From Blastococcus atacamensis (GTDB lineage Bacteria > Actinomycetota > Actinomycetes > Mycobacteriales > Geodermatophilaceae), in assembly GCF_002938425.1 (NCBI RefSeq), contig NZ_POQU01000017.1, positions 1-53,626 of the forward strand: a stretch of DNA of 53,626 bases, read 5' to 3'. The notes under the pieces were generated by a model. The model worked only from the letters and a program-made list of their open reading frames with translations. It did not search any database and had not been told where the DNA came from. This document shows positions 1 to 53,626 of the stretch, one piece after another. A program made the position numbers and the translations under genes. Numbering within the stretch: position 1 is the first letter of the stretch; every line of letters starts with the position of its first letter.

Positions 1-46
1 GCGGGGGACAGGGGGCGGCGGGGTCTTTCGCCGGTTCCGCGCGCAC

Positions 47-52
47 TAGTCT
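47..52 (+). promoter_or_regulatory. -10 hexamer of a leaderless cca mRNA
   Basis: TAGTCT sits 8 nt before the GTG at 61 with no Shine-Dalgarno sequence between them. A TANNNT hexamer at this distance places the transcription start on or next to the start codon, the usual arrangement for leaderless actinobacterial mRNAs. The same hexamer precedes the MFS gene starting at 3875 on the other strand. Inferred from sequence only. Confidence 0.55.
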
Positions 53-60
53 GGCTCGTC

Positions 61-1548
61 GTGTCCGCGCAGTCGTCGAGTCGTCCTGAGCCCGAGCCCG
101 TGCCCGCGGCCGTCCAGGAGACCGTCCGCCGGCTCGTGGAGCTCTCCCCGGTCCTGACCGAGCTGGGCGAGCGCTTCGCCGCTGCCGGCTTCGAGGTGCA
201 CCTGGTCGGCGGGTCCGTGCGTGACGCCCTGCTGTCCGCCGGTGCCGGCGCGATCCGCGTCCCCGGCGACCTCGACGTCACCACCGACGCCCGCCCCGAG
301 CAGGTCCTCACCCTGCTCCGGGGGTGGGCTCGTTCCACGTGGAACACCGGCATCGCCTTCGGCACCGTCGGCGCGGACATCGGCGGTGAGCGCGTCGAGA
401 TCACCACGTTCCGCGCGGACCGGTACGACCGCGAGTCCCGCAACCCCGAGGTGGCGTGGGGCGACTCGCTCCTCGACGACCTGGTACGCCGGGACTTCAC
501 GGTCAACGCGATGGCCGTCAGCCTCGGGCCCGACCGGACGGTGACCGATCCCTTCGGCGGGCTCGGGGACCTGCTCGCACGGCGGCTGCGAACCCCCGGC
601 ACGGCCGAGGAGTCCTTCGCCGACGACCCGCTGCGCATGCTGCGTGCCGTCCGGTTCGTGGCGCAGCTCGGCCTCACGCCGGCCGAGGAGGTCGTCACGG
701 CGATGACCTCGCTGGCCGGGCAGCTGGCCCGCATCACCCCGGAGCGGGTGCAGACCGAGCTCTCGAAGACCCTGCTGCAGGACTCGCCGCGCGCCGCGCT
801 GGAGCTGTTCGTCTCCACCGGCCTGGCCGACGTCGTCCTCCCCGAGCTCTCCGCCCTCCGCATGGAGATCGACGAGCACCACCAGCACAAGGACGTCTAC
901 ACGCACTCGCTGACCGTCCTCGACCAGGCCATCGAGCTCGAGAAGGCCGACCCCGACAGCGGCTCCCCCGACCTCGTGCTGCGCCTGGCCGCGCTGCTGC
1001 ACGACATCGGCAAGCCGGCCACCCGCCGGCACGAGCCCCGTGGCCGGGTGTCCTTCCACCACCACGAGGTCGTCGGGGCCAAGCTGGTGCGCAAGCGGCT
1101 GCAGGCGCTCAAGTACTCCAAGGAGGTCGTCGAGGCCGTGGCCCGGCTGACCTTCCTCCACCTGCGGTTCCACGGCTACGGCAAGGGCGAGTGGACCGAC
1201 TCCGCCGTCCGCCGCTACGTCACCGACGCCGGGGACCTGCTCCCCCGCCTGCACAAGCTGGTGCGCTCGGACTCCACGACCCGCAACAAGCGTCGGGCGG
1301 CGGCACTGGCGGCCACCTACGACTCGCTCGAGGAGCGGATCGCGGTGCTGGCCGACCAGGAAGACCTCGCCCGTGTCCGCCCCGACCTCGATGGCAACGC
1401 GATCATGGAGATCCTCGGGGTGGGGCCGGGTCCCGAGGTCGGCGCCGCGTGGCGCTTCCTCAAGGACCTGCGCCTGGAGCGCGGGCCGCTGGACCCGGAG
1501 GACGCCGAGGCCGCGCTGCGCGCCTGGTGGGCGGAGCGCTCGGCCTGA
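61..1548 (+). CDS. cca: CCA tRNA nucleotidyltransferase
   Basis: Adds or repairs the 3'-terminal CCA of tRNAs in the cytoplasm. The 495-aa product has the class II nucleotidyltransferase head (GGSVRD at about residue 50, then DLDVTTDA near 70 carrying the two metal-binding Asp), the neck/body region with RRDFTVNAMA and DPLRMLRAVRF, and a C-terminal HD phosphohydrolase-like domain (LLHDIGKP near 313, FHHHE). This is the long actinobacterial form with the HD domain. The GTG at 61 is chosen because a TAGTCT -10 hexamer lies 8 nt upstream and the MSAQSSSRP head is followed directly by the conserved start of the fold. In mycobacteria the orthologue (pcnA, Rv3907c) is close to the replication origin. 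A parS-like palindrome lies inside the gene at 332-345. Confidence 0.95.
   Translation: MSAQSSSRPEPEPVPAAVQETVRRLVELSPVLTELGERFAAAGFEVHLVGGSVRDALLSAGAGAIRVPGDLDVTTDARPEQVLTLLRGWARSTWNTGIAFGTVGADIGGERVEITTFRADRYDRESRNPEVAWGDSLLDDLVRRDFTVNAMAVSLGPDRTVTDPFGGLGDLLARRLRTPGTAEESFADDPLRMLRAVRFVAQLGLTPAEEVVTAMTSLAGQLARITPERVQTELSKTLLQDSPRAALELFVSTGLADVVLPELSALRMEIDEHHQHKDVYTHSLTVLDQAIELEKADPDSGSPDLVLRLAALLHDIGKPATRRHEPRGRVSFHHHEVVGAKLVRKRLQALKYSKEVVEAVARLTFLHLRFHGYGKGEWTDSAVRRYVTDAGDLLPRLHKLVRSDSTTRNKRRAAALAATYDSLEERIAVLADQEDLARVRPDLDGNAIMEILGVGPGPEVGAAWRFLKDLRLERGPLDPEDAEAALRAWWAERSA
332..345. other. putative parS site 1 (ParB binding)
   Basis: GTTCCACGTGGAAC, a perfect 14-bp palindrome inside cca (codons for RSTWNT). 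It matches the centromere parS core (consensus GTTTCACGTGAAAC in actinobacteria, TGTTNCACGTGAAACA in Bacillus) with one symmetrical T-to-C change per half. Two more exact copies occur in this window at 10804 and 32847. Confidence 0.65.
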
Positions 1549-1607
1549 CCGAGGGATCCGGCGACGGCCGGCTCCAGAAGCCGGGTGCCGATGCCGAGAT
1601 ACCTGTC

Positions 1608-2573
1608 GTGCACCCGCAGGCCCCCGACGACCGCGGCCCCTCCCTGCCCGCGTCCCCGTCCGGGCGCGTGCCCCAGTGGGTGGTGCAGGAGGCCGCCGGC
1701 GGGGGCCCGGCCCCCGAGCCGTGGCGCGGCGCCACCCCGCCGCCTCCGCGCCGGCGCCGGTGGGGCGTGTGGAGCGGACTGCTGGTCACCGCCGCCGTGG
1801 CCGGTGCCGTCACGCTGGTCGACCCGTCGGAGCTGCCGTGGGGGCAGCGGCTGCCCCAGGCCTCCCCCGGGCCCCCGGCGACGTCGTCGCCGGCCCGGCC
1901 CACCGACCGGCCGAGCCCGAGCGGGCTGTCGGTCCCCCTGGGTCCTCCTCCGCTCCCGCCCCCGGTCCGGGGTACGCACGGTTTCACGACGTTCCAGGAC
2001 GACGGCGTGACCCCCGTGGCCTACGACCCGTGCCGCACCGTCCACTACGTCCTCCGCCCCGACGCCGCGCCTCCTGGCGGGGAGCAGCTGGTGCACGACG
2101 CGCTGCTGCGCGTCTCGGAGGTCACCGGCCTGGTCTTCACCTTCGACGGCTACACCGACGAGCCCCTCACTCCCGAGCGGGCGGTCTACCAGCCCGATCG
2201 CTACGGCGACCAGTGGGCGCCGGTGCTGATCGGCTGGCAGACCGAGGGAGAGAACCCCGCCCTGGCCGGTGACGTCGTGGGCGAGGCCGGCAGCGTCGCG
2301 GTCTCGCTCGGCGACGGGCCGCGGGTGTTCGTCAGCGGCACGGTCAGCCTGGACTCGGTGCAGTTGCCGGAGATCCTCGGGGAGCGCGACGGTCCGGCCG
2401 TCGTCCGGGGCATCGTGCTGCACGAGCTCGGCCACCTGGTGGGCCTGGCGCACGTCGACGACGACGGCGAGCTGATGTACCCGGAGGCCCGGCGGTCCGT
2501 CACGGACTTCGCCCCGGGCGACCTCACCGGCCTGGCCACCCTGGGCGCCGGGCCCTGCGTGCCCGAGCTCTGA
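1608..2573 (+). CDS. membrane-anchored matrixin-like zinc metalloprotease
   Basis: About 321 aa. A Pro/Gly-rich cytoplasmic head is followed by one membrane segment (GVWSGLLVTAAVAGAVTLV, about residues 52-71), a Pro/Ser-rich linker, then an extracellular domain ending in the extended zinc motif HELGHLVGLAH (about residue 272) and a downstream MYPE that fits the Met-turn of the metzincin fold. This is the peptidase M10A/matrixin-like arrangement. The zinc ligands (three His) and catalytic Glu are all present. Substrate unknown. The start is uncertain: GTG 1608 is the first in-frame start after the cca stop, GTG 1668 is the next; neither has a good ribosome binding site. It follows cca by 59 bp on the same strand and converges on the MFS gene. 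Confidence 0.8.
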   Translation: MHPQAPDDRGPSLPASPSGRVPQWVVQEAAGGGPAPEPWRGATPPPPRRRRWGVWSGLLVTAAVAGAVTLVDPSELPWGQRLPQASPGPPATSSPARPTDRPSPSGLSVPLGPPPLPPPVRGTHGFTTFQDDGVTPVAYDPCRTVHYVLRPDAAPPGGEQLVHDALLRVSEVTGLVFTFDGYTDEPLTPERAVYQPDRYGDQWAPVLIGWQTEGENPALAGDVVGEAGSVAVSLGDGPRVFVSGTVSLDSVQLPEILGERDGPAVVRGIVLHELGHLVGLAHVDDDGELMYPEARRSVTDFAPGDLTGLATLGAGPCVPEL

Positions 2574-2603
2574 GCCCTCCGACGTCCGTGAGGCCGGGGC
2601 CGC

Positions 2604-3875
2604 TCAGCGCCGGGCCATGCGGGTGTGCAGCACCGCCGTGAGCACGTAGCCCGCGCCCACCACCGCCAGCAGCGGCGGCGAGACGCCGGAACCCGGCAGG
2701 ACGAAGGCGGCCGCGACCAGGGCCGCGACGTAACCGACGTTGACCACCGTGTCGTACACGGAGAACACCCGGCCCCGGTGGTCGTCGTCGATGCGCTCCT
2801 GCAGCGTCGCGTCGACGCAGATCTTCACGCCCTGGCTCATGAACCCGAGCAGGAACCCGGCAGCCACCGCCGCTCCGGGCTGCAGCAGCAGACCCAGGCC
2901 CAGCTGGGCCAGGCCACCGGCCACGAGCAGCAGTGCGGTCCAGCGCCGGGTGCCGATCCGGGCGACTCCCGCCGGGGTCACGCCGGCCGCGAGGAGGGTG
3001 CCGGCGGCGCCGGCCGTGACCACCTGGCCCAGGCCGGTCAGGCCGCCGGGGAAGAGCCCCGTGCCGGCCGAGAACGTGGAGCGGTGCAGCAGCAGGGCCA
3101 TCAGCGTCAGGACGCCGAACAGGCAGCGGTGCAGCCCGATGGCCGTGAGGGCCGCGCGGGCAGGCCGGTCCCGCCACGCGTGCCGGGCGCCCGACGCCAT
3201 CCCGGCGAGCACCTGGCCGGCCGTCAGCAGAGCCGTCCGGGCCGTGGAGTCCGGGCCCAGGGAGGCGCGGTCGAAGCCGGACACCACCGCGGCCGAGGCG
3301 AGGTAGGGCAGGGCGGCGACCAGCGCCAGGACGGCGTAGCCCGCATCCGCCGAACCCGTGACCGGGAGCAGCACCAGGGCCACGCCGCCACCGGCCACGG
3401 TGGCGACGGACCCCGCCGTCGTCGACAGCGCATTGGCCCTGACGAGCGAGGGGACGTCGGTCGTGTGCGGCAGGCCCGCCGACAGCGCCGCGAGGACGAA
3501 CCGGTTGACCGAGAAGACCGCCAGTCCCGCCGCGTAGAACGCCGGGCCCTGGACGCCGGTCAGGATCAGCGCGGCCACGGCGGCCACCAGGCCCGCACGG
3601 AGGAGGTTCGCCCGGACCAGGACCTGCCGGCGGCTCCAGCGGTCCAGCCAGACCCCCGCGAACGGCCCGACGACGGAGTAGGGCAGGAGCAGCACGGCGA
3701 AACCGGCGGCCACCCCGACCGGGTCGGTGGCCCGCTGCGGGTTGAAGAGGATGGTGCCCGCGAGAGCGGCCTGGAAGACGCCGTCGCCGAACTGCGCGAG
3801 CAGCCGGGTGCCCAGGAGTCGGCGGAAGTCGGGGCGGGTGAGCAGGCCGCGCAGCGTCGTCCCCGTCGTGGCCAC
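2604..3875 (-). CDS. MFS transporter
   Basis: A 423-aa polytopic membrane protein of the major facilitator superfamily. The N-terminal half shows RLLAQFGDGVFQAALAG, then FAGVWLDRWSRRQVLV, the motif-A-like cytoplasmic loop between TM2 and TM3. The C-terminal half repeats the pattern with GRVFSVYDTVVNVGYVAALV. Length and about 12 hydrophobic segments fit a drug or metabolite efflux MFS (the MFS_3/enterobactin exporter-like group). Substrate cannot be read from sequence. GTG at 3875 is preceded by TAGTCT and 6 nt, so the mRNA is probably leaderless. It is convergent with the matrixin gene and divergent from yqgE. Confidence 0.88.
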   Translation of the reverse strand: MATTGTTLRGLLTRPDFRRLLGTRLLAQFGDGVFQAALAGTILFNPQRATDPVGVAAGFAVLLLPYSVVGPFAGVWLDRWSRRQVLVRANLLRAGLVAAVAALILTGVQGPAFYAAGLAVFSVNRFVLAALSAGLPHTTDVPSLVRANALSTTAGSVATVAGGGVALVLLPVTGSADAGYAVLALVAALPYLASAAVVSGFDRASLGPDSTARTALLTAGQVLAGMASGARHAWRDRPARAALTAIGLHRCLFGVLTLMALLLHRSTFSAGTGLFPGGLTGLGQVVTAGAAGTLLAAGVTPAGVARIGTRRWTALLLVAGGLAQLGLGLLLQPGAAVAAGFLLGFMSQGVKICVDATLQERIDDDHRGRVFSVYDTVVNVGYVAALVAAAFVLPGSGVSPPLLAVVGAGYVLTAVLHTRMARR

Positions 3876-3881
3876 GCGGCC

Positions 3882-3887
3882 AGACTA
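3882..3887 (-). promoter_or_regulatory. -10 hexamer of leaderless MFS mRNA
   Basis: On the minus strand TAGTCT ends 6 nt before the GTG at 3875. The hexamer is identical to that before cca. Confidence 0.5.
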
Positions 3888-3965
3888 AGGAGGGCCGGTC
3901 CTCCCGCCGTCGTGCCGCGAGCGCGGCCCGCACCCGGAGCGGTCCGGTGGGGCACACTGGGGAAG

Positions 3966-4628
3966 ATGTCCCCGGTGCCCGCGTCGCCCGATCCCGAGTC
4001 CGGTCCGCCCAGCCGGCCCGTGACCGGCCGTCGCCGCGCGCCGGCGGTCCCGGCCCTGTCCATCGGGTGCCTCGACGACGTGAGCGCGGGCAGCCTCCTG
4101 GTGGCGATGCCGTCGCTGCAGGACCCCACGTTCGCCGGCACGGTCGTCTACGTCCTGGACCACTCCGACACCGGGACGCTGGGCGTGGTCCTCGGGCGTC
4201 CCAGCCAGGTGGAGATCCGCGACGTGCTACCCGGCTGGTGCGACCTGGCTGTGGCGCCGGGGGTCTTCCACGTGGGCGGACCGTGCGAGACCGACACCGC
4301 GCTGTGCCTGGCCACCGCCGGTGCGCCGGACCCCGAGGCGGGGCTGCGGCCGGTGGCCGGTGACGTGCACCTGGTCGACCTGGACGGGGACCCCGCCGCG
4401 CTGGCCGGCCGGCTCACCGGTCTGCGGGTCTTCGCCGGCTACGCGGGCTGGTCCCCGGGTCAGCTCGCAGGGGAGATCGCCGAGGGTGCGTGGGCCTGCG
4501 TCCCGAGCCGCCCGGGTGACGTGCTCGGCGACCTGTCCGGGCCGCAGCTGTGGCGCGAGGTCCTGGGCCGTCAGACCGGCCGGCTCGCGGTGCTCTCCAC
4601 GGCGCCGGCGGATCCCGCCGCCAACTGA
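3966..4628 (+). CDS. YqgE/AlgH family protein (UPF0301)
   Basis: A 220-aa protein of the YqgE/AlgH family. Diagnostic segments are SAGSLLVAMPSLQDPTFAGTVVYVLDHSDTGTLGVVLGRPS, here split by an ordinary family linker, then GVFHVGGPCETDTALCL and VFAGYAGWSPGQLAGEIAEGAW. An N-terminal extension of about 40 residues is rich in Pro/Arg. The family has a known fold but no settled biochemical function; AlgH was linked to alginate regulation in Pseudomonas. The ATG at 3966 follows GGGGAAG very closely and also a CACACT hexamer 7 nt upstream, so it may be leaderless. It ends in a bidirectional terminator. Confidence 0.88.
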   Translation: MSPVPASPDPESGPPSRPVTGRRRAPAVPALSIGCLDDVSAGSLLVAMPSLQDPTFAGTVVYVLDHSDTGTLGVVLGRPSQVEIRDVLPGWCDLAVAPGVFHVGGPCETDTALCLATAGAPDPEAGLRPVAGDVHLVDLDGDPAALAGRLTGLRVFAGYAGWSPGQLAGEIAEGAWACVPSRPGDVLGDLSGPQLWREVLGRQTGRLAVLSTAPADPAAN

Positions 4629-4688
4629 GCGGTCGGCGCGCCGCGCGAAGAGCTGCGCGTCGGCGCACGGTCTGGTAGAAAAGATGTC

Positions 4689-4730
4689 GGGAAGGGCGGT
4701 CTGGGGAAGAGACCGCCCTTCCCACTTTTC
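4689..4730. terminator. bidirectional intrinsic terminator
   Basis: Perfect 14-bp stem (4689-4702 with 4710-4723), 7-nt loop GGGGAAG, then ACTTTTC on the plus strand and GAAAA upstream, which gives a T tract on the minus strand. It lies between the convergent yqgE and lipoprotein genes and can serve both. Confidence 0.85.
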
Positions 4731-4783
4731 TGCCCTCAGCCGGGTTCGGCGGCGAGCGCGCGAACGGACAGCGGGATCCCTGT

Positions 4784-5545
4784 TCAGAGGCCGAAGGCCG
4801 CCGCCACCCGCGGGTGGTCCGCCGTGGCCGCCGTCTCCTCCTCAGCGGGCAGTGCCACCCGCCGGGTTCCGTGGTCGGCCAGCGTGAGCGTGACGTCCAG
4901 GCCGCTGTCCGGAAGCGTGGCGCGGTACTGCACCAGCGTCCGGTCCCCCGCGTCGACCGCGACGGTCCGCCCCTCGCGCAGCCGGTAGACGACGGTCGGA
5001 CGCCCGTCGATCGGCTCCTCGGCGTGCCACCGGTACGGCCCGTCGAGGAACAGCGCCGGGTCGTCCGCCTCCGGTTGGGCCAGGTTGAGCAGCATCTCGA
5101 CCAGGACGTCGAGCAGCTCCGGGTCCTCGGGATCGGCCGGCAGCGCCCGCCGCAGGTAGGCCGCGTCCGGCGCGCCGTCGGCGGCCAGCGCCTCGGGCAG
5201 ACCGGGGACGTCGCCGGACCACAGCTCGTCGCGGTCGAAGAAGAGGGTGCGGGCGTCGTGCTCCTCGTCGTCGACGACGGTCACCGCCTGCGCCCGGCCG
5301 ATCCCGCGGCGGAAGTCGACCTCGCCGGTGAGCTCGAGCAGCGCGTCGTCGCCGACGGGCACCGTCACGACGAAGTCCGCGCCGCCCTCCTCGTGGTTGC
5401 GGTGCAGCAGCTCGGCCAGGATCCGTGCCTCGTCCTCGGTGACCGGCTCACCGGGCGAGCGCTCGTCGGTGGAGCAGCCGGCCAGGGCGAGGGCTGCGAG
5501 CGCGGCCGCGCACGCGCGAGGGGCGAGCGGGCGGCGGACGGGCAT
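4784..5545 (-). CDS. putative lipoprotein
   Basis: A 253-aa exported lipoprotein. The signal peptide has an Arg-rich head, a hydrophobic Ala/Leu core and the lipobox LALAGC with the lipidated Cys at residue 24. The mature part (EARILAELLHRNHEEGGADFVVTVPVG..., VTVVDDEEHDARTLFFDRDELWSG, ...VYRLREGRTVAVDAGD) resembles the all-beta half-barrel of LppX/LprG-like actinobacterial lipoproteins by overall pattern, but I cannot assign the family with certainty. An upstream ATG at 5575 is open, but ATG 5545 is preferred: it gives a normal signal peptide and has the -10 hexamer TACGCT exactly 6 nt upstream, so the mRNA is probably leaderless. Confidence 0.72.
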   Translation of the reverse strand: MPVRRPLAPRACAAALAALALAGCSTDERSPGEPVTEDEARILAELLHRNHEEGGADFVVTVPVGDDALLELTGEVDFRRGIGRAQAVTVVDDEEHDARTLFFDRDELWSGDVPGLPEALAADGAPDAAYLRRALPADPEDPELLDVLVEMLLNLAQPEADDPALFLDGPYRWHAEEPIDGRPTVVYRLREGRTVAVDAGDRTLVQYRATLPDSGLDVTLTLADHGTRRVALPAEEETAATADHPRVAAAFGL

Positions 5546-5593
5546 GGCGGAAGCGTAGGGAGCGCGGGCCCTCATCCCCGGGAGGAACGCGCA

Positions 5594-5624
5594 GGGCCCG
5601 CATCTCGCGAGGAGATGCGGGCCC
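5594..5624. terminator. GC-rich hairpin terminator downstream of ino1
   Basis: Perfect 13-bp stem (5594-5606 with 5612-5624) and 5-nt loop GCGAG, 29 bp beyond the ino1 stop and in the upstream region of the lipoprotein gene. There is no T tract, as often in high-GC actinobacteria. Confidence 0.7.
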
Positions 5625-5653
5625 AGGTGACGCGCTGCCTCCGGACGGGGTCC

Positions 5654-6730
5654 TTACGCGATGTCGCCGCGGATGAACGCCTCGACGGCGTCGCGGGCCT
5701 CGCTGTCGCTGTACTGGACCGGCGGGCTCTTCATGAAGTACGACGACGCCGAGAGGATCGGGCCGCCGATCCCGCGGTCCTTGGCGATCTTTGCGGCACG
5801 CACGGCGTCGATGATGATGCCGGCCGAGTTCGGGGAGTCCCAGACCTCGAGCTTGTACTCGAGGCTCAGCGGGACGTCACCGAAGGCGCGGCCCTCGAGG
5901 CGGACGTAGGCCCACTTGCGGTCCGAGAGCCACGGCACGTGGTCCGACGGGCCGATGTGCACGTTGTCCTTGCCCATGTCCCGGTCGACCTGGCTGGTGA
6001 CCGCCTGGGTCTTGGAGATCTTCTTGGACTCCAGGCGCTCGCGCTCGAGCATGTTCTTGAAGTCCATGTTGCCGCCGACGTTGAGCTGCATCGTGCGGTC
6101 CAGTTGCACGCCGCGGTCCTCGAAGAGCTTGGCGAGCACCCGGTGGGTGATGGTGGCTCCGACCTGGCTCTTGATGTCGTCACCGACGATCGGCACACCC
6201 GCGGCGGTGAACTTGTCCGCCCACTCCTTGGTGCCGGCGATGAAGACGGGCAGGGCGTTGACGAACGCGACACCGGCGTCCAGAGCGGCCTGGGCGTAGA
6301 ACTCGGCAGCCTGCTGGGAGCCGACCGGCAGGTAGCAGACCAGGACGTCGGCGCCGGACTCGCGCAGCGCGGTGACGACGTCGACCGGAGAATCGTCGGA
6401 CTCCTCGATCGTCTCGCGGTAGTACTTGCCCAGACCGTCGAGCGTCGTGCCGCGCTGCACGTTCACACCCAGCGGCGGGACGTCGCAGATCGTGATGGTG
6501 TTGTTCTCGCTGGCCACGATGGCCTCGGAGAGATCACGACCGACCTTCTTGGCGTCCACGTCGAACGCGGCGACGAACTCGATGTCGGAGACGTGGTACT
6601 CGCCGAACCGGACGTGCATCAGGCCGGGAACGGACGCCGTCTCATCGGCGTCCCGGTAGTAGTGGACGCCCTGAACGAGCGAGGCGGCGCAGTTACCGAC
6701 ACCGACGATGGCGACCTTGACTGACCCCAT
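5654..6730 (-). CDS. ino1: inositol-3-phosphate synthase
   Basis: NAD-dependent conversion of glucose 6-phosphate to myo-inositol 1-phosphate (1L-myo-inositol 3-phosphate), the entry to phosphatidylinositol, mycothiol and other inositol compounds of actinobacteria. The 358-aa product is the short bacterial form. It starts with the Rossmann motif [14 protein letters not shown], then has [11 protein letters not shown]-like [43 protein letters not shown] and SKTQAVTS, the conserved catalytic and NAD segments of the family. A GAAGGAGAG ribosome binding site precedes the ATG. The neighbouring PadR gene upstream on the same strand has the same arrangement as Rv0047c next to Rv0046c in M. tuberculosis. 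A 13-nt IR (GGACC-GTT-GGTCC, 6749-6761) lies just ahead of the ribosome binding site. Confidence 0.96.
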
Positions 6731-6828
6731 GACTCTCCTTCTCTCCCTGGACCGTTGGTCCGGTGTACGTGAACCGCGAGCGGTCCGGTGATGGCGAACG
6801 GCCGGGCCGGGGGGCCCTGCCGCCTGGT

Positions 6829-7488
6829 TCAGGTGGTGCCGGGCGGCTCCGACGCCGGTTCCTGCGAACCTCCGTCGACCTCCCCGCGCGCAGTCGGGGG
6901 CTCCGTCGCCTCACGCCGCTCTGTCGAGGGCTCCGTCGCCTCACGGCGCTCGCTGTCGATCAGCTCCGAGAGCCAGCGGACCTCGCGATCCACCGAGTCC
7001 AGGCCGTGCCGCTGGAGTTCGAGCGTGTAGCGGTCGAGTCGTTCGCGGGTGCGGCTCAGCGAGGCACGCAGGCCCTCCCGCTGCCGCTCGACGGTGCGAC
7101 GACGGCCCTCGAGGATCCGCAGCCGGACGTCGCGGGCCGTGTGCCGGAAGAACGCCAGGCGGACGCCGAAGGACCCGCCGTCGTCGTAGGCCTCCGGGCC
7201 GGTCTCGCAGACGAGCTCGTGGAAGCGCTCCTTGCCCTCCGCGGTGATCGTGTAGACGACCTTTCCGCGGCGGCCGGTGAGCGGCGGGGCGTCGGCCGGC
7301 AGGAGGGCACGCGGCGTGGGCTCGTCGGTGGTGATCAGCCCGGCCGCCTGCATCCGCCGCAGGGCGGGGTAGAGCGAGCCGTAGGAGATGCTGCGCAGCC
7401 CGCCGAGGACGGCGGCGAGCTGCTTGCGCAGTTCGTAACCGTGCATCGGCGACTGGTGCAGCAGACCGAGGATGGCGAACTCGAGCAT
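6829..7488 (-). CDS. PadR family transcriptional regulator
   Basis: A 219-aa regulator. Residues 1-80 form the PadR winged helix: [23 protein letters not shown], then [19 protein letters not shown], then [21 protein letters not shown]. The C-terminal half is helical and dimerising (Vir_act_alpha_C-like), ending in a low-complexity tail with an ERREATEP duplication. ATG 7488 is used, with GGAGGGG 5 nt upstream; a longer reading frame to 7593 would read through the operator. Orthologues (Rv0047c) sit beside ino1, so control of inositol synthesis is an attractive but unproven role. A perfect palindrome at 7513-7535 between its start and the next gene is a likely autoregulatory operator. Confidence 0.9.
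6899..6950. repeat. 30-nt tandem duplication in padR 3' end
   Basis: GGCTCCGTCGCCTCACG occurs twice, 30 nt apart (starting at 6899 and 6929), encoding two copies of ERREATEP in the disordered tail of the PadR protein. Confidence 0.7.
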
Positions 7489-7512
7489 GTCGCCCCTCCG
7501 TCCCTCTCCTGT

Positions 7513-7535
7513 CGATGTATCGCCACGATACATCG
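7513..7535. promoter_or_regulatory. palindromic operator at the padR promoter
   Basis: CGATGTATCG-CCA-CGATACATCG: perfect 10-bp arms with a 3-nt centre, 25 bp upstream of the padR start. The outer ATGT...ACAT half-sites resemble those recognised by PadR-family proteins, though the spacing here (11 nt) is longer than the classic 8 nt. It also lies 110 bp upstream of the divergent DUF5318 gene. Confidence 0.7.
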
Positions 7536-7632
7536 CGGGGAGCGCCTGCTGCGCGGCGGTACGGTGGGGACGGGTGTGCTCGGCGCGACGCATGTCGCCG
7601 CGGGAGAGACACCATCCACGGCGTGCCGTGCG

Positions 7633-7638
7633 TACATT
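7633..7638 (+). promoter_or_regulatory. -10 hexamer of leaderless DUF5318 mRNA
   Basis: TACATT ends 7 nt before GTG 7646, with no ribosome binding site. This decides the start of the downstream gene. Confidence 0.6.
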
Positions 7639-7645
7639 GGCGGCC

Positions 7646-8062
7646 GTGCCCGGACGTCGATCCGTCGTGGACTACTCGCTGCAGCGGCGAGCCGTCCTCG
7701 CCGACGTGCACGCCGGGCGCACCGGTCTGTTCGAGGTCTGCGACGCCAGCCCGTACCTCTCGCGGGCGGCGAAGTACCACGGACAGCAGACCGACGAAGC
7801 CTGCCCGGTGTGCCGCCGGGACCGTCTGACCCTGGTCAACTACGTGTACGGCGACCACCTCGGCCCCGTGGCCGGCCAGGCCAAGACGGAGGTCGAGCTC
7901 GCCCGTATGGACACGGCGCAGGACGAGTTCTCCGTGTACCAGGTCGAGGTGTGCCGCAGCTGCGGATGGAACCACCTGAACTGCTCGTACGTCCTCGGTG
8001 CCGAGCCGGAGCCTGGGCGCCAGCCCCGGCGGGGCCGCCGCCGGGCGGCCACGGAGAAGTAA
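7646..8062 (+). CDS. DUF5318 family zinc-ribbon protein
   Basis: A 138-aa protein equivalent to Rv0049 of M. tuberculosis in position and length. The N-terminal VVDYSLQRRAVLADVHAGR is typical of the family. Two Cys pairs, CPVCRR (around residue 54) and CRSCGWNHL (around residue 103), would bind one zinc ion as a zinc ribbon. The tail is basic. Function unknown; the invariant place next to the class A PBP gene suggests a link to envelope growth, which is inference. GTG 7646 is chosen over GTG 7667 because of the TACATT hexamer 7 nt upstream. Confidence 0.85.
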   Translation: MPGRRSVVDYSLQRRAVLADVHAGRTGLFEVCDASPYLSRAAKYHGQQTDEACPVCRRDRLTLVNYVYGDHLGPVAGQAKTEVELARMDTAQDEFSVYQVEVCRSCGWNHLNCSYVLGAEPEPGRQPRRGRRRAATEK

Positions 8063-8080
8063 CCGGTCGGTCGGTCCACG

Positions 8081-8170
8081 GCCCGCGAGCGCGGGCAGGG
8101 ACCGGCGGCCTGGCGGGTCCGACCCGCTCCCACAGCTGAAGACGCTCCACAGCGTCCGGGCAGGTGCCCG
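8081..8170. promoter_or_regulatory. run of four short hairpins in the ponA leader
   Basis: Four perfect inverted repeats follow each other between DUF5318 and the PBP gene: GCCCGC-GAGC-GCGGGC (8081-8096), GCGGGTC-C-GACCCGC (8113-8127), GACGCT-CCAC-AGCGTC (8141-8156) and CGGGCA-GG-TGCCCG (8157-8170). The first may be a terminator of the upstream gene; the others could structure the 5' leader of ponA. No known riboswitch was recognised. Confidence 0.45.
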
Positions 8171-8201
8171 GCGCCCATGACAGCCAGGAAGGGGTGTGCT
8201 C

Positions 8202-10721
8202 GTGCCCAGCCACGACGAGACCTCGCCCGTCGCACCGCGGTCCGGCTCCGTCCGCCGGCCGCCGGCCACGCGTACCCGCAGCACCGGAGGCGGGGGCGGC
8301 GCCGCCGGCCGCCCGCGTCCCCCGGCCGGCGGTCGTGGCCGTCCGCCGGTCCCCCCGCGCGGGGGGACGACGGCGTCGCGCGGGGGCACGACGGCCTCCC
8401 GTGGTGGCACGACCGCGGCCCGCGCCGGTGCCCCCGGCCGTCCGCCGGCCCGTCCGGCGACCAAGGGCAAGGCCACTCGCACCAAGAAGCAACGCCGCAA
8501 GCGCCGGCTGAAGGTCGCCGCCGGCGTCATGGGCGGCATGCTCGCGCTGCTCTGCGTGTTCGTCGGCGTCGTCTACGCCACCACCGAGGTGCCGAGTCCC
8601 GACTCGGTCTCCACCAAGCAGACGACGATCATGTACTACTCCGACGGCACGACGGAGATGGCGCGGCTCGGGGACGAGAACCGCACGAACGTGCCGCTGG
8701 ACCAGATCTCGGAGTCGGCGCAGCGCGCCGTGCTCGCGGCGGAGAACCGCAGCTTCTACTCCGACCCGGGCATCTCCTTCACCGGCATCGTGCGCGCCGC
8801 CTGGAACAACGTCAGTGGTGGCTCCACCCAGGGTGGCTCGACGATCACCCAGCAGTACGTGAAGAACGCCTTCCTGACCTCGGACCAGACGTTCAGCCGG
8901 AAGTTCCAGGAGCTCTTCCTGGCGATCAAGCTGGACAACAACTTCTCGAAGGAGCAGATCCTCGAGAACTATCTCAACACCATCTACTACGGCCGGGGCG
9001 CCTACGGCATCGAGGCGGCGGCGAACACCTACTTCGGTGTGCCCGCCGCGCAGCTGACCGCGCAGCAGGGCGCCGTGCTCGCCGTCCTGGTGCGCAGCCC
9101 CTCGGCCTACGACCCGGAGGCCAACCCCGAGGGTGCGCAGGACCGCTGGGGCCTGGTGCTCGACGCGATGGTCGAGGAGGGCTGGCTGACCGACGGCGAG
9201 CGCGAGGCCTCGGTCTACCCGCCGGTCGCCCCCAAGGGCGGTTCCACGCTGGGCATGCCCGAGGGGCCGGAGGGCCACATCGTCAAGGAGGTCCGGGCCG
9301 AGCTCGAGGCGCGTGGGTATGACGAGCAGCAGATCAACGCCGGTGGCCTGCGGGTCACCACCACGATCAGCAAGCCGGCGCAGGACGCGGCGGTCGCGGC
9401 GGTGGATGCGGTCATGACCCCGGAGCAGCCGCAGAACCTGCGGCAGGCGCTGGTCGCCATCGACCCGCGCACCGGCGGCGTCGTTGCGTACCACGGTGGC
9501 CGGGACGGTGTGGGCACCGACTACGCACAGGCCCAGCGGCAGCCGGGCTCCTCGGTGAAGCCCTACGTGCTGGCGACCGCACTGGGGCAGGGCATCGGCA
9601 TCCAGTCCCGGCGCGACGGCAGCGACGACCAGGAGTTCCCCGACCGGCCGGGCAAGCCGGTGGTCAACTCCGGCGGCGCCAGCTGCGCGGCCTGCACCCT
9701 GACCGAGGCGATCACCCGGTCGCTGAACACCACGTACTACGGCCTCGCCTACGAGGTGGGCCCGGAGAACGTGCGGGAGACCATCCTCGCCGCGACCGGG
9801 CTGCCCGAGCAGTGGCAGGGCGGTGCCCTCGCGGAGGGTCGCACCTTGGCCAGCGAGTCCGGTGCCACCGGCTCCTCCATCGGCATCGGCGAGTACGAGA
9901 TGCGCCCGATCGACCAGGCGCAGGGCTTCGCCACCCTGGCCGCCGGTGGCGTCTACCGTCCGGCGCACTTCGTCACCAAGGTGACCGACAGCAGTGGCAC
10001 GGTCCTCCTGGAGAACGCCGGTGAGCCCGGTGAGCAGGCGCTGCCCGCCGACGTGGCGAACGACGTCACGGTGGCCACGAAAGGCGTCGCGTCCTACTCG
10101 AAGCGGGCGCTCGAGGGCGGCCGCGAGGTGGCCAGCAAGACCGGTACCCAGGGCCTCAACCGGACGGACAACTCCGACGCCTGGATGGTCGGCTACACGC
10201 CGTCCCTCTCCGCTGCGGTGTGGGTGGGTACCGACTACCGCGAGCCCATCAAGGACGCCTCCGGACGGATCATCTACGGCGCGGGCCTGCCCGGTGCCAT
10301 CTGGCAGCGTTTCATGAACGCCGCGCTGGCCGGAACGCCCAAGGAGAAGCTGCCGGACAAGGCGCTGATCACCGGCGACTCGGGCAAGGGCGTGGCCGCG
10401 CCGACGACCGAGGCCCCGGCCCGGGTCACCCAGGACGCGCCGGTGGCCACCACCCGGGCACCCGCGCCGACCACGGCACCCACGCCGACCCCGACGCCCA
10501 GCCCGCCCGCGGGGTCCGGCACCGGGACCGGTGGAGGTGGTCCTGGGACCGGCGATGACGGCACCGGGACAGGCGGCGATGGCACCGGCGGCGACGGCAC
10601 GGGCGGTGACGGAACCGGCGGTGACGGTGACGCGCCCGGCGGCGGCGGCGCGGACGGCGGTCAGCCGGCACCCGGTCAGCCGGCACCCGGTCAGCCGGTC
10701 TTCCCGCCGCGCCCCAACTGA
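8202..10721 (+). CDS. ponA: class A penicillin-binding protein (PBP1A, PonA1-like)
   Basis: Bifunctional peptidoglycan glycosyltransferase/transpeptidase, about 839 aa, anchored in the membrane. Order: a long basic, Gly/Arg/Pro-rich cytoplasmic tail (about 105 residues with SRGGTTA repeats), one TM segment (GVMGGMLALLCVFVGVVYA), a GT51 domain with catalytic ENRSFYSD (Glu near 181), GGSTITQQYVKN and KFQELFLAIKLD, then the transpeptidase with SSVK (Ser near 450), SLN and KTGTQ. The C-terminal about 110 residues are Pro/Thr/Gly-rich repeats; no PASTA domain is seen. GTG 8202 is preferred to GTG 8196 because GGAAGGGG lies at a proper distance only from 8202. The locus corresponds to Rv0050. Confidence 0.95.
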   Translation: MPSHDETSPVAPRSGSVRRPPATRTRSTGGGGGAAGRPRPPAGGRGRPPVPPRGGTTASRGGTTASRGGTTAARAGAPGRPPARPATKGKATRTKKQRRKRRLKVAAGVMGGMLALLCVFVGVVYATTEVPSPDSVSTKQTTIMYYSDGTTEMARLGDENRTNVPLDQISESAQRAVLAAENRSFYSDPGISFTGIVRAAWNNVSGGSTQGGSTITQQYVKNAFLTSDQTFSRKFQELFLAIKLDNNFSKEQILENYLNTIYYGRGAYGIEAAANTYFGVPAAQLTAQQGAVLAVLVRSPSAYDPEANPEGAQDRWGLVLDAMVEEGWLTDGEREASVYPPVAPKGGSTLGMPEGPEGHIVKEVRAELEARGYDEQQINAGGLRVTTTISKPAQDAAVAAVDAVMTPEQPQNLRQALVAIDPRTGGVVAYHGGRDGVGTDYAQAQRQPGSSVKPYVLATALGQGIGIQSRRDGSDDQEFPDRPGKPVVNSGGASCAACTLTEAITRSLNTTYYGLAYEVGPENVRETILAATGLPEQWQGGALAEGRTLASESGATGSSIGIGEYEMRPIDQAQGFATLAAGGVYRPAHFVTKVTDSSGTVLLENAGEPGEQALPADVANDVTVATKGVASYSKRALEGGREVASKTGTQGLNRTDNSDAWMVGYTPSLSAAVWVGTDYREPIKDASGRIIYGAGLPGAIWQRFMNAALAGTPKEKLPDKALITGDSGKGVAAPTTEAPARVTQDAPVATTRAPAPTTAPTPTPTPSPPAGSGTGTGGGGPGTGDDGTGTGGDGTGGDGTGGDGTGGDGDAPGGGGADGGQPAPGQPAPGQPVFPPRPN
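8354..8425. repeat. minisatellite in ponA 5' coding region
   Basis: Imperfect 21-nt units encode RGGTTAS three times (ending AARAG) in the cytoplasmic tail of the PBP. Confidence 0.6.
10561..10700. repeat. Gly/Asp/Thr and PAPGQ repeats at the ponA 3' end
   Basis: About five 12-15-nt units encode GTGGDG, followed by two to three 15-nt units encoding PAPGQ. The region is an extracellular disordered tail of the PBP. Confidence 0.65.
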
Positions 10722-10752
10722 TCACCGCGGGGCCATCCCGCACACTGCACGC

Positions 10753-12255
10753 ATGAGCACCGCACCCACGGGCCCGTCCGCCACCGCGGACGGGCCCGTG
10801 GCCGTTCCACGTGGAACGAGACTCCCCGACGGGCCGGACCGGGTGGTGCCGACCTGGACCGACCCTGTCGCCCGGCAGGCCAGCGAAGCAGTGGGCGGGC
10901 CGTGGGGCCGGTTCGCGGTGACCGGCCGGGCACTGTTCTGGACGCCGCTGCGCGTCTGCCTGCTGTTCGCCACGTTGGCGCTCGCCGTCGCCTGGGTCAA
11001 GCAGGCGCCGTGCGCCGACGGCGACTGGACGGGGAGCGTCCAGTACACGCACTTCTGCTACTCCGACACCATCCCGCTGTTCGGGCTGCACGGCCTCGAC
11101 GACGGCGCCCTCCCCTACCTGGACAGCGACGTCGAGTACCCGGTGCTCACCGGCGGCTTCATGGCCACGGCCGCGGCGCTCGCCGGCCTCTACGACCGGG
11201 CGGCCGGCGCCTCGTCGCTGCTCCCCTCGGTGCCGGTGGTGCAGAGCTACTACGTCGTCACCTGCCTCCTGCTCACCGTCTGCGCCCTCGCCGTCGTCCG
11301 GGCGGTGCTGGCGTTGGCCGGCCGGCGGCCCTGGGACGCGGCGATGATCGGGCTGTCCCCGCTGCTGGTGGTGCACGCGTTCACCAACTGGGACCTGTTC
11401 GCGGTGGCCCTGGCGACCCTGGGGATGTGGGCCTGGGCGCGCGACCGCCCCGTGCTGGCCGGCGTCCTGCTCGGCCTCGGCGTGGCGGCCAAGCTCTATC
11501 CGGCCTTCCTGCTGGGCGCGCTCTTCCTTCTCTGCCTCCGGTCGGGACTGCTGCGCGTCTGGCTGCGCACCACGGTGGCCGCGGTCGGCGTCTGGGTGGC
11601 GGTGAACGCCCCCGTCGCCTGGCTGGCGCCGGAGAACTGGGGCCGCTTCTTCCGGCTCAACAGCGTCCGCCCGGCCGATCCTGACTCGCTCTGGTACCTG
11701 GCGCTGCACCTCACCGACGACCGGATCCTCGACGGCCCGCTGGCCGAGGGACAGACCCCGGTGGCGCTCAACGCGCTGGTCGCCGTGGCACTGCTCGCCG
11801 GCGTGGCCGCGGTGGGGTGGCTGACCCTCTCGGCGCCGGTCCGCCCCCGGGTCGCCCAGATCGCGTTCCTCCTGGTGGCCGTCTTCCTGCTCACCAACAA
11901 GGTCTGGAGCCCGCAGTACTCGCTGTGGCTGCTTCCGCTGGCCGTGCTGGCGCGTCCGGGCTGGCGGTCGCTGCTGCTGTGGCAGGCGACCGAGGCGCTG
12001 CTGTGGGTGCCCCGGCTGCTCTGGTACCTGGGCCCGGACAGCCGCGGGGTGGACGTCGAGTGGTTCCACCTCGCGGTGGTGCTGCGCGACCTCGCCGTCG
12101 TCGTGCTCATGGCGCTGGTCGTGCGCGACGCGCTCGATCCCGACCGGGACGCCGTGCGCACCAGCTGGCCGGGCGTCGACGACCCGGCCGGCGGGCCGCT
12201 GCAGCACGCCCCCGACACCTACGTGCTGCGCAGTTCAGCCCAGCGCGTCCCGTAG
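10753..12255 (+). CDS. glycosyltransferase family 87 (DUF2029) membrane protein
   Basis: A 500-aa polytopic membrane protein in the position of Rv0051. After a polar head of about 60 residues there are around ten hydrophobic segments. Landmarks of the polyprenol-phosphate mannosyltransferase-like GT87/DUF2029 family are CYSDTIPLF...YLDSDVEYPVLTG after TM1 (with the acidic loop that normally carries the catalytic Asp), NWDLFAVALATLGMWAWAR, LGLGVAAKLYP and NKVWSPQYSLWLLPLAVL. It is expected to transfer a sugar from a lipid carrier on the outer face of the membrane; acceptor unknown. The start has a CACACT hexamer 6 nt upstream (possibly leaderless). A parS-like palindrome lies at codons 18-22. 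The last 21 bp overlap the nfo gene tail-to-tail. Confidence 0.85.
   Translation: MSTAPTGPSATADGPVAVPRGTRLPDGPDRVVPTWTDPVARQASEAVGGPWGRFAVTGRALFWTPLRVCLLFATLALAVAWVKQAPCADGDWTGSVQYTHFCYSDTIPLFGLHGLDDGALPYLDSDVEYPVLTGGFMATAAALAGLYDRAAGASSLLPSVPVVQSYYVVTCLLLTVCALAVVRAVLALAGRRPWDAAMIGLSPLLVVHAFTNWDLFAVALATLGMWAWARDRPVLAGVLLGLGVAAKLYPAFLLGALFLLCLRSGLLRVWLRTTVAAVGVWVAVNAPVAWLAPENWGRFFRLNSVRPADPDSLWYLALHLTDDRILDGPLAEGQTPVALNALVAVALLAGVAAVGWLTLSAPVRPRVAQIAFLLVAVFLLTNKVWSPQYSLWLLPLAVLARPGWRSLLLWQATEALLWVPRLLWYLGPDSRGVDVEWFHLAVVLRDLAVVVLMALVVRDALDPDRDAVRTSWPGVDDPAGGPLQHAPDTYVLRSSAQRVP
10804..10817. other. putative parS site 2 (ParB binding)
   Basis: Second exact copy of GTTCCACGTGGAAC, inside the 5' end of the GT87 gene (encoding VPRGT in its polar head). 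Confidence 0.65.
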
Positions 12256-13047
12256 CAGGGCGATCTCGGCGGCGTGGCTCGCGGCGTCGCCCGGTGTCTC
12301 CAGGACCACGGGGCAGTCGGCGGCCCGCGCGACCTCCACGAGCAGCTCGGCCGGGATCTCGCCGTCGGTGATCGGGGCGTGCCGGTCGCGGCTGGAACCG
12401 GCCGGGTCCCGGCTGTTGTTCAGGTGCACCAGGTCGATCCGCCCGGTGATCGCCCGGACGTCGGCCACGACGGTGGACAGGTCCCAGCCCGCGGCCCACG
12501 CGTGACAGGTGTCGAGGACGAACCCCGCGCCGAACTCGCCGACGCCGTCCCAGAGCCGGGCCAGCGCGTCCAGGTCGCGGGCCATGGCGTTCCCGCCGCC
12601 CGCGGTGTTCTCGATCAGCACGGGGACCGGGAAGCCGCCCTCGTCCGCCTGCCGGGAGAAGGTCTTGCGCCAGTTGTCCACGCCGGTCGCCGGATCGTCC
12701 GCGGCGAGGACGTGGCCGCCGTGCACCACCAGCCCGCGCGCTCCCACGGCGGCGGCGGCCTCGGCGTGCGTGCCGAGCAGCTTGCGGCTGGGGATCCGGA
12801 TGCGGTTGTTCGTCGTGGCCACGTTGAGCACGTAGGGGGCGTGCACGACCACCACCAGCCCCGAGGCCCGCAGGTCCTCGGCGTCCGGGCGAGGCTTCGG
12901 CGCCGTCCATCCCTGCGGATCGGCGAGGAAGACCTGGACGCCGTCGGAGTCCATCTCCGCCGCGCGGGCCAGCGGCCCACCGGTGTCGAGCTCACCGTCG
13001 TCGGTGAGACCGGCGCCCACGTGTACGCCGATCGGGTGCCAACCCAT
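12235..13047 (-). CDS. nfo: deoxyribonuclease IV (AP endonuclease family 2)
   Basis: Apurinic/apyrimidinic endonuclease for base excision repair, a TIM barrel with three zinc ions. The 270-aa product carries the expected metal ligands in order: VVHAPYVLN (His), VVHGGHVL (His), VLIENTAGGG (Glu), LDTCHAWAAG (Asp and His), LVHLNNSRDPAGSSRDRHAPI (His, Asp, His) and VLETPG (Glu). The ATG has AGGAGC 5-6 nt upstream. It overlaps the GT87 gene end by 21 bp on the opposite strand. In mycobacteria the equivalent slot between the GT87 gene and rpsF holds a different gene, so this is a lineage-specific insertion into the block. Confidence 0.93.
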   Translation of the reverse strand: MGWHPIGVHVGAGLTDDGELDTGGPLARAAEMDSDGVQVFLADPQGWTAPKPRPDAEDLRASGLVVVVHAPYVLNVATTNNRIRIPSRKLLGTHAEAAAAVGARGLVVHGGHVLAADDPATGVDNWRKTFSRQADEGGFPVPVLIENTAGGGNAMARDLDALARLWDGVGEFGAGFVLDTCHAWAAGWDLSTVVADVRAITGRIDLVHLNNSRDPAGSSRDRHAPITDGEIPAELLVEVARAADCPVVLETPGDAASHAAEIALLRDALG

Positions 13048-13172
13048 GCGTGCTCCTGATTTACTCGACCACTTCGAGGTTTACCCGTATCGCTTGCGTC
13101 ACATCATCGTTGAGTGCGTGACGGGGGTTACTCACCGGTAGTGGTGTGACGTCGACGTGGAGGTAGCAGAAC

Positions 13173-14195
13173 ATGGCAACGGGTCGCATCCGTCGCACAG
13201 CCCGGAGAGGCATCGCTGTGGCGGTCCTCGCCTGGATCGGCGTCGTCACCGCGTCCGTGACCTCGGCGCCGGTCGCGCAGGCGGCCCCCACCGCCACCGT
13301 GCCGATCCGGGACCTGACGCAACTGGTCGTGTCGGTCGACGAGGGCGGCACGGTCACCTTCGTCAACGAGATCCAGGACAAGACGGTGAAGGTCGGCGGC
13401 GGCGGTCTGCTCCCCTCGCTGGTCGACGTCACCGCCAAGACCGACGTCACGCTCACGCTGCCGTCCGGCCAGAAGCCCCTGGCGCCGGGCGCGAGCGTCG
13501 CCGAGAGGTTCGACCGCAGCTGCGTCGCCGGCTGCTGGCTGACCTTCACCTACCGCTACGAGAGCCGCGCGGCCCTCACCCAGCCGCTGCTTGACGCCAC
13601 CGCCAGGCTGCTGCCCCCGCTCCCCCGGCCGCAGCCGCTGGTGGTCAACACGATCCTGCCGCTGCCGAACCTGCCCGGCGTGAACCTCCCGCAGTTGCCG
13701 GCCGTCCAGCTGCCCGAGCTGCCGCAGGTCGAGGTCCCCGTGGACCCGGGCCAGGACCCGGAGACCCGGCCCACGGATGACCCAGCCCCCGACGTGACGC
13801 CGGGTGCGAAGAAGTCCACGGGTGAGCAGTACCAGTACCCGATGGCCGGCTCCGTGCCGATGTCGGCCGGCACCCGGAACGCGGTCGCGGCGTTCGATCC
13901 CGAGCGGTTCTTCGTCGCCGGCACCGGCTCGGGCGCGGGTGACCGCTCCGGCGCCGGCTCGGTCGCCGGCTCCGGCGGCATGGCCGGTTCCTACGACGGC
14001 GCCTCGGTCCCGGTCTTCGGCCAGCTGGCCGGCCTGGACGGCGACGCCCTGGACGAGGGGAACGCCGAGACCGCCAGTGCGTCGACGGACCAGCCGGTGG
14101 CCCTCCCCGCGGCGGCACTGGCGGCGGTGGTCGCACTGGCCGCCGTCACCGCGGCGCTGGTCCGCACCCACCAGGCGTCCCGCGAGACGCGCTGA
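13173..14195 (+). CDS. secreted, membrane-anchored protein of unknown function
   Basis: A 340-aa protein I do not recognise. It has a Sec signal peptide ([31 protein letters not shown] split before AAPTAT), then a domain of about 110 residues with [33 protein letters not shown] and [15 protein letters not shown]. Its beta-strand rhythm is reminiscent of a cupredoxin fold, but the copper His are absent and the two Cys look like a disulfide. Next comes an LP-rich segment ([21 protein letters not shown]), a Ser/Gly-rich stalk, and a C-terminal TM segment with [10 protein letters not shown] after it. A GGAGG lies 11 nt before the ATG. The place between nfo and rpsF is unusual. Confidence 0.75.
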
Positions 14196-14224
14196 GGACG
14201 GTCCCCACTCCCCGCACGCGCAGG

Positions 14225-14240
14225 GCCCCGGAAACGGGGC
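14225..14240. terminator. short hairpin after the secreted-protein gene
   Basis: GCCCCG-GAAA-CGGGGC: 6-bp stem with a GNRA-type tetraloop, 30 bp after the stop codon at 14195. Confidence 0.45.
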
Positions 14241-14247
14241 TGACCGT

Positions 14248-14276
14248 GGCCGTCGTCCCCTCCGGGGGCGGCGGCC
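14248..14276 (+). terminator. strong hairpin upstream of rpsF
   Basis: A 13-bp stem (14248-14260 with 14264-14276), including two G-U pairs that form only in the plus-strand RNA, with a 3-nt loop. It is a probable terminator isolating the secreted-protein gene from rpsF; no T tract. Confidence 0.6.
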
Positions 14277-14393
14277 GCGGTCGTTCCCGGCCCCTGTGGA
14301 CGGCGGGGGAGGGCCGGAGCGCGGTCGCTGGTAGCCTGGACCTGCGCGTTCCGTCTCTCGTGGGAGCCTCGGGGCGCGCGACGCATGTACGAC

Positions 14394-14436
14394 CCTCCTG
14401 CTGCAGATCTCCTGCAGCCGCTGAGACCAGAGGAGG
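14394..14436 (+). promoter_or_regulatory. rpsF leader with two anti-Shine-Dalgarno segments
   Basis: The rpsF Shine-Dalgarno AGGAGG (14431-14436) can pair with CCTCCT at 14394-14399 or with CTCCT at 14409-14413, giving alternative structures. In many bacteria the rpsF leader binds the S6:S18 complex for autoregulation; this leader may have the same job, but I could not confirm the known motif. Confidence 0.35.
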
Positions 14437-14447
14437 TGGGGTTCTCC

Positions 14448-14735
14448 GTGCGCAATTACGAACTGATGGTCATCCTCGACCCCGATCTCGAGGAGCGCAC
14501 CATCGCTCCCTCGCTCGACCGGTTCCTGACCGTGGTCACCAACTCCGGTGGCACCGTCAAGACCGAGATCTGGGGCCGCCGTCGGATGGCCTACGAGATC
14601 AAGAAGCAGGTCGAGGGCATCTACGCCATCATCGACATCCAGGCCGAGCCCGCCGCCGTCCAGGAGCTGGACCGCCAGCTGAACCTGAACGAGTCGGTGC
14701 TCCGCACGAAGCTGATGCGGCCCGAGGTCCACTGA
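14448..14735 (+). CDS. rpsF: 30S ribosomal protein S6
   Basis: A 95-aa protein ([18 protein letters not shown]..., [38 protein letters not shown]), full length for the family; it binds S18 in the platform of the 30S subunit. GTG 14448 is chosen because AGGAGG lies 11 nt upstream and the protein then starts at the conserved RNYELM; the earlier in-frame ATG at 14385 would add an unrelated head. First gene of the rpsF-ssb-rpsR-rplI operon. Confidence 0.96.
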
Positions 14736-14737
14736 CC

Positions 14738-15229
14738 ATGGCCGGCGAAACCGTCATCACCGTGATCGGCAACCTCACCGCCGATCCGGAGCTGCGCTTC
14801 ACGCCGTCGGGTGCTGCCGTCGCCAACTTCACGGTGGCCTCGACGCCCCGCACCTTCGACCGTCAGTCGCAGGAGTGGAAGGACGGCGAGGCGCTGTTCC
14901 TCCGCTGCAACGTGTGGCGTCAGGCCGCGGAGAACGTGGCCGAGTCGCTCACCCGCGGCTCCCGCGTGATCGTCAGCGGTCGCCTCAAGCAGCGCTCCTT
15001 CGACACGAAGGAGGGCGAGAAGCGCACCGTCATCGAGCTCGAGGTCGACGAGATCGGCCCCTCGCTCCGCTACGCCACCGCGAAGGTCACCAAGGCCTCC
15101 CGCGGTGAGGGTGGCGGCGGCGGCTTCGGTGGCGGTGGCGGCGGCTTCGGTGGCGGCGGTGGCGGCGGCGGCGGTGCGAGCGACCCCTGGTCGACGCCGG
15201 CCGGCCCGTCCGACGAGCCTCCTTTCTGA
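14738..15229 (+). CDS. ssb: single-stranded DNA-binding protein
   Basis: A 163-aa SSB. The OB fold ([29 protein letters not shown]..., [31 protein letters not shown]) covers residues 1-115. A Gly/Phe-rich linker with long runs of Gly follows, and the acidic tip ends DEPPF, the variant of DDDIPF that binds partner proteins. The ATG is 2 bp after the rpsF stop, so translation is probably coupled. Protects ssDNA and recruits replication and repair partners. Confidence 0.97.
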
Positions 15230-15236
15230 CGAAGGA

Positions 15237-15288
15237 CCCCCTCGCTCCCCACGCCTCGCTCCGCTCGGTGTTGGCCCCTGCGAGGGGG
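15237..15288 (+). promoter_or_regulatory. long-loop inverted repeat between ssb and rpsR
   Basis: CCCCCTCGC (15237-15245) can pair with GCGAGGGGG (15280-15288) across 34 nt. It may be a partial terminator or attenuator in the 101-bp gap inside the operon. Confidence 0.35.
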
Positions 15289-15330
15289 CCGTTCCATCCC
15301 CTTACTTTCTGACTCTCTCTGGAGAACCAG

Positions 15331-15567
15331 GTGCCCAAGCCTCCTGTTCGCAAGCCCAAGAAGAAGGTCTGCCAGTTCTGCAAGGACAAGGCGACCTACG
15401 TCGACTACAAGGACACGACCCTGCTGCGGAAGTTCATCTCCGACCGCGGCAAGATCCGTGCCCGCCGCGTCAGCGGCAACTGCAGCCAGCACCAGCGTGA
15501 CGTCGCCACGGCCGTGAAGAACAGCCGTGAGATGGCGCTGCTGCCCTACACCTCCACGGCGCGCTGA
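15331..15567 (+). CDS. rpsR: 30S ribosomal protein S18 (zinc-binding form)
   Basis: A 78-aa S18 with CQFC near residue 14 and NCSQHQ near residue 50, that is, the zinc-ligand (C+) version rather than the Cys-less paralogue made in zinc starvation in some actinobacteria. It keeps [19 protein letters not shown] and the AREMALLPY-like end. GTG 15331 is preceded by TGGAGAA. It partners S6 encoded by the first gene of the operon. Confidence 0.96.
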
Positions 15568-15569
15568 TC

Positions 15570-16025
15570 ATGAGCACCATGAAGCTGATCCTCACGCAGG
15601 AGGTCACCGGTCTCGGGTCCTCCGGCGACTCCGTCGAGGTCAAGGGCGGCTACGGCCGCAACTACCTCCTGCCCCGCGGGCTGGCCATCGTGGCCACCCG
15701 GGGTGCCGAGAAGCAGGTCGAGTCCCTCCGCCGGGCGCGGGCGACCCGCGACGTGCGGTCTCTCGAGGAGGCGCAGGCCGTGGCCGGCCGTCTCACCGGG
15801 CTGACCGTCCGCGTGCCGGCTCGCGCCGGTGACGGCGGCCGCCTGTTCGGCCGGGTCACCACCGCCGACGTCGCCGCCGCGGTCACCGCGGCCGGAGGCC
15901 CGGAGCTCGACCGTCGCCGGATCGAGCTGCCCAGCAGCATCAAGACCACGGGCCAGCACACCGTCACCGTGCGGGTGCACCCCGAGGTCACCTCTCAGCT
16001 GACCGTCGAGGTCGTCGCCGGCTGA
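15570..16025 (+). CDS. rplI: 50S ribosomal protein L9
   Basis: A 151-aa L9: the N-terminal domain MKLILTQEVTGLGSSGDSVEVKGGYGRNYLLPRGLA with its RNA-binding Gly/Arg loop, the long connecting helix, and the C-terminal domain ending TVRVHPEVTSQLTVEVVA. ATG 15570 follows the rpsR stop by 2 bp; the second ATG at 15579 (giving MKLIL) is an equally reasonable start. Last gene of the operon, followed by a strong terminator. Confidence 0.95.
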   Translation: MSTMKLILTQEVTGLGSSGDSVEVKGGYGRNYLLPRGLAIVATRGAEKQVESLRRARATRDVRSLEEAQAVAGRLTGLTVRVPARAGDGGRLFGRVTTADVAAAVTAAGGPELDRRRIELPSSIKTTGQHTVTVRVHPEVTSQLTVEVVAG

Positions 16026-16057
16026 TGCCGGCGAGCCGCTGAGCGGCTCTGCACCGC

Positions 16058-16097
16058 CCGCGAGGGGCGTCGGACCACCGTCCGGCGCCCCTCGCGG
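16058..16097. terminator. strong hairpin terminator after rplI
   Basis: An 18-bp stem (16058-16075 with 16080-16097, one G-U) with a 4-nt loop CACC, 32 bp after the rplI stop. A second perfect palindrome GAGCCGCT-G-AGCGGCTC lies just before it at 16033-16049. No T tract. Confidence 0.85.
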
Positions 16098-16251
16098 CGT
16101 TCCCGACCGCCACGGGCCCGTGGGGGGTCGTGCGGGGGCCTCACGTCGCAGGTCGGCGGCCCGCCGCCGGGCGCGCCTGGGCGGCCGGAGACGGCTGGCG
16201 CGCCCGTGTGACTCGTGGTGCGCCGCACGAAAAAAACTGGGGTCCGATTTC

Positions 16252-16371
16252 CCGTCCACACCCCCGGGACGGCGTCCTCGCAGCTCAGGGCCGCGGTCCG
16301 GCTCGGTCGCCGCCCTGTGTCCCCCGACTTCTCCACATGTCGACACGCGTCCGTCCACCGACTTGTCCACA
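16252..16371 (+). promoter_or_regulatory. cluster of DnaA-box-like nonamers
   Basis: CCGTCCACA (16252-16260), TTCTCCACA (16329-16337) and TTGTCCACA (16363-16371), all on the plus strand, fit the Streptomyces-type DnaA box (T/C)(T/C)(G/A/C)TCCACA; the third is the canonical TTGTCCACA. oriC itself should lie outside the window, so this may be a DnaA-controlled promoter or titration site. Confidence 0.5.
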
Positions 16372-16481
16372 AGTTGTGCAGATCGGCGTGCACAGCGGTG
16401 GTGGACCGGGCCGCCCGCCTTCCCTAACGTCCTCTGCACGCCACCCGGACACGGGACTGTCAGTCCCCTGCGGTAGGCAGA

Positions 16482-16501
16482 GACCGAACAGGTGTTCGGT
16501 C
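16482..16501. promoter_or_regulatory. LexA (SOS) box-like palindrome upstream of dnaB
   Basis: GACCGAACAGGTGTTCGGTC: 9-bp perfect arms with 2-nt centre. The core CGAAC-AGGT-GTTCG fits the Gram-positive LexA consensus CGAACRNRYGTTCG at every position and differs from the mycobacterial TCGAAC-N4-GTTCGA only in the outermost pair. It lies 82 bp upstream of the dnaB start. A TetR-type operator is the main alternative. Confidence 0.6.
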
Positions 16502-16583
16502 CGGTGCAGTCCACCGAGCTCGCGTACTTCCCCTGCGCGCAGTGGTGTCGTGGGCGCGCCCGCAAGGAGATGGAGGTACCCCC

Positions 16584-17954
16584 GTGGCGGTGGCCGACGA
16601 GTTCAGCCGTCCGTCGGTGACGGCGCCGGCGTACGACCGGCAGCCGCCGCAGGACGTCGCGGCCGAGCAGTCGGTGCTGGGCGGCATGCTGCTGAGCAAG
16701 GACGCGATCGCCGACGTGGTCGAGGTCCTGCACGGCAACGACTTCTACCGGCCGGCACACCAGGTGATCTTCGACTGCATCATCGACCTCTACGGCCGTG
16801 GCGAGCCCGCCGACGCGATCACCGTCGCCGCTGAGCTCAACCGCACCGACCAGCTGTCGAAGATGGGTGGCGCCGTCTACCTGCACACCCTGATCGCCTC
16901 CACGCCGACCGCCGCCAACGCCGGGTACTACGCCGCGATCGTCGCCGAGCAGGCGGTGCTGCGCCGGCTGGTGGAGGCCGGCACCCGCGTGGTCCAGCTC
17001 GGCTACGGCGCGGCCGGCGGCAAGGGCGACGTCGACGACATCGTCGACCGCGCCCAGCAGGAGATCTACGACGTCACCGAGAAGCGCATGAGCGAGGACT
17101 ACTCCCGCCTCGAGGACGTCCTGCAGCCCACGATGGACGAGCTGGACGCGATCGCCTCCCGGGGTGGCACCGCCCGGGGCGTGCCCACCGGCATCCGCGA
17201 CCTCGACGAGCTCACCAACGGCCTGCAGGCCGGCCAGATGGTCGTCATCGCGGCGCGACCCGGTGTGGGCAAGTCGACCCTCGGACTGGACATCGCGAGG
17301 TCGGCGACGGTGAAGCACGGCATGCCGGCCTGCATCTTCTCGCTCGAGATGAGCAAGCACGAGATCACGATGCGTCTGCTGTCGGCCGAGGCGAAGGTAC
17401 CGCTGCACCACATGCGCGCCGGCACCCTGTCCGACGAGGACTGGGCGAAGCTGGCCCGCCGCATGGGGGAGGTGGCCGACGCGCCGCTCTACATCGACGA
17501 CTCGCCCAACATGACGATGATGGAGATCCGGGCCAAGGCTCGGCGGCTCAAGCAGCGCAACGACCTCAAGCTCATCGTCATCGACTACCTCCAGCTGATG
17601 ACCTCGGGCAAGAAGGTCGAGAGCCGCCAGCAGGAGGTCTCGGAGTTCTCCCGTGCGCTCAAGCTGCTGGCAAAGGAGCTCGAGGTTCCGGTCATCGCCA
17701 TGTCGCAGCTGAACCGAGGTTCGGAGCAGCGTCAGGACAAGAAGCCGATGCTGTCGGATCTTCGCGAGTCGGGCTCGATCGAGCAGGACGCCGACATGGT
17801 CATGATGATCCACCGCGAGGACATGTACGAGAAGGAGTCCCCGCGAGCGGGCGAGGCCGACATCATGCTGGTCAAGCACCGCAACGGCCCCACTGCCAAC
17901 GTCACGGTCGCCTTCCAGGGCCACTACAGCCGCTTCGTGGACATGGCGAACTGA
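16584..17954 (+). CDS. dnaB: replicative DNA helicase DnaB
   Basis: A 456-aa hexameric 5'-3' helicase of the replisome. The N-terminal primase-binding domain (PPQDVAAEQSVLGGMLLS...) is followed by the RecA-like C-terminal domain with Walker A ARPGVGKSTLG (about 224-234), FSLEMSKHEITMRLLSAEA, Walker B LKLIVIDYLQLM, MSQLNRGSEQR and the arginine-finger region near MLSDLRESGSIEQDAD. No intein is present, unlike M. tuberculosis DnaB. GTG 16584 is chosen for its GGAGGT 6 nt upstream. It closes the conserved block and is preceded by DnaA-like and LexA-like sites. Confidence 0.97.
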   Translation: MAVADEFSRPSVTAPAYDRQPPQDVAAEQSVLGGMLLSKDAIADVVEVLHGNDFYRPAHQVIFDCIIDLYGRGEPADAITVAAELNRTDQLSKMGGAVYLHTLIASTPTAANAGYYAAIVAEQAVLRRLVEAGTRVVQLGYGAAGGKGDVDDIVDRAQQEIYDVTEKRMSEDYSRLEDVLQPTMDELDAIASRGGTARGVPTGIRDLDELTNGLQAGQMVVIAARPGVGKSTLGLDIARSATVKHGMPACIFSLEMSKHEITMRLLSAEAKVPLHHMRAGTLSDEDWAKLARRMGEVADAPLYIDDSPNMTMMEIRAKARRLKQRNDLKLIVIDYLQLMTSGKKVESRQQEVSEFSRALKLLAKELEVPVIAMSQLNRGSEQRQDKKPMLSDLRESGSIEQDADMVMMIHREDMYEKESPRAGEADIMLVKHRNGPTANVTVAFQGHYSRFVDMAN

Positions 17955-18034
17955 CCAGTCGGAAACGCGACCCCTGGCGCGGCGCGGGGCGGGACTGGTA
18001 GTCCTGTCCCGACGCCGAACGGATCGGGGGGACC

Positions 18035-18514
18035 GTGGCCGGTCGAGCGCAGGGTGCCCGGTGGCGCTGGATCCTGGCGGCGCTGGTCGTCGTCGGCGTC
18101 GGGGCCGGCGCCTACTGGCACCTGTCCCGCGATGCGCTCGCCGACCCCGCTACGGTCGAACTCCCGCCGCAGGCCGCCGAGCCTCCGGCCGTTCGCGAGT
18201 ACTTCGCCGGTCCGGGGGCGCCGCTGCTGGCGCTGCTCGACCAGAGCAGCGCCCTGCCGGCCGAGACGACCGCTGAGGTCTGCGGCCGGATCGCCCAGGA
18301 CCTCGACGCGATCGGCCCGCCGGACGCGCTCCTGGCCGCCGCTGGGGCGGTGCCCGATCTTGCGGTCAGGGACGCGACCGTCAACCACCTCGACGCCGTC
18401 GCGGGCTACCTCGAGGACTGCGGGACGACGCAACCGATGGCGCGGCACGCCGAACAGGCGAAGTTCACGTCCACGGTGCTCAGCCGGTTGCTCGTCCGCG
18501 CGGGTGCCCGGTGA
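18035..18514 (+). CDS. single-pass membrane protein of unknown function
   Basis: A 159-aa protein with one N-terminal membrane segment (RWILAALVVVGVGAGAYWHL) and an exported all-helical remainder with two Cys (EVCGRIAQDL, YLEDCGTT). I do not recognise the family. GTG 18035 has GGGGGGA a few nt upstream. The stop overlaps the start of the SGNH hydrolase by 4 bp (GTGA), so the two are translated together and probably act in the same envelope process. Confidence 0.7.
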   Translation: MAGRAQGARWRWILAALVVVGVGAGAYWHLSRDALADPATVELPPQAAEPPAVREYFAGPGAPLLALLDQSSALPAETTAEVCGRIAQDLDAIGPPDALLAAAGAVPDLAVRDATVNHLDAVAGYLEDCGTTQPMARHAEQAKFTSTVLSRLLVRAGAR

Positions 18515-19956
18515 GACCGTCTGGCACCGGCGGCGGACGGCGGGTCGGCGCGCTGCTGCACGAGCTCGGCGCCCCGGTCCTGGCGCTGGTGACCATCGCG
18601 GCCGGACTGGTTGCCGGCGCACATGCCGCGAGCGCTGAGGTGCCCGACGGTCCGGTGTCCTGGCTGGCCGCCGGCGACTCGTACTCGTCTGGGGAGGGTA
18701 TCCGCGGGACGGGCATGGACGGCGATCCGCGTACCTGCGCACGGTCGGACCTCGCCTACGGCCCCAAGGCCGCCGGCATCCTGACGAGCCAGCGGGGATG
18801 GGTCATCGGGCCGCTGTCCTTCCCGGCGTGCAGCGGGGCCACCCTGGACGAGTTCTACAACCCCGGCGCCGGCCAGCACGAGGCACAGTGGCAGCAGGCT
18901 CTGGCTGCCGCGCCACGCGGCGGGCGGTTCGACGTGGTGACGCTGTCCTTCGGTGGCAACGACGTCGGGTTCGCCGATCTGCTCACCGGCTGCATGGCCA
19001 GCTGGGGGAAGGGCTTGAGCTGGACCGGCATGGTCGCGCGCGGTCGGTCCTGCGACGTCGACTCGGCCGACCTCGAGGCACGCATCGACGGCCTCGTCGC
19101 GGGGAGGTCGACGGTGCATCCCGGCGTGACCTACGGCGAGGGCACGCACCTGACGCTGGCCGGTTTCTACGAGCAGGTCGTCCGGGAGAACGTGTCAGCC
19201 GACGGCGTCCTGGTCGTCGTCGGCTACCCGCAGCTGTTCGCCGACACCGGGGACTGGGGTGACTGGCGAGGGCGCTCCTGCCATCTGATCGACCGCGGCG
19301 ATGCCGACCTGCTCAACGCCGCGGGCGACCGCCTGGACGAGGCCCTGCGCACGGCCGTGGCGGACGCCAACGCCGCACTGGGGGATGACCGCGTGCGGTT
19401 CGTCGACCGCGGCGACCTGTTCGCCGGCCACGAACTCTGCTCCGGCTCGATCGAGTACCTGAACGGCATCACGGTGACCGAGCGCCTCATGCACTCGTTC
19501 CACCCGAACGACATCGGCCACCAGATCACCGCGGAGCAGGTCGCGGGCGAGGTGGAGGCCCACCTGGGCTCCGTCGCCGCGTCACCTACCACCGCGCCGC
19601 CGACCACCGCGCCACCGACCACCACCGTTCCGACACCCTCAGCGGCGCCGAGGACGTCCGCGACGCCCATCGACGACGGCACCTCGGACTTCAGCATCGG
19701 CGACCGCTTCGTGTCGGCCTGCGTCGTCGCCTGGCCGACGGCACCCACGTACACCAGCGACTCGATCATCATGACGATGGATTGTCGAGCGGCACCCGAG
19801 CAGTTCACCTTCACGCAGGTGACCCTCGGCGACCCGGAACTGCCGATCACACCCGGTACCGGCGTCGTGCAGGTCGACGGGGTGATCGTCGACTATGCCC
19901 AGTCCACCTACGGCTTCCGGACCCTGGTCGTCGAGGCGGACAGCGTCACCTGGTGA
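18511..19956 (+). CDS. secreted SGNH/GDSL-type hydrolase with extra C-terminal domain
   Basis: A 481-aa exported esterase/lipase-like hydrolase. After a signal-anchor (GAPVLALVTIAAGLVAGAHAASA) come block I AAGDSYSSGEG (nucleophile Ser), block III SFGGNDVGF (Gly and Asn of the oxyanion hole) and block V HPNDIGHQ (Asp/His), with several Cys as in Streptomyces scabies-type esterases. A Thr/Pro linker (APPTTAPPTTTVP) leads to about 100 C-terminal residues (DFSIGDRFVSACVVAW...VIVDYAQSTYGFRTLV) of unrecognised type, perhaps a wall- or substrate-binding domain. GTG start, 4-bp overlap with the upstream gene. Catalytic residues all present. Confidence 0.85.
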   Translation: MRPSGTGGGRRVGALLHELGAPVLALVTIAAGLVAGAHAASAEVPDGPVSWLAAGDSYSSGEGIRGTGMDGDPRTCARSDLAYGPKAAGILTSQRGWVIGPLSFPACSGATLDEFYNPGAGQHEAQWQQALAAAPRGGRFDVVTLSFGGNDVGFADLLTGCMASWGKGLSWTGMVARGRSCDVDSADLEARIDGLVAGRSTVHPGVTYGEGTHLTLAGFYEQVVRENVSADGVLVVVGYPQLFADTGDWGDWRGRSCHLIDRGDADLLNAAGDRLDEALRTAVADANAALGDDRVRFVDRGDLFAGHELCSGSIEYLNGITVTERLMHSFHPNDIGHQITAEQVAGEVEAHLGSVAASPTTAPPTTAPPTTTVPTPSAAPRTSATPIDDGTSDFSIGDRFVSACVVAWPTAPTYTSDSIIMTMDCRAAPEQFTFTQVTLGDPELPITPGTGVVQVDGVIVDYAQSTYGFRTLVVEADSVTW

Positions 19957-19979
19957 CGCGACGGTTTCTGCTCGCCCGC

Positions 19980-19993
19980 GTTTCACGGGAAAC
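19980..19993. other. degenerate parS-like site
   Basis: GTTTCACGGGAAAC in non-coding DNA: one mismatch to the actinobacterial parS consensus GTTTCACGTGAAAC. It differs in type from the three exact GTTCCACGTGGAAC copies. Confidence 0.4.
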
Positions 19994-20080
19994 GGCGACC
20001 GGTTGGCTTTTTCAGCCAATTGGTTGGGCGCCACATCACTTTCAGCTAGGAACAACACTCCCTCAGTCATCGGAACCCCC

Positions 20081-20403
20081 GTGCCCTCTCGCTCATGGCG
20101 CCGGACGACCGCGTCGGTCGTCGGCACCCTGGCCGTGACGTTCGCCGTCTCGGCCACCGCGACACCAGCCCTGGCGAAGCCCGCCAAGGCCGACCCGATC
20201 TCTGCCTTCCCCTCCGACAGGCTGACCATCCCCGACCGGGGCCAACTGACCGGCCGGCGGGGGCAGGCGCAGGTTGCTGCCTTCCCGGGCCGCAACCAGG
20301 TGCTCGACCCCTGGACGGCGACGGCGCGGTCTGGGAGGTGCCGATTCGCGACGGGTCGATGCTGCTCCAGCTGAACTTCGAGGAGCCCGCGCTGCTCCCG
20401 TAG
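20081..20403 (+). pseudogene. remnant of a secreted lipase-like protein
   Basis: From GTG 20081 the frame encodes a good signal peptide (SWRRTTASVVGTLAVTFAVSATATPALA) followed by DPISAFPSDRLTIPDRGQLTGRR, which resembles the N-terminus of the 'virulence factor lipase N-terminal' type hydrolases. It then jumps to GRNQVLDPWTA, and the sense continues in another frame as DGAVWEVPIRDGSMLLQLNFEE to a stop at 20401. A single missing G near 20323 explains the frame change, and the very short middle implies a large internal deletion. The family naming is tentative; the broken state is well supported. Confidence 0.6.
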
Positions 20404-20425
20404 CGGCACAGCGCCGCTGAACGAC

Positions 20426-20460
20426 GAGGGGCCCGGAACCTGTGCGGTTCCGGGCCCCTC
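20426..20460. terminator. strong hairpin terminator
   Basis: Perfect 15-bp stem (20426-20440 with 20446-20460), 5-nt loop TGTGC, placed between the plus-strand pseudogene and the convergent desaturase gene. Confidence 0.85.
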
Positions 20461-20476
20461 TGCGTTCAGTCCGAGA

Positions 20477-21676
20477 TCAGGCGGCGGCCTTCGACTGCAG
20501 CGCTCGGCGGACCTTGGGTCCGCCCGTGGTCATCTTGTAGAGCTTGGCCAGCTGCGCCGGGGCGTTCTTCGGCGTCGTCTCCGCGAGCCAGCCGTTGGGC
20601 AGGGAGAGCCGGATGACCTTGTGCCACGCGCTCGCGACCTGCTTGACCAGCGGGGCGGAGTGGTAGGTGAGCTCGTAGCGGTCGAAGATCTCCTTCACCC
20701 GCGGGGCGATCTCGGCGTACCGGTTGCTCGGGATGTCGGGGAACAGGTGGTGCTCCACCTGGTGCGACAGGTTGCCGGTCATGATGTGCATGGCCTTGCT
20801 GCCGGAGATGTTGGCCGAGCCGAGCATCTGGCGGACGTACCACTCACCACGGGTCTCGCCGTCGATCGAGGTCTTCTCGAAGGTCTCGACGCCCTCGGGG
20901 AAGTGGCCGCACATGATGACCGAGTGCGACCACAGGTTGCGCACCACGTTGGCGGTGAAGTTGGCGACCAGCGTGGGCATGAACGACGGGCCCGACAGCA
21001 GCGGGTGGACGACGTAGTCCTTGGCGGCCTGGTTGCGGATCTTCTTCAGCACCTGCTTGACGCCGGCCCGGAACTTCGGGTCGTTGCGGCGCTTCTTGGA
21101 GGCCAGGTTCTTGCCGAGCTCCAGGTCGTAGGCGGCGATGCCGTACTCGAAGAAGCAGGCGTTGATGAAGTTCCAGAGCGGCTGCGCCAGGTACATCGGG
21201 TGCCACTTCTGGTCCTCGTCGACGCGCATGATGCCGTAGCCGAGGTCGTTGTCCTTGCCGATCACGTTCGTGTACGTGTGGTGCAGCTCGTTGTGCGAGT
21301 GCTTCCACTGCTCGGCCGGGCTGGCCATGTCCCACTCCCACGTCGTGGAGTGGATCTTCGGGTCGCGCATCCAGTCCCACTGGCCGTGGAGGATGTTGTG
21401 CCCGATCTCCATGTTCTCGAGGATCTTGGCGACCGAGAGCCCCACGGTGCCCAGCACGAAGGCCGGCGGGAACTTGGAGAACAGCAGGACGGCGCGGCTG
21501 CCCAGCTCGAGCTTGCGCTGCACGTCGATGACGGTGCGGATGTACTTGGCGTCGTTCTCGCCGAGGTTGTCGCGCACCTCCTGGCGGATGGTGTCCAGCT
21601 CCTTGCCGATGAGCTCGATGTCCTCGGCGGTGAGGTGGGCGATGGGGTTCTCGGGCTTCTTCTGGATGACGGTCAT
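20477..21676 (-). CDS. membrane fatty acid (acyl-CoA) desaturase, DesA3-like
   Basis: A 399-aa integral membrane di-iron desaturase. The three His boxes are GHNILHG, HNELHHTY and HQVEHHLFP (H-Q-x-x-H-H), with hydrophobic pairs between them. It inserts a double bond in acyl chains (stearoyl-CoA-type, as for M. tuberculosis DesA3, Rv3229c) using electrons from the reductase encoded just upstream on the same strand, the pairing Rv3229c/Rv3230c. AGGAGC precedes the ATG. The gap to the reductase gene is 26 bp, so the two form an operon. Confidence 0.93.
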   Translation of the reverse strand: MTVIQKKPENPIAHLTAEDIELIGKELDTIRQEVRDNLGENDAKYIRTVIDVQRKLELGSRAVLLFSKFPPAFVLGTVGLSVAKILENMEIGHNILHGQWDWMRDPKIHSTTWEWDMASPAEQWKHSHNELHHTYTNVIGKDNDLGYGIMRVDEDQKWHPMYLAQPLWNFINACFFEYGIAAYDLELGKNLASKKRRNDPKFRAGVKQVLKKIRNQAAKDYVVHPLLSGPSFMPTLVANFTANVVRNLWSHSVIMCGHFPEGVETFEKTSIDGETRGEWYVRQMLGSANISGSKAMHIMTGNLSHQVEHHLFPDIPSNRYAEIAPRVKEIFDRYELTYHSAPLVKQVASAWHKVIRLSLPNGWLAETTPKNAPAQLAKLYKMTTGGPKVRRALQSKAAA

Positions 21677-21702
21677 GTCAGGGCTCCTGGGGCTCGAGGG
21701 GG

Positions 21703-22815
21703 TCAGTGGTCGATGGAGCAGGCGCCGGCCGGGGCGCTGATGCAGGTCTGGACGAGGACGCCGTCGCCGACGTCGTCGGCGGAGGTGATCTCGCCGTTGC
21801 GGAGGTCGCGGACCGCGCCCTCGCGCAGGGGGAGCACGCAGCCGTAGCAGATGCCCATGCGGCAGCCGCTCGGCATGAGCACGCCCGCCTCCTCGGCGGC
21901 GTCGAGGATCGGCGTGGTGCCCTCGACCTCGACGGTCGTGCCGTTCTTCTCGAAGGTCACCGTGCCGCCCTCGCCGGCGCCGGCGAGCACGCGGGGACGG
22001 AAGCGCTCGGTGTAGAGCTGGTCGGCGATGCCGACGGACGCCCAGTGCTCCTCCAGGGCCTCGAGCATGCCGACCGGGCCGCAGGCCCAGGTGGCGCGCT
22101 CGTGCAGGTCGGGCACCAGCTCGGCGATCGAGCGGGCGTCGAGCAGCCCGGCGGTGTCGGTGTGCTGCTCGATCAGGGTGATGTGGCCCTCGGCGGCCAT
22201 CTGCCGCAGCTCGGAACCGAAGACGACGTCGTCGGCCGTGGGGGCCGAGTGCACGAGCACCGTGTCGGTGAGCTGGTGGGCGTGGTTGCGCAGGATGCCC
22301 ATGACCGGCGTGATGCCGGAGCCGGCGGTCACGAAGAGCGACTTGGCGGGGGTCTCTTCCGGCAGGCAGAACTCACCGGTGGCCTGGTCCAGCTGAATGA
22401 TCGTGCCCGGCTGCACCCGGTGCACCAGGTGGTTGCTCACCTTTCCGTCAGGGATGGCCTTCACCGTGATGGTGAAGCAGCCGTCCGCGCGGTCGAGCAC
22501 CGAGGTGATCGAGTAGGCGCGCCACTGGCGGACGCCGTCGATGTCGATGCCGATGCGGACGTACTGCCCGGGGACGTGCGGCAGCCAGTCGCGGCCGGGG
22601 CGGATCACGATCGACGCAGCGTCCCGGGTCTCGCGGTGAACGGCCTCGATCCGACCGCGCAGGGCGGCGCCGGACCGCAGTGGGTCGAACAGGTCGAGGT
22701 AGTCGACGGGGAGCAGCGGGGTGGTGACCAGCTCGGCGATCTTCAGCACCCGGTCGCGCAGCGCAGTCCGCGCCGGCATGCGGGGCGCGGCGGGGCGCGG
22801 AGTCGTCGCTGTCAT
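21703..22815 (-). CDS. ferredoxin reductase with C-terminal 2Fe-2S domain (desaturase electron donor)
   Basis: A 370-aa electron-transfer protein. An FAD-binding domain (PGQYVRIGIDIDGVRQWRAYSITS, with the RxYS motif), an NAD(P)H domain (LFVTAGSGITPVMGILRN, ATWACGPVGMLEALEEHW) and a plant-type [2Fe-2S] domain (PSGCRMGICYGC plus a distal TCIS Cys) occur in that order. It passes electrons from NADPH to the desaturase downstream, as Rv3230c does for DesA3. ATG 22815 is used; the reading frame continues upstream without a plausible start. It is divergent from the PucR-type regulator. Confidence 0.92.
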   Translation of the reverse strand: MTATTPRPAAPRMPARTALRDRVLKIAELVTTPLLPVDYLDLFDPLRSGAALRGRIEAVHRETRDAASIVIRPGRDWLPHVPGQYVRIGIDIDGVRQWRAYSITSVLDRADGCFTITVKAIPDGKVSNHLVHRVQPGTIIQLDQATGEFCLPEETPAKSLFVTAGSGITPVMGILRNHAHQLTDTVLVHSAPTADDVVFGSELRQMAAEGHITLIEQHTDTAGLLDARSIAELVPDLHERATWACGPVGMLEALEEHWASVGIADQLYTERFRPRVLAGAGEGGTVTFEKNGTTVEVEGTTPILDAAEEAGVLMPSGCRMGICYGCVLPLREGAVRDLRNGEITSADDVGDGVLVQTCISAPAGACSIDH

Positions 22816-22881
22816 GCATATAGCTTTCCCAGTCCCGCAGCCAAATACCTGTGCCTTCGACGTGAATCGAGGGGTAGGTTC

Positions 22882-22896
22882 TGTTCCCGGCGAACA
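22882..22896. promoter_or_regulatory. palindrome in the desaturase/pucR divergent promoter
   Basis: TGTTC-CCGGC-GAACA, perfect 5-bp arms, immediately upstream of the AAGGAG ribosome binding site of the PucR-like gene and 67 bp from the reductase start. Candidate binding site for the regulator or another repressor. Confidence 0.4.
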
Positions 22897-22909
22897 AAGG
22901 AGCGGGGGA

Positions 22910-24154
22910 ATGCGGGCACAGGGGTTTCCCGACGCGGTGGCCGATGCCATGCGCGAGGAGCTGCCGCGGGTCGCGGAGCGGGCAGTCGAGGCGATCATCG
23001 TCGCGGTGCCCGGCTATGCCGACGCCTTCCAGGGCCCGATGGGCCGCAAGATCTCCAACGCCGTCGAGCTGACGCTGCGCGGCTTCCTGCAGCTCGCCGC
23101 CGCGGGGGGCACTGCCGACGCGGGCACCCCCGGTGGACCGGTCGTCGAGGCGGCGTACGCGCTGGGGCGCGGAGAGGCGCGCAGCGGGCGCTCGATGGAC
23201 GCGCTGCTCGCGGCCTACCGGGTGGGGGCGCGCGTCGCCTGGCGCGACATGAGCGCGACAGCGGTGGCAGCGGGTCTCGGCCCGGAGTCCACGGCCCGGT
23301 TCGCCGAACTGGTCTTCGCCTACATCGACCGGCTGTCGGCGGCCAGCGTCGCCGGCCACGCCGACGAGCTCGCCTCCAGCGGCCGGGCGAGGGAGCGTCA
23401 GCTCGAACGGCTGGCCCGCGGGCTCCTACTGGGCGGCCCGCACGCCGAGCTCGTCGAGGCCGCCCAGCGCGCGGACTGGACGCCGCCGCGCACCCTGACC
23501 GTCGTCGTCCTCCCGGCGGCGCGGACGCAGGGCGCGCTCGTCTCCCTGGACCCGCGCACGCTGCGGTCCACCGAGGAGATGCCGGAGGTCGGCGCCGCCG
23601 ACGAGCTGACCGTCCTGCTGGTCCCGGACGCCGACGGGGCGGCGCGGCCGGCGCTGCTGCGCTCGCTGGAGGGCCGCGAGGCCGTGGTGGGGCCCGCCCG
23701 CCCGTGGTCGGAGGCCGAGACCTCCTACGCGCGGGTGCTGCGCGCGCTCAGGCTCGGGATGCGGCCCGCCGACCGGGCGCCGCTGGACACCGACGCCTGC
23801 CTGGCCGAGCTGGTGGTGCGGGCCGACGCCGAGGCGCTGGCCGATCTGCGGGCCCGCGTCCTGGCCCCGCTCGACGAGCTCGCCGACACCGCGCGGGAGA
23901 AGCTCACCGAGACCCTGCGCTCCTGGCTGCTGCACCACGGCCGGCGCGACCAGGTGGCGGCCGAGCTGTTCGTGCACCCGCAGACCGTGCGCTACCGGAT
24001 GACGCAGCTCCGGCAGCTCTACGGGGACCGGCTGGAGGACGCGGCCGCGGTCCTGGAACTGACCATCGCCCTCGGGGTGCCTGACCGCCCGCCGGTCACC
24101 GGGGCCGATGGCGCAGGAACGGCGTCAGCGGGCCCGGGCAGGGTGTCGGCATGA
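22910..24154 (+). CDS. PucR/CdaR-type transcriptional regulator
   Basis: A 414-aa regulator. The C-terminal PucR helix-turn-helix is clear: LRSWLLHHGRRDQVAAELFVHPQTVRYRMTQLRQLYGDRLED. The N-terminal half (RVAERAVEAIIVAVPGYADAF, YALGRGEARSGRSMDALLAAYRVGARVAWRDM) is the RsbRD-like helical domain common in actinobacterial PucR proteins, followed by a degenerate GGDEF-like middle. ATG 22910 has AAGGAG 7 nt upstream. Divergent from the desaturase operon, it is the natural candidate for its regulator, in response to fatty acid state. Overlaps the next gene by ATGA. Confidence 0.85.
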   Translation: MRAQGFPDAVADAMREELPRVAERAVEAIIVAVPGYADAFQGPMGRKISNAVELTLRGFLQLAAAGGTADAGTPGGPVVEAAYALGRGEARSGRSMDALLAAYRVGARVAWRDMSATAVAAGLGPESTARFAELVFAYIDRLSAASVAGHADELASSGRARERQLERLARGLLLGGPHAELVEAAQRADWTPPRTLTVVVLPAARTQGALVSLDPRTLRSTEEMPEVGAADELTVLLVPDADGAARPALLRSLEGREAVVGPARPWSEAETSYARVLRALRLGMRPADRAPLDTDACLAELVVRADAEALADLRARVLAPLDELADTAREKLTETLRSWLLHHGRRDQVAAELFVHPQTVRYRMTQLRQLYGDRLEDAAAVLELTIALGVPDRPPVTGADGAGTASAGPGRVSA

Positions 24155-25041
24155 CCGTCGACGTCGCTGCGGCCGCCGAGTTCCTGGCGAGCTCCGCTCG
24201 CGTGCTGGACCGCCGCCGCTTCGAGTTGCTGTTCGGCGGGGGTGAGCCGGCGCCGGTGCTGGCCGCGTTGGACGGCTACCGGAACACCGACGGCGGCTAC
24301 GGCTGGGGCCTGGAGCCCGATCTGCGCTCGGTCACCAGCCAGCCCGCGGGCGCGCTGCACGCGCTCGAGGCGCTCGTCGGCACCGGTGCCGCCGGGGCGG
24401 ACCGGGCGCTGGCGGTCTGCGACTGGCTGGCGACGGTGACGCTGCTCGACGGCGGCCTGCCGTTCGCGCTGCCGGTGCCCGACCCGGCGGCCTGCGCGCC
24501 GTTCTGGGCGGATGCGGACCCCACGCGGTCCTCCCTCCAGATCACCGCCGTGGTGGCCGCGACGGCGCACCTCGTGGCGGCGGCCGTGCCCGCGGTGGCG
24601 GACCACCGGTGGCTGCGGCAGGCCACGGCCCACTGCCTGGACGCGATCGCCGAGCTGCCGGCCGACGTCCACGCGATGGAGCTGGCGTTCGCGGTCCGGT
24701 TCCTGGACGCCGCCGCGCCGGCCTGGCCGCGGGTGGTTCCGGCGCTCGTGGACCGCCTTCGAGCGCACGTGCCGGCCGACGGACTGCTGCACGTGGCCGG
24801 TGGGGCGCCCGACGAGTACATGCGGCCCCTGGACTTCAGCCCTCTGCCGGGCGGACCGGCCCGGACCCTGTTCCCGCCCGAGGTGGTCGACCGCGAGCTC
24901 GACCGGCTCGAGGCGGGGCAGCAGGACGACGGAGGGTGGAGCGTGGATTTCGTCAGTTACTCGGCGGCGGCCACGCTGGAGTGGCGGGGACACAGCACGG
25001 TGGAGGCGCTCGCGCTGCTGCGCGCCAACTCCCGGATCTGA
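24151..25041 (+). CDS. terpene-cyclase/prenyltransferase-like alpha-toroid protein
   Basis: A 296-aa protein with QW-like repeats of the squalene cyclase/prenyltransferase alpha/alpha-toroid: LDGYRNTDGGYGWGLEPDLRS...SQPAGALHALEAL near the N-terminus and LEAGQQDDGGWSVDF near the C-terminus. It lacks the DXDD motif of a class II cyclase and is too short for a full cyclase, so it is probably a binding or non-canonical toroid protein. It overlaps the regulator gene by 4 bp (ATGA) and is therefore co-translated with it; the partnership with a PucR regulator and a desaturase operon is interesting but unexplained. No role is assigned. Confidence 0.7.
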   Translation: MTVDVAAAAEFLASSARVLDRRRFELLFGGGEPAPVLAALDGYRNTDGGYGWGLEPDLRSVTSQPAGALHALEALVGTGAAGADRALAVCDWLATVTLLDGGLPFALPVPDPAACAPFWADADPTRSSLQITAVVAATAHLVAAAVPAVADHRWLRQATAHCLDAIAELPADVHAMELAFAVRFLDAAAPAWPRVVPALVDRLRAHVPADGLLHVAGGAPDEYMRPLDFSPLPGGPARTLFPPEVVDRELDRLEAGQQDDGGWSVDFVSYSAAATLEWRGHSTVEALALLRANSRI

Positions 25042-25045
25042 GGCG

Positions 25046-25639
25046 TCAGACAGGGCGGAGCACGGCGACGAGGAAGTCCGACTCGGGGGTGAACGGCCGC
25101 AGGTCCCACGTGGACAGCAGCAGGTCCGGTGCCCACCCGGCGGACCGGGCGTCGTCGAGGAACTCGTCGAAGTCGTAGCCGCGCCCGGCGCCGAACCCGA
25201 TCGCGGCACGCCCCTCCTCCGAGACGTGCGCCCGCAGGCGCGCCAGCACGGTGCGCCGGGTCGAGGGCGCCAGGAACGCCATCACGTTGCCTGCGCTGAC
25301 GATCGCGTCGAACGGCTCACCGTCCAGATCCAGCTCCGCCAGGTCACCGACCAGCCAGCGCGGGCCCGGATGGTCCTCCTCCGCTGCGGCGATCAGTACC
25401 GGATCGACGTCGACCCCGACGACCTCGTGCCCGACGGAGGCCAGCCAGCCGCCGACCCGGCCGGGTCCGCAGCCGGCGTCGAGGACGCGGGAGCCGCGGG
25501 CCAGCATCGCGTCGACCAGCCGGGCCTCGCCCACCAGGTCCACCCCCTGCGCGGCGAGATCCCGGAACCGCTGGACGTAGGCCCGCGAGTGGTCGGGGTC
25601 CTCCTGGGTCAGCCGCGTCCACGCGCTGGGTTCGGTCAT
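25046..25639 (-). CDS. class I SAM-dependent methyltransferase
   Basis: A 197-aa methyltransferase. Motif I VLDAGCGPGRVGGWLASVGHEVVGVDVDP binds S-adenosylmethionine (VLDAGCGPG near 50); motif II is DLAELDL; motif III is FDAIVSAGNVMAFL. The substrate-specific region is small and not diagnostic. A GAGAAT hexamer lies 6 nt before the ATG, suggesting a leaderless mRNA. Convergent with the toroid gene, only 4 bp apart. Confidence 0.88.
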   Translation of the reverse strand: MTEPSAWTRLTQEDPDHSRAYVQRFRDLAAQGVDLVGEARLVDAMLARGSRVLDAGCGPGRVGGWLASVGHEVVGVDVDPVLIAAAEEDHPGPRWLVGDLAELDLDGEPFDAIVSAGNVMAFLAPSTRRTVLARLRAHVSEEGRAAIGFGAGRGYDFDEFLDDARSAGWAPDLLLSTWDLRPFTPESDFLVAVLRPV

Positions 25640-25723
25640 GCGGCCATTCTCGACGACACGGGGACGACCTAGCGGGTGGGTCCGTCGTCCCTCAGCCCCA
25701 CCAGGAGCGTTCCGCTGTTCCGG

Positions 25724-27076
25724 TCATCCCTCGGGCCTCCAGTCGGGCGGGTCGGCCGGCTGCAGCGCCGGGTCGTCAGCGGACAGCGTGCGCACCGGGC
25801 CCGGCGGCGTCCGGGGGCCCTCGAACCGCACCGTCACCCGGCCCAGGCCGCGTCCCCACACCCAGCCGGGTCCGAGCTCCTCGTGCCGCACGTCCTGCCC
25901 CGGCCACCAGCGCTTCTCCACCGGCAGCGCCGGAGCCTCCTCGGGGACCGCCGCCTCGGGCTCCGGTTCCGGCCCGGTCCCGTCGTCGACCTCGACGTGC
26001 CCCTCGGCGAAGAGGTCGCCCTGGGCGTAGACCGACAGCCCCGATACGCCGACGCCGAGGAGTCGGAGCCCACCCCCGGTGCCGGCCTCGGCGAGCAGCC
26101 GGCGGGCGGTGGAAGCGATCAGGCGGGAGTCGTCGGTCGGCTGCGGGAGCGTCTGCGAGCGGGTCAGGGTCGTGAAGTCGTAGCGGCGCAGCTTCAACGT
26201 CACCGTCCGGCCGGAGATGGCGCCCTTCCGGAGCCGCTCCCCCACGCGGGTGGCCATCGAGTCGATCTCCCGGTTCAGGACGGCGACGTCGGTGAGGTCG
26301 CGCTCGAAGGTCTCCTCGTGCGAGACGGACTTGACGTCCCGGTCGGGGACGACGGCGCGGTCGTCGTCGGCGCGGGCGAGCGCGTGCAGCCCGGCGCCGT
26401 GCGCTCGGCCGACGAGCGCGACGAGGTCGGTCAGCGAGCGGGCGGCCAGGTCGCCCACCGTCTTGACCCCCACCTGGTGCAGCCGTTCGGCGGTGGCCGG
26501 GCCGACGCCGCCCAGCCGGGTGACCGGCAGCGGGTGCAGGACCTCCAGCTCCCGGCCCGGCGCGACCACGACCAGGCCGTCGGGCTTCTGCAGGTCCGAG
26601 CCGATCTTGGCCATGAGTTTGGAGCTGCCGATGCCCACCGAACCGGTGACGCCGCCGGTCGCCTCCGCGATCCGCTCCTTGAGGTCCCGGGCCAGTGCGG
26701 AGACGCCGTCCAGCGACAGGTCGAGGCCGTCGGCCGCCGCGAGGTCGACGTAGGCCTCGTCGATCGACACCGGCTCCACCAACGGGGACACCTCGCGCAG
26801 CAGCCCCATGACGACGTCGGAGGTGCGCCGGTAGGCGGCGAACCGGCCGCCCAGGAACGCCGTTCCGGACGGGCACCGCCGCCGGGCCTCCGCCGTCGAC
26901 ATGGCCGAGCGGGCGCCGTACGCGCGCGCCTCGTAGGACGCCGTGGCGACGACGCCGCGTCCTCCGACCCCGCCGACGACCACCGGCCGCCCCCGGAGCG
27001 ACGGTTTGTCGCGTTGTTCCACAGCCGCGAAGAACGCATCGAGATCGAGGTGCAGGATGCTCGGGATTCCCCTCAC
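25724..27076 (-). CDS. dinB: DNA polymerase IV (Y family)
   Basis: Error-prone translesion polymerase, 450 aa. LHLDLDAFFAAVEQRD and SIDEAYVDL carry the catalytic acidic residues; SSKLMAKIGSDLQKPDG and the HhH region GVGPATAERLHQVGV follow; the little-finger domain is near RRYDFTTLTRSQTL. A C-terminal extension of about 95 residues (Glu/Pro-rich, then WWPGQDVRHEELGPGWVWGRG) is typical of some actinobacterial DinB proteins. There is no evident LexA box just upstream, so it may not be SOS controlled. Start GTG; the reading begins at the conserved HLDLDAFF. Confidence 0.94.
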   Translation of the reverse strand: MRGIPSILHLDLDAFFAAVEQRDKPSLRGRPVVVGGVGGRGVVATASYEARAYGARSAMSTAEARRRCPSGTAFLGGRFAAYRRTSDVVMGLLREVSPLVEPVSIDEAYVDLAAADGLDLSLDGVSALARDLKERIAEATGGVTGSVGIGSSKLMAKIGSDLQKPDGLVVVAPGRELEVLHPLPVTRLGGVGPATAERLHQVGVKTVGDLAARSLTDLVALVGRAHGAGLHALARADDDRAVVPDRDVKSVSHEETFERDLTDVAVLNREIDSMATRVGERLRKGAISGRTVTLKLRRYDFTTLTRSQTLPQPTDDSRLIASTARRLLAEAGTGGGLRLLGVGVSGLSVYAQGDLFAEGHVEVDDGTGPEPEPEAAVPEEAPALPVEKRWWPGQDVRHEELGPGWVWGRGLGRVTVRFEGPRTPPGPVRTLSADDPALQPADPPDWRPEG

Positions 27077-27263
27077 GACCAGCGCCTCACCCCGCCATTG
27101 TCCGTGCCGCCACCGATCCCGGGGAGGATCCCCGTGCTCCGCGAGCTGCAGCCCGGCACCGCTCCGGTCCCGGGACGCGACGTTCCCATGCGATCGGCAG
27201 GCTCCGGAACCGGCCTCCGGTCCGTGCCCCCCGCCGGCCCGGCGGACCGACGTAGGAGGACTC

Positions 27264-27758
27264 GTGCGCCGTCAGCAGTCACCGGTGACCGTCCGCGTCC
27301 CCGGGCGGAACGTCGGCGAGGCGGTGGCCCGGCTGACGACGGTCGCGGACCGCGAGCGCGCCCGCCGCCCACGCAGGCCCGGCGACCTGCGCATCCGGGT
27401 GCGCCCCGACGGCCGGGTCCGGATCGGGCGGCTCTCCGGCAGCTCGCTGTCCTACCCGACGCTGCGCGGCGGCCTGGAACCGGCGCCCAGGGGTGGCGTG
27501 CAGCTCACGGGCACGGTCCGCGAGGACGGCGCCGGCCTCCTCGTCATCGGCGGAGAGGTCCTGGTCGGGGTGGTCGGGCTGGTCCTGATCCTCGCCGGGG
27601 TGTCGTCCGGCGAGCCGGGGGGTGTGGTCGCCGGCGGCTTCTCCCTCGTGCTGGGCGTCGTCGTGGCATGGGTTCTGCACCGGCTGCGGCGCGGCTTCGG
27701 AACGGAGGCCGACGAGTTCGTCGGGGTGCTGGAGCGGGCGCTCGGGCGCAGGGGATGA
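27264..27758 (+). CDS. membrane protein of unknown function
   Basis: A 164-aa protein. An N-terminal soluble part of about 90 residues (VRVPGRNVGEAVARLTTVADRERARRP..., LRIRVRPDGRVRIGRLSGSS) is followed by two membrane segments (GGEVLVGVVGLVLILAGV and GVVAGGFSLVLGVVVAWVL) and a short basic tail. I do not recognise it. GTG 27264 has TAGGAGGA just upstream. It is convergent with glpK. Confidence 0.7.
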   Translation: MRRQQSPVTVRVPGRNVGEAVARLTTVADRERARRPRRPGDLRIRVRPDGRVRIGRLSGSSLSYPTLRGGLEPAPRGGVQLTGTVREDGAGLLVIGGEVLVGVVGLVLILAGVSSGEPGGVVAGGFSLVLGVVVAWVLHRLRRGFGTEADEFVGVLERALGRRG

Positions 27759-27771
27759 GGAGCCGGCGGGC

Positions 27772-29292
27772 TCAGCTGACGTCGTCGTCCACCCAGTCCA
27801 GGCTCTTGGTGACCGCCTTCTGCCAGTTCCGGTAGGTGCGCTCGCGCTCCTCGTCGGCCATCGCCGGCTCCCAGCGCTTGTCCTCCGCCCACTTGGCGGT
27901 CAGCTCGTCCAGGCCGCTCCAGAAGCCGACCGCCAGGCCCGCGGCGTAGGCGGCGCCCAGCGCCGTGGTCTCGGCGATCCTCGGCCGGATGACCGGGACG
28001 TCGAGCAGGTCGGCCTGGAACTGCATGAGCAGCTCGTTCCCCACCATGCCGCCGTCGACCCGCAGCTCGGTGAGGTCGACCCCGGAGTCGGCGTTCATCG
28101 CGTCGAGGACCTCGCGGGTCTGGAAGGCGGTTGCCTCCAGCACCGCGCGGGCCAGGTGGCCGCGGTTGACGAACCGGGTGAGGCCGACGACGGCGCCACG
28201 GGCGTCGGAGCGCCAGTGCGGGGCGAAGAGGCCGGAGAACGCCGGGACGAAGTAGGCGCCGCCGTTGTCGTCGACCTCGCGGGCCAGGTCCTCGATCTCG
28301 GGGGCGCTGGAGATCATCTTCAGGTTGTCCCGCACCCACTGGACCAGCGAGCCGGTGACCGCGATCGAGCCCTCCAGCGCGTAGACCGGCTTGGCGTCGC
28401 CCAGCTGGTAGCAGAGGGTGGTGAGCAGGCCGTTCTCCGACGGCACCGCCTCCTCGCCGGTGTTGAGCAGCATGAAGTTGCCGGTGCCGTAGGTGTTCTT
28501 GGCCATGCCGCGCTCGAAGCAGACCTGGCCGAAGGTGGCCGCCTGCTGGTCGCCGAGGGAGCCGGAGATCGGCACGCCGGCGAGGAACCCGGACGTGCGG
28601 CCGGTCCCGTACTCCTCGGAGTTCGAGCGGATCTCCGGCAGCATGGAGACCGGGATGCCCATCTCGTCGGCAATGGCCTCGTCCCAGGCGAGCGTCCGGT
28701 AGTCCATGAGCATCGTGCGCGAGGCGTTGGAGACGTCGGTGAGGTGCTGGCCGCCGTCGCGACCGCCGGTCATGTTCCACATGAGCCAGGAGTCGATGGT
28801 CCCCATCAGTAGCTCGCCATTCTCGGCGCGCTTCCGGGCGCCCTCGACGTTGTCGAGGATCCAGCGGACCTTGGGGCCGGCGAAGTAGGTCGCCAGCGGG
28901 AGGCCGACCTTGTCCTTGTAGCGGTCCGCGCCGCCGCCCAGGGCGCCGAGCTCCTCGATGATCTTCGTGGTGCGGGTGTCCTGCCAGACGATCGCGTTGT
29001 GGACCGGTTCGCCGGTCCGCCGGTCCCAGACCACCGTGGTCTCGCGCTGGTTGGTGATCCCGACGGCGACGATGTCGGAGACGCCGGCATCGCTGCGGGC
29101 GATGGCCTGCGCGACCACCTCGCGGGTGTTGCGCCAGATCTCCATCGCGTCGTGCTCGACCCAGCCGGCGCGCGGGAAGATCTGCTGGTGCTCCTTCTGG
29201 CCGACGGAGACGACGTTGCCGTCGTGGTCGAAGAGCATGCAGCGGGTGCTGGTCGTGCCCTGGTCGATCGCGGCGACGTACTGGTCTGCCAT
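27772..29292 (-). CDS. glpK: glycerol kinase
   Basis: ATP-dependent phosphorylation of glycerol to glycerol 3-phosphate. The 506-aa FGGY-family product begins [21 protein letters not shown] and keeps [33 protein letters not shown]-like [39 protein letters not shown] and the FGGY signature region [29 protein letters not shown] precedes the ATG. It lies downstream of glpF (25-bp gap) on the same strand, and divergent glpD completes the pathway. Confidence 0.97.
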
Positions 29293-29317
29293 GGGTCTTC
29301 TCCTCGGGAACGGGACG

Positions 29318-30058
29318 TCAGATGGGGACGTGCGAGAACAGGCCGGCGAGGACGGCGCCCACCAGCGGGCCGACGACGGGGACCCAGGAGTAGTCCCAGT
29401 TGCTGCTGCCCTTGCCGCGGATGGGGAGCACGGCATGCGCGAGGCGCGGACCCAGGTCGCGCGCGGGGTTGATGGCGTAGCCCGTCGGGCCACCCAGCGA
29501 GACACCGATGCCCACGACCAGCAGCGCCACCGCCAGCGGGCCCACCTCGGTGGGCGTGTCCCCGAAGCGCAGCACGACGTAGACCAGGACGAACGTGCCC
29601 AGCACCTCGGTGACCACGTTGTCGGGGATGCTGCGGATCGCGGCGTTGGTGGAGAAGGTGCCCAGCGCGGCGCCGGGCTCGTTGTCCGGGTCGTCGTAGT
29701 GCCGGCGATACGCGGCCCAGGCGCCGACGGCGCCGGCGAAGGCGCCGAGCAGCTGGGCGAGCACGTAGACGGCGGTCGAGGCCCAGGTGACGGGCACGCC
29801 CGGGGCGTACTCGTCCGCACCGCTGGCCCACAGGCCGGCGGTGATCGCCGGGTTGATGTGCGCCCCCGAGCTGGCCGCGGCGTACACGGCGGCGAAGACG
29901 GCCAGACCCCAGCCGAAGGCGATCGTGATGATGCCGCCACCGTTGCCATAGGTCTTGGACAGGGTCACGTTGGCGACCACGCCCACGCCCAGCAGGATGA
30001 GGAAGAAGGTGCCGACGACCTCGCTGCCGAAGACGGTCCACAGGCCGACGGACTCCAC
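29318..30058 (-). CDS. glpF: glycerol uptake facilitator / aquaporin (MIP family)
   Basis: A 246-aa channel with six membrane segments and both NPA boxes ([11 protein letters not shown] and [10 protein letters not shown]). The Asp after the second NPA region (NPARDLGPR) is the residue typical of glycerol-permeable members. GTG 30058 is used, with GGAGGAGG 8-11 nt upstream; a GTG further upstream (30163) is open but has no support. Transcribed with glpK; glycerol enters through it and is trapped by the kinase. Confidence 0.92.
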
Positions 30059-30129
30059 GCGGCGCCTCCTCCCCGTCGGTGGTGCGGCTCCCGGGCGGGC
30101 CCTCGGGGGATCGAGGTCGGCCAGGCCCG

Positions 30130-30155
30130 TGTGACCGTAAGCACGACCTGTGACC
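30130..30155. promoter_or_regulatory. direct repeats in the glpF/glpD divergent promoter
   Basis: TGTGACC occurs at 30130-30136 and 30149-30155, 19 nt apart, in the region shared by divergent glpF and glpD. Possible regulator half-sites; no known operator recognised. Confidence 0.3.
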
Positions 30156-30255
30156 CGCTGCAACGGGATCGGTGGCGGTGCCCGCAGCCGACGCCACGGC
30201 CTGTCGCGGGAGCCCGTCGCCGCCTACCGTGGGCGGCGATCGCCGGAGGTGTTCG

Positions 30256-31986
30256 ATGTCCTCAGTTCCCGTGCTCGGTCCGCAGCAGCGAGCCCAGGCG
30301 TGGGCGGAGTTGGCCGAGGGCCGGTACGAGGTCCTCGTCGTCGGGGGCGGGGTCACCGGCGCCGGGGTGGCCCTGGACGCCGCGACCCGTGGCCTGCGCA
30401 CCGCGCTGGTCGAGGCCCGGGACTTCGCCAGCGGCACGTCGTCCCGCTCGTCCAAGCTCTTCCACGGCGGCCTGCGGTACCTGGAGCAGTTCGACTTCGG
30501 CCTCGTCCGCGAGGCCCTGCACGAGCGAGACCTGAACGTCACCCGCCTGGCGCCGCACCTGGTCAAGCCGGTGCCGTTCCTCTATCCCCTGACCCACCGG
30601 GTGTGGGAGCGGCCCTACGTCACGGCCGGCCTGGCCCTCTACGACGGGCTGGCCCGCGTCGGCGCCCTGTCCACGCCGATGCCGCCGCAGCGGCACCTCA
30701 CGCGCACCGGGGCGCGCAAGCTGTTCCCCGCGCTCCGACCGGAGGCCCTCGTCGGCGCGGTGCGGTACTACGACGCCCAGGCCGACGACGCCCGGCACAC
30801 CCTCGGGGTGGTCCTGACCGCGGCCCGCTACGGCGCCACGGTCCTGAACTCGGCCGAGGTGGTCTCGTTCGTGCACGCCGGCGGGCGGGTCGTCGGCGCC
30901 CGGGTCCGCGACGTCGAGACCGGCCAGGAGGTGGAGGTCCGCAGCGAGGTCGTCGTCAACGCCACCGGGGTGTGGACCGACGACGTCCAGACGTTGGTGG
31001 GCGGGCGTGGCCGCTTCCACGTGCGCGCCAGCAAGGGCGTGCACGTGGTCGTGCCCCGTGACCGGATCAACGGCGAGGTCGGCCTCATCCTGCGCACCGA
31101 GACGTCGGTGCTGTTCGTCATCCCGTGGGGAAGCCACTGGATCGTCGGGACGACGGACACCGACTGGAACCTGGACAAGGCCCACCCGGCGGCCAGCCGC
31201 GCGGACATCGACTACATCCTCGGACGCGTCAACGAGGTGCTCACCGTGCCGCTCTCGCACGACGACATCACCGGGGTCTACGCGGGGCTGCGACCGTTGC
31301 TCTCCGGCGAGAGCGAGTCGACCAGTCAGCTCTCCCGCGAGCACGCCGTCGCCCGCCCCATGCCGGGCGTCATCGCCGTCGCGGGTGGCAAGTACACGAC
31401 GTACCGGCCGATGGCCGCCGACGCCGTGGACGCCGTCGTGCAGGACGTCACCCGGCGGGTGCCGCCCAGCGTCACCGAGAACGTGCCGCTGGTCGGCGCG
31501 GAGGGCTACGCCGCGATGGTGAACCGGCTCGACGTCCTGGCCGAGCGGTGGGCGATCCCCCGCTTCCGCGCCGAGCACCTGCTCAACCGGTACGGCTCGC
31601 TGGCGCCGGAGGTGCTGGCCCTCGCCGACGAGGACCGCGACCTGCTGCTACCGGTACCCGGCGCCGAGCAGTACCTCATGGTGGAGATGGTCTGGGGCGC
31701 CGGGCACGAGGGAGCGCTGCACCTGGACGACCTGCTCGCCCGGCGCACCCGCATCTCCATCGAGACCCCGCACCGCGGGGTGGAGTCCGCCGACGCAGTG
31801 GCGCGGGCGGTGGCCGGGGTGCTGGGCTGGGACGCCGAGCGCGTCGCCAACGAAGTGGCCAGCTACATCGCACGCGTGGAGGCCGAGCGGGCCTCGCAGG
31901 CGGCATCCGACGACCGGGAGGCCGACGCGGTGCGGGTCGCCGCGCCCGACACCCGGGCGGTCGCCGTGGGACGGGCGCTGCGCTGA
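30256..31986 (+). CDS. glpD: aerobic glycerol-3-phosphate dehydrogenase
   Basis: FAD-dependent oxidation of glycerol 3-phosphate to dihydroxyacetone phosphate with electrons passed to the quinone pool. The 576-aa product has the FAD dinucleotide fold VLVVGGGVTGAGVALDAATRG (about 27-47), SRSSKLFHGGLRYLEQFDFGLVREAL, the conserved WGSHWIVGTTDTDW region, AVAGGKYTTYRPMA and a C-terminal helical domain (HLLNRYGSLAPEVLALAD, EGALHLDDLLARRTRI). ATG 30256 has GGAGGT 5 nt upstream. Divergent from glpF-glpK. The tail after about residue 545 is low-complexity. Confidence 0.96.
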   Translation: MSSVPVLGPQQRAQAWAELAEGRYEVLVVGGGVTGAGVALDAATRGLRTALVEARDFASGTSSRSSKLFHGGLRYLEQFDFGLVREALHERDLNVTRLAPHLVKPVPFLYPLTHRVWERPYVTAGLALYDGLARVGALSTPMPPQRHLTRTGARKLFPALRPEALVGAVRYYDAQADDARHTLGVVLTAARYGATVLNSAEVVSFVHAGGRVVGARVRDVETGQEVEVRSEVVVNATGVWTDDVQTLVGGRGRFHVRASKGVHVVVPRDRINGEVGLILRTETSVLFVIPWGSHWIVGTTDTDWNLDKAHPAASRADIDYILGRVNEVLTVPLSHDDITGVYAGLRPLLSGESESTSQLSREHAVARPMPGVIAVAGGKYTTYRPMAADAVDAVVQDVTRRVPPSVTENVPLVGAEGYAAMVNRLDVLAERWAIPRFRAEHLLNRYGSLAPEVLALADEDRDLLLPVPGAEQYLMVEMVWGAGHEGALHLDDLLARRTRISIETPHRGVESADAVARAVAGVLGWDAERVANEVASYIARVEAERASQAASDDREADAVRVAAPDTRAVAVGRALR

Positions 31987-32004
31987 CGCCGGCGCCCGCC
32001 CCGG

Positions 32005-33723
32005 TCAGCCCTCCGTGAGCGCCGCTGCGGGGAGCCAGTCGGCGTCGAGCAGCTCGGCGATCTCCCGGAGCGAGGCGGTGTCCGCGCCGGCGGTGGAGCC
32101 GCTCACGGCCAGCCGCTCCACCATCACCTTCGCCACCTGCTCCTCCACCGTGTCCGCCGCATAGGCGATCCGCCAGGGCGAGCTCTTCCCGTCGCGGTGC
32201 GTGCGCCCGGTGACCTGCCGCGCCTGGATGCCGGAGAACCGCGGTTGGTGGAACAACCCGACCCGCGGCATCTCCGAGGCGGTCGACCCGTCGGGCAGCA
32301 GCTCGCCCGCGTGCAGGCTGATCGACGCCGTCACCGTGAACACGCACACCATCGCCTCGCCCCGCTGGAAGCGCAGCCGCTCGGCCTCGACGTCGAACCG
32401 GTCGCGGCCGAAGATGGCGGCGACCGGGATCTTCGCGTCCAGCAGCGCCTCGCGGATCGGGTCCGCCGCCGTCTCGACGAACTCGACCGAGACGGCCACC
32501 TGGCGCTCCGCCTCGACCTGCGCCTTGATCCAGTCGACGGTGGCCTGCACCCGGATCAGCCCGGCCTTCTGGCGGAACCGCAGCAGCGCCGCGCGGCCCT
32601 TCGCGCTCTGCCGGGCCCGGCGCGCCAGCTGCATCTCGGCGCGGAACTGCGACCACTCCGCCTCGTAGGCCGCCCGCTCCGCGGGAGTGAGCAGGACCGG
32701 CGTCCCGGTCACCGACACCGGCCCCCACGGCGCGGGGCGGTGCAGCGTCGCCGGCGGATCGGCGTCGGCCAACCAGGACTGCAGCCGTGCCAGGTCCGAC
32801 CGTCGCTCGTCGGGATCCTCGCTCCACTGCCATCCGTAGCGGCCACGTTCCACGTGGAACCGATGCCGCTCCAGCGCCTTGGGGAGGTCGGCCCACTCCT
32901 TGATCGACTCGCCCTGGCGGGCGGCGAACTCCGGTGCCAGGTACGGCAGCTCCAGCGGGGTGTGCGCGGGGGTCGCGGTCGCCGCCAGCACGTACGGGGT
33001 GTCCTTGACCCGGGCGGCCCCGGAGACGGCCTTCCAGTGCTTCCACCGCTGCGTGGTCGTGTGCCGCACCATGTGCGCCTCGTCGGCCACGACGACGTCG
33101 AAGCGGAGCTTGGCGACCTTGCCGAGCCGGTCCCAGGTCGTCACGCACCAGCGCAGCCCGCCGTCGCCGAAGCCCGCGATCGAGCGAGACCAGTGCGGGA
33201 TGGTGATCGCCGCGGGCCGGTCGGCGATGACCAGCACCGTGCGCACCGGCCGCTGGGCGGCGATCTCGTGGACCGCCAGGATGGCGGTGCCGGTCTTGCC
33301 CACTCCGGGGTCATCACCGAGCAGGAACACCCGGCCCCCGGCAGCCGCGTGCGCGGCCACGACCGCCGCGCCGGTCTCCTGCGGCTCGCGCGGCACCAGC
33401 GCGGGGGGAACCGGCAGCGGGCGCGGCGTCTCGTTCAGCTCGTCCTCGAGGAACCGCTCCAGGCTGTAGGCGGGCGGGTCGTACGGGGCCAGCTCGGGCG
33501 GCAGGGACCGGCCGACCCAGACGGTCGCCTGCAGGCCCGGGTGCCAGACCGCACCCGGCGCCGGAGCCCGGAACGGCACGGCCAGCACCCATACCCGCTC
33601 CCCGGGCCCGGCCTCGGGGAGTTCTGGCGCCGGCTTCTTCGCCGATGCCCTGCGGGGTGCGGCCTTGCGGGTGCGGGTGGCGGTCGTGCTGCGGCTGCTC
33701 GTGCTGCGCCGTCGTCCTGGCAT
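32005..33723 (-). CDS. SF2/SNF2-type DEAH-box helicase
   Basis: A 572-aa helicase-like ATPase of superfamily 2, apparently without partner genes. A basic Ser/Arg/Thr-rich N-terminus (about 40 residues) is followed by Walker A GDDPGVGKTGTA (136-147), DEAH in VVVADEAHMVRH (214-217), motif III ATATPAHTP, and a C-terminal RecA domain with motif VI-like SGIQARQVTGRTHRDGKSSPWR. It resembles SWI2/SNF2-like ATPases in which R-D-G near the end contacts the ATP. Accessory domains typical of RapA or HepA were not seen. It contains the third exact parS-like palindrome and converges on glpD. Role unknown: repair, transcription recycling or a defence gene are all possible. Confidence 0.85.
   Translation of the reverse strand: MPGRRRSTSSRSTTATRTRKAAPRRASAKKPAPELPEAGPGERVWVLAVPFRAPAPGAVWHPGLQATVWVGRSLPPELAPYDPPAYSLERFLEDELNETPRPLPVPPALVPREPQETGAAVVAAHAAAGGRVFLLGDDPGVGKTGTAILAVHEIAAQRPVRTVLVIADRPAAITIPHWSRSIAGFGDGGLRWCVTTWDRLGKVAKLRFDVVVADEAHMVRHTTTQRWKHWKAVSGAARVKDTPYVLAATATPAHTPLELPYLAPEFAARQGESIKEWADLPKALERHRFHVERGRYGWQWSEDPDERRSDLARLQSWLADADPPATLHRPAPWGPVSVTGTPVLLTPAERAAYEAEWSQFRAEMQLARRARQSAKGRAALLRFRQKAGLIRVQATVDWIKAQVEAERQVAVSVEFVETAADPIREALLDAKIPVAAIFGRDRFDVEAERLRFQRGEAMVCVFTVTASISLHAGELLPDGSTASEMPRVGLFHQPRFSGIQARQVTGRTHRDGKSSPWRIAYAADTVEEQVAKVMVERLAVSGSTAGADTASLREIAELLDADWLPAAALTEG
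32847..32860. other. putative parS site 3 (ParB binding)
   Basis: Third exact copy of GTTCCACGTGGAAC, inside the SF2 helicase gene (minus-strand codons for FHVER). Confidence 0.65.
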
Positions 33724-33794
33724 GCGTCGGTTCTCCCCCTCGTCCCCGGCACGGTAGGCCGCGGGACCGACAACCCGTCTGATGGAATCGCCGG

Positions 33795-34643
33795 GTGACC
33801 GACGGTGGCAACGACGAACGCCTCGCGGCGCGCACCCTGGGCGAGGCGGGGCCGCGCGTCGTCTTCGTGCACGGGCTGTTCGGCCAGGGCAAGAACTGGA
33901 CGACGATCGCCAAGGGTCTGTCCGAGGGGCACAGGGTGACGCTGCTCGACCTGCCCAACCACGGCCACTCCCCCTGGACCGAGCGCGTCGACTACCTCGA
34001 CATGGCCGAACTCGTGGCCGCGGAGCTCGCGTCGTTCGACGAGCCGGTCACCCTCGTCGGGCACTCGATGGGTGGCAAGGTCGCCATGCAGCTGGCCCTG
34101 CGCCGGCCGGAGCTGCTCCGCGGACTGGTCGTGGTCGACATCGCCCCGGTGGAGTACCCGTTGCAGGGCGGGCGGACCGACGACGCCGACGAGGAGGCCT
34201 CCCCCTTCGAGGAGTTCATCGCCGCCATGCGGGCGGTGGACCTGGACTCGCTGAAGACCCGGGACGAGGCCGACGCGGCGCTGCGGGCCGCCGTCCCGAG
34301 CCGGATGGTGCGCAGTTTCCTGCTGCAGAGCCTGGTCCGCGAGGACGTCGGCGGGGAGCAGACCTGGGGCTGGCGGCTGAACCTGGAGCTGCTGGCCCGC
34401 GACCTCGGGGAGCTGCGCCGGTTCCCCGATCCGCCGCCCGGCGCCACGTACGACGGTCCGGTGCTCTGGATCGCCGGCGCGAACAGCCACTACGTGCTGC
34501 CCGGGGACCGCGAGCGGATGGACGAGCTCTTCCCGATGACCCGGCTGGTGCGGGTGAAGAACGCCGGGCACTGGGTGCACTCGGAGCAGCCGGAGATCTT
34601 CCTGGAGACGCTGCGTCGCTTCCTGGTCCAGGTCGAGCAGTGA
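33795..34643 (+). CDS. alpha/beta hydrolase
   Basis: A 282-aa alpha/beta-hydrolase of the AB_hydrolase_1 type. [14 protein letters not shown] forms the oxyanion strand, [15 protein letters not shown] is the nucleophile elbow (Ser in GHSMG), and [11 protein letters not shown] carries the catalytic His. Similar to YbfF-like esterases in length and in the early HGLFG..NW motif. Physiological substrate unknown. GTG 33795 has a TGGAAT hexamer 6 nt upstream; no ribosome binding site. Its stop overlaps the start of the UPF0060 gene (GTGA). Confidence 0.88.
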
Positions 34644-34975
34644 CGGTCCTCCGGTCGCTGGCGCTCTTCGCGCTGGCGGCGCTGGCCGAGATCGGCGGCG
34701 CCTGGCTGGTCTGGCAGGGCGTGCGCGAGCACCGCGGCTGGGCCTGGATCGGCGGCGGCGTGATTGCGCTCGGGCTCTACGGGTTCGTCGCGACGCTGCA
34801 GCCGGACGCCAACTTCGGCCGGATCCTGGCCGCGTACGGCGGGGTCTTCGTCGCGGGCTCCCTGGCGTGGGGCATGGTCGTCGACGGCTTCCGCCCCGAC
34901 CGGTGGGACGTCACGGGTGCGCTCGTGTGCCTGGTCGGCGTCGCGCTGATCATGTACGCCCCGCGGGGGGCCTGA
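34640..34975 (+). CDS. UPF0060 membrane protein (YnfA family)
   Basis: A 111-aa small multidrug resistance-like membrane protein with four hydrophobic segments: [60 protein letters not shown] and [18 protein letters not shown]. The order [11 protein letters not shown]...[13 protein letters not shown] is diagnostic of the YnfA family. Function in actinobacteria not established. Translationally coupled to the hydrolase by a 4-bp overlap. Confidence 0.93.
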
Positions 34976-35069
34976 GCTCCATCCCGCCTGGGAACGGACA
35001 CACCGGACCCGCCCGTCCGGGGTGCCGCACTGGTTGCGAAACGCATCAGCTCCTGTCGTTCGCGGAACC

Positions 35070-35382
35070 ATGACGAATACGGGGGGAACGCCCGAGCTGG
35101 CGGCCGAGCAGCGGGCGCGCGTGCTGACCGATCGACAGCTGCGCGCCGCTGGCTGGGAGGTCCAGGACCGGGCCAGGGCCAACCTGAGCTTTTCCGGCGT
35201 CGCGGTCCGCGAAGCGGTGATGGCGCCGGGCCACGGGCGTGCGGACTACCTGCTGTACGTCGACAAGCGCGCCGTCGGGGTCATCGAGGCGAAGCCCGAG
35301 GGGACGACGCTGTCCGGCGTCGAATGGCAATCGGCGCGTGACGCTGCACCAGCTGGACGAGGACTTCTTCGAGTGCCTTTGA
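35070..35382 (+). pseudogene. N-terminal fragment of type I restriction subunit R (hsdR)
   Basis: From ATG 35070 the frame encodes RQLRAAGWEVQDRARANLSF, then GHGRADYLLYVDKRAVGVIEAKPEGTTLSGVEWQSAR, the start of the HsdR nuclease domain with its E-A-K active-site segment. Homology stops near 35340. In the +1 frame from about 35338 there follows TLHQLDEDFFECL and a stop at 35380-35382, which looks like the C-terminus of another part of a gene, so a deletion scar is likely. No downstream helicase domain is present. Confidence 0.7.
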
Positions 35383-35396
35383 CGACGCGGCGGCGG

Positions 35397-35426
35397 AGCC
35401 GCGCCGGCTCAGGGGCCGGCGCGGCT
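35397..35426. terminator. hairpin terminator at the end of the HNH gene
   Basis: Perfect 12-bp stem (35397-35408 with 35415-35426), 6-nt loop containing the HNH stop codon. It can terminate the minus-strand HNH transcript or reads from the hsdR remnant. Confidence 0.65.
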
Positions 35427-36632
35427 GAGGACTTCCGTTCCGTCCGGGCGGTAGGTGCGCCAGCGGCCGGTGCCGGGATTCCGGCGGATCGTGAAGCCAC
35501 CTTCGTGACAGCCCGTGTGGTGGCGCTCGCAGAGAAGCGCGCCGTTGTCGCAGCTCGTCGGGCCGCCGTGCGCCCAGTGCACGACATGGTGGAAATCGCA
35601 CCACTCGGGCGGGGCATCGCATCCGGCGAAGACGCAGTGATCGTCTCGGATCTCGGTGGCCCGACGGATTCCTGCCGTGGACGTGCGCTGCTCCCGACCC
35701 ACGTCGAGCGGCAACCCGCTGGGGCCGGTGAGGATCCGGGCGACCCCGGCGTCGCAGGCCAGCCGGCGCGCCGTCTCCGGGTTGATCGGCCCGGCCCATC
35801 CCAGCGAGCCACCCGAGAAGCCCGGCGCACCACGCTCGGCGCAGAGGGCCATCAGATCGATGGTGACCCGGACGTGCGGGCGCTCACCACGAACTGTCGG
35901 CAGTCCACCGGCGTCCAGCGCACCGCGGGCCAGCGCGACCAGCGCATCGCCCTGGCGCTCGGCGTGGGAGCGGGCGTCCCCGGCCGGGCGGTCGCCGTTC
36001 ATGAGTGCGACCAGCGCGGTGTGCAGGTACTCGCCGCCCACCGCGTCGAATTCGCCGCGCACGTGCACCCGGCCGTCCAGCCCCGATGCCATGGTGAACC
36101 GGCGTCGGGTGTCGGCGGCGTCGTCCAGCGTGCCGTCGGGGTCCACGCCGGCCACCCACTGCGCGACACCGCGGGCCGTCTCGTTCGGGGCCGTCGCCCG
36201 AGCCAGGTCAGCCAGGATGCCGTCGGTCAGGCCGAGGTCGATCCCGGCGTCGGCCGCCTTGGCCAGCCGCCCTGGCGTCATGGCCCTCGTGATCACGCGT
36301 GCGTGGGCTGCGCTGATCTCGCCGCTGGCGAAGGCCGCCGCGGTCTCCGGGAGCTGCTCGAGGCGACGGCCGGTCGACACCGTCGCCGTCGCCTGCTCGG
36401 GAGCCATGCGGCAGCTCCCGCGGAGCCAAGCCTTCATCGATACGGCGCCGTCACGCCGGTAGGCCTCGCGACGGTCAGCGGCACGGACGGCGGAGGTCAG
36501 GGCCGCCGCGACCCGGTTGGCGGTGACCGACAGGTCGCCGACGAGGTCGAGCAGCGCATCCTCCGACAGGTCGCCGAACGCGATGCCGGTCAGCTCGTCG
36601 AGGGCTGAACGCAACTCGGACACGAACCGCAC
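35409..36632 (-). CDS. DUF222 / HNH endonuclease (13E12-repeat type)
   Basis: A 407-aa member of the DUF222-HNH family that is abundant and repeated in actinobacterial genomes (the 13E12 repeat of mycobacteria). The N-terminal DUF222 region includes GEISAAHARVITRAM and GLDGRVHVRGEFDAVGGEYL. The C-terminal HNH domain shows CVFAGCDAPPEWCDFHHVVHWAHGGPTSCDNGALLCERHH, with two Cys pairs for a structural zinc and the HH...N...H of the nuclease. Possibly mobile or defence related; function unproven. GTG start at 36632 after AGAGGGGG. It sits between two decayed pieces of a type I restriction system. Confidence 0.9.
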   Translation of the reverse strand: MRFVSELRSALDELTGIAFGDLSEDALLDLVGDLSVTANRVAAALTSAVRAADRREAYRRDGAVSMKAWLRGSCRMAPEQATATVSTGRRLEQLPETAAAFASGEISAAHARVITRAMTPGRLAKAADAGIDLGLTDGILADLARATAPNETARGVAQWVAGVDPDGTLDDAADTRRRFTMASGLDGRVHVRGEFDAVGGEYLHTALVALMNGDRPAGDARSHAERQGDALVALARGALDAGGLPTVRGERPHVRVTIDLMALCAERGAPGFSGGSLGWAGPINPETARRLACDAGVARILTGPSGLPLDVGREQRTSTAGIRRATEIRDDHCVFAGCDAPPEWCDFHHVVHWAHGGPTSCDNGALLCERHHTGCHEGGFTIRRNPGTGRWRTYRPDGTEVLSRAGP

Positions 36633-36713
36633 CCCCTCTGACCGGACTTCGCCGATGCCCCCACAGTAGGCAGGGGGTACGACAGAAATCGCAGGTCAGC
36701 GGGGTGATCAACC

Positions 36714-37029
36714 GACGTCACGCTCGAGCAGAACCCACTGCGGCGCAGCCACCTCGACGAGTTCGTCGAGTCCTTCCGGCCCGGCCGTCCGCGGACGGAA
36801 CGGGTCGAGAGCGAGCGCTTCCGCTGCTTCTCCTACGAGGAGATCGTCGCTCGGGACAAAGCCAACCTCGGCATCACCTGGCTGAAGGATCCTCGCTGGA
36901 GGATCTCGATGACTTGCCGGCGCCCGAGGTCATCGCTCGCGAGGTCGTCGACGACCTGACCGCGGCCTCGCCGAGTTCGAAGCCGTGGCCGCGGCTCTCG
37001 AGAGGGCCGGCGGGGCGGCTCCGGCCTAG
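36714..37029 (+). pseudogene. C-terminal fragment of type I modification subunit M (hsdM)
   Basis: Reads as DVTLEQNPLRRSHLDEFVESFRPGRP, ERFRCFSYEEIVARDKANLGITWLKDP, then continues in a second frame with SLEDLDDLPAPEVIAREVVDDLTAA and in a third with LAEFEAVAAALERAGGAAPA to a TAG at 37027-37029. Each frame change is explained by the loss of one C (near 36889 in GATCCTCGC and near 36966 in GCGGCCTCG). This is the typical end of HsdM. The upstream part, including the methyltransferase motifs, is missing. With the hsdR fragment it marks a decayed type I R-M locus. Confidence 0.75.
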
Positions 37030-37169
37030 CAGGACTTCTCGTGCGGTCTGCCCCGTCGGGGTGGGCGAGGCAGCGCGCCTCGTCCACATCACGGCTGCCT
37101 GCCGTCAGGATGTGGAAACTTCCGGGAGTCGACGGTCCCGGCGGACGCGCAGCCAGCAGGAGTGAGTAG

Positions 37170-37610
37170 ATGACACACCCCGGTCCGCACAAGCCCGGTC
37201 CCGGCGACGCGTACGGCACCCCCGGCCAGCCCGGGTGGGAGAAAGACCAGCCGGCCTACGGCGGCGGCTACCCGCCGGCGGGTGGATACCAGGGTCCGCC
37301 GATCCCGCCCGCAGGCGGCTATCCGCCCGCCTACGGCCAGCCGTACGGCCAGCCGTACGGCGGCTACCCGTACCCGCCCCAGCGCACGAACGGCATGGCC
37401 GTCGCCTCCATGGTGCTGGGCATCCTCTGGCTGTACTGGATCGGCAGCATCCTGGCGCTCGTCTTCGGCTACGTCGCGAAGCGGCAGATCGCGGAGCGCG
37501 GCGACTCGGGGAGCGGCATGGCGACGGCCGGCATCGTCCTGGGCTGGATCGGCATCGGCTTCCTGGGCTTCGGCATTCTCTTCGGCCTCGCGTCGGCCAC
37601 CGGCTACTGA
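37170..37610 (+). CDS. DUF4190-type membrane protein
   Basis: A 146-aa protein. The first 75 residues are Pro/Gly/Tyr/Gln-rich (GYPPAYGQPYGQPYGGYPYPP), a common cytoplasmic head of actinobacterial membrane proteins. Two membrane segments follow (NGMAVASMVLGILWLYWIGSILALVFGYVAKRQI, then GSGMATAGIVLGWIGIGFLGF), the DUF4190 pattern. AGGAG lies 9-10 nt before the ATG. Function unknown. Confidence 0.85.
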   Translation: MTHPGPHKPGPGDAYGTPGQPGWEKDQPAYGGGYPPAGGYQGPPIPPAGGYPPAYGQPYGQPYGGYPYPPQRTNGMAVASMVLGILWLYWIGSILALVFGYVAKRQIAERGDSGSGMATAGIVLGWIGIGFLGFGILFGLASATGY

Positions 37611-37703
37611 TTCGGCGGCAGGATCGGCAGGCTGATTGACGACTGCGGGGTGGGCCCGACCTGACCTCGTGACAGCGGACGGCTAACCCGCCATCCTGCG
37701 GGC

Positions 37704-38486
37704 ATGCGGCAGGAATCGGTGGTGCACAGCCCGCATCCCGCGCTGCGCCCGTACGTCGCCGCGGCTGTGGGCTACCGGCACGAGGGGTTCCCGCCCGGCG
37801 AGCACCTGGGCCTGCCCTCTCCCTGGCTGACGCTGGTCCTCACGCTGGACGAGCCCCTCGTCATGGCCGCGCATGCCGACCCCCGCCAGGCACCCGGCAG
37901 CTTCGACGCCCTGGGCGGCCTGCACACGCGCCCTGCGCGGATCGTCCACCCCGGCCGGCAGGCCGGCGTCCAGCTCTCCCTCACCCCGGCCGGCGCGCGG
38001 GCGCTCCTCGGCGTTCCCGCCGGCACGCTGGCGTCGCTCGACTGCCCGCTCGAGGACCTCCTCGGCCGGCGCGGACGCGAGATGGTCGAGCGGATGCGGG
38101 CCGCTCCGGATTGGCCGGCCCGGTTCGCCGCGCTGGAGGCCGTGCTGCTGCTCGAGCTCCACGACGACGAGCCGGTCCCCGAAGTGGCCGAGGCCTGGCG
38201 GCTGACGACGTCGGCCGGCGGGCGGCTGCCCGTCGCCGAGGTGGCGGCACGGGTGGGCTGGTCGGTGCGTCACCTGGAACAGCGCTTCCGGAGCGAGACG
38301 GGGCTGCGTCCCAAGGAGGCGGCGCGGGTCGTCCGGTTCGACCGCGCCCGTCGGAACCTGGCCGCGCGGGCGACCACCGGCCGTCGGATCGACCTCGCCG
38401 GGCTCGCCGCGGACGGCGGCTTCACCGACCAGGCGCACCTGACCCGCGAGTGGCGCGCCTTCTCGGGTCTCTCCCCCACCCGGTGA
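37704..38486 (+). CDS. AraC family transcriptional regulator
   Basis: A 260-aa regulator. The C-terminal AraC DNA-binding domain has two helix-turn-helix units: LPVAEVAARVGWSVRHLEQRFRSETGLRPKEAARVVRFDRAR and the second, DLAGLAADGGFTDQAHLTREWRAFSGLSPTR. The N-terminal domain (PHPALRPYVAAAVGYRHEG..., LVLTLDEPL) is like that of DUF6597/ligand-binding AraC regulators. It probably controls the VOC gene that follows in the same direction. A CATCCT hexamer lies 6 nt before the ATG (possible leaderless mRNA). Confidence 0.9.
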   Translation: MRQESVVHSPHPALRPYVAAAVGYRHEGFPPGEHLGLPSPWLTLVLTLDEPLVMAAHADPRQAPGSFDALGGLHTRPARIVHPGRQAGVQLSLTPAGARALLGVPAGTLASLDCPLEDLLGRRGREMVERMRAAPDWPARFAALEAVLLLELHDDEPVPEVAEAWRLTTSAGGRLPVAEVAARVGWSVRHLEQRFRSETGLRPKEAARVVRFDRARRNLAARATTGRRIDLAGLAADGGFTDQAHLTREWRAFSGLSPTR

Positions 38487-38548
38487 CTGGCCGCGGAGTT
38501 CGGATTCGTCCAAGACACCGCCGCCCTGAGCACGGCACTCTCCAGGTC

Positions 38549-38956
38549 ATGACGACTCCTCCGCCCTCGGTCTCGCCCGCCTTCCGCGCAACCGACGCCC
38601 CCGCCCTCATCCGGTTCCTCATCGACGCCTTCGGATTCGAGGAGACCGCCGTCTACGGCGAGGGCGACCGGGTCGACCACGCGCAGCTGGACTGGCCCGA
38701 GGGCGGCGGGGTGATGCTCGCCTCCCTGAAGGAGGACCCCGACGACGCGTGGCCCGCCGTGCCCGGCACCGCCGCCTGCTACGTCGTCACCGCCGATCCC
38801 CAGGCGGTGCACGACCGTGCCGTGGCGGCCGGGGCCGAGATCGTCCGCGAACTCGCAGGCACCGACGACGGCTCGCGCGAGTTCTCCGCGCGCGACGTCG
38901 AGGGCAACGTCTGGTCCTTCGGGACCTACCCGGGCGAGCCGCGCCGGCCGGGGTGA
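38549..38956 (+). CDS. VOC family (glyoxalase/bleomycin resistance-like) protein
   Basis: A 135-aa vicinal-oxygen-chelate protein: two beta-alpha-beta-beta-beta modules, FRATDAPALIRFLIDAFGFEETAVYGEGDRVDHAQLDW at the N-terminus and ACYVVTADPQAVHDRAVAAGAEIVRELAGTD...SREFSARDVEGNVWSFGTY at the C-terminus. The last segment, DVEGNVWSFGTY, is the usual VOC end with the metal-site region. Role may be antibiotic or metabolite binding; unknown. AraC-VOC pairs are common, and this gene follows the AraC gene by 62 bp. Start ATG 38549 has a CACTCT hexamer 7 nt upstream. Confidence 0.88.
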   Translation: MTTPPPSVSPAFRATDAPALIRFLIDAFGFEETAVYGEGDRVDHAQLDWPEGGGVMLASLKEDPDDAWPAVPGTAACYVVTADPQAVHDRAVAAGAEIVRELAGTDDGSREFSARDVEGNVWSFGTYPGEPRRPG

Positions 38957-38971
38957 CGGCGCGGGGCCAGG

Positions 38972-39691
38972 TCAACCGGCCGCGGGGAGCAGGTCCTCCG
39001 CCATACCGAGCCGGTGCGCCGCCGTCTCCCGCAGGAGGACCGTCATCGCCCGGTCGGGATCGACCGCGTGCCCCGGCGCCCAGGCCGGAGGCGCGGCGTG
39101 TGTCCGCCGGAACGCCGCGGCGGCGCGACGGCCCTCGGCGGCGGACAGCTCCGGATGGAACTGCACCCCGACGACCCGGGCCCCGAGCGCGAACCCCTGG
39201 ACGGTGGTCACCGGGTTGCTCCACAGGTGCCGGACGCCAGCGGAGGCGAGGAACCGATCGGGCACCTCGGCCACGTGTGCGGTGGCCACCACGACCTCCG
39301 GCGCCGTCGGCGACTCCGGCCTCAGCACCGTCCGCCCGGCCTCACCTCCGCCGCGGGCCGGCCGGGGCAGGAGCCCGGTCGCCACGGCGGCGATCATCTG
39401 GGCGCCCAAACAGATGCCCAGGACCGAACAGCGGTCCGCCTCGGCGGTGGTCAGGGCGGCCGCCACCGCGGACAGCCGCCCGGTCATGGCGGAGGATCCG
39501 GACGCGACCGGTTCCAGGCCGCCGCCGAAGACGTGCAGGACGTCCGGGCGGCCGTAGTGCTCCGTCCCGTCGTCGCCCCAGGGGACGACGGTGATGTTCC
39601 ATCCCAGCCGACCGAGGCGGGAGGCGACCGGAGTCCCCCACGACACCCCCGGCCATGCGTCCCCGCTGCCCTGCCAGACCACTGCGTCCAC
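38972..39691 (-). CDS. class I glutamine amidotransferase (GATase1-like) protein
   Basis: A 239-aa GATase1-type hydrolase. GICLGAQM carries the nucleophile Cys (94), VQFHPELS the catalytic His and Glu (179 and 181), and FGGGLEP and WSNPVTTVQGFAL are the usual substrate-pocket segments. All three catalytic residues are present, so glutamine or gamma-glutamyl hydrolysis is expected; the partner synthetase or substrate is not known. Divergent from asnB, with 196 bp between the two starts, so the pair may be co-regulated. Confidence 0.85.
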   Translation of the reverse strand: MDAVVWQGSGDAWPGVSWGTPVASRLGRLGWNITVVPWGDDGTEHYGRPDVLHVFGGGLEPVASGSSAMTGRLSAVAAALTTAEADRCSVLGICLGAQMIAAVATGLLPRPARGGGEAGRTVLRPESPTAPEVVVATAHVAEVPDRFLASAGVRHLWSNPVTTVQGFALGARVVGVQFHPELSAAEGRRAAAAFRRTHAAPPAWAPGHAVDPDRAMTVLLRETAAHRLGMAEDLLPAAG

Positions 39692-39887
39692 GAGCGCTCC
39701 CGCGTTCTCGGGGCACCCCCACGTCGGTGCCCGAGGAAGGATGGCGGGCGCGCGACCGCGACGGGGGTCGACACGGTTTCGGGCAGGTCACGTATCGGCC
39801 TCACCCGCCCCGGCGGGCCGCTCCCCCGGCGCGCGCCTACGGTCGTCAGGCAGAGCCAGTACGGGACCGGCCCGGGAGGAGATCGAC

Positions 39888-41366
39888 GTGTGCGGCATCG
39901 CCGGTGGATGGGGGGCCGCGACGATCGACGACGTCGAGGCCATGACCCGGGCGCTCGCGCACCGTGGCCCGGACGACGCGGGCGTGCACGTGTCCGGCGA
40001 CTTCGTTCTCGGCCACCGGCGCCTGTCGATCGTCGACCTGGAGCGGGGCGCCCAGCCGATCGTCGACGGATCCGGCCCGGACGAGGTCGTGGTCGTCGTC
40101 AACGGGGAGATCTACAACGCAGCCGGGCTGCGGGCGGAGCTCGGCGACGATCGGCGCTGGCAGACCGGGTCCGACAGCGAGGTCGTCCTGCGACTGCTCG
40201 ATGATCGCGGCGACCGCCCGGAGGCCGACCTGGAAGCGGCCGCCCGCCTGCGCGGCATGTACGCCTTCGCGGTCCAGCGCAGCGGAGAGCTCGTCCTCGG
40301 CCGGGACCCGGTCGGCATCAAGCCGCTGTACCTGGGCCGGCTCGGGCCGGCGACCGTCTTCGCCTCGGAGGTGAAGGCCTTTCCGCCGGGCACCCGGGAC
40401 GTCACCCCGCTGCCGCCGGGAACGCTCTGGTCCTCCCGCGCAGGTGTCACGCGGTTCGACGCGCTGCCCGCGCCCGCTGCGGAATTCCGTCCCACCGGCG
40501 AGCACGTACAGGCGGTGCGGGAGGCGCTGGAACGGTCGGTGGAGCGGCACCTCATGGCAGACGTCCCGGTGGGGGCCTTCCTCTCCGGCGGCCTGGACTC
40601 GAGTGCCATCTGCGCGCTGGTGGCCCGGCGGCTGCCCGGTCTGCACACCTTCGCGGTCGGCCTGGCCGGCAGTCCCGACCTCGCCGCCGCCCGCCAGGTG
40701 GCCGACCACCTCGGCACGGTCCACCACGAGCGGGTGATCGAGCCCGCCGAGATCGCGGAGGCGCTGCCCGGCATCGTCTGGGCGCTGGAGTCCACCGATC
40801 CGGACCTGGTGCGCAGCGCCGTTCCCACCTGGTTCGTCGCGGAGCTCGCCGCCCGGCACGTCAAGGTGGTGCTCACCGGCGAGGGAGCCGACGAGCTGTT
40901 CGCCGGCTACCGCTACCACGCCGACGTCCCGAAGCACCTGCTGCACGACGAGCTGCGCCGCTCGCTGGGCGAGATGCACCACATCAACCTGCAGCGGGTC
41001 GACCGCATGACGATGGCGCACAGCCTCGAGGCCCGGGTGCCCTTCCTCGACCTGGACTTCATCGACGCGGCCCTGCGGGTCCCGGTGGAGCTCAAGCTGC
41101 CCGACGGCGGGCCGGAGAAGTGGGTGCTGCGCGAGGCGGTCGCCGATCTGCTGCCGCCGGAGATCGTCTGGCGCACGAAGTCGCAGTTCGACGAGGGGAC
41201 CGGCGTGGGGGACCTGGTCGACCGGGCGCTGGCAGAGCACTGGGGGCACGCCGGGGACTCGCCGCTGGAGGCCGTGCTGGCCAGCGTCGCGCCGCCGGAC
41301 ATGGTCGCCCACGTCGCAGCCGTCGCCGGCCGGTGGAACGCCGGCCGGCTCGGCGAGGTGGCCTGA
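39888..41366 (+). CDS. asnB: asparagine synthetase B (glutamine-hydrolysing)
   Basis: A 492-aa enzyme making asparagine from aspartate, glutamine and ATP. The initiator Met is followed directly by the nucleophile Cys (MCGIAGGWG). The Ntn glutaminase domain has HRGPDDAGVH and VVVNGEIYNAAGLR. The ATP-pyrophosphatase domain has SGGLDSSAI (233-241) and VLTGEGADELFAGY, with DRMTMAHSLEARVPFLD near the end. GTG 39888 is required to expose Cys2; GGGAGGA lies 8-14 nt upstream. It is somewhat shorter than AsnB of E. coli (554 aa) and could belong to a specialised clade. Confidence 0.93.
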   Translation: MCGIAGGWGAATIDDVEAMTRALAHRGPDDAGVHVSGDFVLGHRRLSIVDLERGAQPIVDGSGPDEVVVVVNGEIYNAAGLRAELGDDRRWQTGSDSEVVLRLLDDRGDRPEADLEAAARLRGMYAFAVQRSGELVLGRDPVGIKPLYLGRLGPATVFASEVKAFPPGTRDVTPLPPGTLWSSRAGVTRFDALPAPAAEFRPTGEHVQAVREALERSVERHLMADVPVGAFLSGGLDSSAICALVARRLPGLHTFAVGLAGSPDLAAARQVADHLGTVHHERVIEPAEIAEALPGIVWALESTDPDLVRSAVPTWFVAELAARHVKVVLTGEGADELFAGYRYHADVPKHLLHDELRRSLGEMHHINLQRVDRMTMAHSLEARVPFLDLDFIDAALRVPVELKLPDGGPEKWVLREAVADLLPPEIVWRTKSQFDEGTGVGDLVDRALAEHWGHAGDSPLEAVLASVAPPDMVAHVAAVAGRWNAGRLGEVA

Positions 41367-41397
41367 GGCGAAGGCGCAGCGGGGGCGGTCACACAGG

Positions 41398-41423
41398 GGG
41401 GCCCGGGCCGGAGCCCGGGCCCC
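41398..41423. terminator. hairpin terminator between asnB and the ABC operon
   Basis: Perfect 11-bp GC stem (41398-41408 with 41413-41423) and 4-nt loop CGGA, flanked by ACAG/CTGT that can extend the stem with bulges. It serves the convergent asnB and the osmoprotectant transporter. Confidence 0.75.
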
Positions 41424-41444
41424 GCTGTCGCGCGAGAGGACGGA

Positions 41445-42422
41445 TCAGTCGATGAAGCCGTTGTCCCGCAGGAACTGCTGCGCGACGTCGGCGTACTCCT
41501 CGCCGTCGTTGTCGACCTGGGAGTTCAGCTCGGTGATGACCTCGTCGGTGAGCAGCTCGCTGATCTCCGCCATGAGGTCGGCGATCTCGGGGTTCTCGTC
41601 GAGCACCTCCTGCCGCAGGGTCAGCGCCCCGTTGTAGGGCACGAAGAAGTCGCGGTCGTCCTCCAGGACGACCAGGTCGTTGGAGACGATCCGGGCGTCG
41701 GTGGAGAAGACCTCGCCGAACGCGCAGCTGTCGCCGACCTGCGTGTAGATGAGGCCCAGGTCGAGCTCGACGACCTCGGAGAACTCGAAGCCGTAGGCCG
41801 TCTGCAGGCCGGGCAGGCCGTCGTCCCGGTTCAGGAACTCACTCGCCGCGCAGATCGAGCCCTGGTCGGGGTTGGCGGCGACGAACTCGGCGACGTCGCT
41901 GGTCGTCTCCAGGCCCTCCTGCTCGGCGAGCTCCGCGGAGGTGGCGATCCGGTAGGTGTCCTCGAACGGCGCGGGCTCCAGCCAGGCGACGCCGTTCTCG
42001 GCGTCGGCCTCGGACACGGCGGCGAACAGGTCCTCGGGCAGGTCCTCGGTGGTGTTGCCGAGGATGTTCACCCAGCCGGTGCCCGAGTACTCCCAGTACA
42101 TGTCGATGTCGCCGGACTCGAGGGCCGCCCGCACCGTGTCGGTGCCGGTGAGCCCCGTCTGGTCGGCGGCGTCGGCCCCTGCTGCCTGCAGCGCCGCGAT
42201 GGTGATCTGGCCGAGGATGACCGACTCGGTGAACTCCTTGGACCCGACGGTGACCGAGGTCCCGGAGAAGTCGTAGTCCTCCGCGATCGACCCGCCGCCG
42301 GCGCTGTCGCCCGATCCTCCGGAACCGCCGGCGTCGCTCAGGTCGGTGTCGCCGCCACAGGCCGTGGCCAGCATCGCGGTCATCCCCAGGATCGCTGCGG
42401 TGGACCATGTCCTCGTCGTCAT
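41445..42422 (-). CDS. osmoprotectant ABC transporter, substrate-binding lipoprotein (OpuC/ProX-like)
   Basis: A 325-aa lipoprotein that captures quaternary amines such as glycine betaine, choline or proline betaine outside the cell. The signal peptide has ILGMTAMLATACGG (lipobox Cys at about residue 22). The mature protein has VGSKEFTESVILGQ, the strongly conserved opening of the OpuAC family, followed by TGLTGTDTVRAALESGDIDMYWEYSGTGWV and the C-terminal VDNDGEEYADVAQQFL. The aromatic box residues are plausible but cannot be mapped here. GAGGAAC precedes the ATG. Last gene of the operon (44463-45131, 43258-44466, 42470-43261, then this one). Confidence 0.9.
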   Translation of the reverse strand: MTTRTWSTAAILGMTAMLATACGGDTDLSDAGGSGGSGDSAGGGSIAEDYDFSGTSVTVGSKEFTESVILGQITIAALQAAGADAADQTGLTGTDTVRAALESGDIDMYWEYSGTGWVNILGNTTEDLPEDLFAAVSEADAENGVAWLEPAPFEDTYRIATSAELAEQEGLETTSDVAEFVAANPDQGSICAASEFLNRDDGLPGLQTAYGFEFSEVVELDLGLIYTQVGDSCAFGEVFSTDARIVSNDLVVLEDDRDFFVPYNGALTLRQEVLDENPEIADLMAEISELLTDEVITELNSQVDNDGEEYADVAQQFLRDNGFID

Positions 42423-42469
42423 CGTGTTCCTCTCGGTGGGTGGACGGCCGGAATGGCGGCCGGGCAGGA

Positions 42470-43261
42470 TCAGAGTCCCTTGGGCTTGAGGACGTCCTCG
42501 GCGATGCCCGCGAGGTGGTCCACCAGGAGTGCGAGGACCGCCGTCAGCACGGCACCGGTCAGCGAGACCAGGAATCGGTTGGTGGAGAAGCCGGCCACGA
42601 TCAGCGTGCCCAGGCCACCGCCGTTGATGTAGGCGGCCAGGGTGGCGGTGCCGACGTTGATCACCAGCGCCGTCCGGATGCCGGCGAGGATGACCGGGAC
42701 CGCCAGGGGGAGCTCCAGCCTGCGAAGCACCTGCCGGCCGGACAGGCCCATGCCCTTGCCCGCCTCGAGGACGGCCGGGTCCACACCTTCCAGCCCGACC
42801 ATGGTGTTGCGCAGGACCGGCAGCACGGCGTAGGCCACGAGGCCGACGACCGCCGCCCAGAAGCCGAGGAAGAAGAAGGCCACCGCCAGCAGTGCGAGCA
42901 GCCCGATGGTCGGCACGGCCTGGCCGATGTTGGCGACGGTGAGGAGCAGGCCCCGGTACCGCCGGGTGAACGGACGGGTCAGCAGGATCCCCAGCGGCAC
43001 CGCCAGCGCCACGACCAGCACGGTCGAGACCGCGGTGAGGGCGACGTGCCGCGCGGCGGTCTCGCCGATCGTCTCGGCGGTGAGGCTGCGGGCCTCGATG
43101 CTGTCCAGCTCCTGCGAGCCGACGTAGAGCCAGAGCGCCAGGAGCACCAGCGCGAGGACCACCGGCAACGCCAGCCGGCCGATCCAGGGCCACCACCGGC
43201 CGCCGCGGGCAGGATCGGTTCCCGGCGGCCGGACGGTGGCCCAGTCGGTGGACGCCGTCAT
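42470..43261 (-). CDS. osmoprotectant ABC transporter, permease
   Basis: A 263-aa inner membrane permease of the OpuB/OpuC type. Five or six hydrophobic segments; the EAA-like cytoplasmic loop is VDPAVLEAGKGMGLSGRQVLRRLELPLAVPVILAGIRTALV. The GTATLAAYINGGGLGTLIVAGFST end is characteristic. Forms the transmembrane channel with the other permease encoded at 44463. The start overlaps the end of the ATPase gene by 4 bp. Confidence 0.93.
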   Translation of the reverse strand: MTASTDWATVRPPGTDPARGGRWWPWIGRLALPVVLALVLLALWLYVGSQELDSIEARSLTAETIGETAARHVALTAVSTVLVVALAVPLGILLTRPFTRRYRGLLLTVANIGQAVPTIGLLALLAVAFFFLGFWAAVVGLVAYAVLPVLRNTMVGLEGVDPAVLEAGKGMGLSGRQVLRRLELPLAVPVILAGIRTALVINVGTATLAAYINGGGLGTLIVAGFSTNRFLVSLTGAVLTAVLALLVDHLAGIAEDVLKPKGL

Positions 43262-44466
43262 GACCAGCGGCTCCCGGCGGCGTCCGACGCCTCGTCGAGA
43301 CCCCGGCGCGCGGTGCGCTGGTCGTCGCTGCGCATGGTGCGGATCGCCTCGGTGATCCGGTCGATGTCCACGACGCCCTGGTAGACGCCGTTCCCGTCCA
43401 CCACAGTGGCCACGCTGTAGCGAGCGGTGATGAGCTCGTTCAGGGCGTCGCTGAGCGTGGCGTGCGGCTCGACGATCGCCTCCGGGTGCATCCCGATCTG
43501 GTCCAGCCGGCGACCGTCGGCGCGCTGGAGGTCGGTGGCGCCCACCCAGCGGCGGGGCCGACCCTGCGCGTCCAGCACCAGGACGGCGCTCCCCGGGGCC
43601 GAGCGCAGCACGCGGAGGGCCTCCTCCGGCGACGTCCCCTCGGGCACCGTCGGCCAGTGGCTCAGCTCGATGTCGCGGACCCGGCTGAGGTTGAGCCGCT
43701 TCAGCGAGGCGCCGGAGCCGATGAAGTCGCGGACGAAGTCGTTCGCCGGATGGGTGAGGATCGTCTCCGGGGTGTCGTACTGCACGACCTCCGAACCCTC
43801 CCGGAGGATCGCGATGCGGTCGCCCATCTTGATCGCCTCGTCGATGTCGTGCGTGACGAAGACGATCGTCTTGCGGACCTGGGCCTGCAGTCGGAGGAAC
43901 TCGTTCTGCAGCCGGTCGCGGGTGATCGGGTCGATCGCTCCGAACGGCTCGTCCATCAGCATGACGTCGGGGTCGGCCGACAGCGCCCGGGCCACGCCCA
44001 CGCGCTGCCGCTGGCCACCGGACAGCTCCTTCGGATAGCGGCCCCGGTACTCCGCGGGATCCATCCGCACCGTGGTCAGCAGCTCGTCCACCCGGGCGGC
44101 GACGCGCTGGGCGTCCCAGCCGAGGAGCTTGGGGACGGTCGCGATGTTCTCGGCGATCGTCATGTGCGGGAAGAGCCCGATCTGCTGGATGACGTAGCCG
44201 ATACGGCGGCGCAGCTGGTCGGGGTCGGCATGGGTGACGTCCTCCCCGTCGAGCAGGATCCGCCCGGACGTCGGCTCGATGATCCGGTTGATCATCTTCA
44301 TCGTCGTCGTCTTCCCGCAGCCCGAGGGGCCGACGAGGATGACGATCTCCCCTTCGGGGATGTCCAGGGTGAGGGCGTCCACGGCCGGGCGCTGCTGCCC
44401 GGGGAACGTCTTGGTGAGTTCTTCCAGCCGGATCATGGGACGGTCGGCCGGCCCTGTTTCGGTCAT
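43258..44466 (-). CDS. osmoprotectant ABC transporter, ATPase with CBS domains
   Basis: A 402-aa ATP-binding subunit (OpuCA/ProV type). Walker A GPSGCGKTTT (46-55), the ABC signature LSGGQRQRVGVARAL, Walker B VMLMDEPFGAID and the H-loop FVTHDIDEAIK are intact. Two CBS repeats follow (from about residue 275: VLVLDAQGRPRRWVGATDLQRA, then ATVVDGNGVYQGVVDIDRITEAIRTM), which in OpuA act as the ionic-strength or nucleotide sensor of transport. ATG 44466 overlaps the upstream permease gene by 4 bp. Confidence 0.94.
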   Translation of the reverse strand: MTETGPADRPMIRLEELTKTFPGQQRPAVDALTLDIPEGEIVILVGPSGCGKTTTMKMINRIIEPTSGRILLDGEDVTHADPDQLRRRIGYVIQQIGLFPHMTIAENIATVPKLLGWDAQRVAARVDELLTTVRMDPAEYRGRYPKELSGGQRQRVGVARALSADPDVMLMDEPFGAIDPITRDRLQNEFLRLQAQVRKTIVFVTHDIDEAIKMGDRIAILREGSEVVQYDTPETILTHPANDFVRDFIGSGASLKRLNLSRVRDIELSHWPTVPEGTSPEEALRVLRSAPGSAVLVLDAQGRPRRWVGATDLQRADGRRLDQIGMHPEAIVEPHATLSDALNELITARYSVATVVDGNGVYQGVVDIDRITEAIRTMRSDDQRTARRGLDEASDAAGSRWS

Positions 44467-45131
44467 CGAAGGCCCTTCGAGGTGGTCAGCTTGCCCAGCA
44501 GCGTGAAGGCGGCGTCGAACACGACCGCCACCACCACCACACCCAGGGTTCCGGCGAGGACGAGGTTCACCGCGACCGGGGACCCGACGCGCGCCAGCCC
44601 GGTGAAGATGAGCTCCCCGTAGCCGGGGCCGTTGACGATCGCGCCGATCGCGGCGATGCCGACCAGGACCACGGTGCTCACCCGGATGCCGGTGAGCACG
44701 ACGGGCCAGGCCAGCGGCAGTTCGATCCGCAGCAGGCGCTGCCTGCGGGACAGGCCCATGCCCAGGGCCGACTCGACGATCGCGGGATCGACCTGCAGCA
44801 GGCCGGTGATGGTGTTGCGGACCACCGGGAGCAGGCCGTACATGGTCAAGGCGATGACCACGGGCGCCGTTCCGAGGCCGACGATCCCCAGGAGCAGGAC
44901 GAAGAGCGCGAACGACGGGATGGTCAGGAACGCACCGGTCACTGCGATCACCGCGCTGCGCGCCGTGGGGCTGCGGTAGCTGAGGACGCCGAGCAGGACG
45001 CCGAGCGCGGCCGAGATCGTCACCGACAGGGCGACGAGCGCGGCATGCTCGATGCCCAGTTGCAGCACGTCGTCACGCCGTTGCCACGCGAAATCCACGA
45101 AGTCCAGGTCGTCGTTCCTCTCCGGTTGCAC
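44463..45131 (-). CDS. osmoprotectant ABC transporter, permease
   Basis: A permease of the OpuB/OpuC type, about 222 aa if started at GTG 45131. [37 protein letters not shown] is the normal N-terminus, and [40 protein letters not shown] is the EAA loop. The start is uncertain: GTG 45131 has no ribosome binding site, the frame stays open to 45287, and an internal GTG at 45098 is also possible, with GGAGAGG lying further off. First gene of the four-gene operon. Confidence 0.85.
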
Positions 45132-45255
45132 AGCGATACCGGCGCGGTTGCGGCTGTGGTCGTGGTCGACCCTTCCGAGGTCCGGACATCTTGGCAATGC
45201 GGGAGTAGACCATTCGGGGGTTATCGGGATCGAATCGTTGTGTACGGCAACGCTC

Positions 45256-45281
45256 GCCGGGCGCGCCAGGTCGCGCCCGGC
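45256..45281. promoter_or_regulatory. inverted repeat in the pgm leader
   Basis: GCCGGGCGCG-CCAGGT-CGCGCCCGGC, 10-bp perfect arms, ending 25 bp before the phosphoglucomutase ATG. It may be a leader hairpin or a terminator-like element; it lies between the divergent ABC operon and pgm. Confidence 0.4.
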
Positions 45282-45306
45282 ACCCACCCCAGGACAAGAT
45301 CAGCCC

Positions 45307-46941
45307 ATGACCGACCCCCGTGCGGGCCGCCCCGCCCAGCCCAGCGACCTGATCGACGTCGCCTCGCTGGTCACGGCCTATTACACGCGCGAGCCCGATC
45401 CGGCGGATCCGGCGCAGCAGGTCGCCTTCGGGACCAGCGGGCATCGCGGGTCGGCGTTCGACGCGGCGTTCAACGAGGCGCACATCCTGGCCACCACCCA
45501 GGCCATCTGCGAGTACCGGGCGGCCCAGGGCTACGACGGCCCGCTGTTCCTCGGCCGGGACACCCACGCCCTCAGCGAGCCGGCGTGGGCCAGCGCCCTG
45601 GAGGTGCTGGCCGCCAACGACGTTCCCGTCCTGGTCGACGTCGCCGACCGCTACACCCCCACGCCCGCGATCAGCCACGCCATCCTGCGGGCCAACCGGG
45701 GCCGCGCCACGGGCCTCGCCGACGGCATCGTCGTGACCCCGTCGCACAACCCGCCCCGCGACGGCGGCTTCAAGTACAACCCGCCGTCCGGCGGCCCGGC
45801 CGACACCGACGCCACCACGGTCATCGCCGATCGTGCCAACGAGCTGCTGCGTGCGGGCCTCGACGGGGTCCGCCGCATCCCCTTTCCCCGGGCCCGCGGT
45901 CAGGCGCAGGCGCACGACTTCCTCGGCGACTACGTCGACGACCTGCCGAACGTGCTCGACCTCGACGCCGTCCGCGACGCCGGGGTGCGCATCGGCGCCG
46001 ACCCCCTCGGCGGTGCCAGCGTCGACTACTGGGGCGCGATCGCCGAGCGCCACCGCCTGGACCTCACCGTCGTCAATCCGCTGGTCGACCCCACGTGGCG
46101 GTTCATGACGCTGGACTGGGACGGCAAGATCCGGATGGACTGCTCGTCGCCGTCGGCGATGGCCTCGCTCATCGCGGAGCGTGCCGGATACGCGATCGCC
46201 ACGGGCAACGACGCCGACGCCGACCGGCACGGCATCGTCACCCCCGACGGCGGGCTGATGAACCCCAACCACTTCCTCGCCGTCGCCATCTCCTACCTGT
46301 TCAGCCACCGGCCGGAATGGGCTGCGGACACTGCCGTCGGCAAGACGCTGGTCTCCTCCTCGCTGATCGACCGGGTCGTCGCCGGTCTGGGCCGGCGGCT
46401 GGTGGAGGTGCCGGTCGGCTTCAAGTGGTTCGTGCCCGGCCTGCTCGACGGGTCCGTCGGCTTCGGCGGTGAGGAGTCCGCGGGGGCTTCGTTCCTGCGC
46501 CGGGACGGCGGCGTGTGGACGACGGACAAGGACGGCATCCTGCTGGCCCTGCTGGCGGCGGAGATCCAGGGCGTGACGGGCCGGTCCCCCTCGCAGCTGC
46601 ACGCGGACCTCACCGCGCAGCACGGCGAGTCGACCTACGCGCGCATCGACGCCCCCGCCACCCGGGAGCAGAAGGCGGCGCTGGGCAAGCTGTCGCCGGA
46701 GGCGGTCGCCGCGACCGAGCTCGCCGGCGAGCCGATCATCGCCAAGCTGACCCGCGCCCCCGGAAACGACGCGGCCATCGGCGGGCTCAAGGTGGTCACG
46801 GAGAACGCCTGGTTCGCCGCCCGTCCGTCGGGGACCGAGGACGTCTACAAGATCTACGCCGAGTCCTTCTCCGGTCCCGAGCACCTGGCCCGGGTCCAGG
46901 AGGAGGCGCGTGCGGTGGTCACGGCGGCCCTCGGCGGGTGA
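45307..46941 (+). CDS. pgm: phosphoglucomutase (alpha-D-glucose phosphate-specific)
   Basis: Interconverts glucose 1-phosphate and glucose 6-phosphate, linking glycogen/trehalose and cell-wall sugar nucleotides with glycolysis. The 544-aa product has [23 protein letters not shown], the phosphorylated-Ser segment [13 protein letters not shown] (catalytic Ser), the metal-binding [14 protein letters not shown], the sugar loop [17 protein letters not shown] and the phosphate-binding [16 protein letters not shown]. All active-site elements are intact. ATG 45307 is preceded by a weak AGGAC. Divergent from the ABC transporter operon. Confidence 0.96.
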
Positions 46942-47010
46942 TCTGCCCGCACGGGTGACACGGGCCGTGCCTGCCTGGGTCCGGGTGCCGGCGCCGGGCA
47001 GACTCGCGGC

Positions 47011-47646
47011 ATGACCGACGGTTCGGAGTGGGGCCCGGCGCCGCTGTCGGACGGTGGCGCTCAGCAGGGCCACGGGTACGCCCCGCAGCCGCAGTACGGC
47101 CAGCCTCCATACGGTCAGCCGCAGTACTGGCCGCCGCAGAGTGCCCCGGCCCCGTACGGCCAGGCCGCCTACGGCCAGCCCCCGTACGGGCAGCCCTATC
47201 CGCCGCAGCCGTACGCCCAGGTCCCGTGGCAGGCCCTCGCCTGGCCGCACGGCACCGGCCGTCCCGGAACGGCCACCGCCGCCGCGGTGCTGGGGTTCGT
47301 CACCGGCGGGCTGACCGCGATCGGATCGTTCGTCATGCTCCTGGCCACGCTCACCGGTGACGAGGACCCCGCGACGATGGTGCTGTCGATCGGCCTCCCG
47401 TGCGCCGTCGGGCTCGTCGTCGGCGGTGTGCGGCTGCTGCAGCGCCGATCCGCGGCCACGCTCTTCTGGTCGGCGGTGGCCGCCCTCGTGGTGCTCGCGC
47501 TGACCCTCGGGATCGCCGTGACCGGCATGGAGGGCGATGACAGGTTCGGTGTGATCGCGTTCGTCCTCTTCGCCTGCGTGCTGCCCGCCGTCACGGCTGT
47601 CTTCGCCCGGGTGCGCACGGTCACCAGCTGGGCCGACTCCTTCTAG
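47011..47646 (+). CDS. Pro/Tyr/Gln-rich membrane protein
   Basis: A 211-aa protein. The first 85 residues are repeats of YGQPPYGQPQY-like sequence, followed by four membrane segments (ATAAAVLGFVTGGLTAIGSFVML, MVLSIGLPCAVGLVVGGV, ATLFWSAVAALVVLALTLGIAV, FGVIAFVLFACVLPAVTAVF). No function recognised. CAGACT lies 6 nt before the ATG (possible leaderless mRNA). Confidence 0.72.
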   Translation: MTDGSEWGPAPLSDGGAQQGHGYAPQPQYGQPPYGQPQYWPPQSAPAPYGQAAYGQPPYGQPYPPQPYAQVPWQALAWPHGTGRPGTATAAAVLGFVTGGLTAIGSFVMLLATLTGDEDPATMVLSIGLPCAVGLVVGGVRLLQRRSAATLFWSAVAALVVLALTLGIAVTGMEGDDRFGVIAFVLFACVLPAVTAVFARVRTVTSWADSF

Positions 47647-47685
47647 GCCCGGCTCCGGCGCCGGATTCGCCGGCGGCGTCCCGAT

Positions 47686-47716
47686 GTGGGCGACGGTCGT
47701 TCACCGCGTCGCCCAC
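47686..47716 (+). terminator. hairpin terminator downstream of the 47011 gene
   Basis: Perfect 10-bp stem (47686-47695 with 47707-47716), 11-nt loop, followed by TCGTTTCCTG. It separates the membrane-protein gene from the cellulase gene. Confidence 0.65.
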
Positions 47717-47773
47717 TCGTTTCCTGTCCCGATTCGCGGGAGGCCTTGACAGCCGCCCGATCGGCACGGATGG

Positions 47774-47787
47774 TGAGAGCGCTCCCA
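47774..47787. promoter_or_regulatory. CelR/CebR-type operator upstream of the cellulase
   Basis: TGAGAGCGCTCCCA differs at one base from TGGGAGCGCTCCCA, the 14-bp palindrome bound by the LacI-family cellulose regulators CelR (Thermobifida) and CebR (Streptomyces). It lies 74 bp before the GH6 start, where a repressor released by cellobiose would act. Confidence 0.8.
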
Positions 47788-47861
47788 CGGTGGTCTGCGT
47801 CACAGCAGGTCTCGGGAGCGGCGACGACCGAACATCCAGCCACTGCGCGGAAGGACAAGAG

Positions 47862-49421
47862 ATGACTGCTGCCTCGAAGACGAGGCGCGTCGCGGCGACG
47901 GTGGCGGCAGCCACCCTCTCGCTCGCCGGCGTCATGGCGGGGCAGGTCGCCCACGCCGCCAACGACGTGCTGGACCCCAGCACCGAACTCTTCGCCAATC
48001 CGGAGAGCACCACGCTGGAGGCCGCGCAGGGCCTCACCGGCCAGGCGCGCGCCGACGCGCAGCTGCTCGGGAGCTTCCCGTCGGCCGACTGGTTCACCAA
48101 GGGCACCCCGCTCGAGGTCGAGGCTGCCGTCGCGGAGGTGGTCGCGTCGGCCGACGCCACCGACGAGGTGCCCGTGCTCGTGGCCTACAACGTCCCGTTC
48201 CGGGACTGCGCCCAGTACTCGGCCGGTGGCGCCACGAGCGTCGAGGAGTACAAGGGCTGGATCGACGGCTTCGCCGCCGGCATCGGCACCAGCGACGCCA
48301 CGGTCATCCTGGAGCCCGACGGCCTCGGCATCATCCCGCACTACACCACGCTCGATGGCAACACCGAGTGGTGCCAGCCCGAGGAGCTGGACGCCGATAC
48401 GGCCGCCGCGGAGCGGTTCGAGATGCTCAACTACGCCGTCGACGCGCTGGCCGCGCTGCCCAACACGGCGACCTACCTCGACGGCACGCACAGCGGATGG
48501 CTCGGCGTCGGCGAGATCACCGACCGGCTGATCAAGGCCGGCGTCGAGGACGCCGACGGCTTCTTCCTCAACGCGTCGAACTACGTCGCCACCGAGCGGC
48601 TGCAGAAGTACGGCACCTGGATCTCCGACTGCATCCACCTGTCGCAGGGCAGCAGGTGGGAGCCGAGCTGGTGCGCCAGCCAGTACTACCCGGCGAACCC
48701 CAGCGACCTCTCGACCTGGGGTCAGAGCGACGCCGCCTACGACAAGGCGTACGCGGACACGAGCATGACGCGGAACCCGGCCGAGCAGGCGCACTTCGTG
48801 ATCGACACCAGCCGCAACGGCCAGGGCAGCTGGACCCCGCCGGCGGGCTTCCTCAACCCGCTGGACTGGTGCAACCCGCCGGGACGCGGCGCCGGCCTCA
48901 CGCCGACCACCGACACCGGCAACGCGCTGATCGACGCCTACCTGTGGATCAAGGTCCCCGGCGAGTCCGACGGGTCCTGCTACCGCGGCTCCTCGGCACC
49001 GCACCCGGGCGACCAGACGGCGGACCCGGCCGCGGGCCAGTGGTTCCCGGAGCAGGCCCGTGAGCTGATCGCGCTGGCCAACCCGCCGATCGCCGCTCCG
49101 ACGTGCCACGTCTCCTACACCGTCCACGGCTCGTGGCGGGAGGGGTTCAACACCCAGATCTGGATCAAGAACACCGGCACCGAGCCCGTGAACGGCTGGG
49201 AGCTGGAGTGGGCCTTCCACGAGAAGGAGACCATCCAGAACCTGTGGAGCGGCTCGGCCACCCAGCAGGGTGCCTACGTCGAGGTCGACAACCTCTCGTG
49301 GAACCGGACGATCAAGCCGGGGCAGCAGATCACGCTCGGCTTCATCGGCGAGACGAACGGCTCGCCGGTCACCGAGCCCTGGCTGTTCACCCTGAACGGC
49401 GCGGGCTGCACCTCCGACTGA
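47862..49421 (+). CDS. secreted GH6 cellulase with CBM2
   Basis: A 519-aa exported cellulase that cleaves beta-1,4-glucan with inversion. The signal peptide ends near AHA (residue 32). The GH6 domain includes PVLVAYNVPFRDCAQYSAGGA, the catalytic-acid region ILEPDGLGIIP (Asp near 153), YLDGTHSGWLGVGEITDRL and VIDTSRNGQGSWTP, with DAYLWIKVPGESDGSC. A CBM2 begins near residue 415 (CHVSYTVHGSWREGFNTQIWIKNTG... to NGAGCTSD) and binds cellulose via surface Trp residues. The linker between the two is only a few residues (NPPIAAPT), shorter than usual. AAGGA precedes the ATG. Controlled by the CelR/CebR-type operator. Confidence 0.94.
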   Translation: MTAASKTRRVAATVAAATLSLAGVMAGQVAHAANDVLDPSTELFANPESTTLEAAQGLTGQARADAQLLGSFPSADWFTKGTPLEVEAAVAEVVASADATDEVPVLVAYNVPFRDCAQYSAGGATSVEEYKGWIDGFAAGIGTSDATVILEPDGLGIIPHYTTLDGNTEWCQPEELDADTAAAERFEMLNYAVDALAALPNTATYLDGTHSGWLGVGEITDRLIKAGVEDADGFFLNASNYVATERLQKYGTWISDCIHLSQGSRWEPSWCASQYYPANPSDLSTWGQSDAAYDKAYADTSMTRNPAEQAHFVIDTSRNGQGSWTPPAGFLNPLDWCNPPGRGAGLTPTTDTGNALIDAYLWIKVPGESDGSCYRGSSAPHPGDQTADPAAGQWFPEQARELIALANPPIAAPTCHVSYTVHGSWREGFNTQIWIKNTGTEPVNGWELEWAFHEKETIQNLWSGSATQQGAYVEVDNLSWNRTIKPGQQITLGFIGETNGSPVTEPWLFTLNGAGCTSD

Positions 49422-49442
49422 CCGACCATCCCTGAACCGCGG

Positions 49443-49471
49443 ACGGCGGGGCCCGAGGAGGGCCCCGCCGT
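49443..49471. terminator. hairpin terminator after the cellulase
   Basis: Perfect 12-bp stem (49443-49454 with 49460-49471), 5-nt loop GAGGA, then TCTGC; 21 bp beyond the cellulase stop. Shared with the convergent GGDEF gene. Confidence 0.85.
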
Positions 49472-49532
49472 TCTGCACGTCCGGCGCCGGGCGCGGCCCC
49501 GAGGCTCCGCTACCCGCGGACCGGGGTCCGGG

Positions 49533-50435
49533 TCAGCGGCGGGCGTCCGGGCGCCGGCGCGCCTTGTCGGCGTACATGTCGTCGTCGGCCGCGCGGACGA
49601 GGCGCTCGTAGACCTCGTCCGGGGCCTCGCCGCCGCGGGCGGTGCCGATCCCGATGCTGATGCCGACCGGCACGCGGGCGCCCTCGAGCTCCAGCGGCTC
49701 GGTGACCGTGGTCCGCAGCCGGTCGGCCAGTGCCTCGGCGTCGGCCTTCTGGGTGTTCTCGCAGACGATGCTGAACTCGTCGCCGCCCAGCCGGGCCGCG
49801 GTGTCGCTGGCCCGCAGCACCGACCGGAGCCGGTCGGCGAAGGACACGAGCACCAGGTCGCCCATGGGATGGCCCAGCTCGTCGTTGATCGCCTTGAAAC
49901 CGTCGAGGTCGATGACCAGCACGCAGGTCGGGGTGTTCTCCCGGTGCCCGCGGTCGAGGGCGTGCCGCAGCCGGTCGTGGAACAGCAGCCGGTTCGGCAG
50001 CCCGGTGAGGGGGTCGTGCAGCGAGCGGTGGACCAGCTGCGCCTCCAGCGCCTTCCGCTCGGTGATGTCCTCGATGATGAGCACCAGGTGGGCCGCCTGG
50101 CCGTCCTCGGTCTCCGGCACCCACGACGCGGTGATCTGCACCGGCACGTGCGAGCCGTCGGGCCGCGTCAGCTGCGTCTGGTGCCGCATGGGGCGGTCGC
50201 GCTCAGCGGCGAGCGTCACGTGGGCCTCGCGGGCCGCTCCGACGGCGTCCGGGTGCACGAGGTCCAGGACGGAGCGACCGCGCAGCTCTTCCGCGGTCAG
50301 GCCCACCATGGACGACAGCGCCGGGTTGGCGTCGACGAGGAGTCCCGCCGGCGTCGTCAGGGCGATGCCCATCGGCGCGTTGGCGAAAGCGCTCCGCCGA
50401 TCCGCCGGGGGCAGCGCGTCCACCACCTCGATCAC
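49533..50435 (-). CDS. PAS-GGDEF diguanylate cyclase
   Basis: A 300-aa signalling enzyme making cyclic di-GMP from two GTP. A PAS domain (FANAPMGIALTTPAGLLVDANPALSSMVGLTAEELRGRSVLDLVHP) with its PAC segment (VPVQITASWVPETEDGQAAHLVLIIEDITERK) leads into the GGDEF domain, which begins HDPLTGLPNRLLFHDRL and has the intact GGDEF at 217-221. The allosteric I-site RASD (208-211) is present five residues ahead of GGDEF, so product inhibition is likely. GTG 50435 has GGGAGGT 5 nt upstream. No membrane segment is visible; probably cytosolic. Confidence 0.93.
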   Translation of the reverse strand: MIEVVDALPPADRRSAFANAPMGIALTTPAGLLVDANPALSSMVGLTAEELRGRSVLDLVHPDAVGAAREAHVTLAAERDRPMRHQTQLTRPDGSHVPVQITASWVPETEDGQAAHLVLIIEDITERKALEAQLVHRSLHDPLTGLPNRLLFHDRLRHALDRGHRENTPTCVLVIDLDGFKAINDELGHPMGDLVLVSFADRLRSVLRASDTAARLGGDEFSIVCENTQKADAEALADRLRTTVTEPLELEGARVPVGISIGIGTARGGEAPDEVYERLVRAADDDMYADKARRRPDARR

Positions 50436-50581
50436 TGCGCACCTCCCATGCTGTGACCATCTTGCGCGACGTCCCTGACGATCTGCTCCCCGGACCGGCC
50501 GCTCCCGTTCCGAGACGCCTGATCGGGCGAACCACCGGGGGTGCAGGATGCTGGTACCCGCCACGCACCGAGGAGACGCAG

Positions 50582-51520
50582 ATGAACGAGTTCGACCTGG
50601 TGCTGCCGACCACGGTCGACGTCCGCGAGGTCGGCATGCGGGACGGGCTGCAGCTGGAGGCGCCCGTGCCCCTGGCCGGCAAGCTGGCGATGCTGGAGGC
50701 CCTGGTCGCCACCGGCGTCCGCCGCATCGAGGCGACGTCGTTCGTGTCCCCCAGGGCAGTGCCCGCGCTCGCCGACGCCGACCAGGTCGCCGCGGAGCTG
50801 GCGCGCTGGCCGGAGGTGCACTGGTCGGCGCTGGTCGCCAACGCCCGCGGCGCGGTCCGGGCGGTGGACGCCGGCGTCGCCGACCTCGAGTACGTCGTCT
50901 CGGCGTCCGACGGGCACAGCCGGGCCAACGCCGGGCGCAGCACCGCCGAGGCGGTCGGCGCCGTCGCGGAGGTCGCCGCCCTGGCGCACGGGGCCGGCGG
51001 CTCGCTCGAGGTCGTCATCGCCACCGCATGGGACTGCCCCTTCGACGGCCGCACCCCGATCTCGCGCACGGTCGACGTCGCCCGGGCCGCGGTCACCGCC
51101 GGCGCCGACCAGCTCTGCCTCGGGGACACCATCGGGACGACGACGCCGTTACGCGTGGTGACCCTCGTGGACGCGGTCCGCCGGGCCTGTCCGGGCGTGC
51201 CCGTGGGCGTGCACTTCCACGACACCCGCGGCACCGGGCAGGCCAACGCGCTGGCCGCCGTCCAGGCCGGGGTCACCCAGCTCGACGCCTCCGTCGGCGG
51301 GCTCGGCGGCTGCCCGTTCGCGCCCGGCGCCAGCGGCAACATCGCCACCGAGGAGCTGGTCTACATGCTCGAGGAGTCCGGGGTGCGCACCGGCATCGAC
51401 CTCGACGCCGTGCTGGCCGCAGCCCGGGTGACCGAGCAGCAGGTGGGCCGCGAGCTGCCGAGCTCGCTGTACCGCGCGGGTGGCCGCTCGGTGCCCCGGG
51501 TGACGGAGACGCGCGCATGA
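50582..51520 (+). CDS. hydroxymethylglutaryl-CoA lyase
   Basis: Cleaves 3-hydroxy-3-methylglutaryl-CoA to acetyl-CoA and acetoacetate, the last step of leucine degradation. The 312-aa TIM-barrel enzyme has VREVGMRDGLQLE (catalytic Arg and Asp), IEATSFVSPRAVPALADA, VHFHDTRGTGQANALAA (His-x-His metal site) and SVGGLGGCPFAPGASGNIATEELVYML (active-site Cys in GGCPF). ATG 50582 has AGGAGA upstream. The stop overlaps the flavin reductase start by 4 bp, an unusual partner for this enzyme. Confidence 0.92.
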   Translation: MNEFDLVLPTTVDVREVGMRDGLQLEAPVPLAGKLAMLEALVATGVRRIEATSFVSPRAVPALADADQVAAELARWPEVHWSALVANARGAVRAVDAGVADLEYVVSASDGHSRANAGRSTAEAVGAVAEVAALAHGAGGSLEVVIATAWDCPFDGRTPISRTVDVARAAVTAGADQLCLGDTIGTTTPLRVVTLVDAVRRACPGVPVGVHFHDTRGTGQANALAAVQAGVTQLDASVGGLGGCPFAPGASGNIATEELVYMLEESGVRTGIDLDAVLAAARVTEQQVGRELPSSLYRAGGRSVPRVTETRA

Positions 51521-52023
51521 CCGCCGAGGAGGCGCCGCGGATCGTCGACCCGCGGCTCATGCGGGACGTGCTGGGCCACTTCGCCTCCGGGGTCACCGTC
51601 CTGACCGCCCAGACCCCCGACGGGCCGATCGGCTTCACCTGCCAGTCCTTCAGCTCCCTGTCGCTGGACCCGCCGCTGGTCGCCTTCGCTCCGGCACGCA
51701 CCTCCCGCACGTGGCCCCGGCTGCGCGACATCGGCCGGTTCTGCGTCAACGTCCTCGCCGAGGAGCAGGACGACGTCTCGCAGAACTTCGCCCGGTCCGG
51801 CGCGGACAAGTTCGCCGGCGTCCCCTGGACCCCCAGCCCGCACGGCTCGCCCGTGCTGGACGGCGTCATCGCCTGGATCGACGGCGAGCTGTGGGCCGAG
51901 TACGACGGCGGCGACCACACCATCGTGGTGGCCCGCGTCCTGGACCTGGGCGCGTCGGCCGAGCGTCGGCCGCTGCTGTTCCACCGCGGCGCCTACGGCC
52001 TGCTGCATCTGCGCGAGGGGTGA
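51517..52023 (+). CDS. flavin reductase domain protein
   Basis: A 168-aa FMN-binding split-barrel protein of the flavin reductase-like family (HpaC/HsaB type). LRDVLGHFASGVTVLTAQTPDGPIGFTCQSFSSLSLDPPLVAF is the opening signature, followed by ARTSRTWPRLRDIGRFCVNVL and the C-terminal GDHTIVVARVLDLG. These enzymes supply reduced flavin to a monooxygenase, but none is encoded nearby; the gene may instead act with the HMG-CoA lyase in a catabolic pathway. Translationally coupled (ATGA). Confidence 0.9.
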   Translation: MTAEEAPRIVDPRLMRDVLGHFASGVTVLTAQTPDGPIGFTCQSFSSLSLDPPLVAFAPARTSRTWPRLRDIGRFCVNVLAEEQDDVSQNFARSGADKFAGVPWTPSPHGSPVLDGVIAWIDGELWAEYDGGDHTIVVARVLDLGASAERRPLLFHRGAYGLLHLREG

Positions 52024-52102
52024 CCGGACGGTTCCCCGCGCGCCCTCCGGGGCACCGAGTGTGCGGGCACGCCCGCCGTGCCCGGATGCGAGGAGGCATC
52101 TG

Positions 52103-52783
52103 ATGGGACTGCTGGACCGGATCTTCGGCCGTCGGCGCCGAGCGGAGGAGCGCTACGTCGACCAGGGCTACGACGGGGGATACGACCACGGCGCCCCGAC
52201 CGCCCGGCAGCCCCGCTCGGCCGACGAGCAGGCCCTCGAGCGGTACCGCTACCTGCTGCGCACCGCCCCGCCGGAGAAGATCGAGGAGGCGCACGCCGAA
52301 GCGTTCGAGCAGCTCACCCCCGAGCAGCGGCACCAGGTCCTCAGCCAGCTGGGCGAGGCCGGTGAGCGTCCGCTGGGCGACGACCCGCGCTCTCTCGCCC
52401 GGGCGGCGACCCGGGCGGAGATGCGGCAGCCGGGCATCCTCGAGCGGGCATTCGGACCGGGTGCCGGCCGCCACGGCCCCGGCTACGGCGGCGGCATGGG
52501 GATGGGCAGCATGATCGGCGGCAGCATGCTCGGCACGATCGGCGGCCTCGTCGTGGGCACCGCCGTCGCCGACGCGCTGTTCGACACCGGCCTGGGTGAC
52601 GGCGGCCTGTTCGGCGGTGGCGATGAAGAGGCCTACGCGGAGGGCTACCAGGACGGCGCCGGAGCCGACGGCGGTGACTACGGCGGCGACCCGGGAGGCG
52701 ACTTCGCCGGTGGTGCGGACAACGGCTGGGGCGGTGACGGCGGCGACTTCGGTGGCGGGGACTTCGGCGGCGGGGACTTCTGA
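52103..52783 (+). CDS. Gly/Asp-rich protein of unknown function
   Basis: A 226-aa protein. N-terminus MGLLDRIFGRRRRAEERYVDQGYDGG, then a helical region (ADEQALERYRYLLRTAPPEKIEEAHAEAFEQLTPEQRHQVLSQLGEAGE), a Gly-rich hydrophobic stretch (GGGMGMGSMIGGSMLGTIGGLVVGTAVADALFD) and a Gly/Asp/Phe tail with GGDFGGGDF repeats. I know similar actinobacterial proteins only as hypothetical. ATG 52103 is chosen because AGGAGG lies 6 nt upstream; an ATG at 52061 would add 14 residues without support. Confidence 0.7.
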   Translation: MGLLDRIFGRRRRAEERYVDQGYDGGYDHGAPTARQPRSADEQALERYRYLLRTAPPEKIEEAHAEAFEQLTPEQRHQVLSQLGEAGERPLGDDPRSLARAATRAEMRQPGILERAFGPGAGRHGPGYGGGMGMGSMIGGSMLGTIGGLVVGTAVADALFDTGLGDGGLFGGGDEEAYAEGYQDGAGADGGDYGGDPGGDFAGGADNGWGGDGGDFGGGDFGGGDF

Positions 52784-52800
52784 CCCGCCGGCCGGTCAGC
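52781..52800. terminator. weak hairpin between convergent genes
   Basis: CTGACC...GGTCAG (6-bp arms, 8-nt GC-rich loop) across the stop of the 52103 gene, ahead of the convergent membrane-protein gene. No T tract. Confidence 0.35.
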
Positions 52801-53230
52801 CCGGGCGCCCCGCCCGGTCGTCGACCCGCCGGCGGAGCAGCAGCAGGCCGAGCACCGGGAGCAGCAGCGGCACGTAGCCGTACCCGCGCCCGTAGCCCGA
52901 CCACACGGTCTCGTCGGGGAAGGCGGCCGGATCGGCCAGCGACAGCGTCCCGACGACGAGCACGCCGACCAGCTCCACGGTGATGGCCGCCAGGGCCGTG
53001 CGGCGTCCGGTCCGGCCGCCGCGGACCAGGCCCGCGGTGGCCACGACGTAGACGATGGCGGCCAGTGCGGACAGCAGGTAGGCCACCGGCGCCTCGGAGA
53101 ACCGGGTGCTCAGCTGCACCCCGGCGCGCGCGCCGGCGGCGAGCGCGAAGAGCGCGTAGAGGACGACGAGCACGCGGGTCGGGCCGCCGGAGCTCTCCGC
53201 GGCCGGGCCAAGCGCGGAACGGTCAGGCAC
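52796..53230 (-). CDS. small membrane protein of unknown function
   Basis: A 144-aa protein with four hydrophobic segments (RVLVVLYALFALAAGARAGVQL, APVAYLLSALAAIVYVVATAGLV, TALAAITVELVGVLVVGTLSL, GYVPLLLPVLGLLLLRR). Actinobacterial integral membrane protein of unknown role. The gene to its right on the same strand overlaps it by 8 bp, so they are co-transcribed. Confidence 0.78.
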   Translation of the reverse strand: MPDRSALGPAAESSGGPTRVLVVLYALFALAAGARAGVQLSTRFSEAPVAYLLSALAAIVYVVATAGLVRGGRTGRRTALAAITVELVGVLVVGTLSLADPAAFPDETVWSGYGRGYGYVPLLLPVLGLLLLRRRVDDRAGRPG

Positions 53231-53557
53231 CGGTGGCCTCCCAGATCTGCAGCAGCCGCCAGATCATGACGCCGATGGCCGCAGCGGCGACGGCCAGCAC
53301 CGTTCCGGCCCATCTCGTGCGCTCGGTGCGGGCCCAGAGGACGCCGGCCACCGGGATGAGCAGCGCGCCGACCAGGTAGCCGAGGAAGGTCGGGGTGTCC
53401 GTGGGGGTGTCCCCGCCCGCCATGGCCACCCCGGCCACGACCGCCTGGACCACGAGCAGGCCCTCGAGCAGTCCGGCGCCGGCCAGGTGCACCAGGCCGA
53501 TCTGCCGCCGGGCGACCGTCGAGGCGAGCCCCAGCAGCGCGAGCACCCCCGCGACGA
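53223..53557 (-). CDS. membrane protein, 5' end cut by an assembly artefact
   Basis: The readable part (VVAGVLALLGLASTVARRQIGLVHLAGAGLLEGLLVVQAVVAGVAMAGG..., then FLGYLVGALLIPVAGVLWA and GTVLAVAAAAIGVMIWRLLQIW) has at least three membrane segments. The frame is open up to 53557 and then meets the Nextera/Tn5 mosaic end, so the true start is not in this window; the GTG at 53546 is not a reliable start. Overlaps the downstream gene by 8 bp. Confidence 0.6.
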
Positions 53558-53626
53558 CTGTCTCTTATACACACATGACCCTGCCGACGAAGAGGAACGT
53601 GAAAAACCAGGTGGCCGCGGGCTCAA
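53558..53626. other. Nextera/Tn5 mosaic-end sequence and chimeric contig end
   Basis: CTGTCTCTTATACACA at 53558-53573 is a 16-nt exact match to the start of the Nextera transposase adapter (CTGTCTCTTATACACATCT). Frames across it give the peptides VYKRQ and MCIRDS, known tell-tales of this contamination. The last 53 bases (53574-53626) have lower GC and are probably unrelated or displaced. Confidence 0.9.

Follow-up and report, generated by a model that had tools for sequence, protein, structure and literature searches.

Three identical palindromes within genes of a Blastococcus-like actinobacterium as very probable parS sites of its chromosomal ParABS system

The closest described counterparts of the palindrome analysed here are parS sites of chromosomal segregation systems in Pseudomonas, Myxococcus, and actinobacteria. 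The parS sites of Pseudomonas aeruginosa (TGTTCCACGTGGAACM) and P. putida have the same 14-bp core in several copies near oriC, and those of P. aeruginosa are bound by ParB in vivo; the parS of Myxococcus xanthus (TGTTCCACGTGGAACG, 22 sites) has this core as well, again in many origin-proximal copies. The identical core is given as a known form of parS in PMC7022226, and two further papers describe the 14-mer as bound in ChIP-seq in P. aeruginosa (PMC5098823) and in an EMSA in M. xanthus (PMC3778016); the spelling itself is already known and is not new. The sites of the genome studied here differ from those of Pseudomonas in number and placement (eight over about 110 kb, some within genes, versus four bound sites close to oriC), and M. 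xanthus belongs to another phylum and has more copies. The parS of actinobacteria (Mycobacterium smegmatis GTTTCACGTGAAAC, Corynebacterium glutamicum TGTTNCACGTGAAACA, and Streptomyces coelicolor) is likewise origin-proximal, adjoins parAB in the same gene neighbourhood, and equals the palindrome save for one base per arm, with T at the fourth half-site base where the Blastococcus sites have C. A preliminary description of this DNA had read the palindrome as a parS core with one symmetrical T-to-C change per half-site, which agrees with this one-base difference per arm from GTTTCACGTGAAAC. The two spellings, GTTCCACGTGGAAC and GTTTCACGTGAAAC, are called the CC form and the TT form below. The open-licence papers of PubMed Central yielded no description of parS for the Geodermatophilaceae: no paper matching the exact 14-mer had an actinobacterium in its title, the matches for Blastococcus with parS were unrelated by title, and a match for Geodermatophilus with ParB speaks, in the passages found, only of actinobacteria having ParABS.

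The window, meaning the whole 53,626-nt stretch of DNA analysed, is contig C73 of a 3.89 Mb genome in 163 contigs. An exact-match search of the window located the CC form at 332-345, 10804-10817, and 32847-32860, each copy in a different coding sequence and read in a different frame. The first lies in a cca, tRNA nucleotidyltransferase-like gene (61..1548, plus strand; Pfam PolyA_pol, PolyA_pol_RNAbd, and HD), where it covers codons 91-95 (R-S-T-W-N) in the frame nGT-TCC-ACG-TGG-AAC. The second is read as GTT-CCA-CGT-GGA-ACn (V-P-R-G-T) in a GT87 glycosyltransferase gene (10753..12255, plus strand; Pfam GT87), the likely start of which is the ATG at 10753, so that the site falls in the N-terminal tail. 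The third is read as nnG-TTC-CAC-GTG-GAA-Cnn (F-H-V-E) in a helicase-like gene on the minus strand (32005..33723; Pfam ResIII over the cut-off, SNF2-rel_dom and DEAD below it). Markov models of order 0 to 4 gave 0.0001-0.0005 exact copies expected by chance in the window, and the CC form was the sole repeated one among its 18 palindromic 14-mers. With up to three mismatches, eight matches were found versus 2.33 expected, a number reached in none of 100 shuffles of the window. The placement of the three copies in unrelated coding genes (cca, GT87, and helicase) and the estimate of fewer than 1e-3 chance copies, both put forward in the preliminary description, were thus reproduced.

The whole genome was then searched with the same form, using the reversed pattern as control. 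Eight exact copies were found (three on C73, two on C120, and one each on C133, C156, and C163), versus 0.008 to 0.04 expected from base statistics, and the reversed control had no exact match in the whole genome. Four of the eight are genic (cca, GT87, helicase, and a DUF2867 gene on C163) and four are intergenic. The CC sites, in the three window genes and elsewhere, fit the 14-bp palindrome pattern GTTYCACGTGRAAC, which with at most one mismatch was found at 18 places (8 CC sites, 1 mixed site, and 9 one-mismatch sites) versus 1 for the control. The mixed site, GTTTCACGTGGAAC, is at C156:11399, 33 bp from the parA-proximal CC copy at C156:11432. The TT form, the usual actinobacterial spelling, was absent from the whole genome.

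Positions relative to dnaA were obtained by synteny with G006, a complete genome of the same genus (one contig of 4,297,415 bp, starting at dnaA) with eight CC sites, which match the eight CC sites of the present genome one to one. Because the present genome is in 163 contigs, the origin proximity of its sites rests on this synteny. The window sites at 332, 10804, and 32847 correspond to -19.1 kb, -29.6 kb, and -51.8 kb from dnaA in G006, and the remaining ones to -70.0 kb (C133:3860, where the alignment ends about 100 bp before the site), -4.1 kb (C156:11432), +9.8 kb (C163:1413), +33.7 kb (C120:19461), and +39.9 kb (C120:13515). The CC array of G006 thus extends from -70 to +40 kb of dnaA, or 110 kb (2.6% of the chromosome), an arc into which eight random places would all fall with a chance of about 6e-11, the arc having been picked post hoc. 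The neighbouring genes had been recognised beforehand as origin-proximal in other actinobacteria, with even scattering of the 14-mer named as the outcome that would speak against parS; all eight copies proved to lie, by synteny, within this arc.

Clustering of this kind bears on an alternative reading, in which the sites are bound by a transcription factor whose operators have CACGTG at their centre. Operators are often palindromes with such a core, and a one-base relative of the site, GTTGCACGTGGAAC, occurs six times on contigs without CC sites. Against this, the three window sites are coding, none of them at a recognised promoter and one within 1.1 kb of a gene end; all eight sites cluster around the origin, the two that are closest together flank parA, and the 14-mer is identical to proven parS sites. 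Operators are on this evidence a very improbable explanation of the sites.

Single profile matches were found in the genome for ParB_N, on contig C156 together with parA, and for DnaA, on C163, which carries dnaA, dnaN, gnd, and recF-like genes. The order on C156 is MviN-like, trxB-like, trxA-like, parB, parA, the site doublet, rsmG, Jag-like, yidC, and rnpA-side genes; on both contigs ParA and ParB were named by Pfam and the rest by eye. The two sites of the doublet, 33 bp from each other, occupy the rsmG-parA gap on C156 (L018:11399-11445), beside parAB. Doublets less than 60 bp apart were seen 30 times in 33 loci of the family, some of which possibly represent one strain present in two collections; 27 were spaced 33-36 bp and 25 consisted of a CC and a mixed site. 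The doublet of G006 is an exception in that its second member is GTTTCACGTGGGAC, with one change.

The ParB of this genome has the Pfam domains ParB_N, HTH_ParB, and ParB_C, and among the best 80 of 574 relatives the closest was that of Blastococcus sp. TF02-8 (88% identity), followed by other Geodermatophilaceae. Residue positions in the DNA-binding segment (GRSRSQVTNTIRLMKL...SAGHAR) were carried over by eye from the Caulobacter sequence and are taken to be 173 and 201; in the alignment they hold the parS-type Arg and Gly. At two of the six contact residues common to ParB and Noc, 162 and 171, this protein carries His and Arg where the shared residues are Gln and Lys. These residues are relevant to the reading of the sites as targets of the nucleoid occlusion protein Noc rather than of ParB. 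Noc is related to ParB and has a palindrome that resembles parS; the two proteins are told apart by Arg and Gly (R173 and G201) in ParB as against Gln and Arg in Noc (PMC7383237). The genome was found to encode one ParB_N protein only, with no Noc paralogue beside it, its ParB has the ParB residues at both separating positions (as numbered above), and its sites have G1 and A6 in the half-site, as does parS, and not A1 and C6, as do Noc-binding sites (PMC7383237). Binding by Noc is accordingly regarded as having a negligible probability.

Conservation of the sites was examined at the level of the genus and in a detailed comparison of 17 genomes (the present one, G001-G008, and eight genomes that each represent another genus, with two places of G080 left out). 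Each of the 23 genomes of the genus has the degenerate form in 7-11 copies, and the control matched in none. Among the 17 genomes, the cca site and the parA-proximal site were found in register in 17/17, the helicase site in 16/17 (the exception being G107), and the GT87 site in 5/17 (the present genome, G003, G004, G008, and G006); in G007 the site at the GT87 place lies in a region that aligns just partly. Since the regions for codon comparison were chosen around the sites, their selection guarantees the presence of the 14-mer, and the fair counts are the 17/17 and 16/17 given above. Codon 91 of cca is CGT, GGT, or AGT (Arg, Gly, or Ser) with the ending GT constant, and a third-position T is used in 16 of the 496 codons of the window's cca. 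Codon 288 of the helicase gene is variable with a constant G as its last base; Glu 292 is encoded throughout by GAA, a codon that serves 2 of the 40 Glu in the window's gene. The bases of the 14-mer are fixed where the overlapping amino acid varies, and rare codons are retained, which indicates that selection acts on the DNA. Conservation in relatives was accordingly read as one of DNA and not of protein, with the choice of regions and the low count for the GT87 site (5/17) weighing on the other side. The length of the invariant runs was rejected as evidence, as cca has three other invariant stretches as long or longer (17, 17, and 15 nt versus 14 for the site) and the helicase gene has one longer than that of the site (17 versus 15).

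These data also address the reading of the sites as codon-driven coincidences or as pieces of a repeated element, which has in its favour that three of the host reading frames are conserved genes. The copies stand in three different frames where 0.0001-0.0005 are expected, and bases are constant where the amino acid varies. No sequence common to the flanks past the 14 bp was found among the 126 distinct sites compared, and the conservation in register, in 16/17 and 17/17 genomes, contradicts coincidence and repeat alike, leaving them next to no likelihood. The base next to the 14-mer was T in just 51/252 positions of the same 126 sites; the outer T/A of Pseudomonas parS is thus unfavoured in the sites compared, and a 16-bp consensus was rejected.

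Taken together, the sites, their clustering at the origin, their conservation at the DNA level, and a parA-parB locus with a doublet beside parA lead to the reading of the palindromes, almost certainly correct as judged from sequence, as three members of a set of eight or more parS sites that serve chromosome segregation by ParABS in a Blastococcus-like actinobacterium. Their equality with the parS bound in P. aeruginosa and M. xanthus counts for the same reading. By analogy with known ParABS biology, the single ParB would load at each parS and spread over neighbouring origin DNA, and ParA would move the resulting complexes, and with them the sister chromosomes, apart. The placement of the array around the replication origin would explain why its sites sit in genes that have nothing in common, and cca, GT87, and helicase would be bystanders, picked just for lying within about 70 kb of oriC. 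The result is a computed parS map for the Geodermatophilaceae, in which the 14-mer has a practical use in orienting draft contigs around oriC, and the in-gene sites provide a case for how a DNA signal is held within protein-coding genes.

The distribution of the two spellings was surveyed in the family and in the class. The CC form was found in 103/112 family genomes and 9/12 genera, in 4-15 copies each, with no control matches in all 112, and no TT form was found in the 16 CC genomes for which every site was listed (G000-G007 and eight others). The nine genomes lacking the CC form (G066-G074; L103-L111) belong to three genera and are smaller and partly incomplete (74-98% complete, four at 90% or more). 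They have one or two TT sites each, the control giving 3, 2, and 1 matches in three of them with one mismatch, and in the eight whose stretch held ParB the TT sites lie about 1 kb upstream of parB. Sites near parB were seen in 14/17 family loci, all of them CC or mixed and the other three loci being partial, versus the CC form in six of 63 loci from other families. Among 296 genomes sampled from the class, TT was present in 245 and CC in 43, with control matches of 1 in five genomes for the CC search and in one genome for the TT search; three or more CC copies were found in the present genome and in G135 only. One other family of the class (G135, G151, G166, G178, and G191) carries CC sites, and four of these five genomes have no TT site. 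This suggests a second origin of the CC form in that family.

The proposal that the spelling is lineage-specific stood in part: the CC form marks 9/12 genera of the family and is rare elsewhere in the class, but Pseudomonas and Myxococcus are known to have it too. What is modestly new, on the genomes compared, is its presence in those nine genera while the other three appear to have one or two TT sites only. In this lineage GTTTCACGTGAAAC would have been replaced by GTTCCACGTGGAAC through a change of the fourth half-site base from T to C in both arms. That base is a variable position among known parS sites. GC content appears unsupported as the sole cause of the CC form, since other high-GC actinobacteria keep the TT form. 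The coexistence within one family of many CC sites and of one or two TT sites offers a natural comparison for the drift and multiplication of a centromere sequence without loss of ParB.

ParB proteins were compared between the CC group (19), the TT genera of the family (8, since L104, of the 9, yielded no ParB), and other families (63). Lys229 and Thr232 of the present ParB were fixed in 19/19 proteins of the CC group, and Lys229 was found in 0/71 others. Thr232 was found also in 2/8 proteins of the TT genera, and six other-family ParBs from CC-carrying genomes (ParB being found in 6/12 stretches) lack Lys229 as well as Thr232, so that no single residue explains the change. A single-residue switch of ParB specificity was rejected, as no substitution tracks CC versus TT. 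The fourth half-site base is, to judge from these alignments, probably merely tolerated by ParB.

The asymmetric relative GTTGCACGTGGAAC or its complement, one base off the CC form, was found in six copies in the genome versus 0.013-0.02 expected, at C26:6255, C76:114814, C77:26182, C78:7769, C78:28221, and C141:13513 (L010, L013, L014, and L015). The flanks of the four copies inspected are unrelated. Three of these four are in frame in genes, encoding L-H-V-E by way of two rare codons, TTG and GAA, and their hosts were named by eye as a nickel-insertion protein, a creatininase-like protein, and an old-yellow-enzyme-like protein; the fourth is intergenic, just after a terminator-like hairpin. 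No match to GTTGCACGTGGAAC in either strand was found in the open-licence PubMed Central literature searched. It is conceivable, though rather unlikely, that in the Geodermatophilaceae ParB acts on DNA sites of two kinds, namely an origin array in which one or two ancestral TT sites gave way to 4-15 CC sites, several of them fixed in genes, and dispersed asymmetric copies of GTTGCACGTGGAAC; these copies could act as secondary sites for ParB from which it does not spread, a type reported in P. aeruginosa, or as operators of an unknown factor.

A further site in the window, GTTTCACGGGAAAC at 19980..19993, lies 24 bp downstream of a gene end and differs by one mismatch from the mixed and TT forms. 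In G006 a one-mismatch site, GTTTCCCGTGGAAC, was found at -35.8 kb, at about the matching place. From its position and from its letters, which recur upstream of parA/parB in Nocardia loci (e.g. L059 and L062), the 19980 site may be a degenerate parS.
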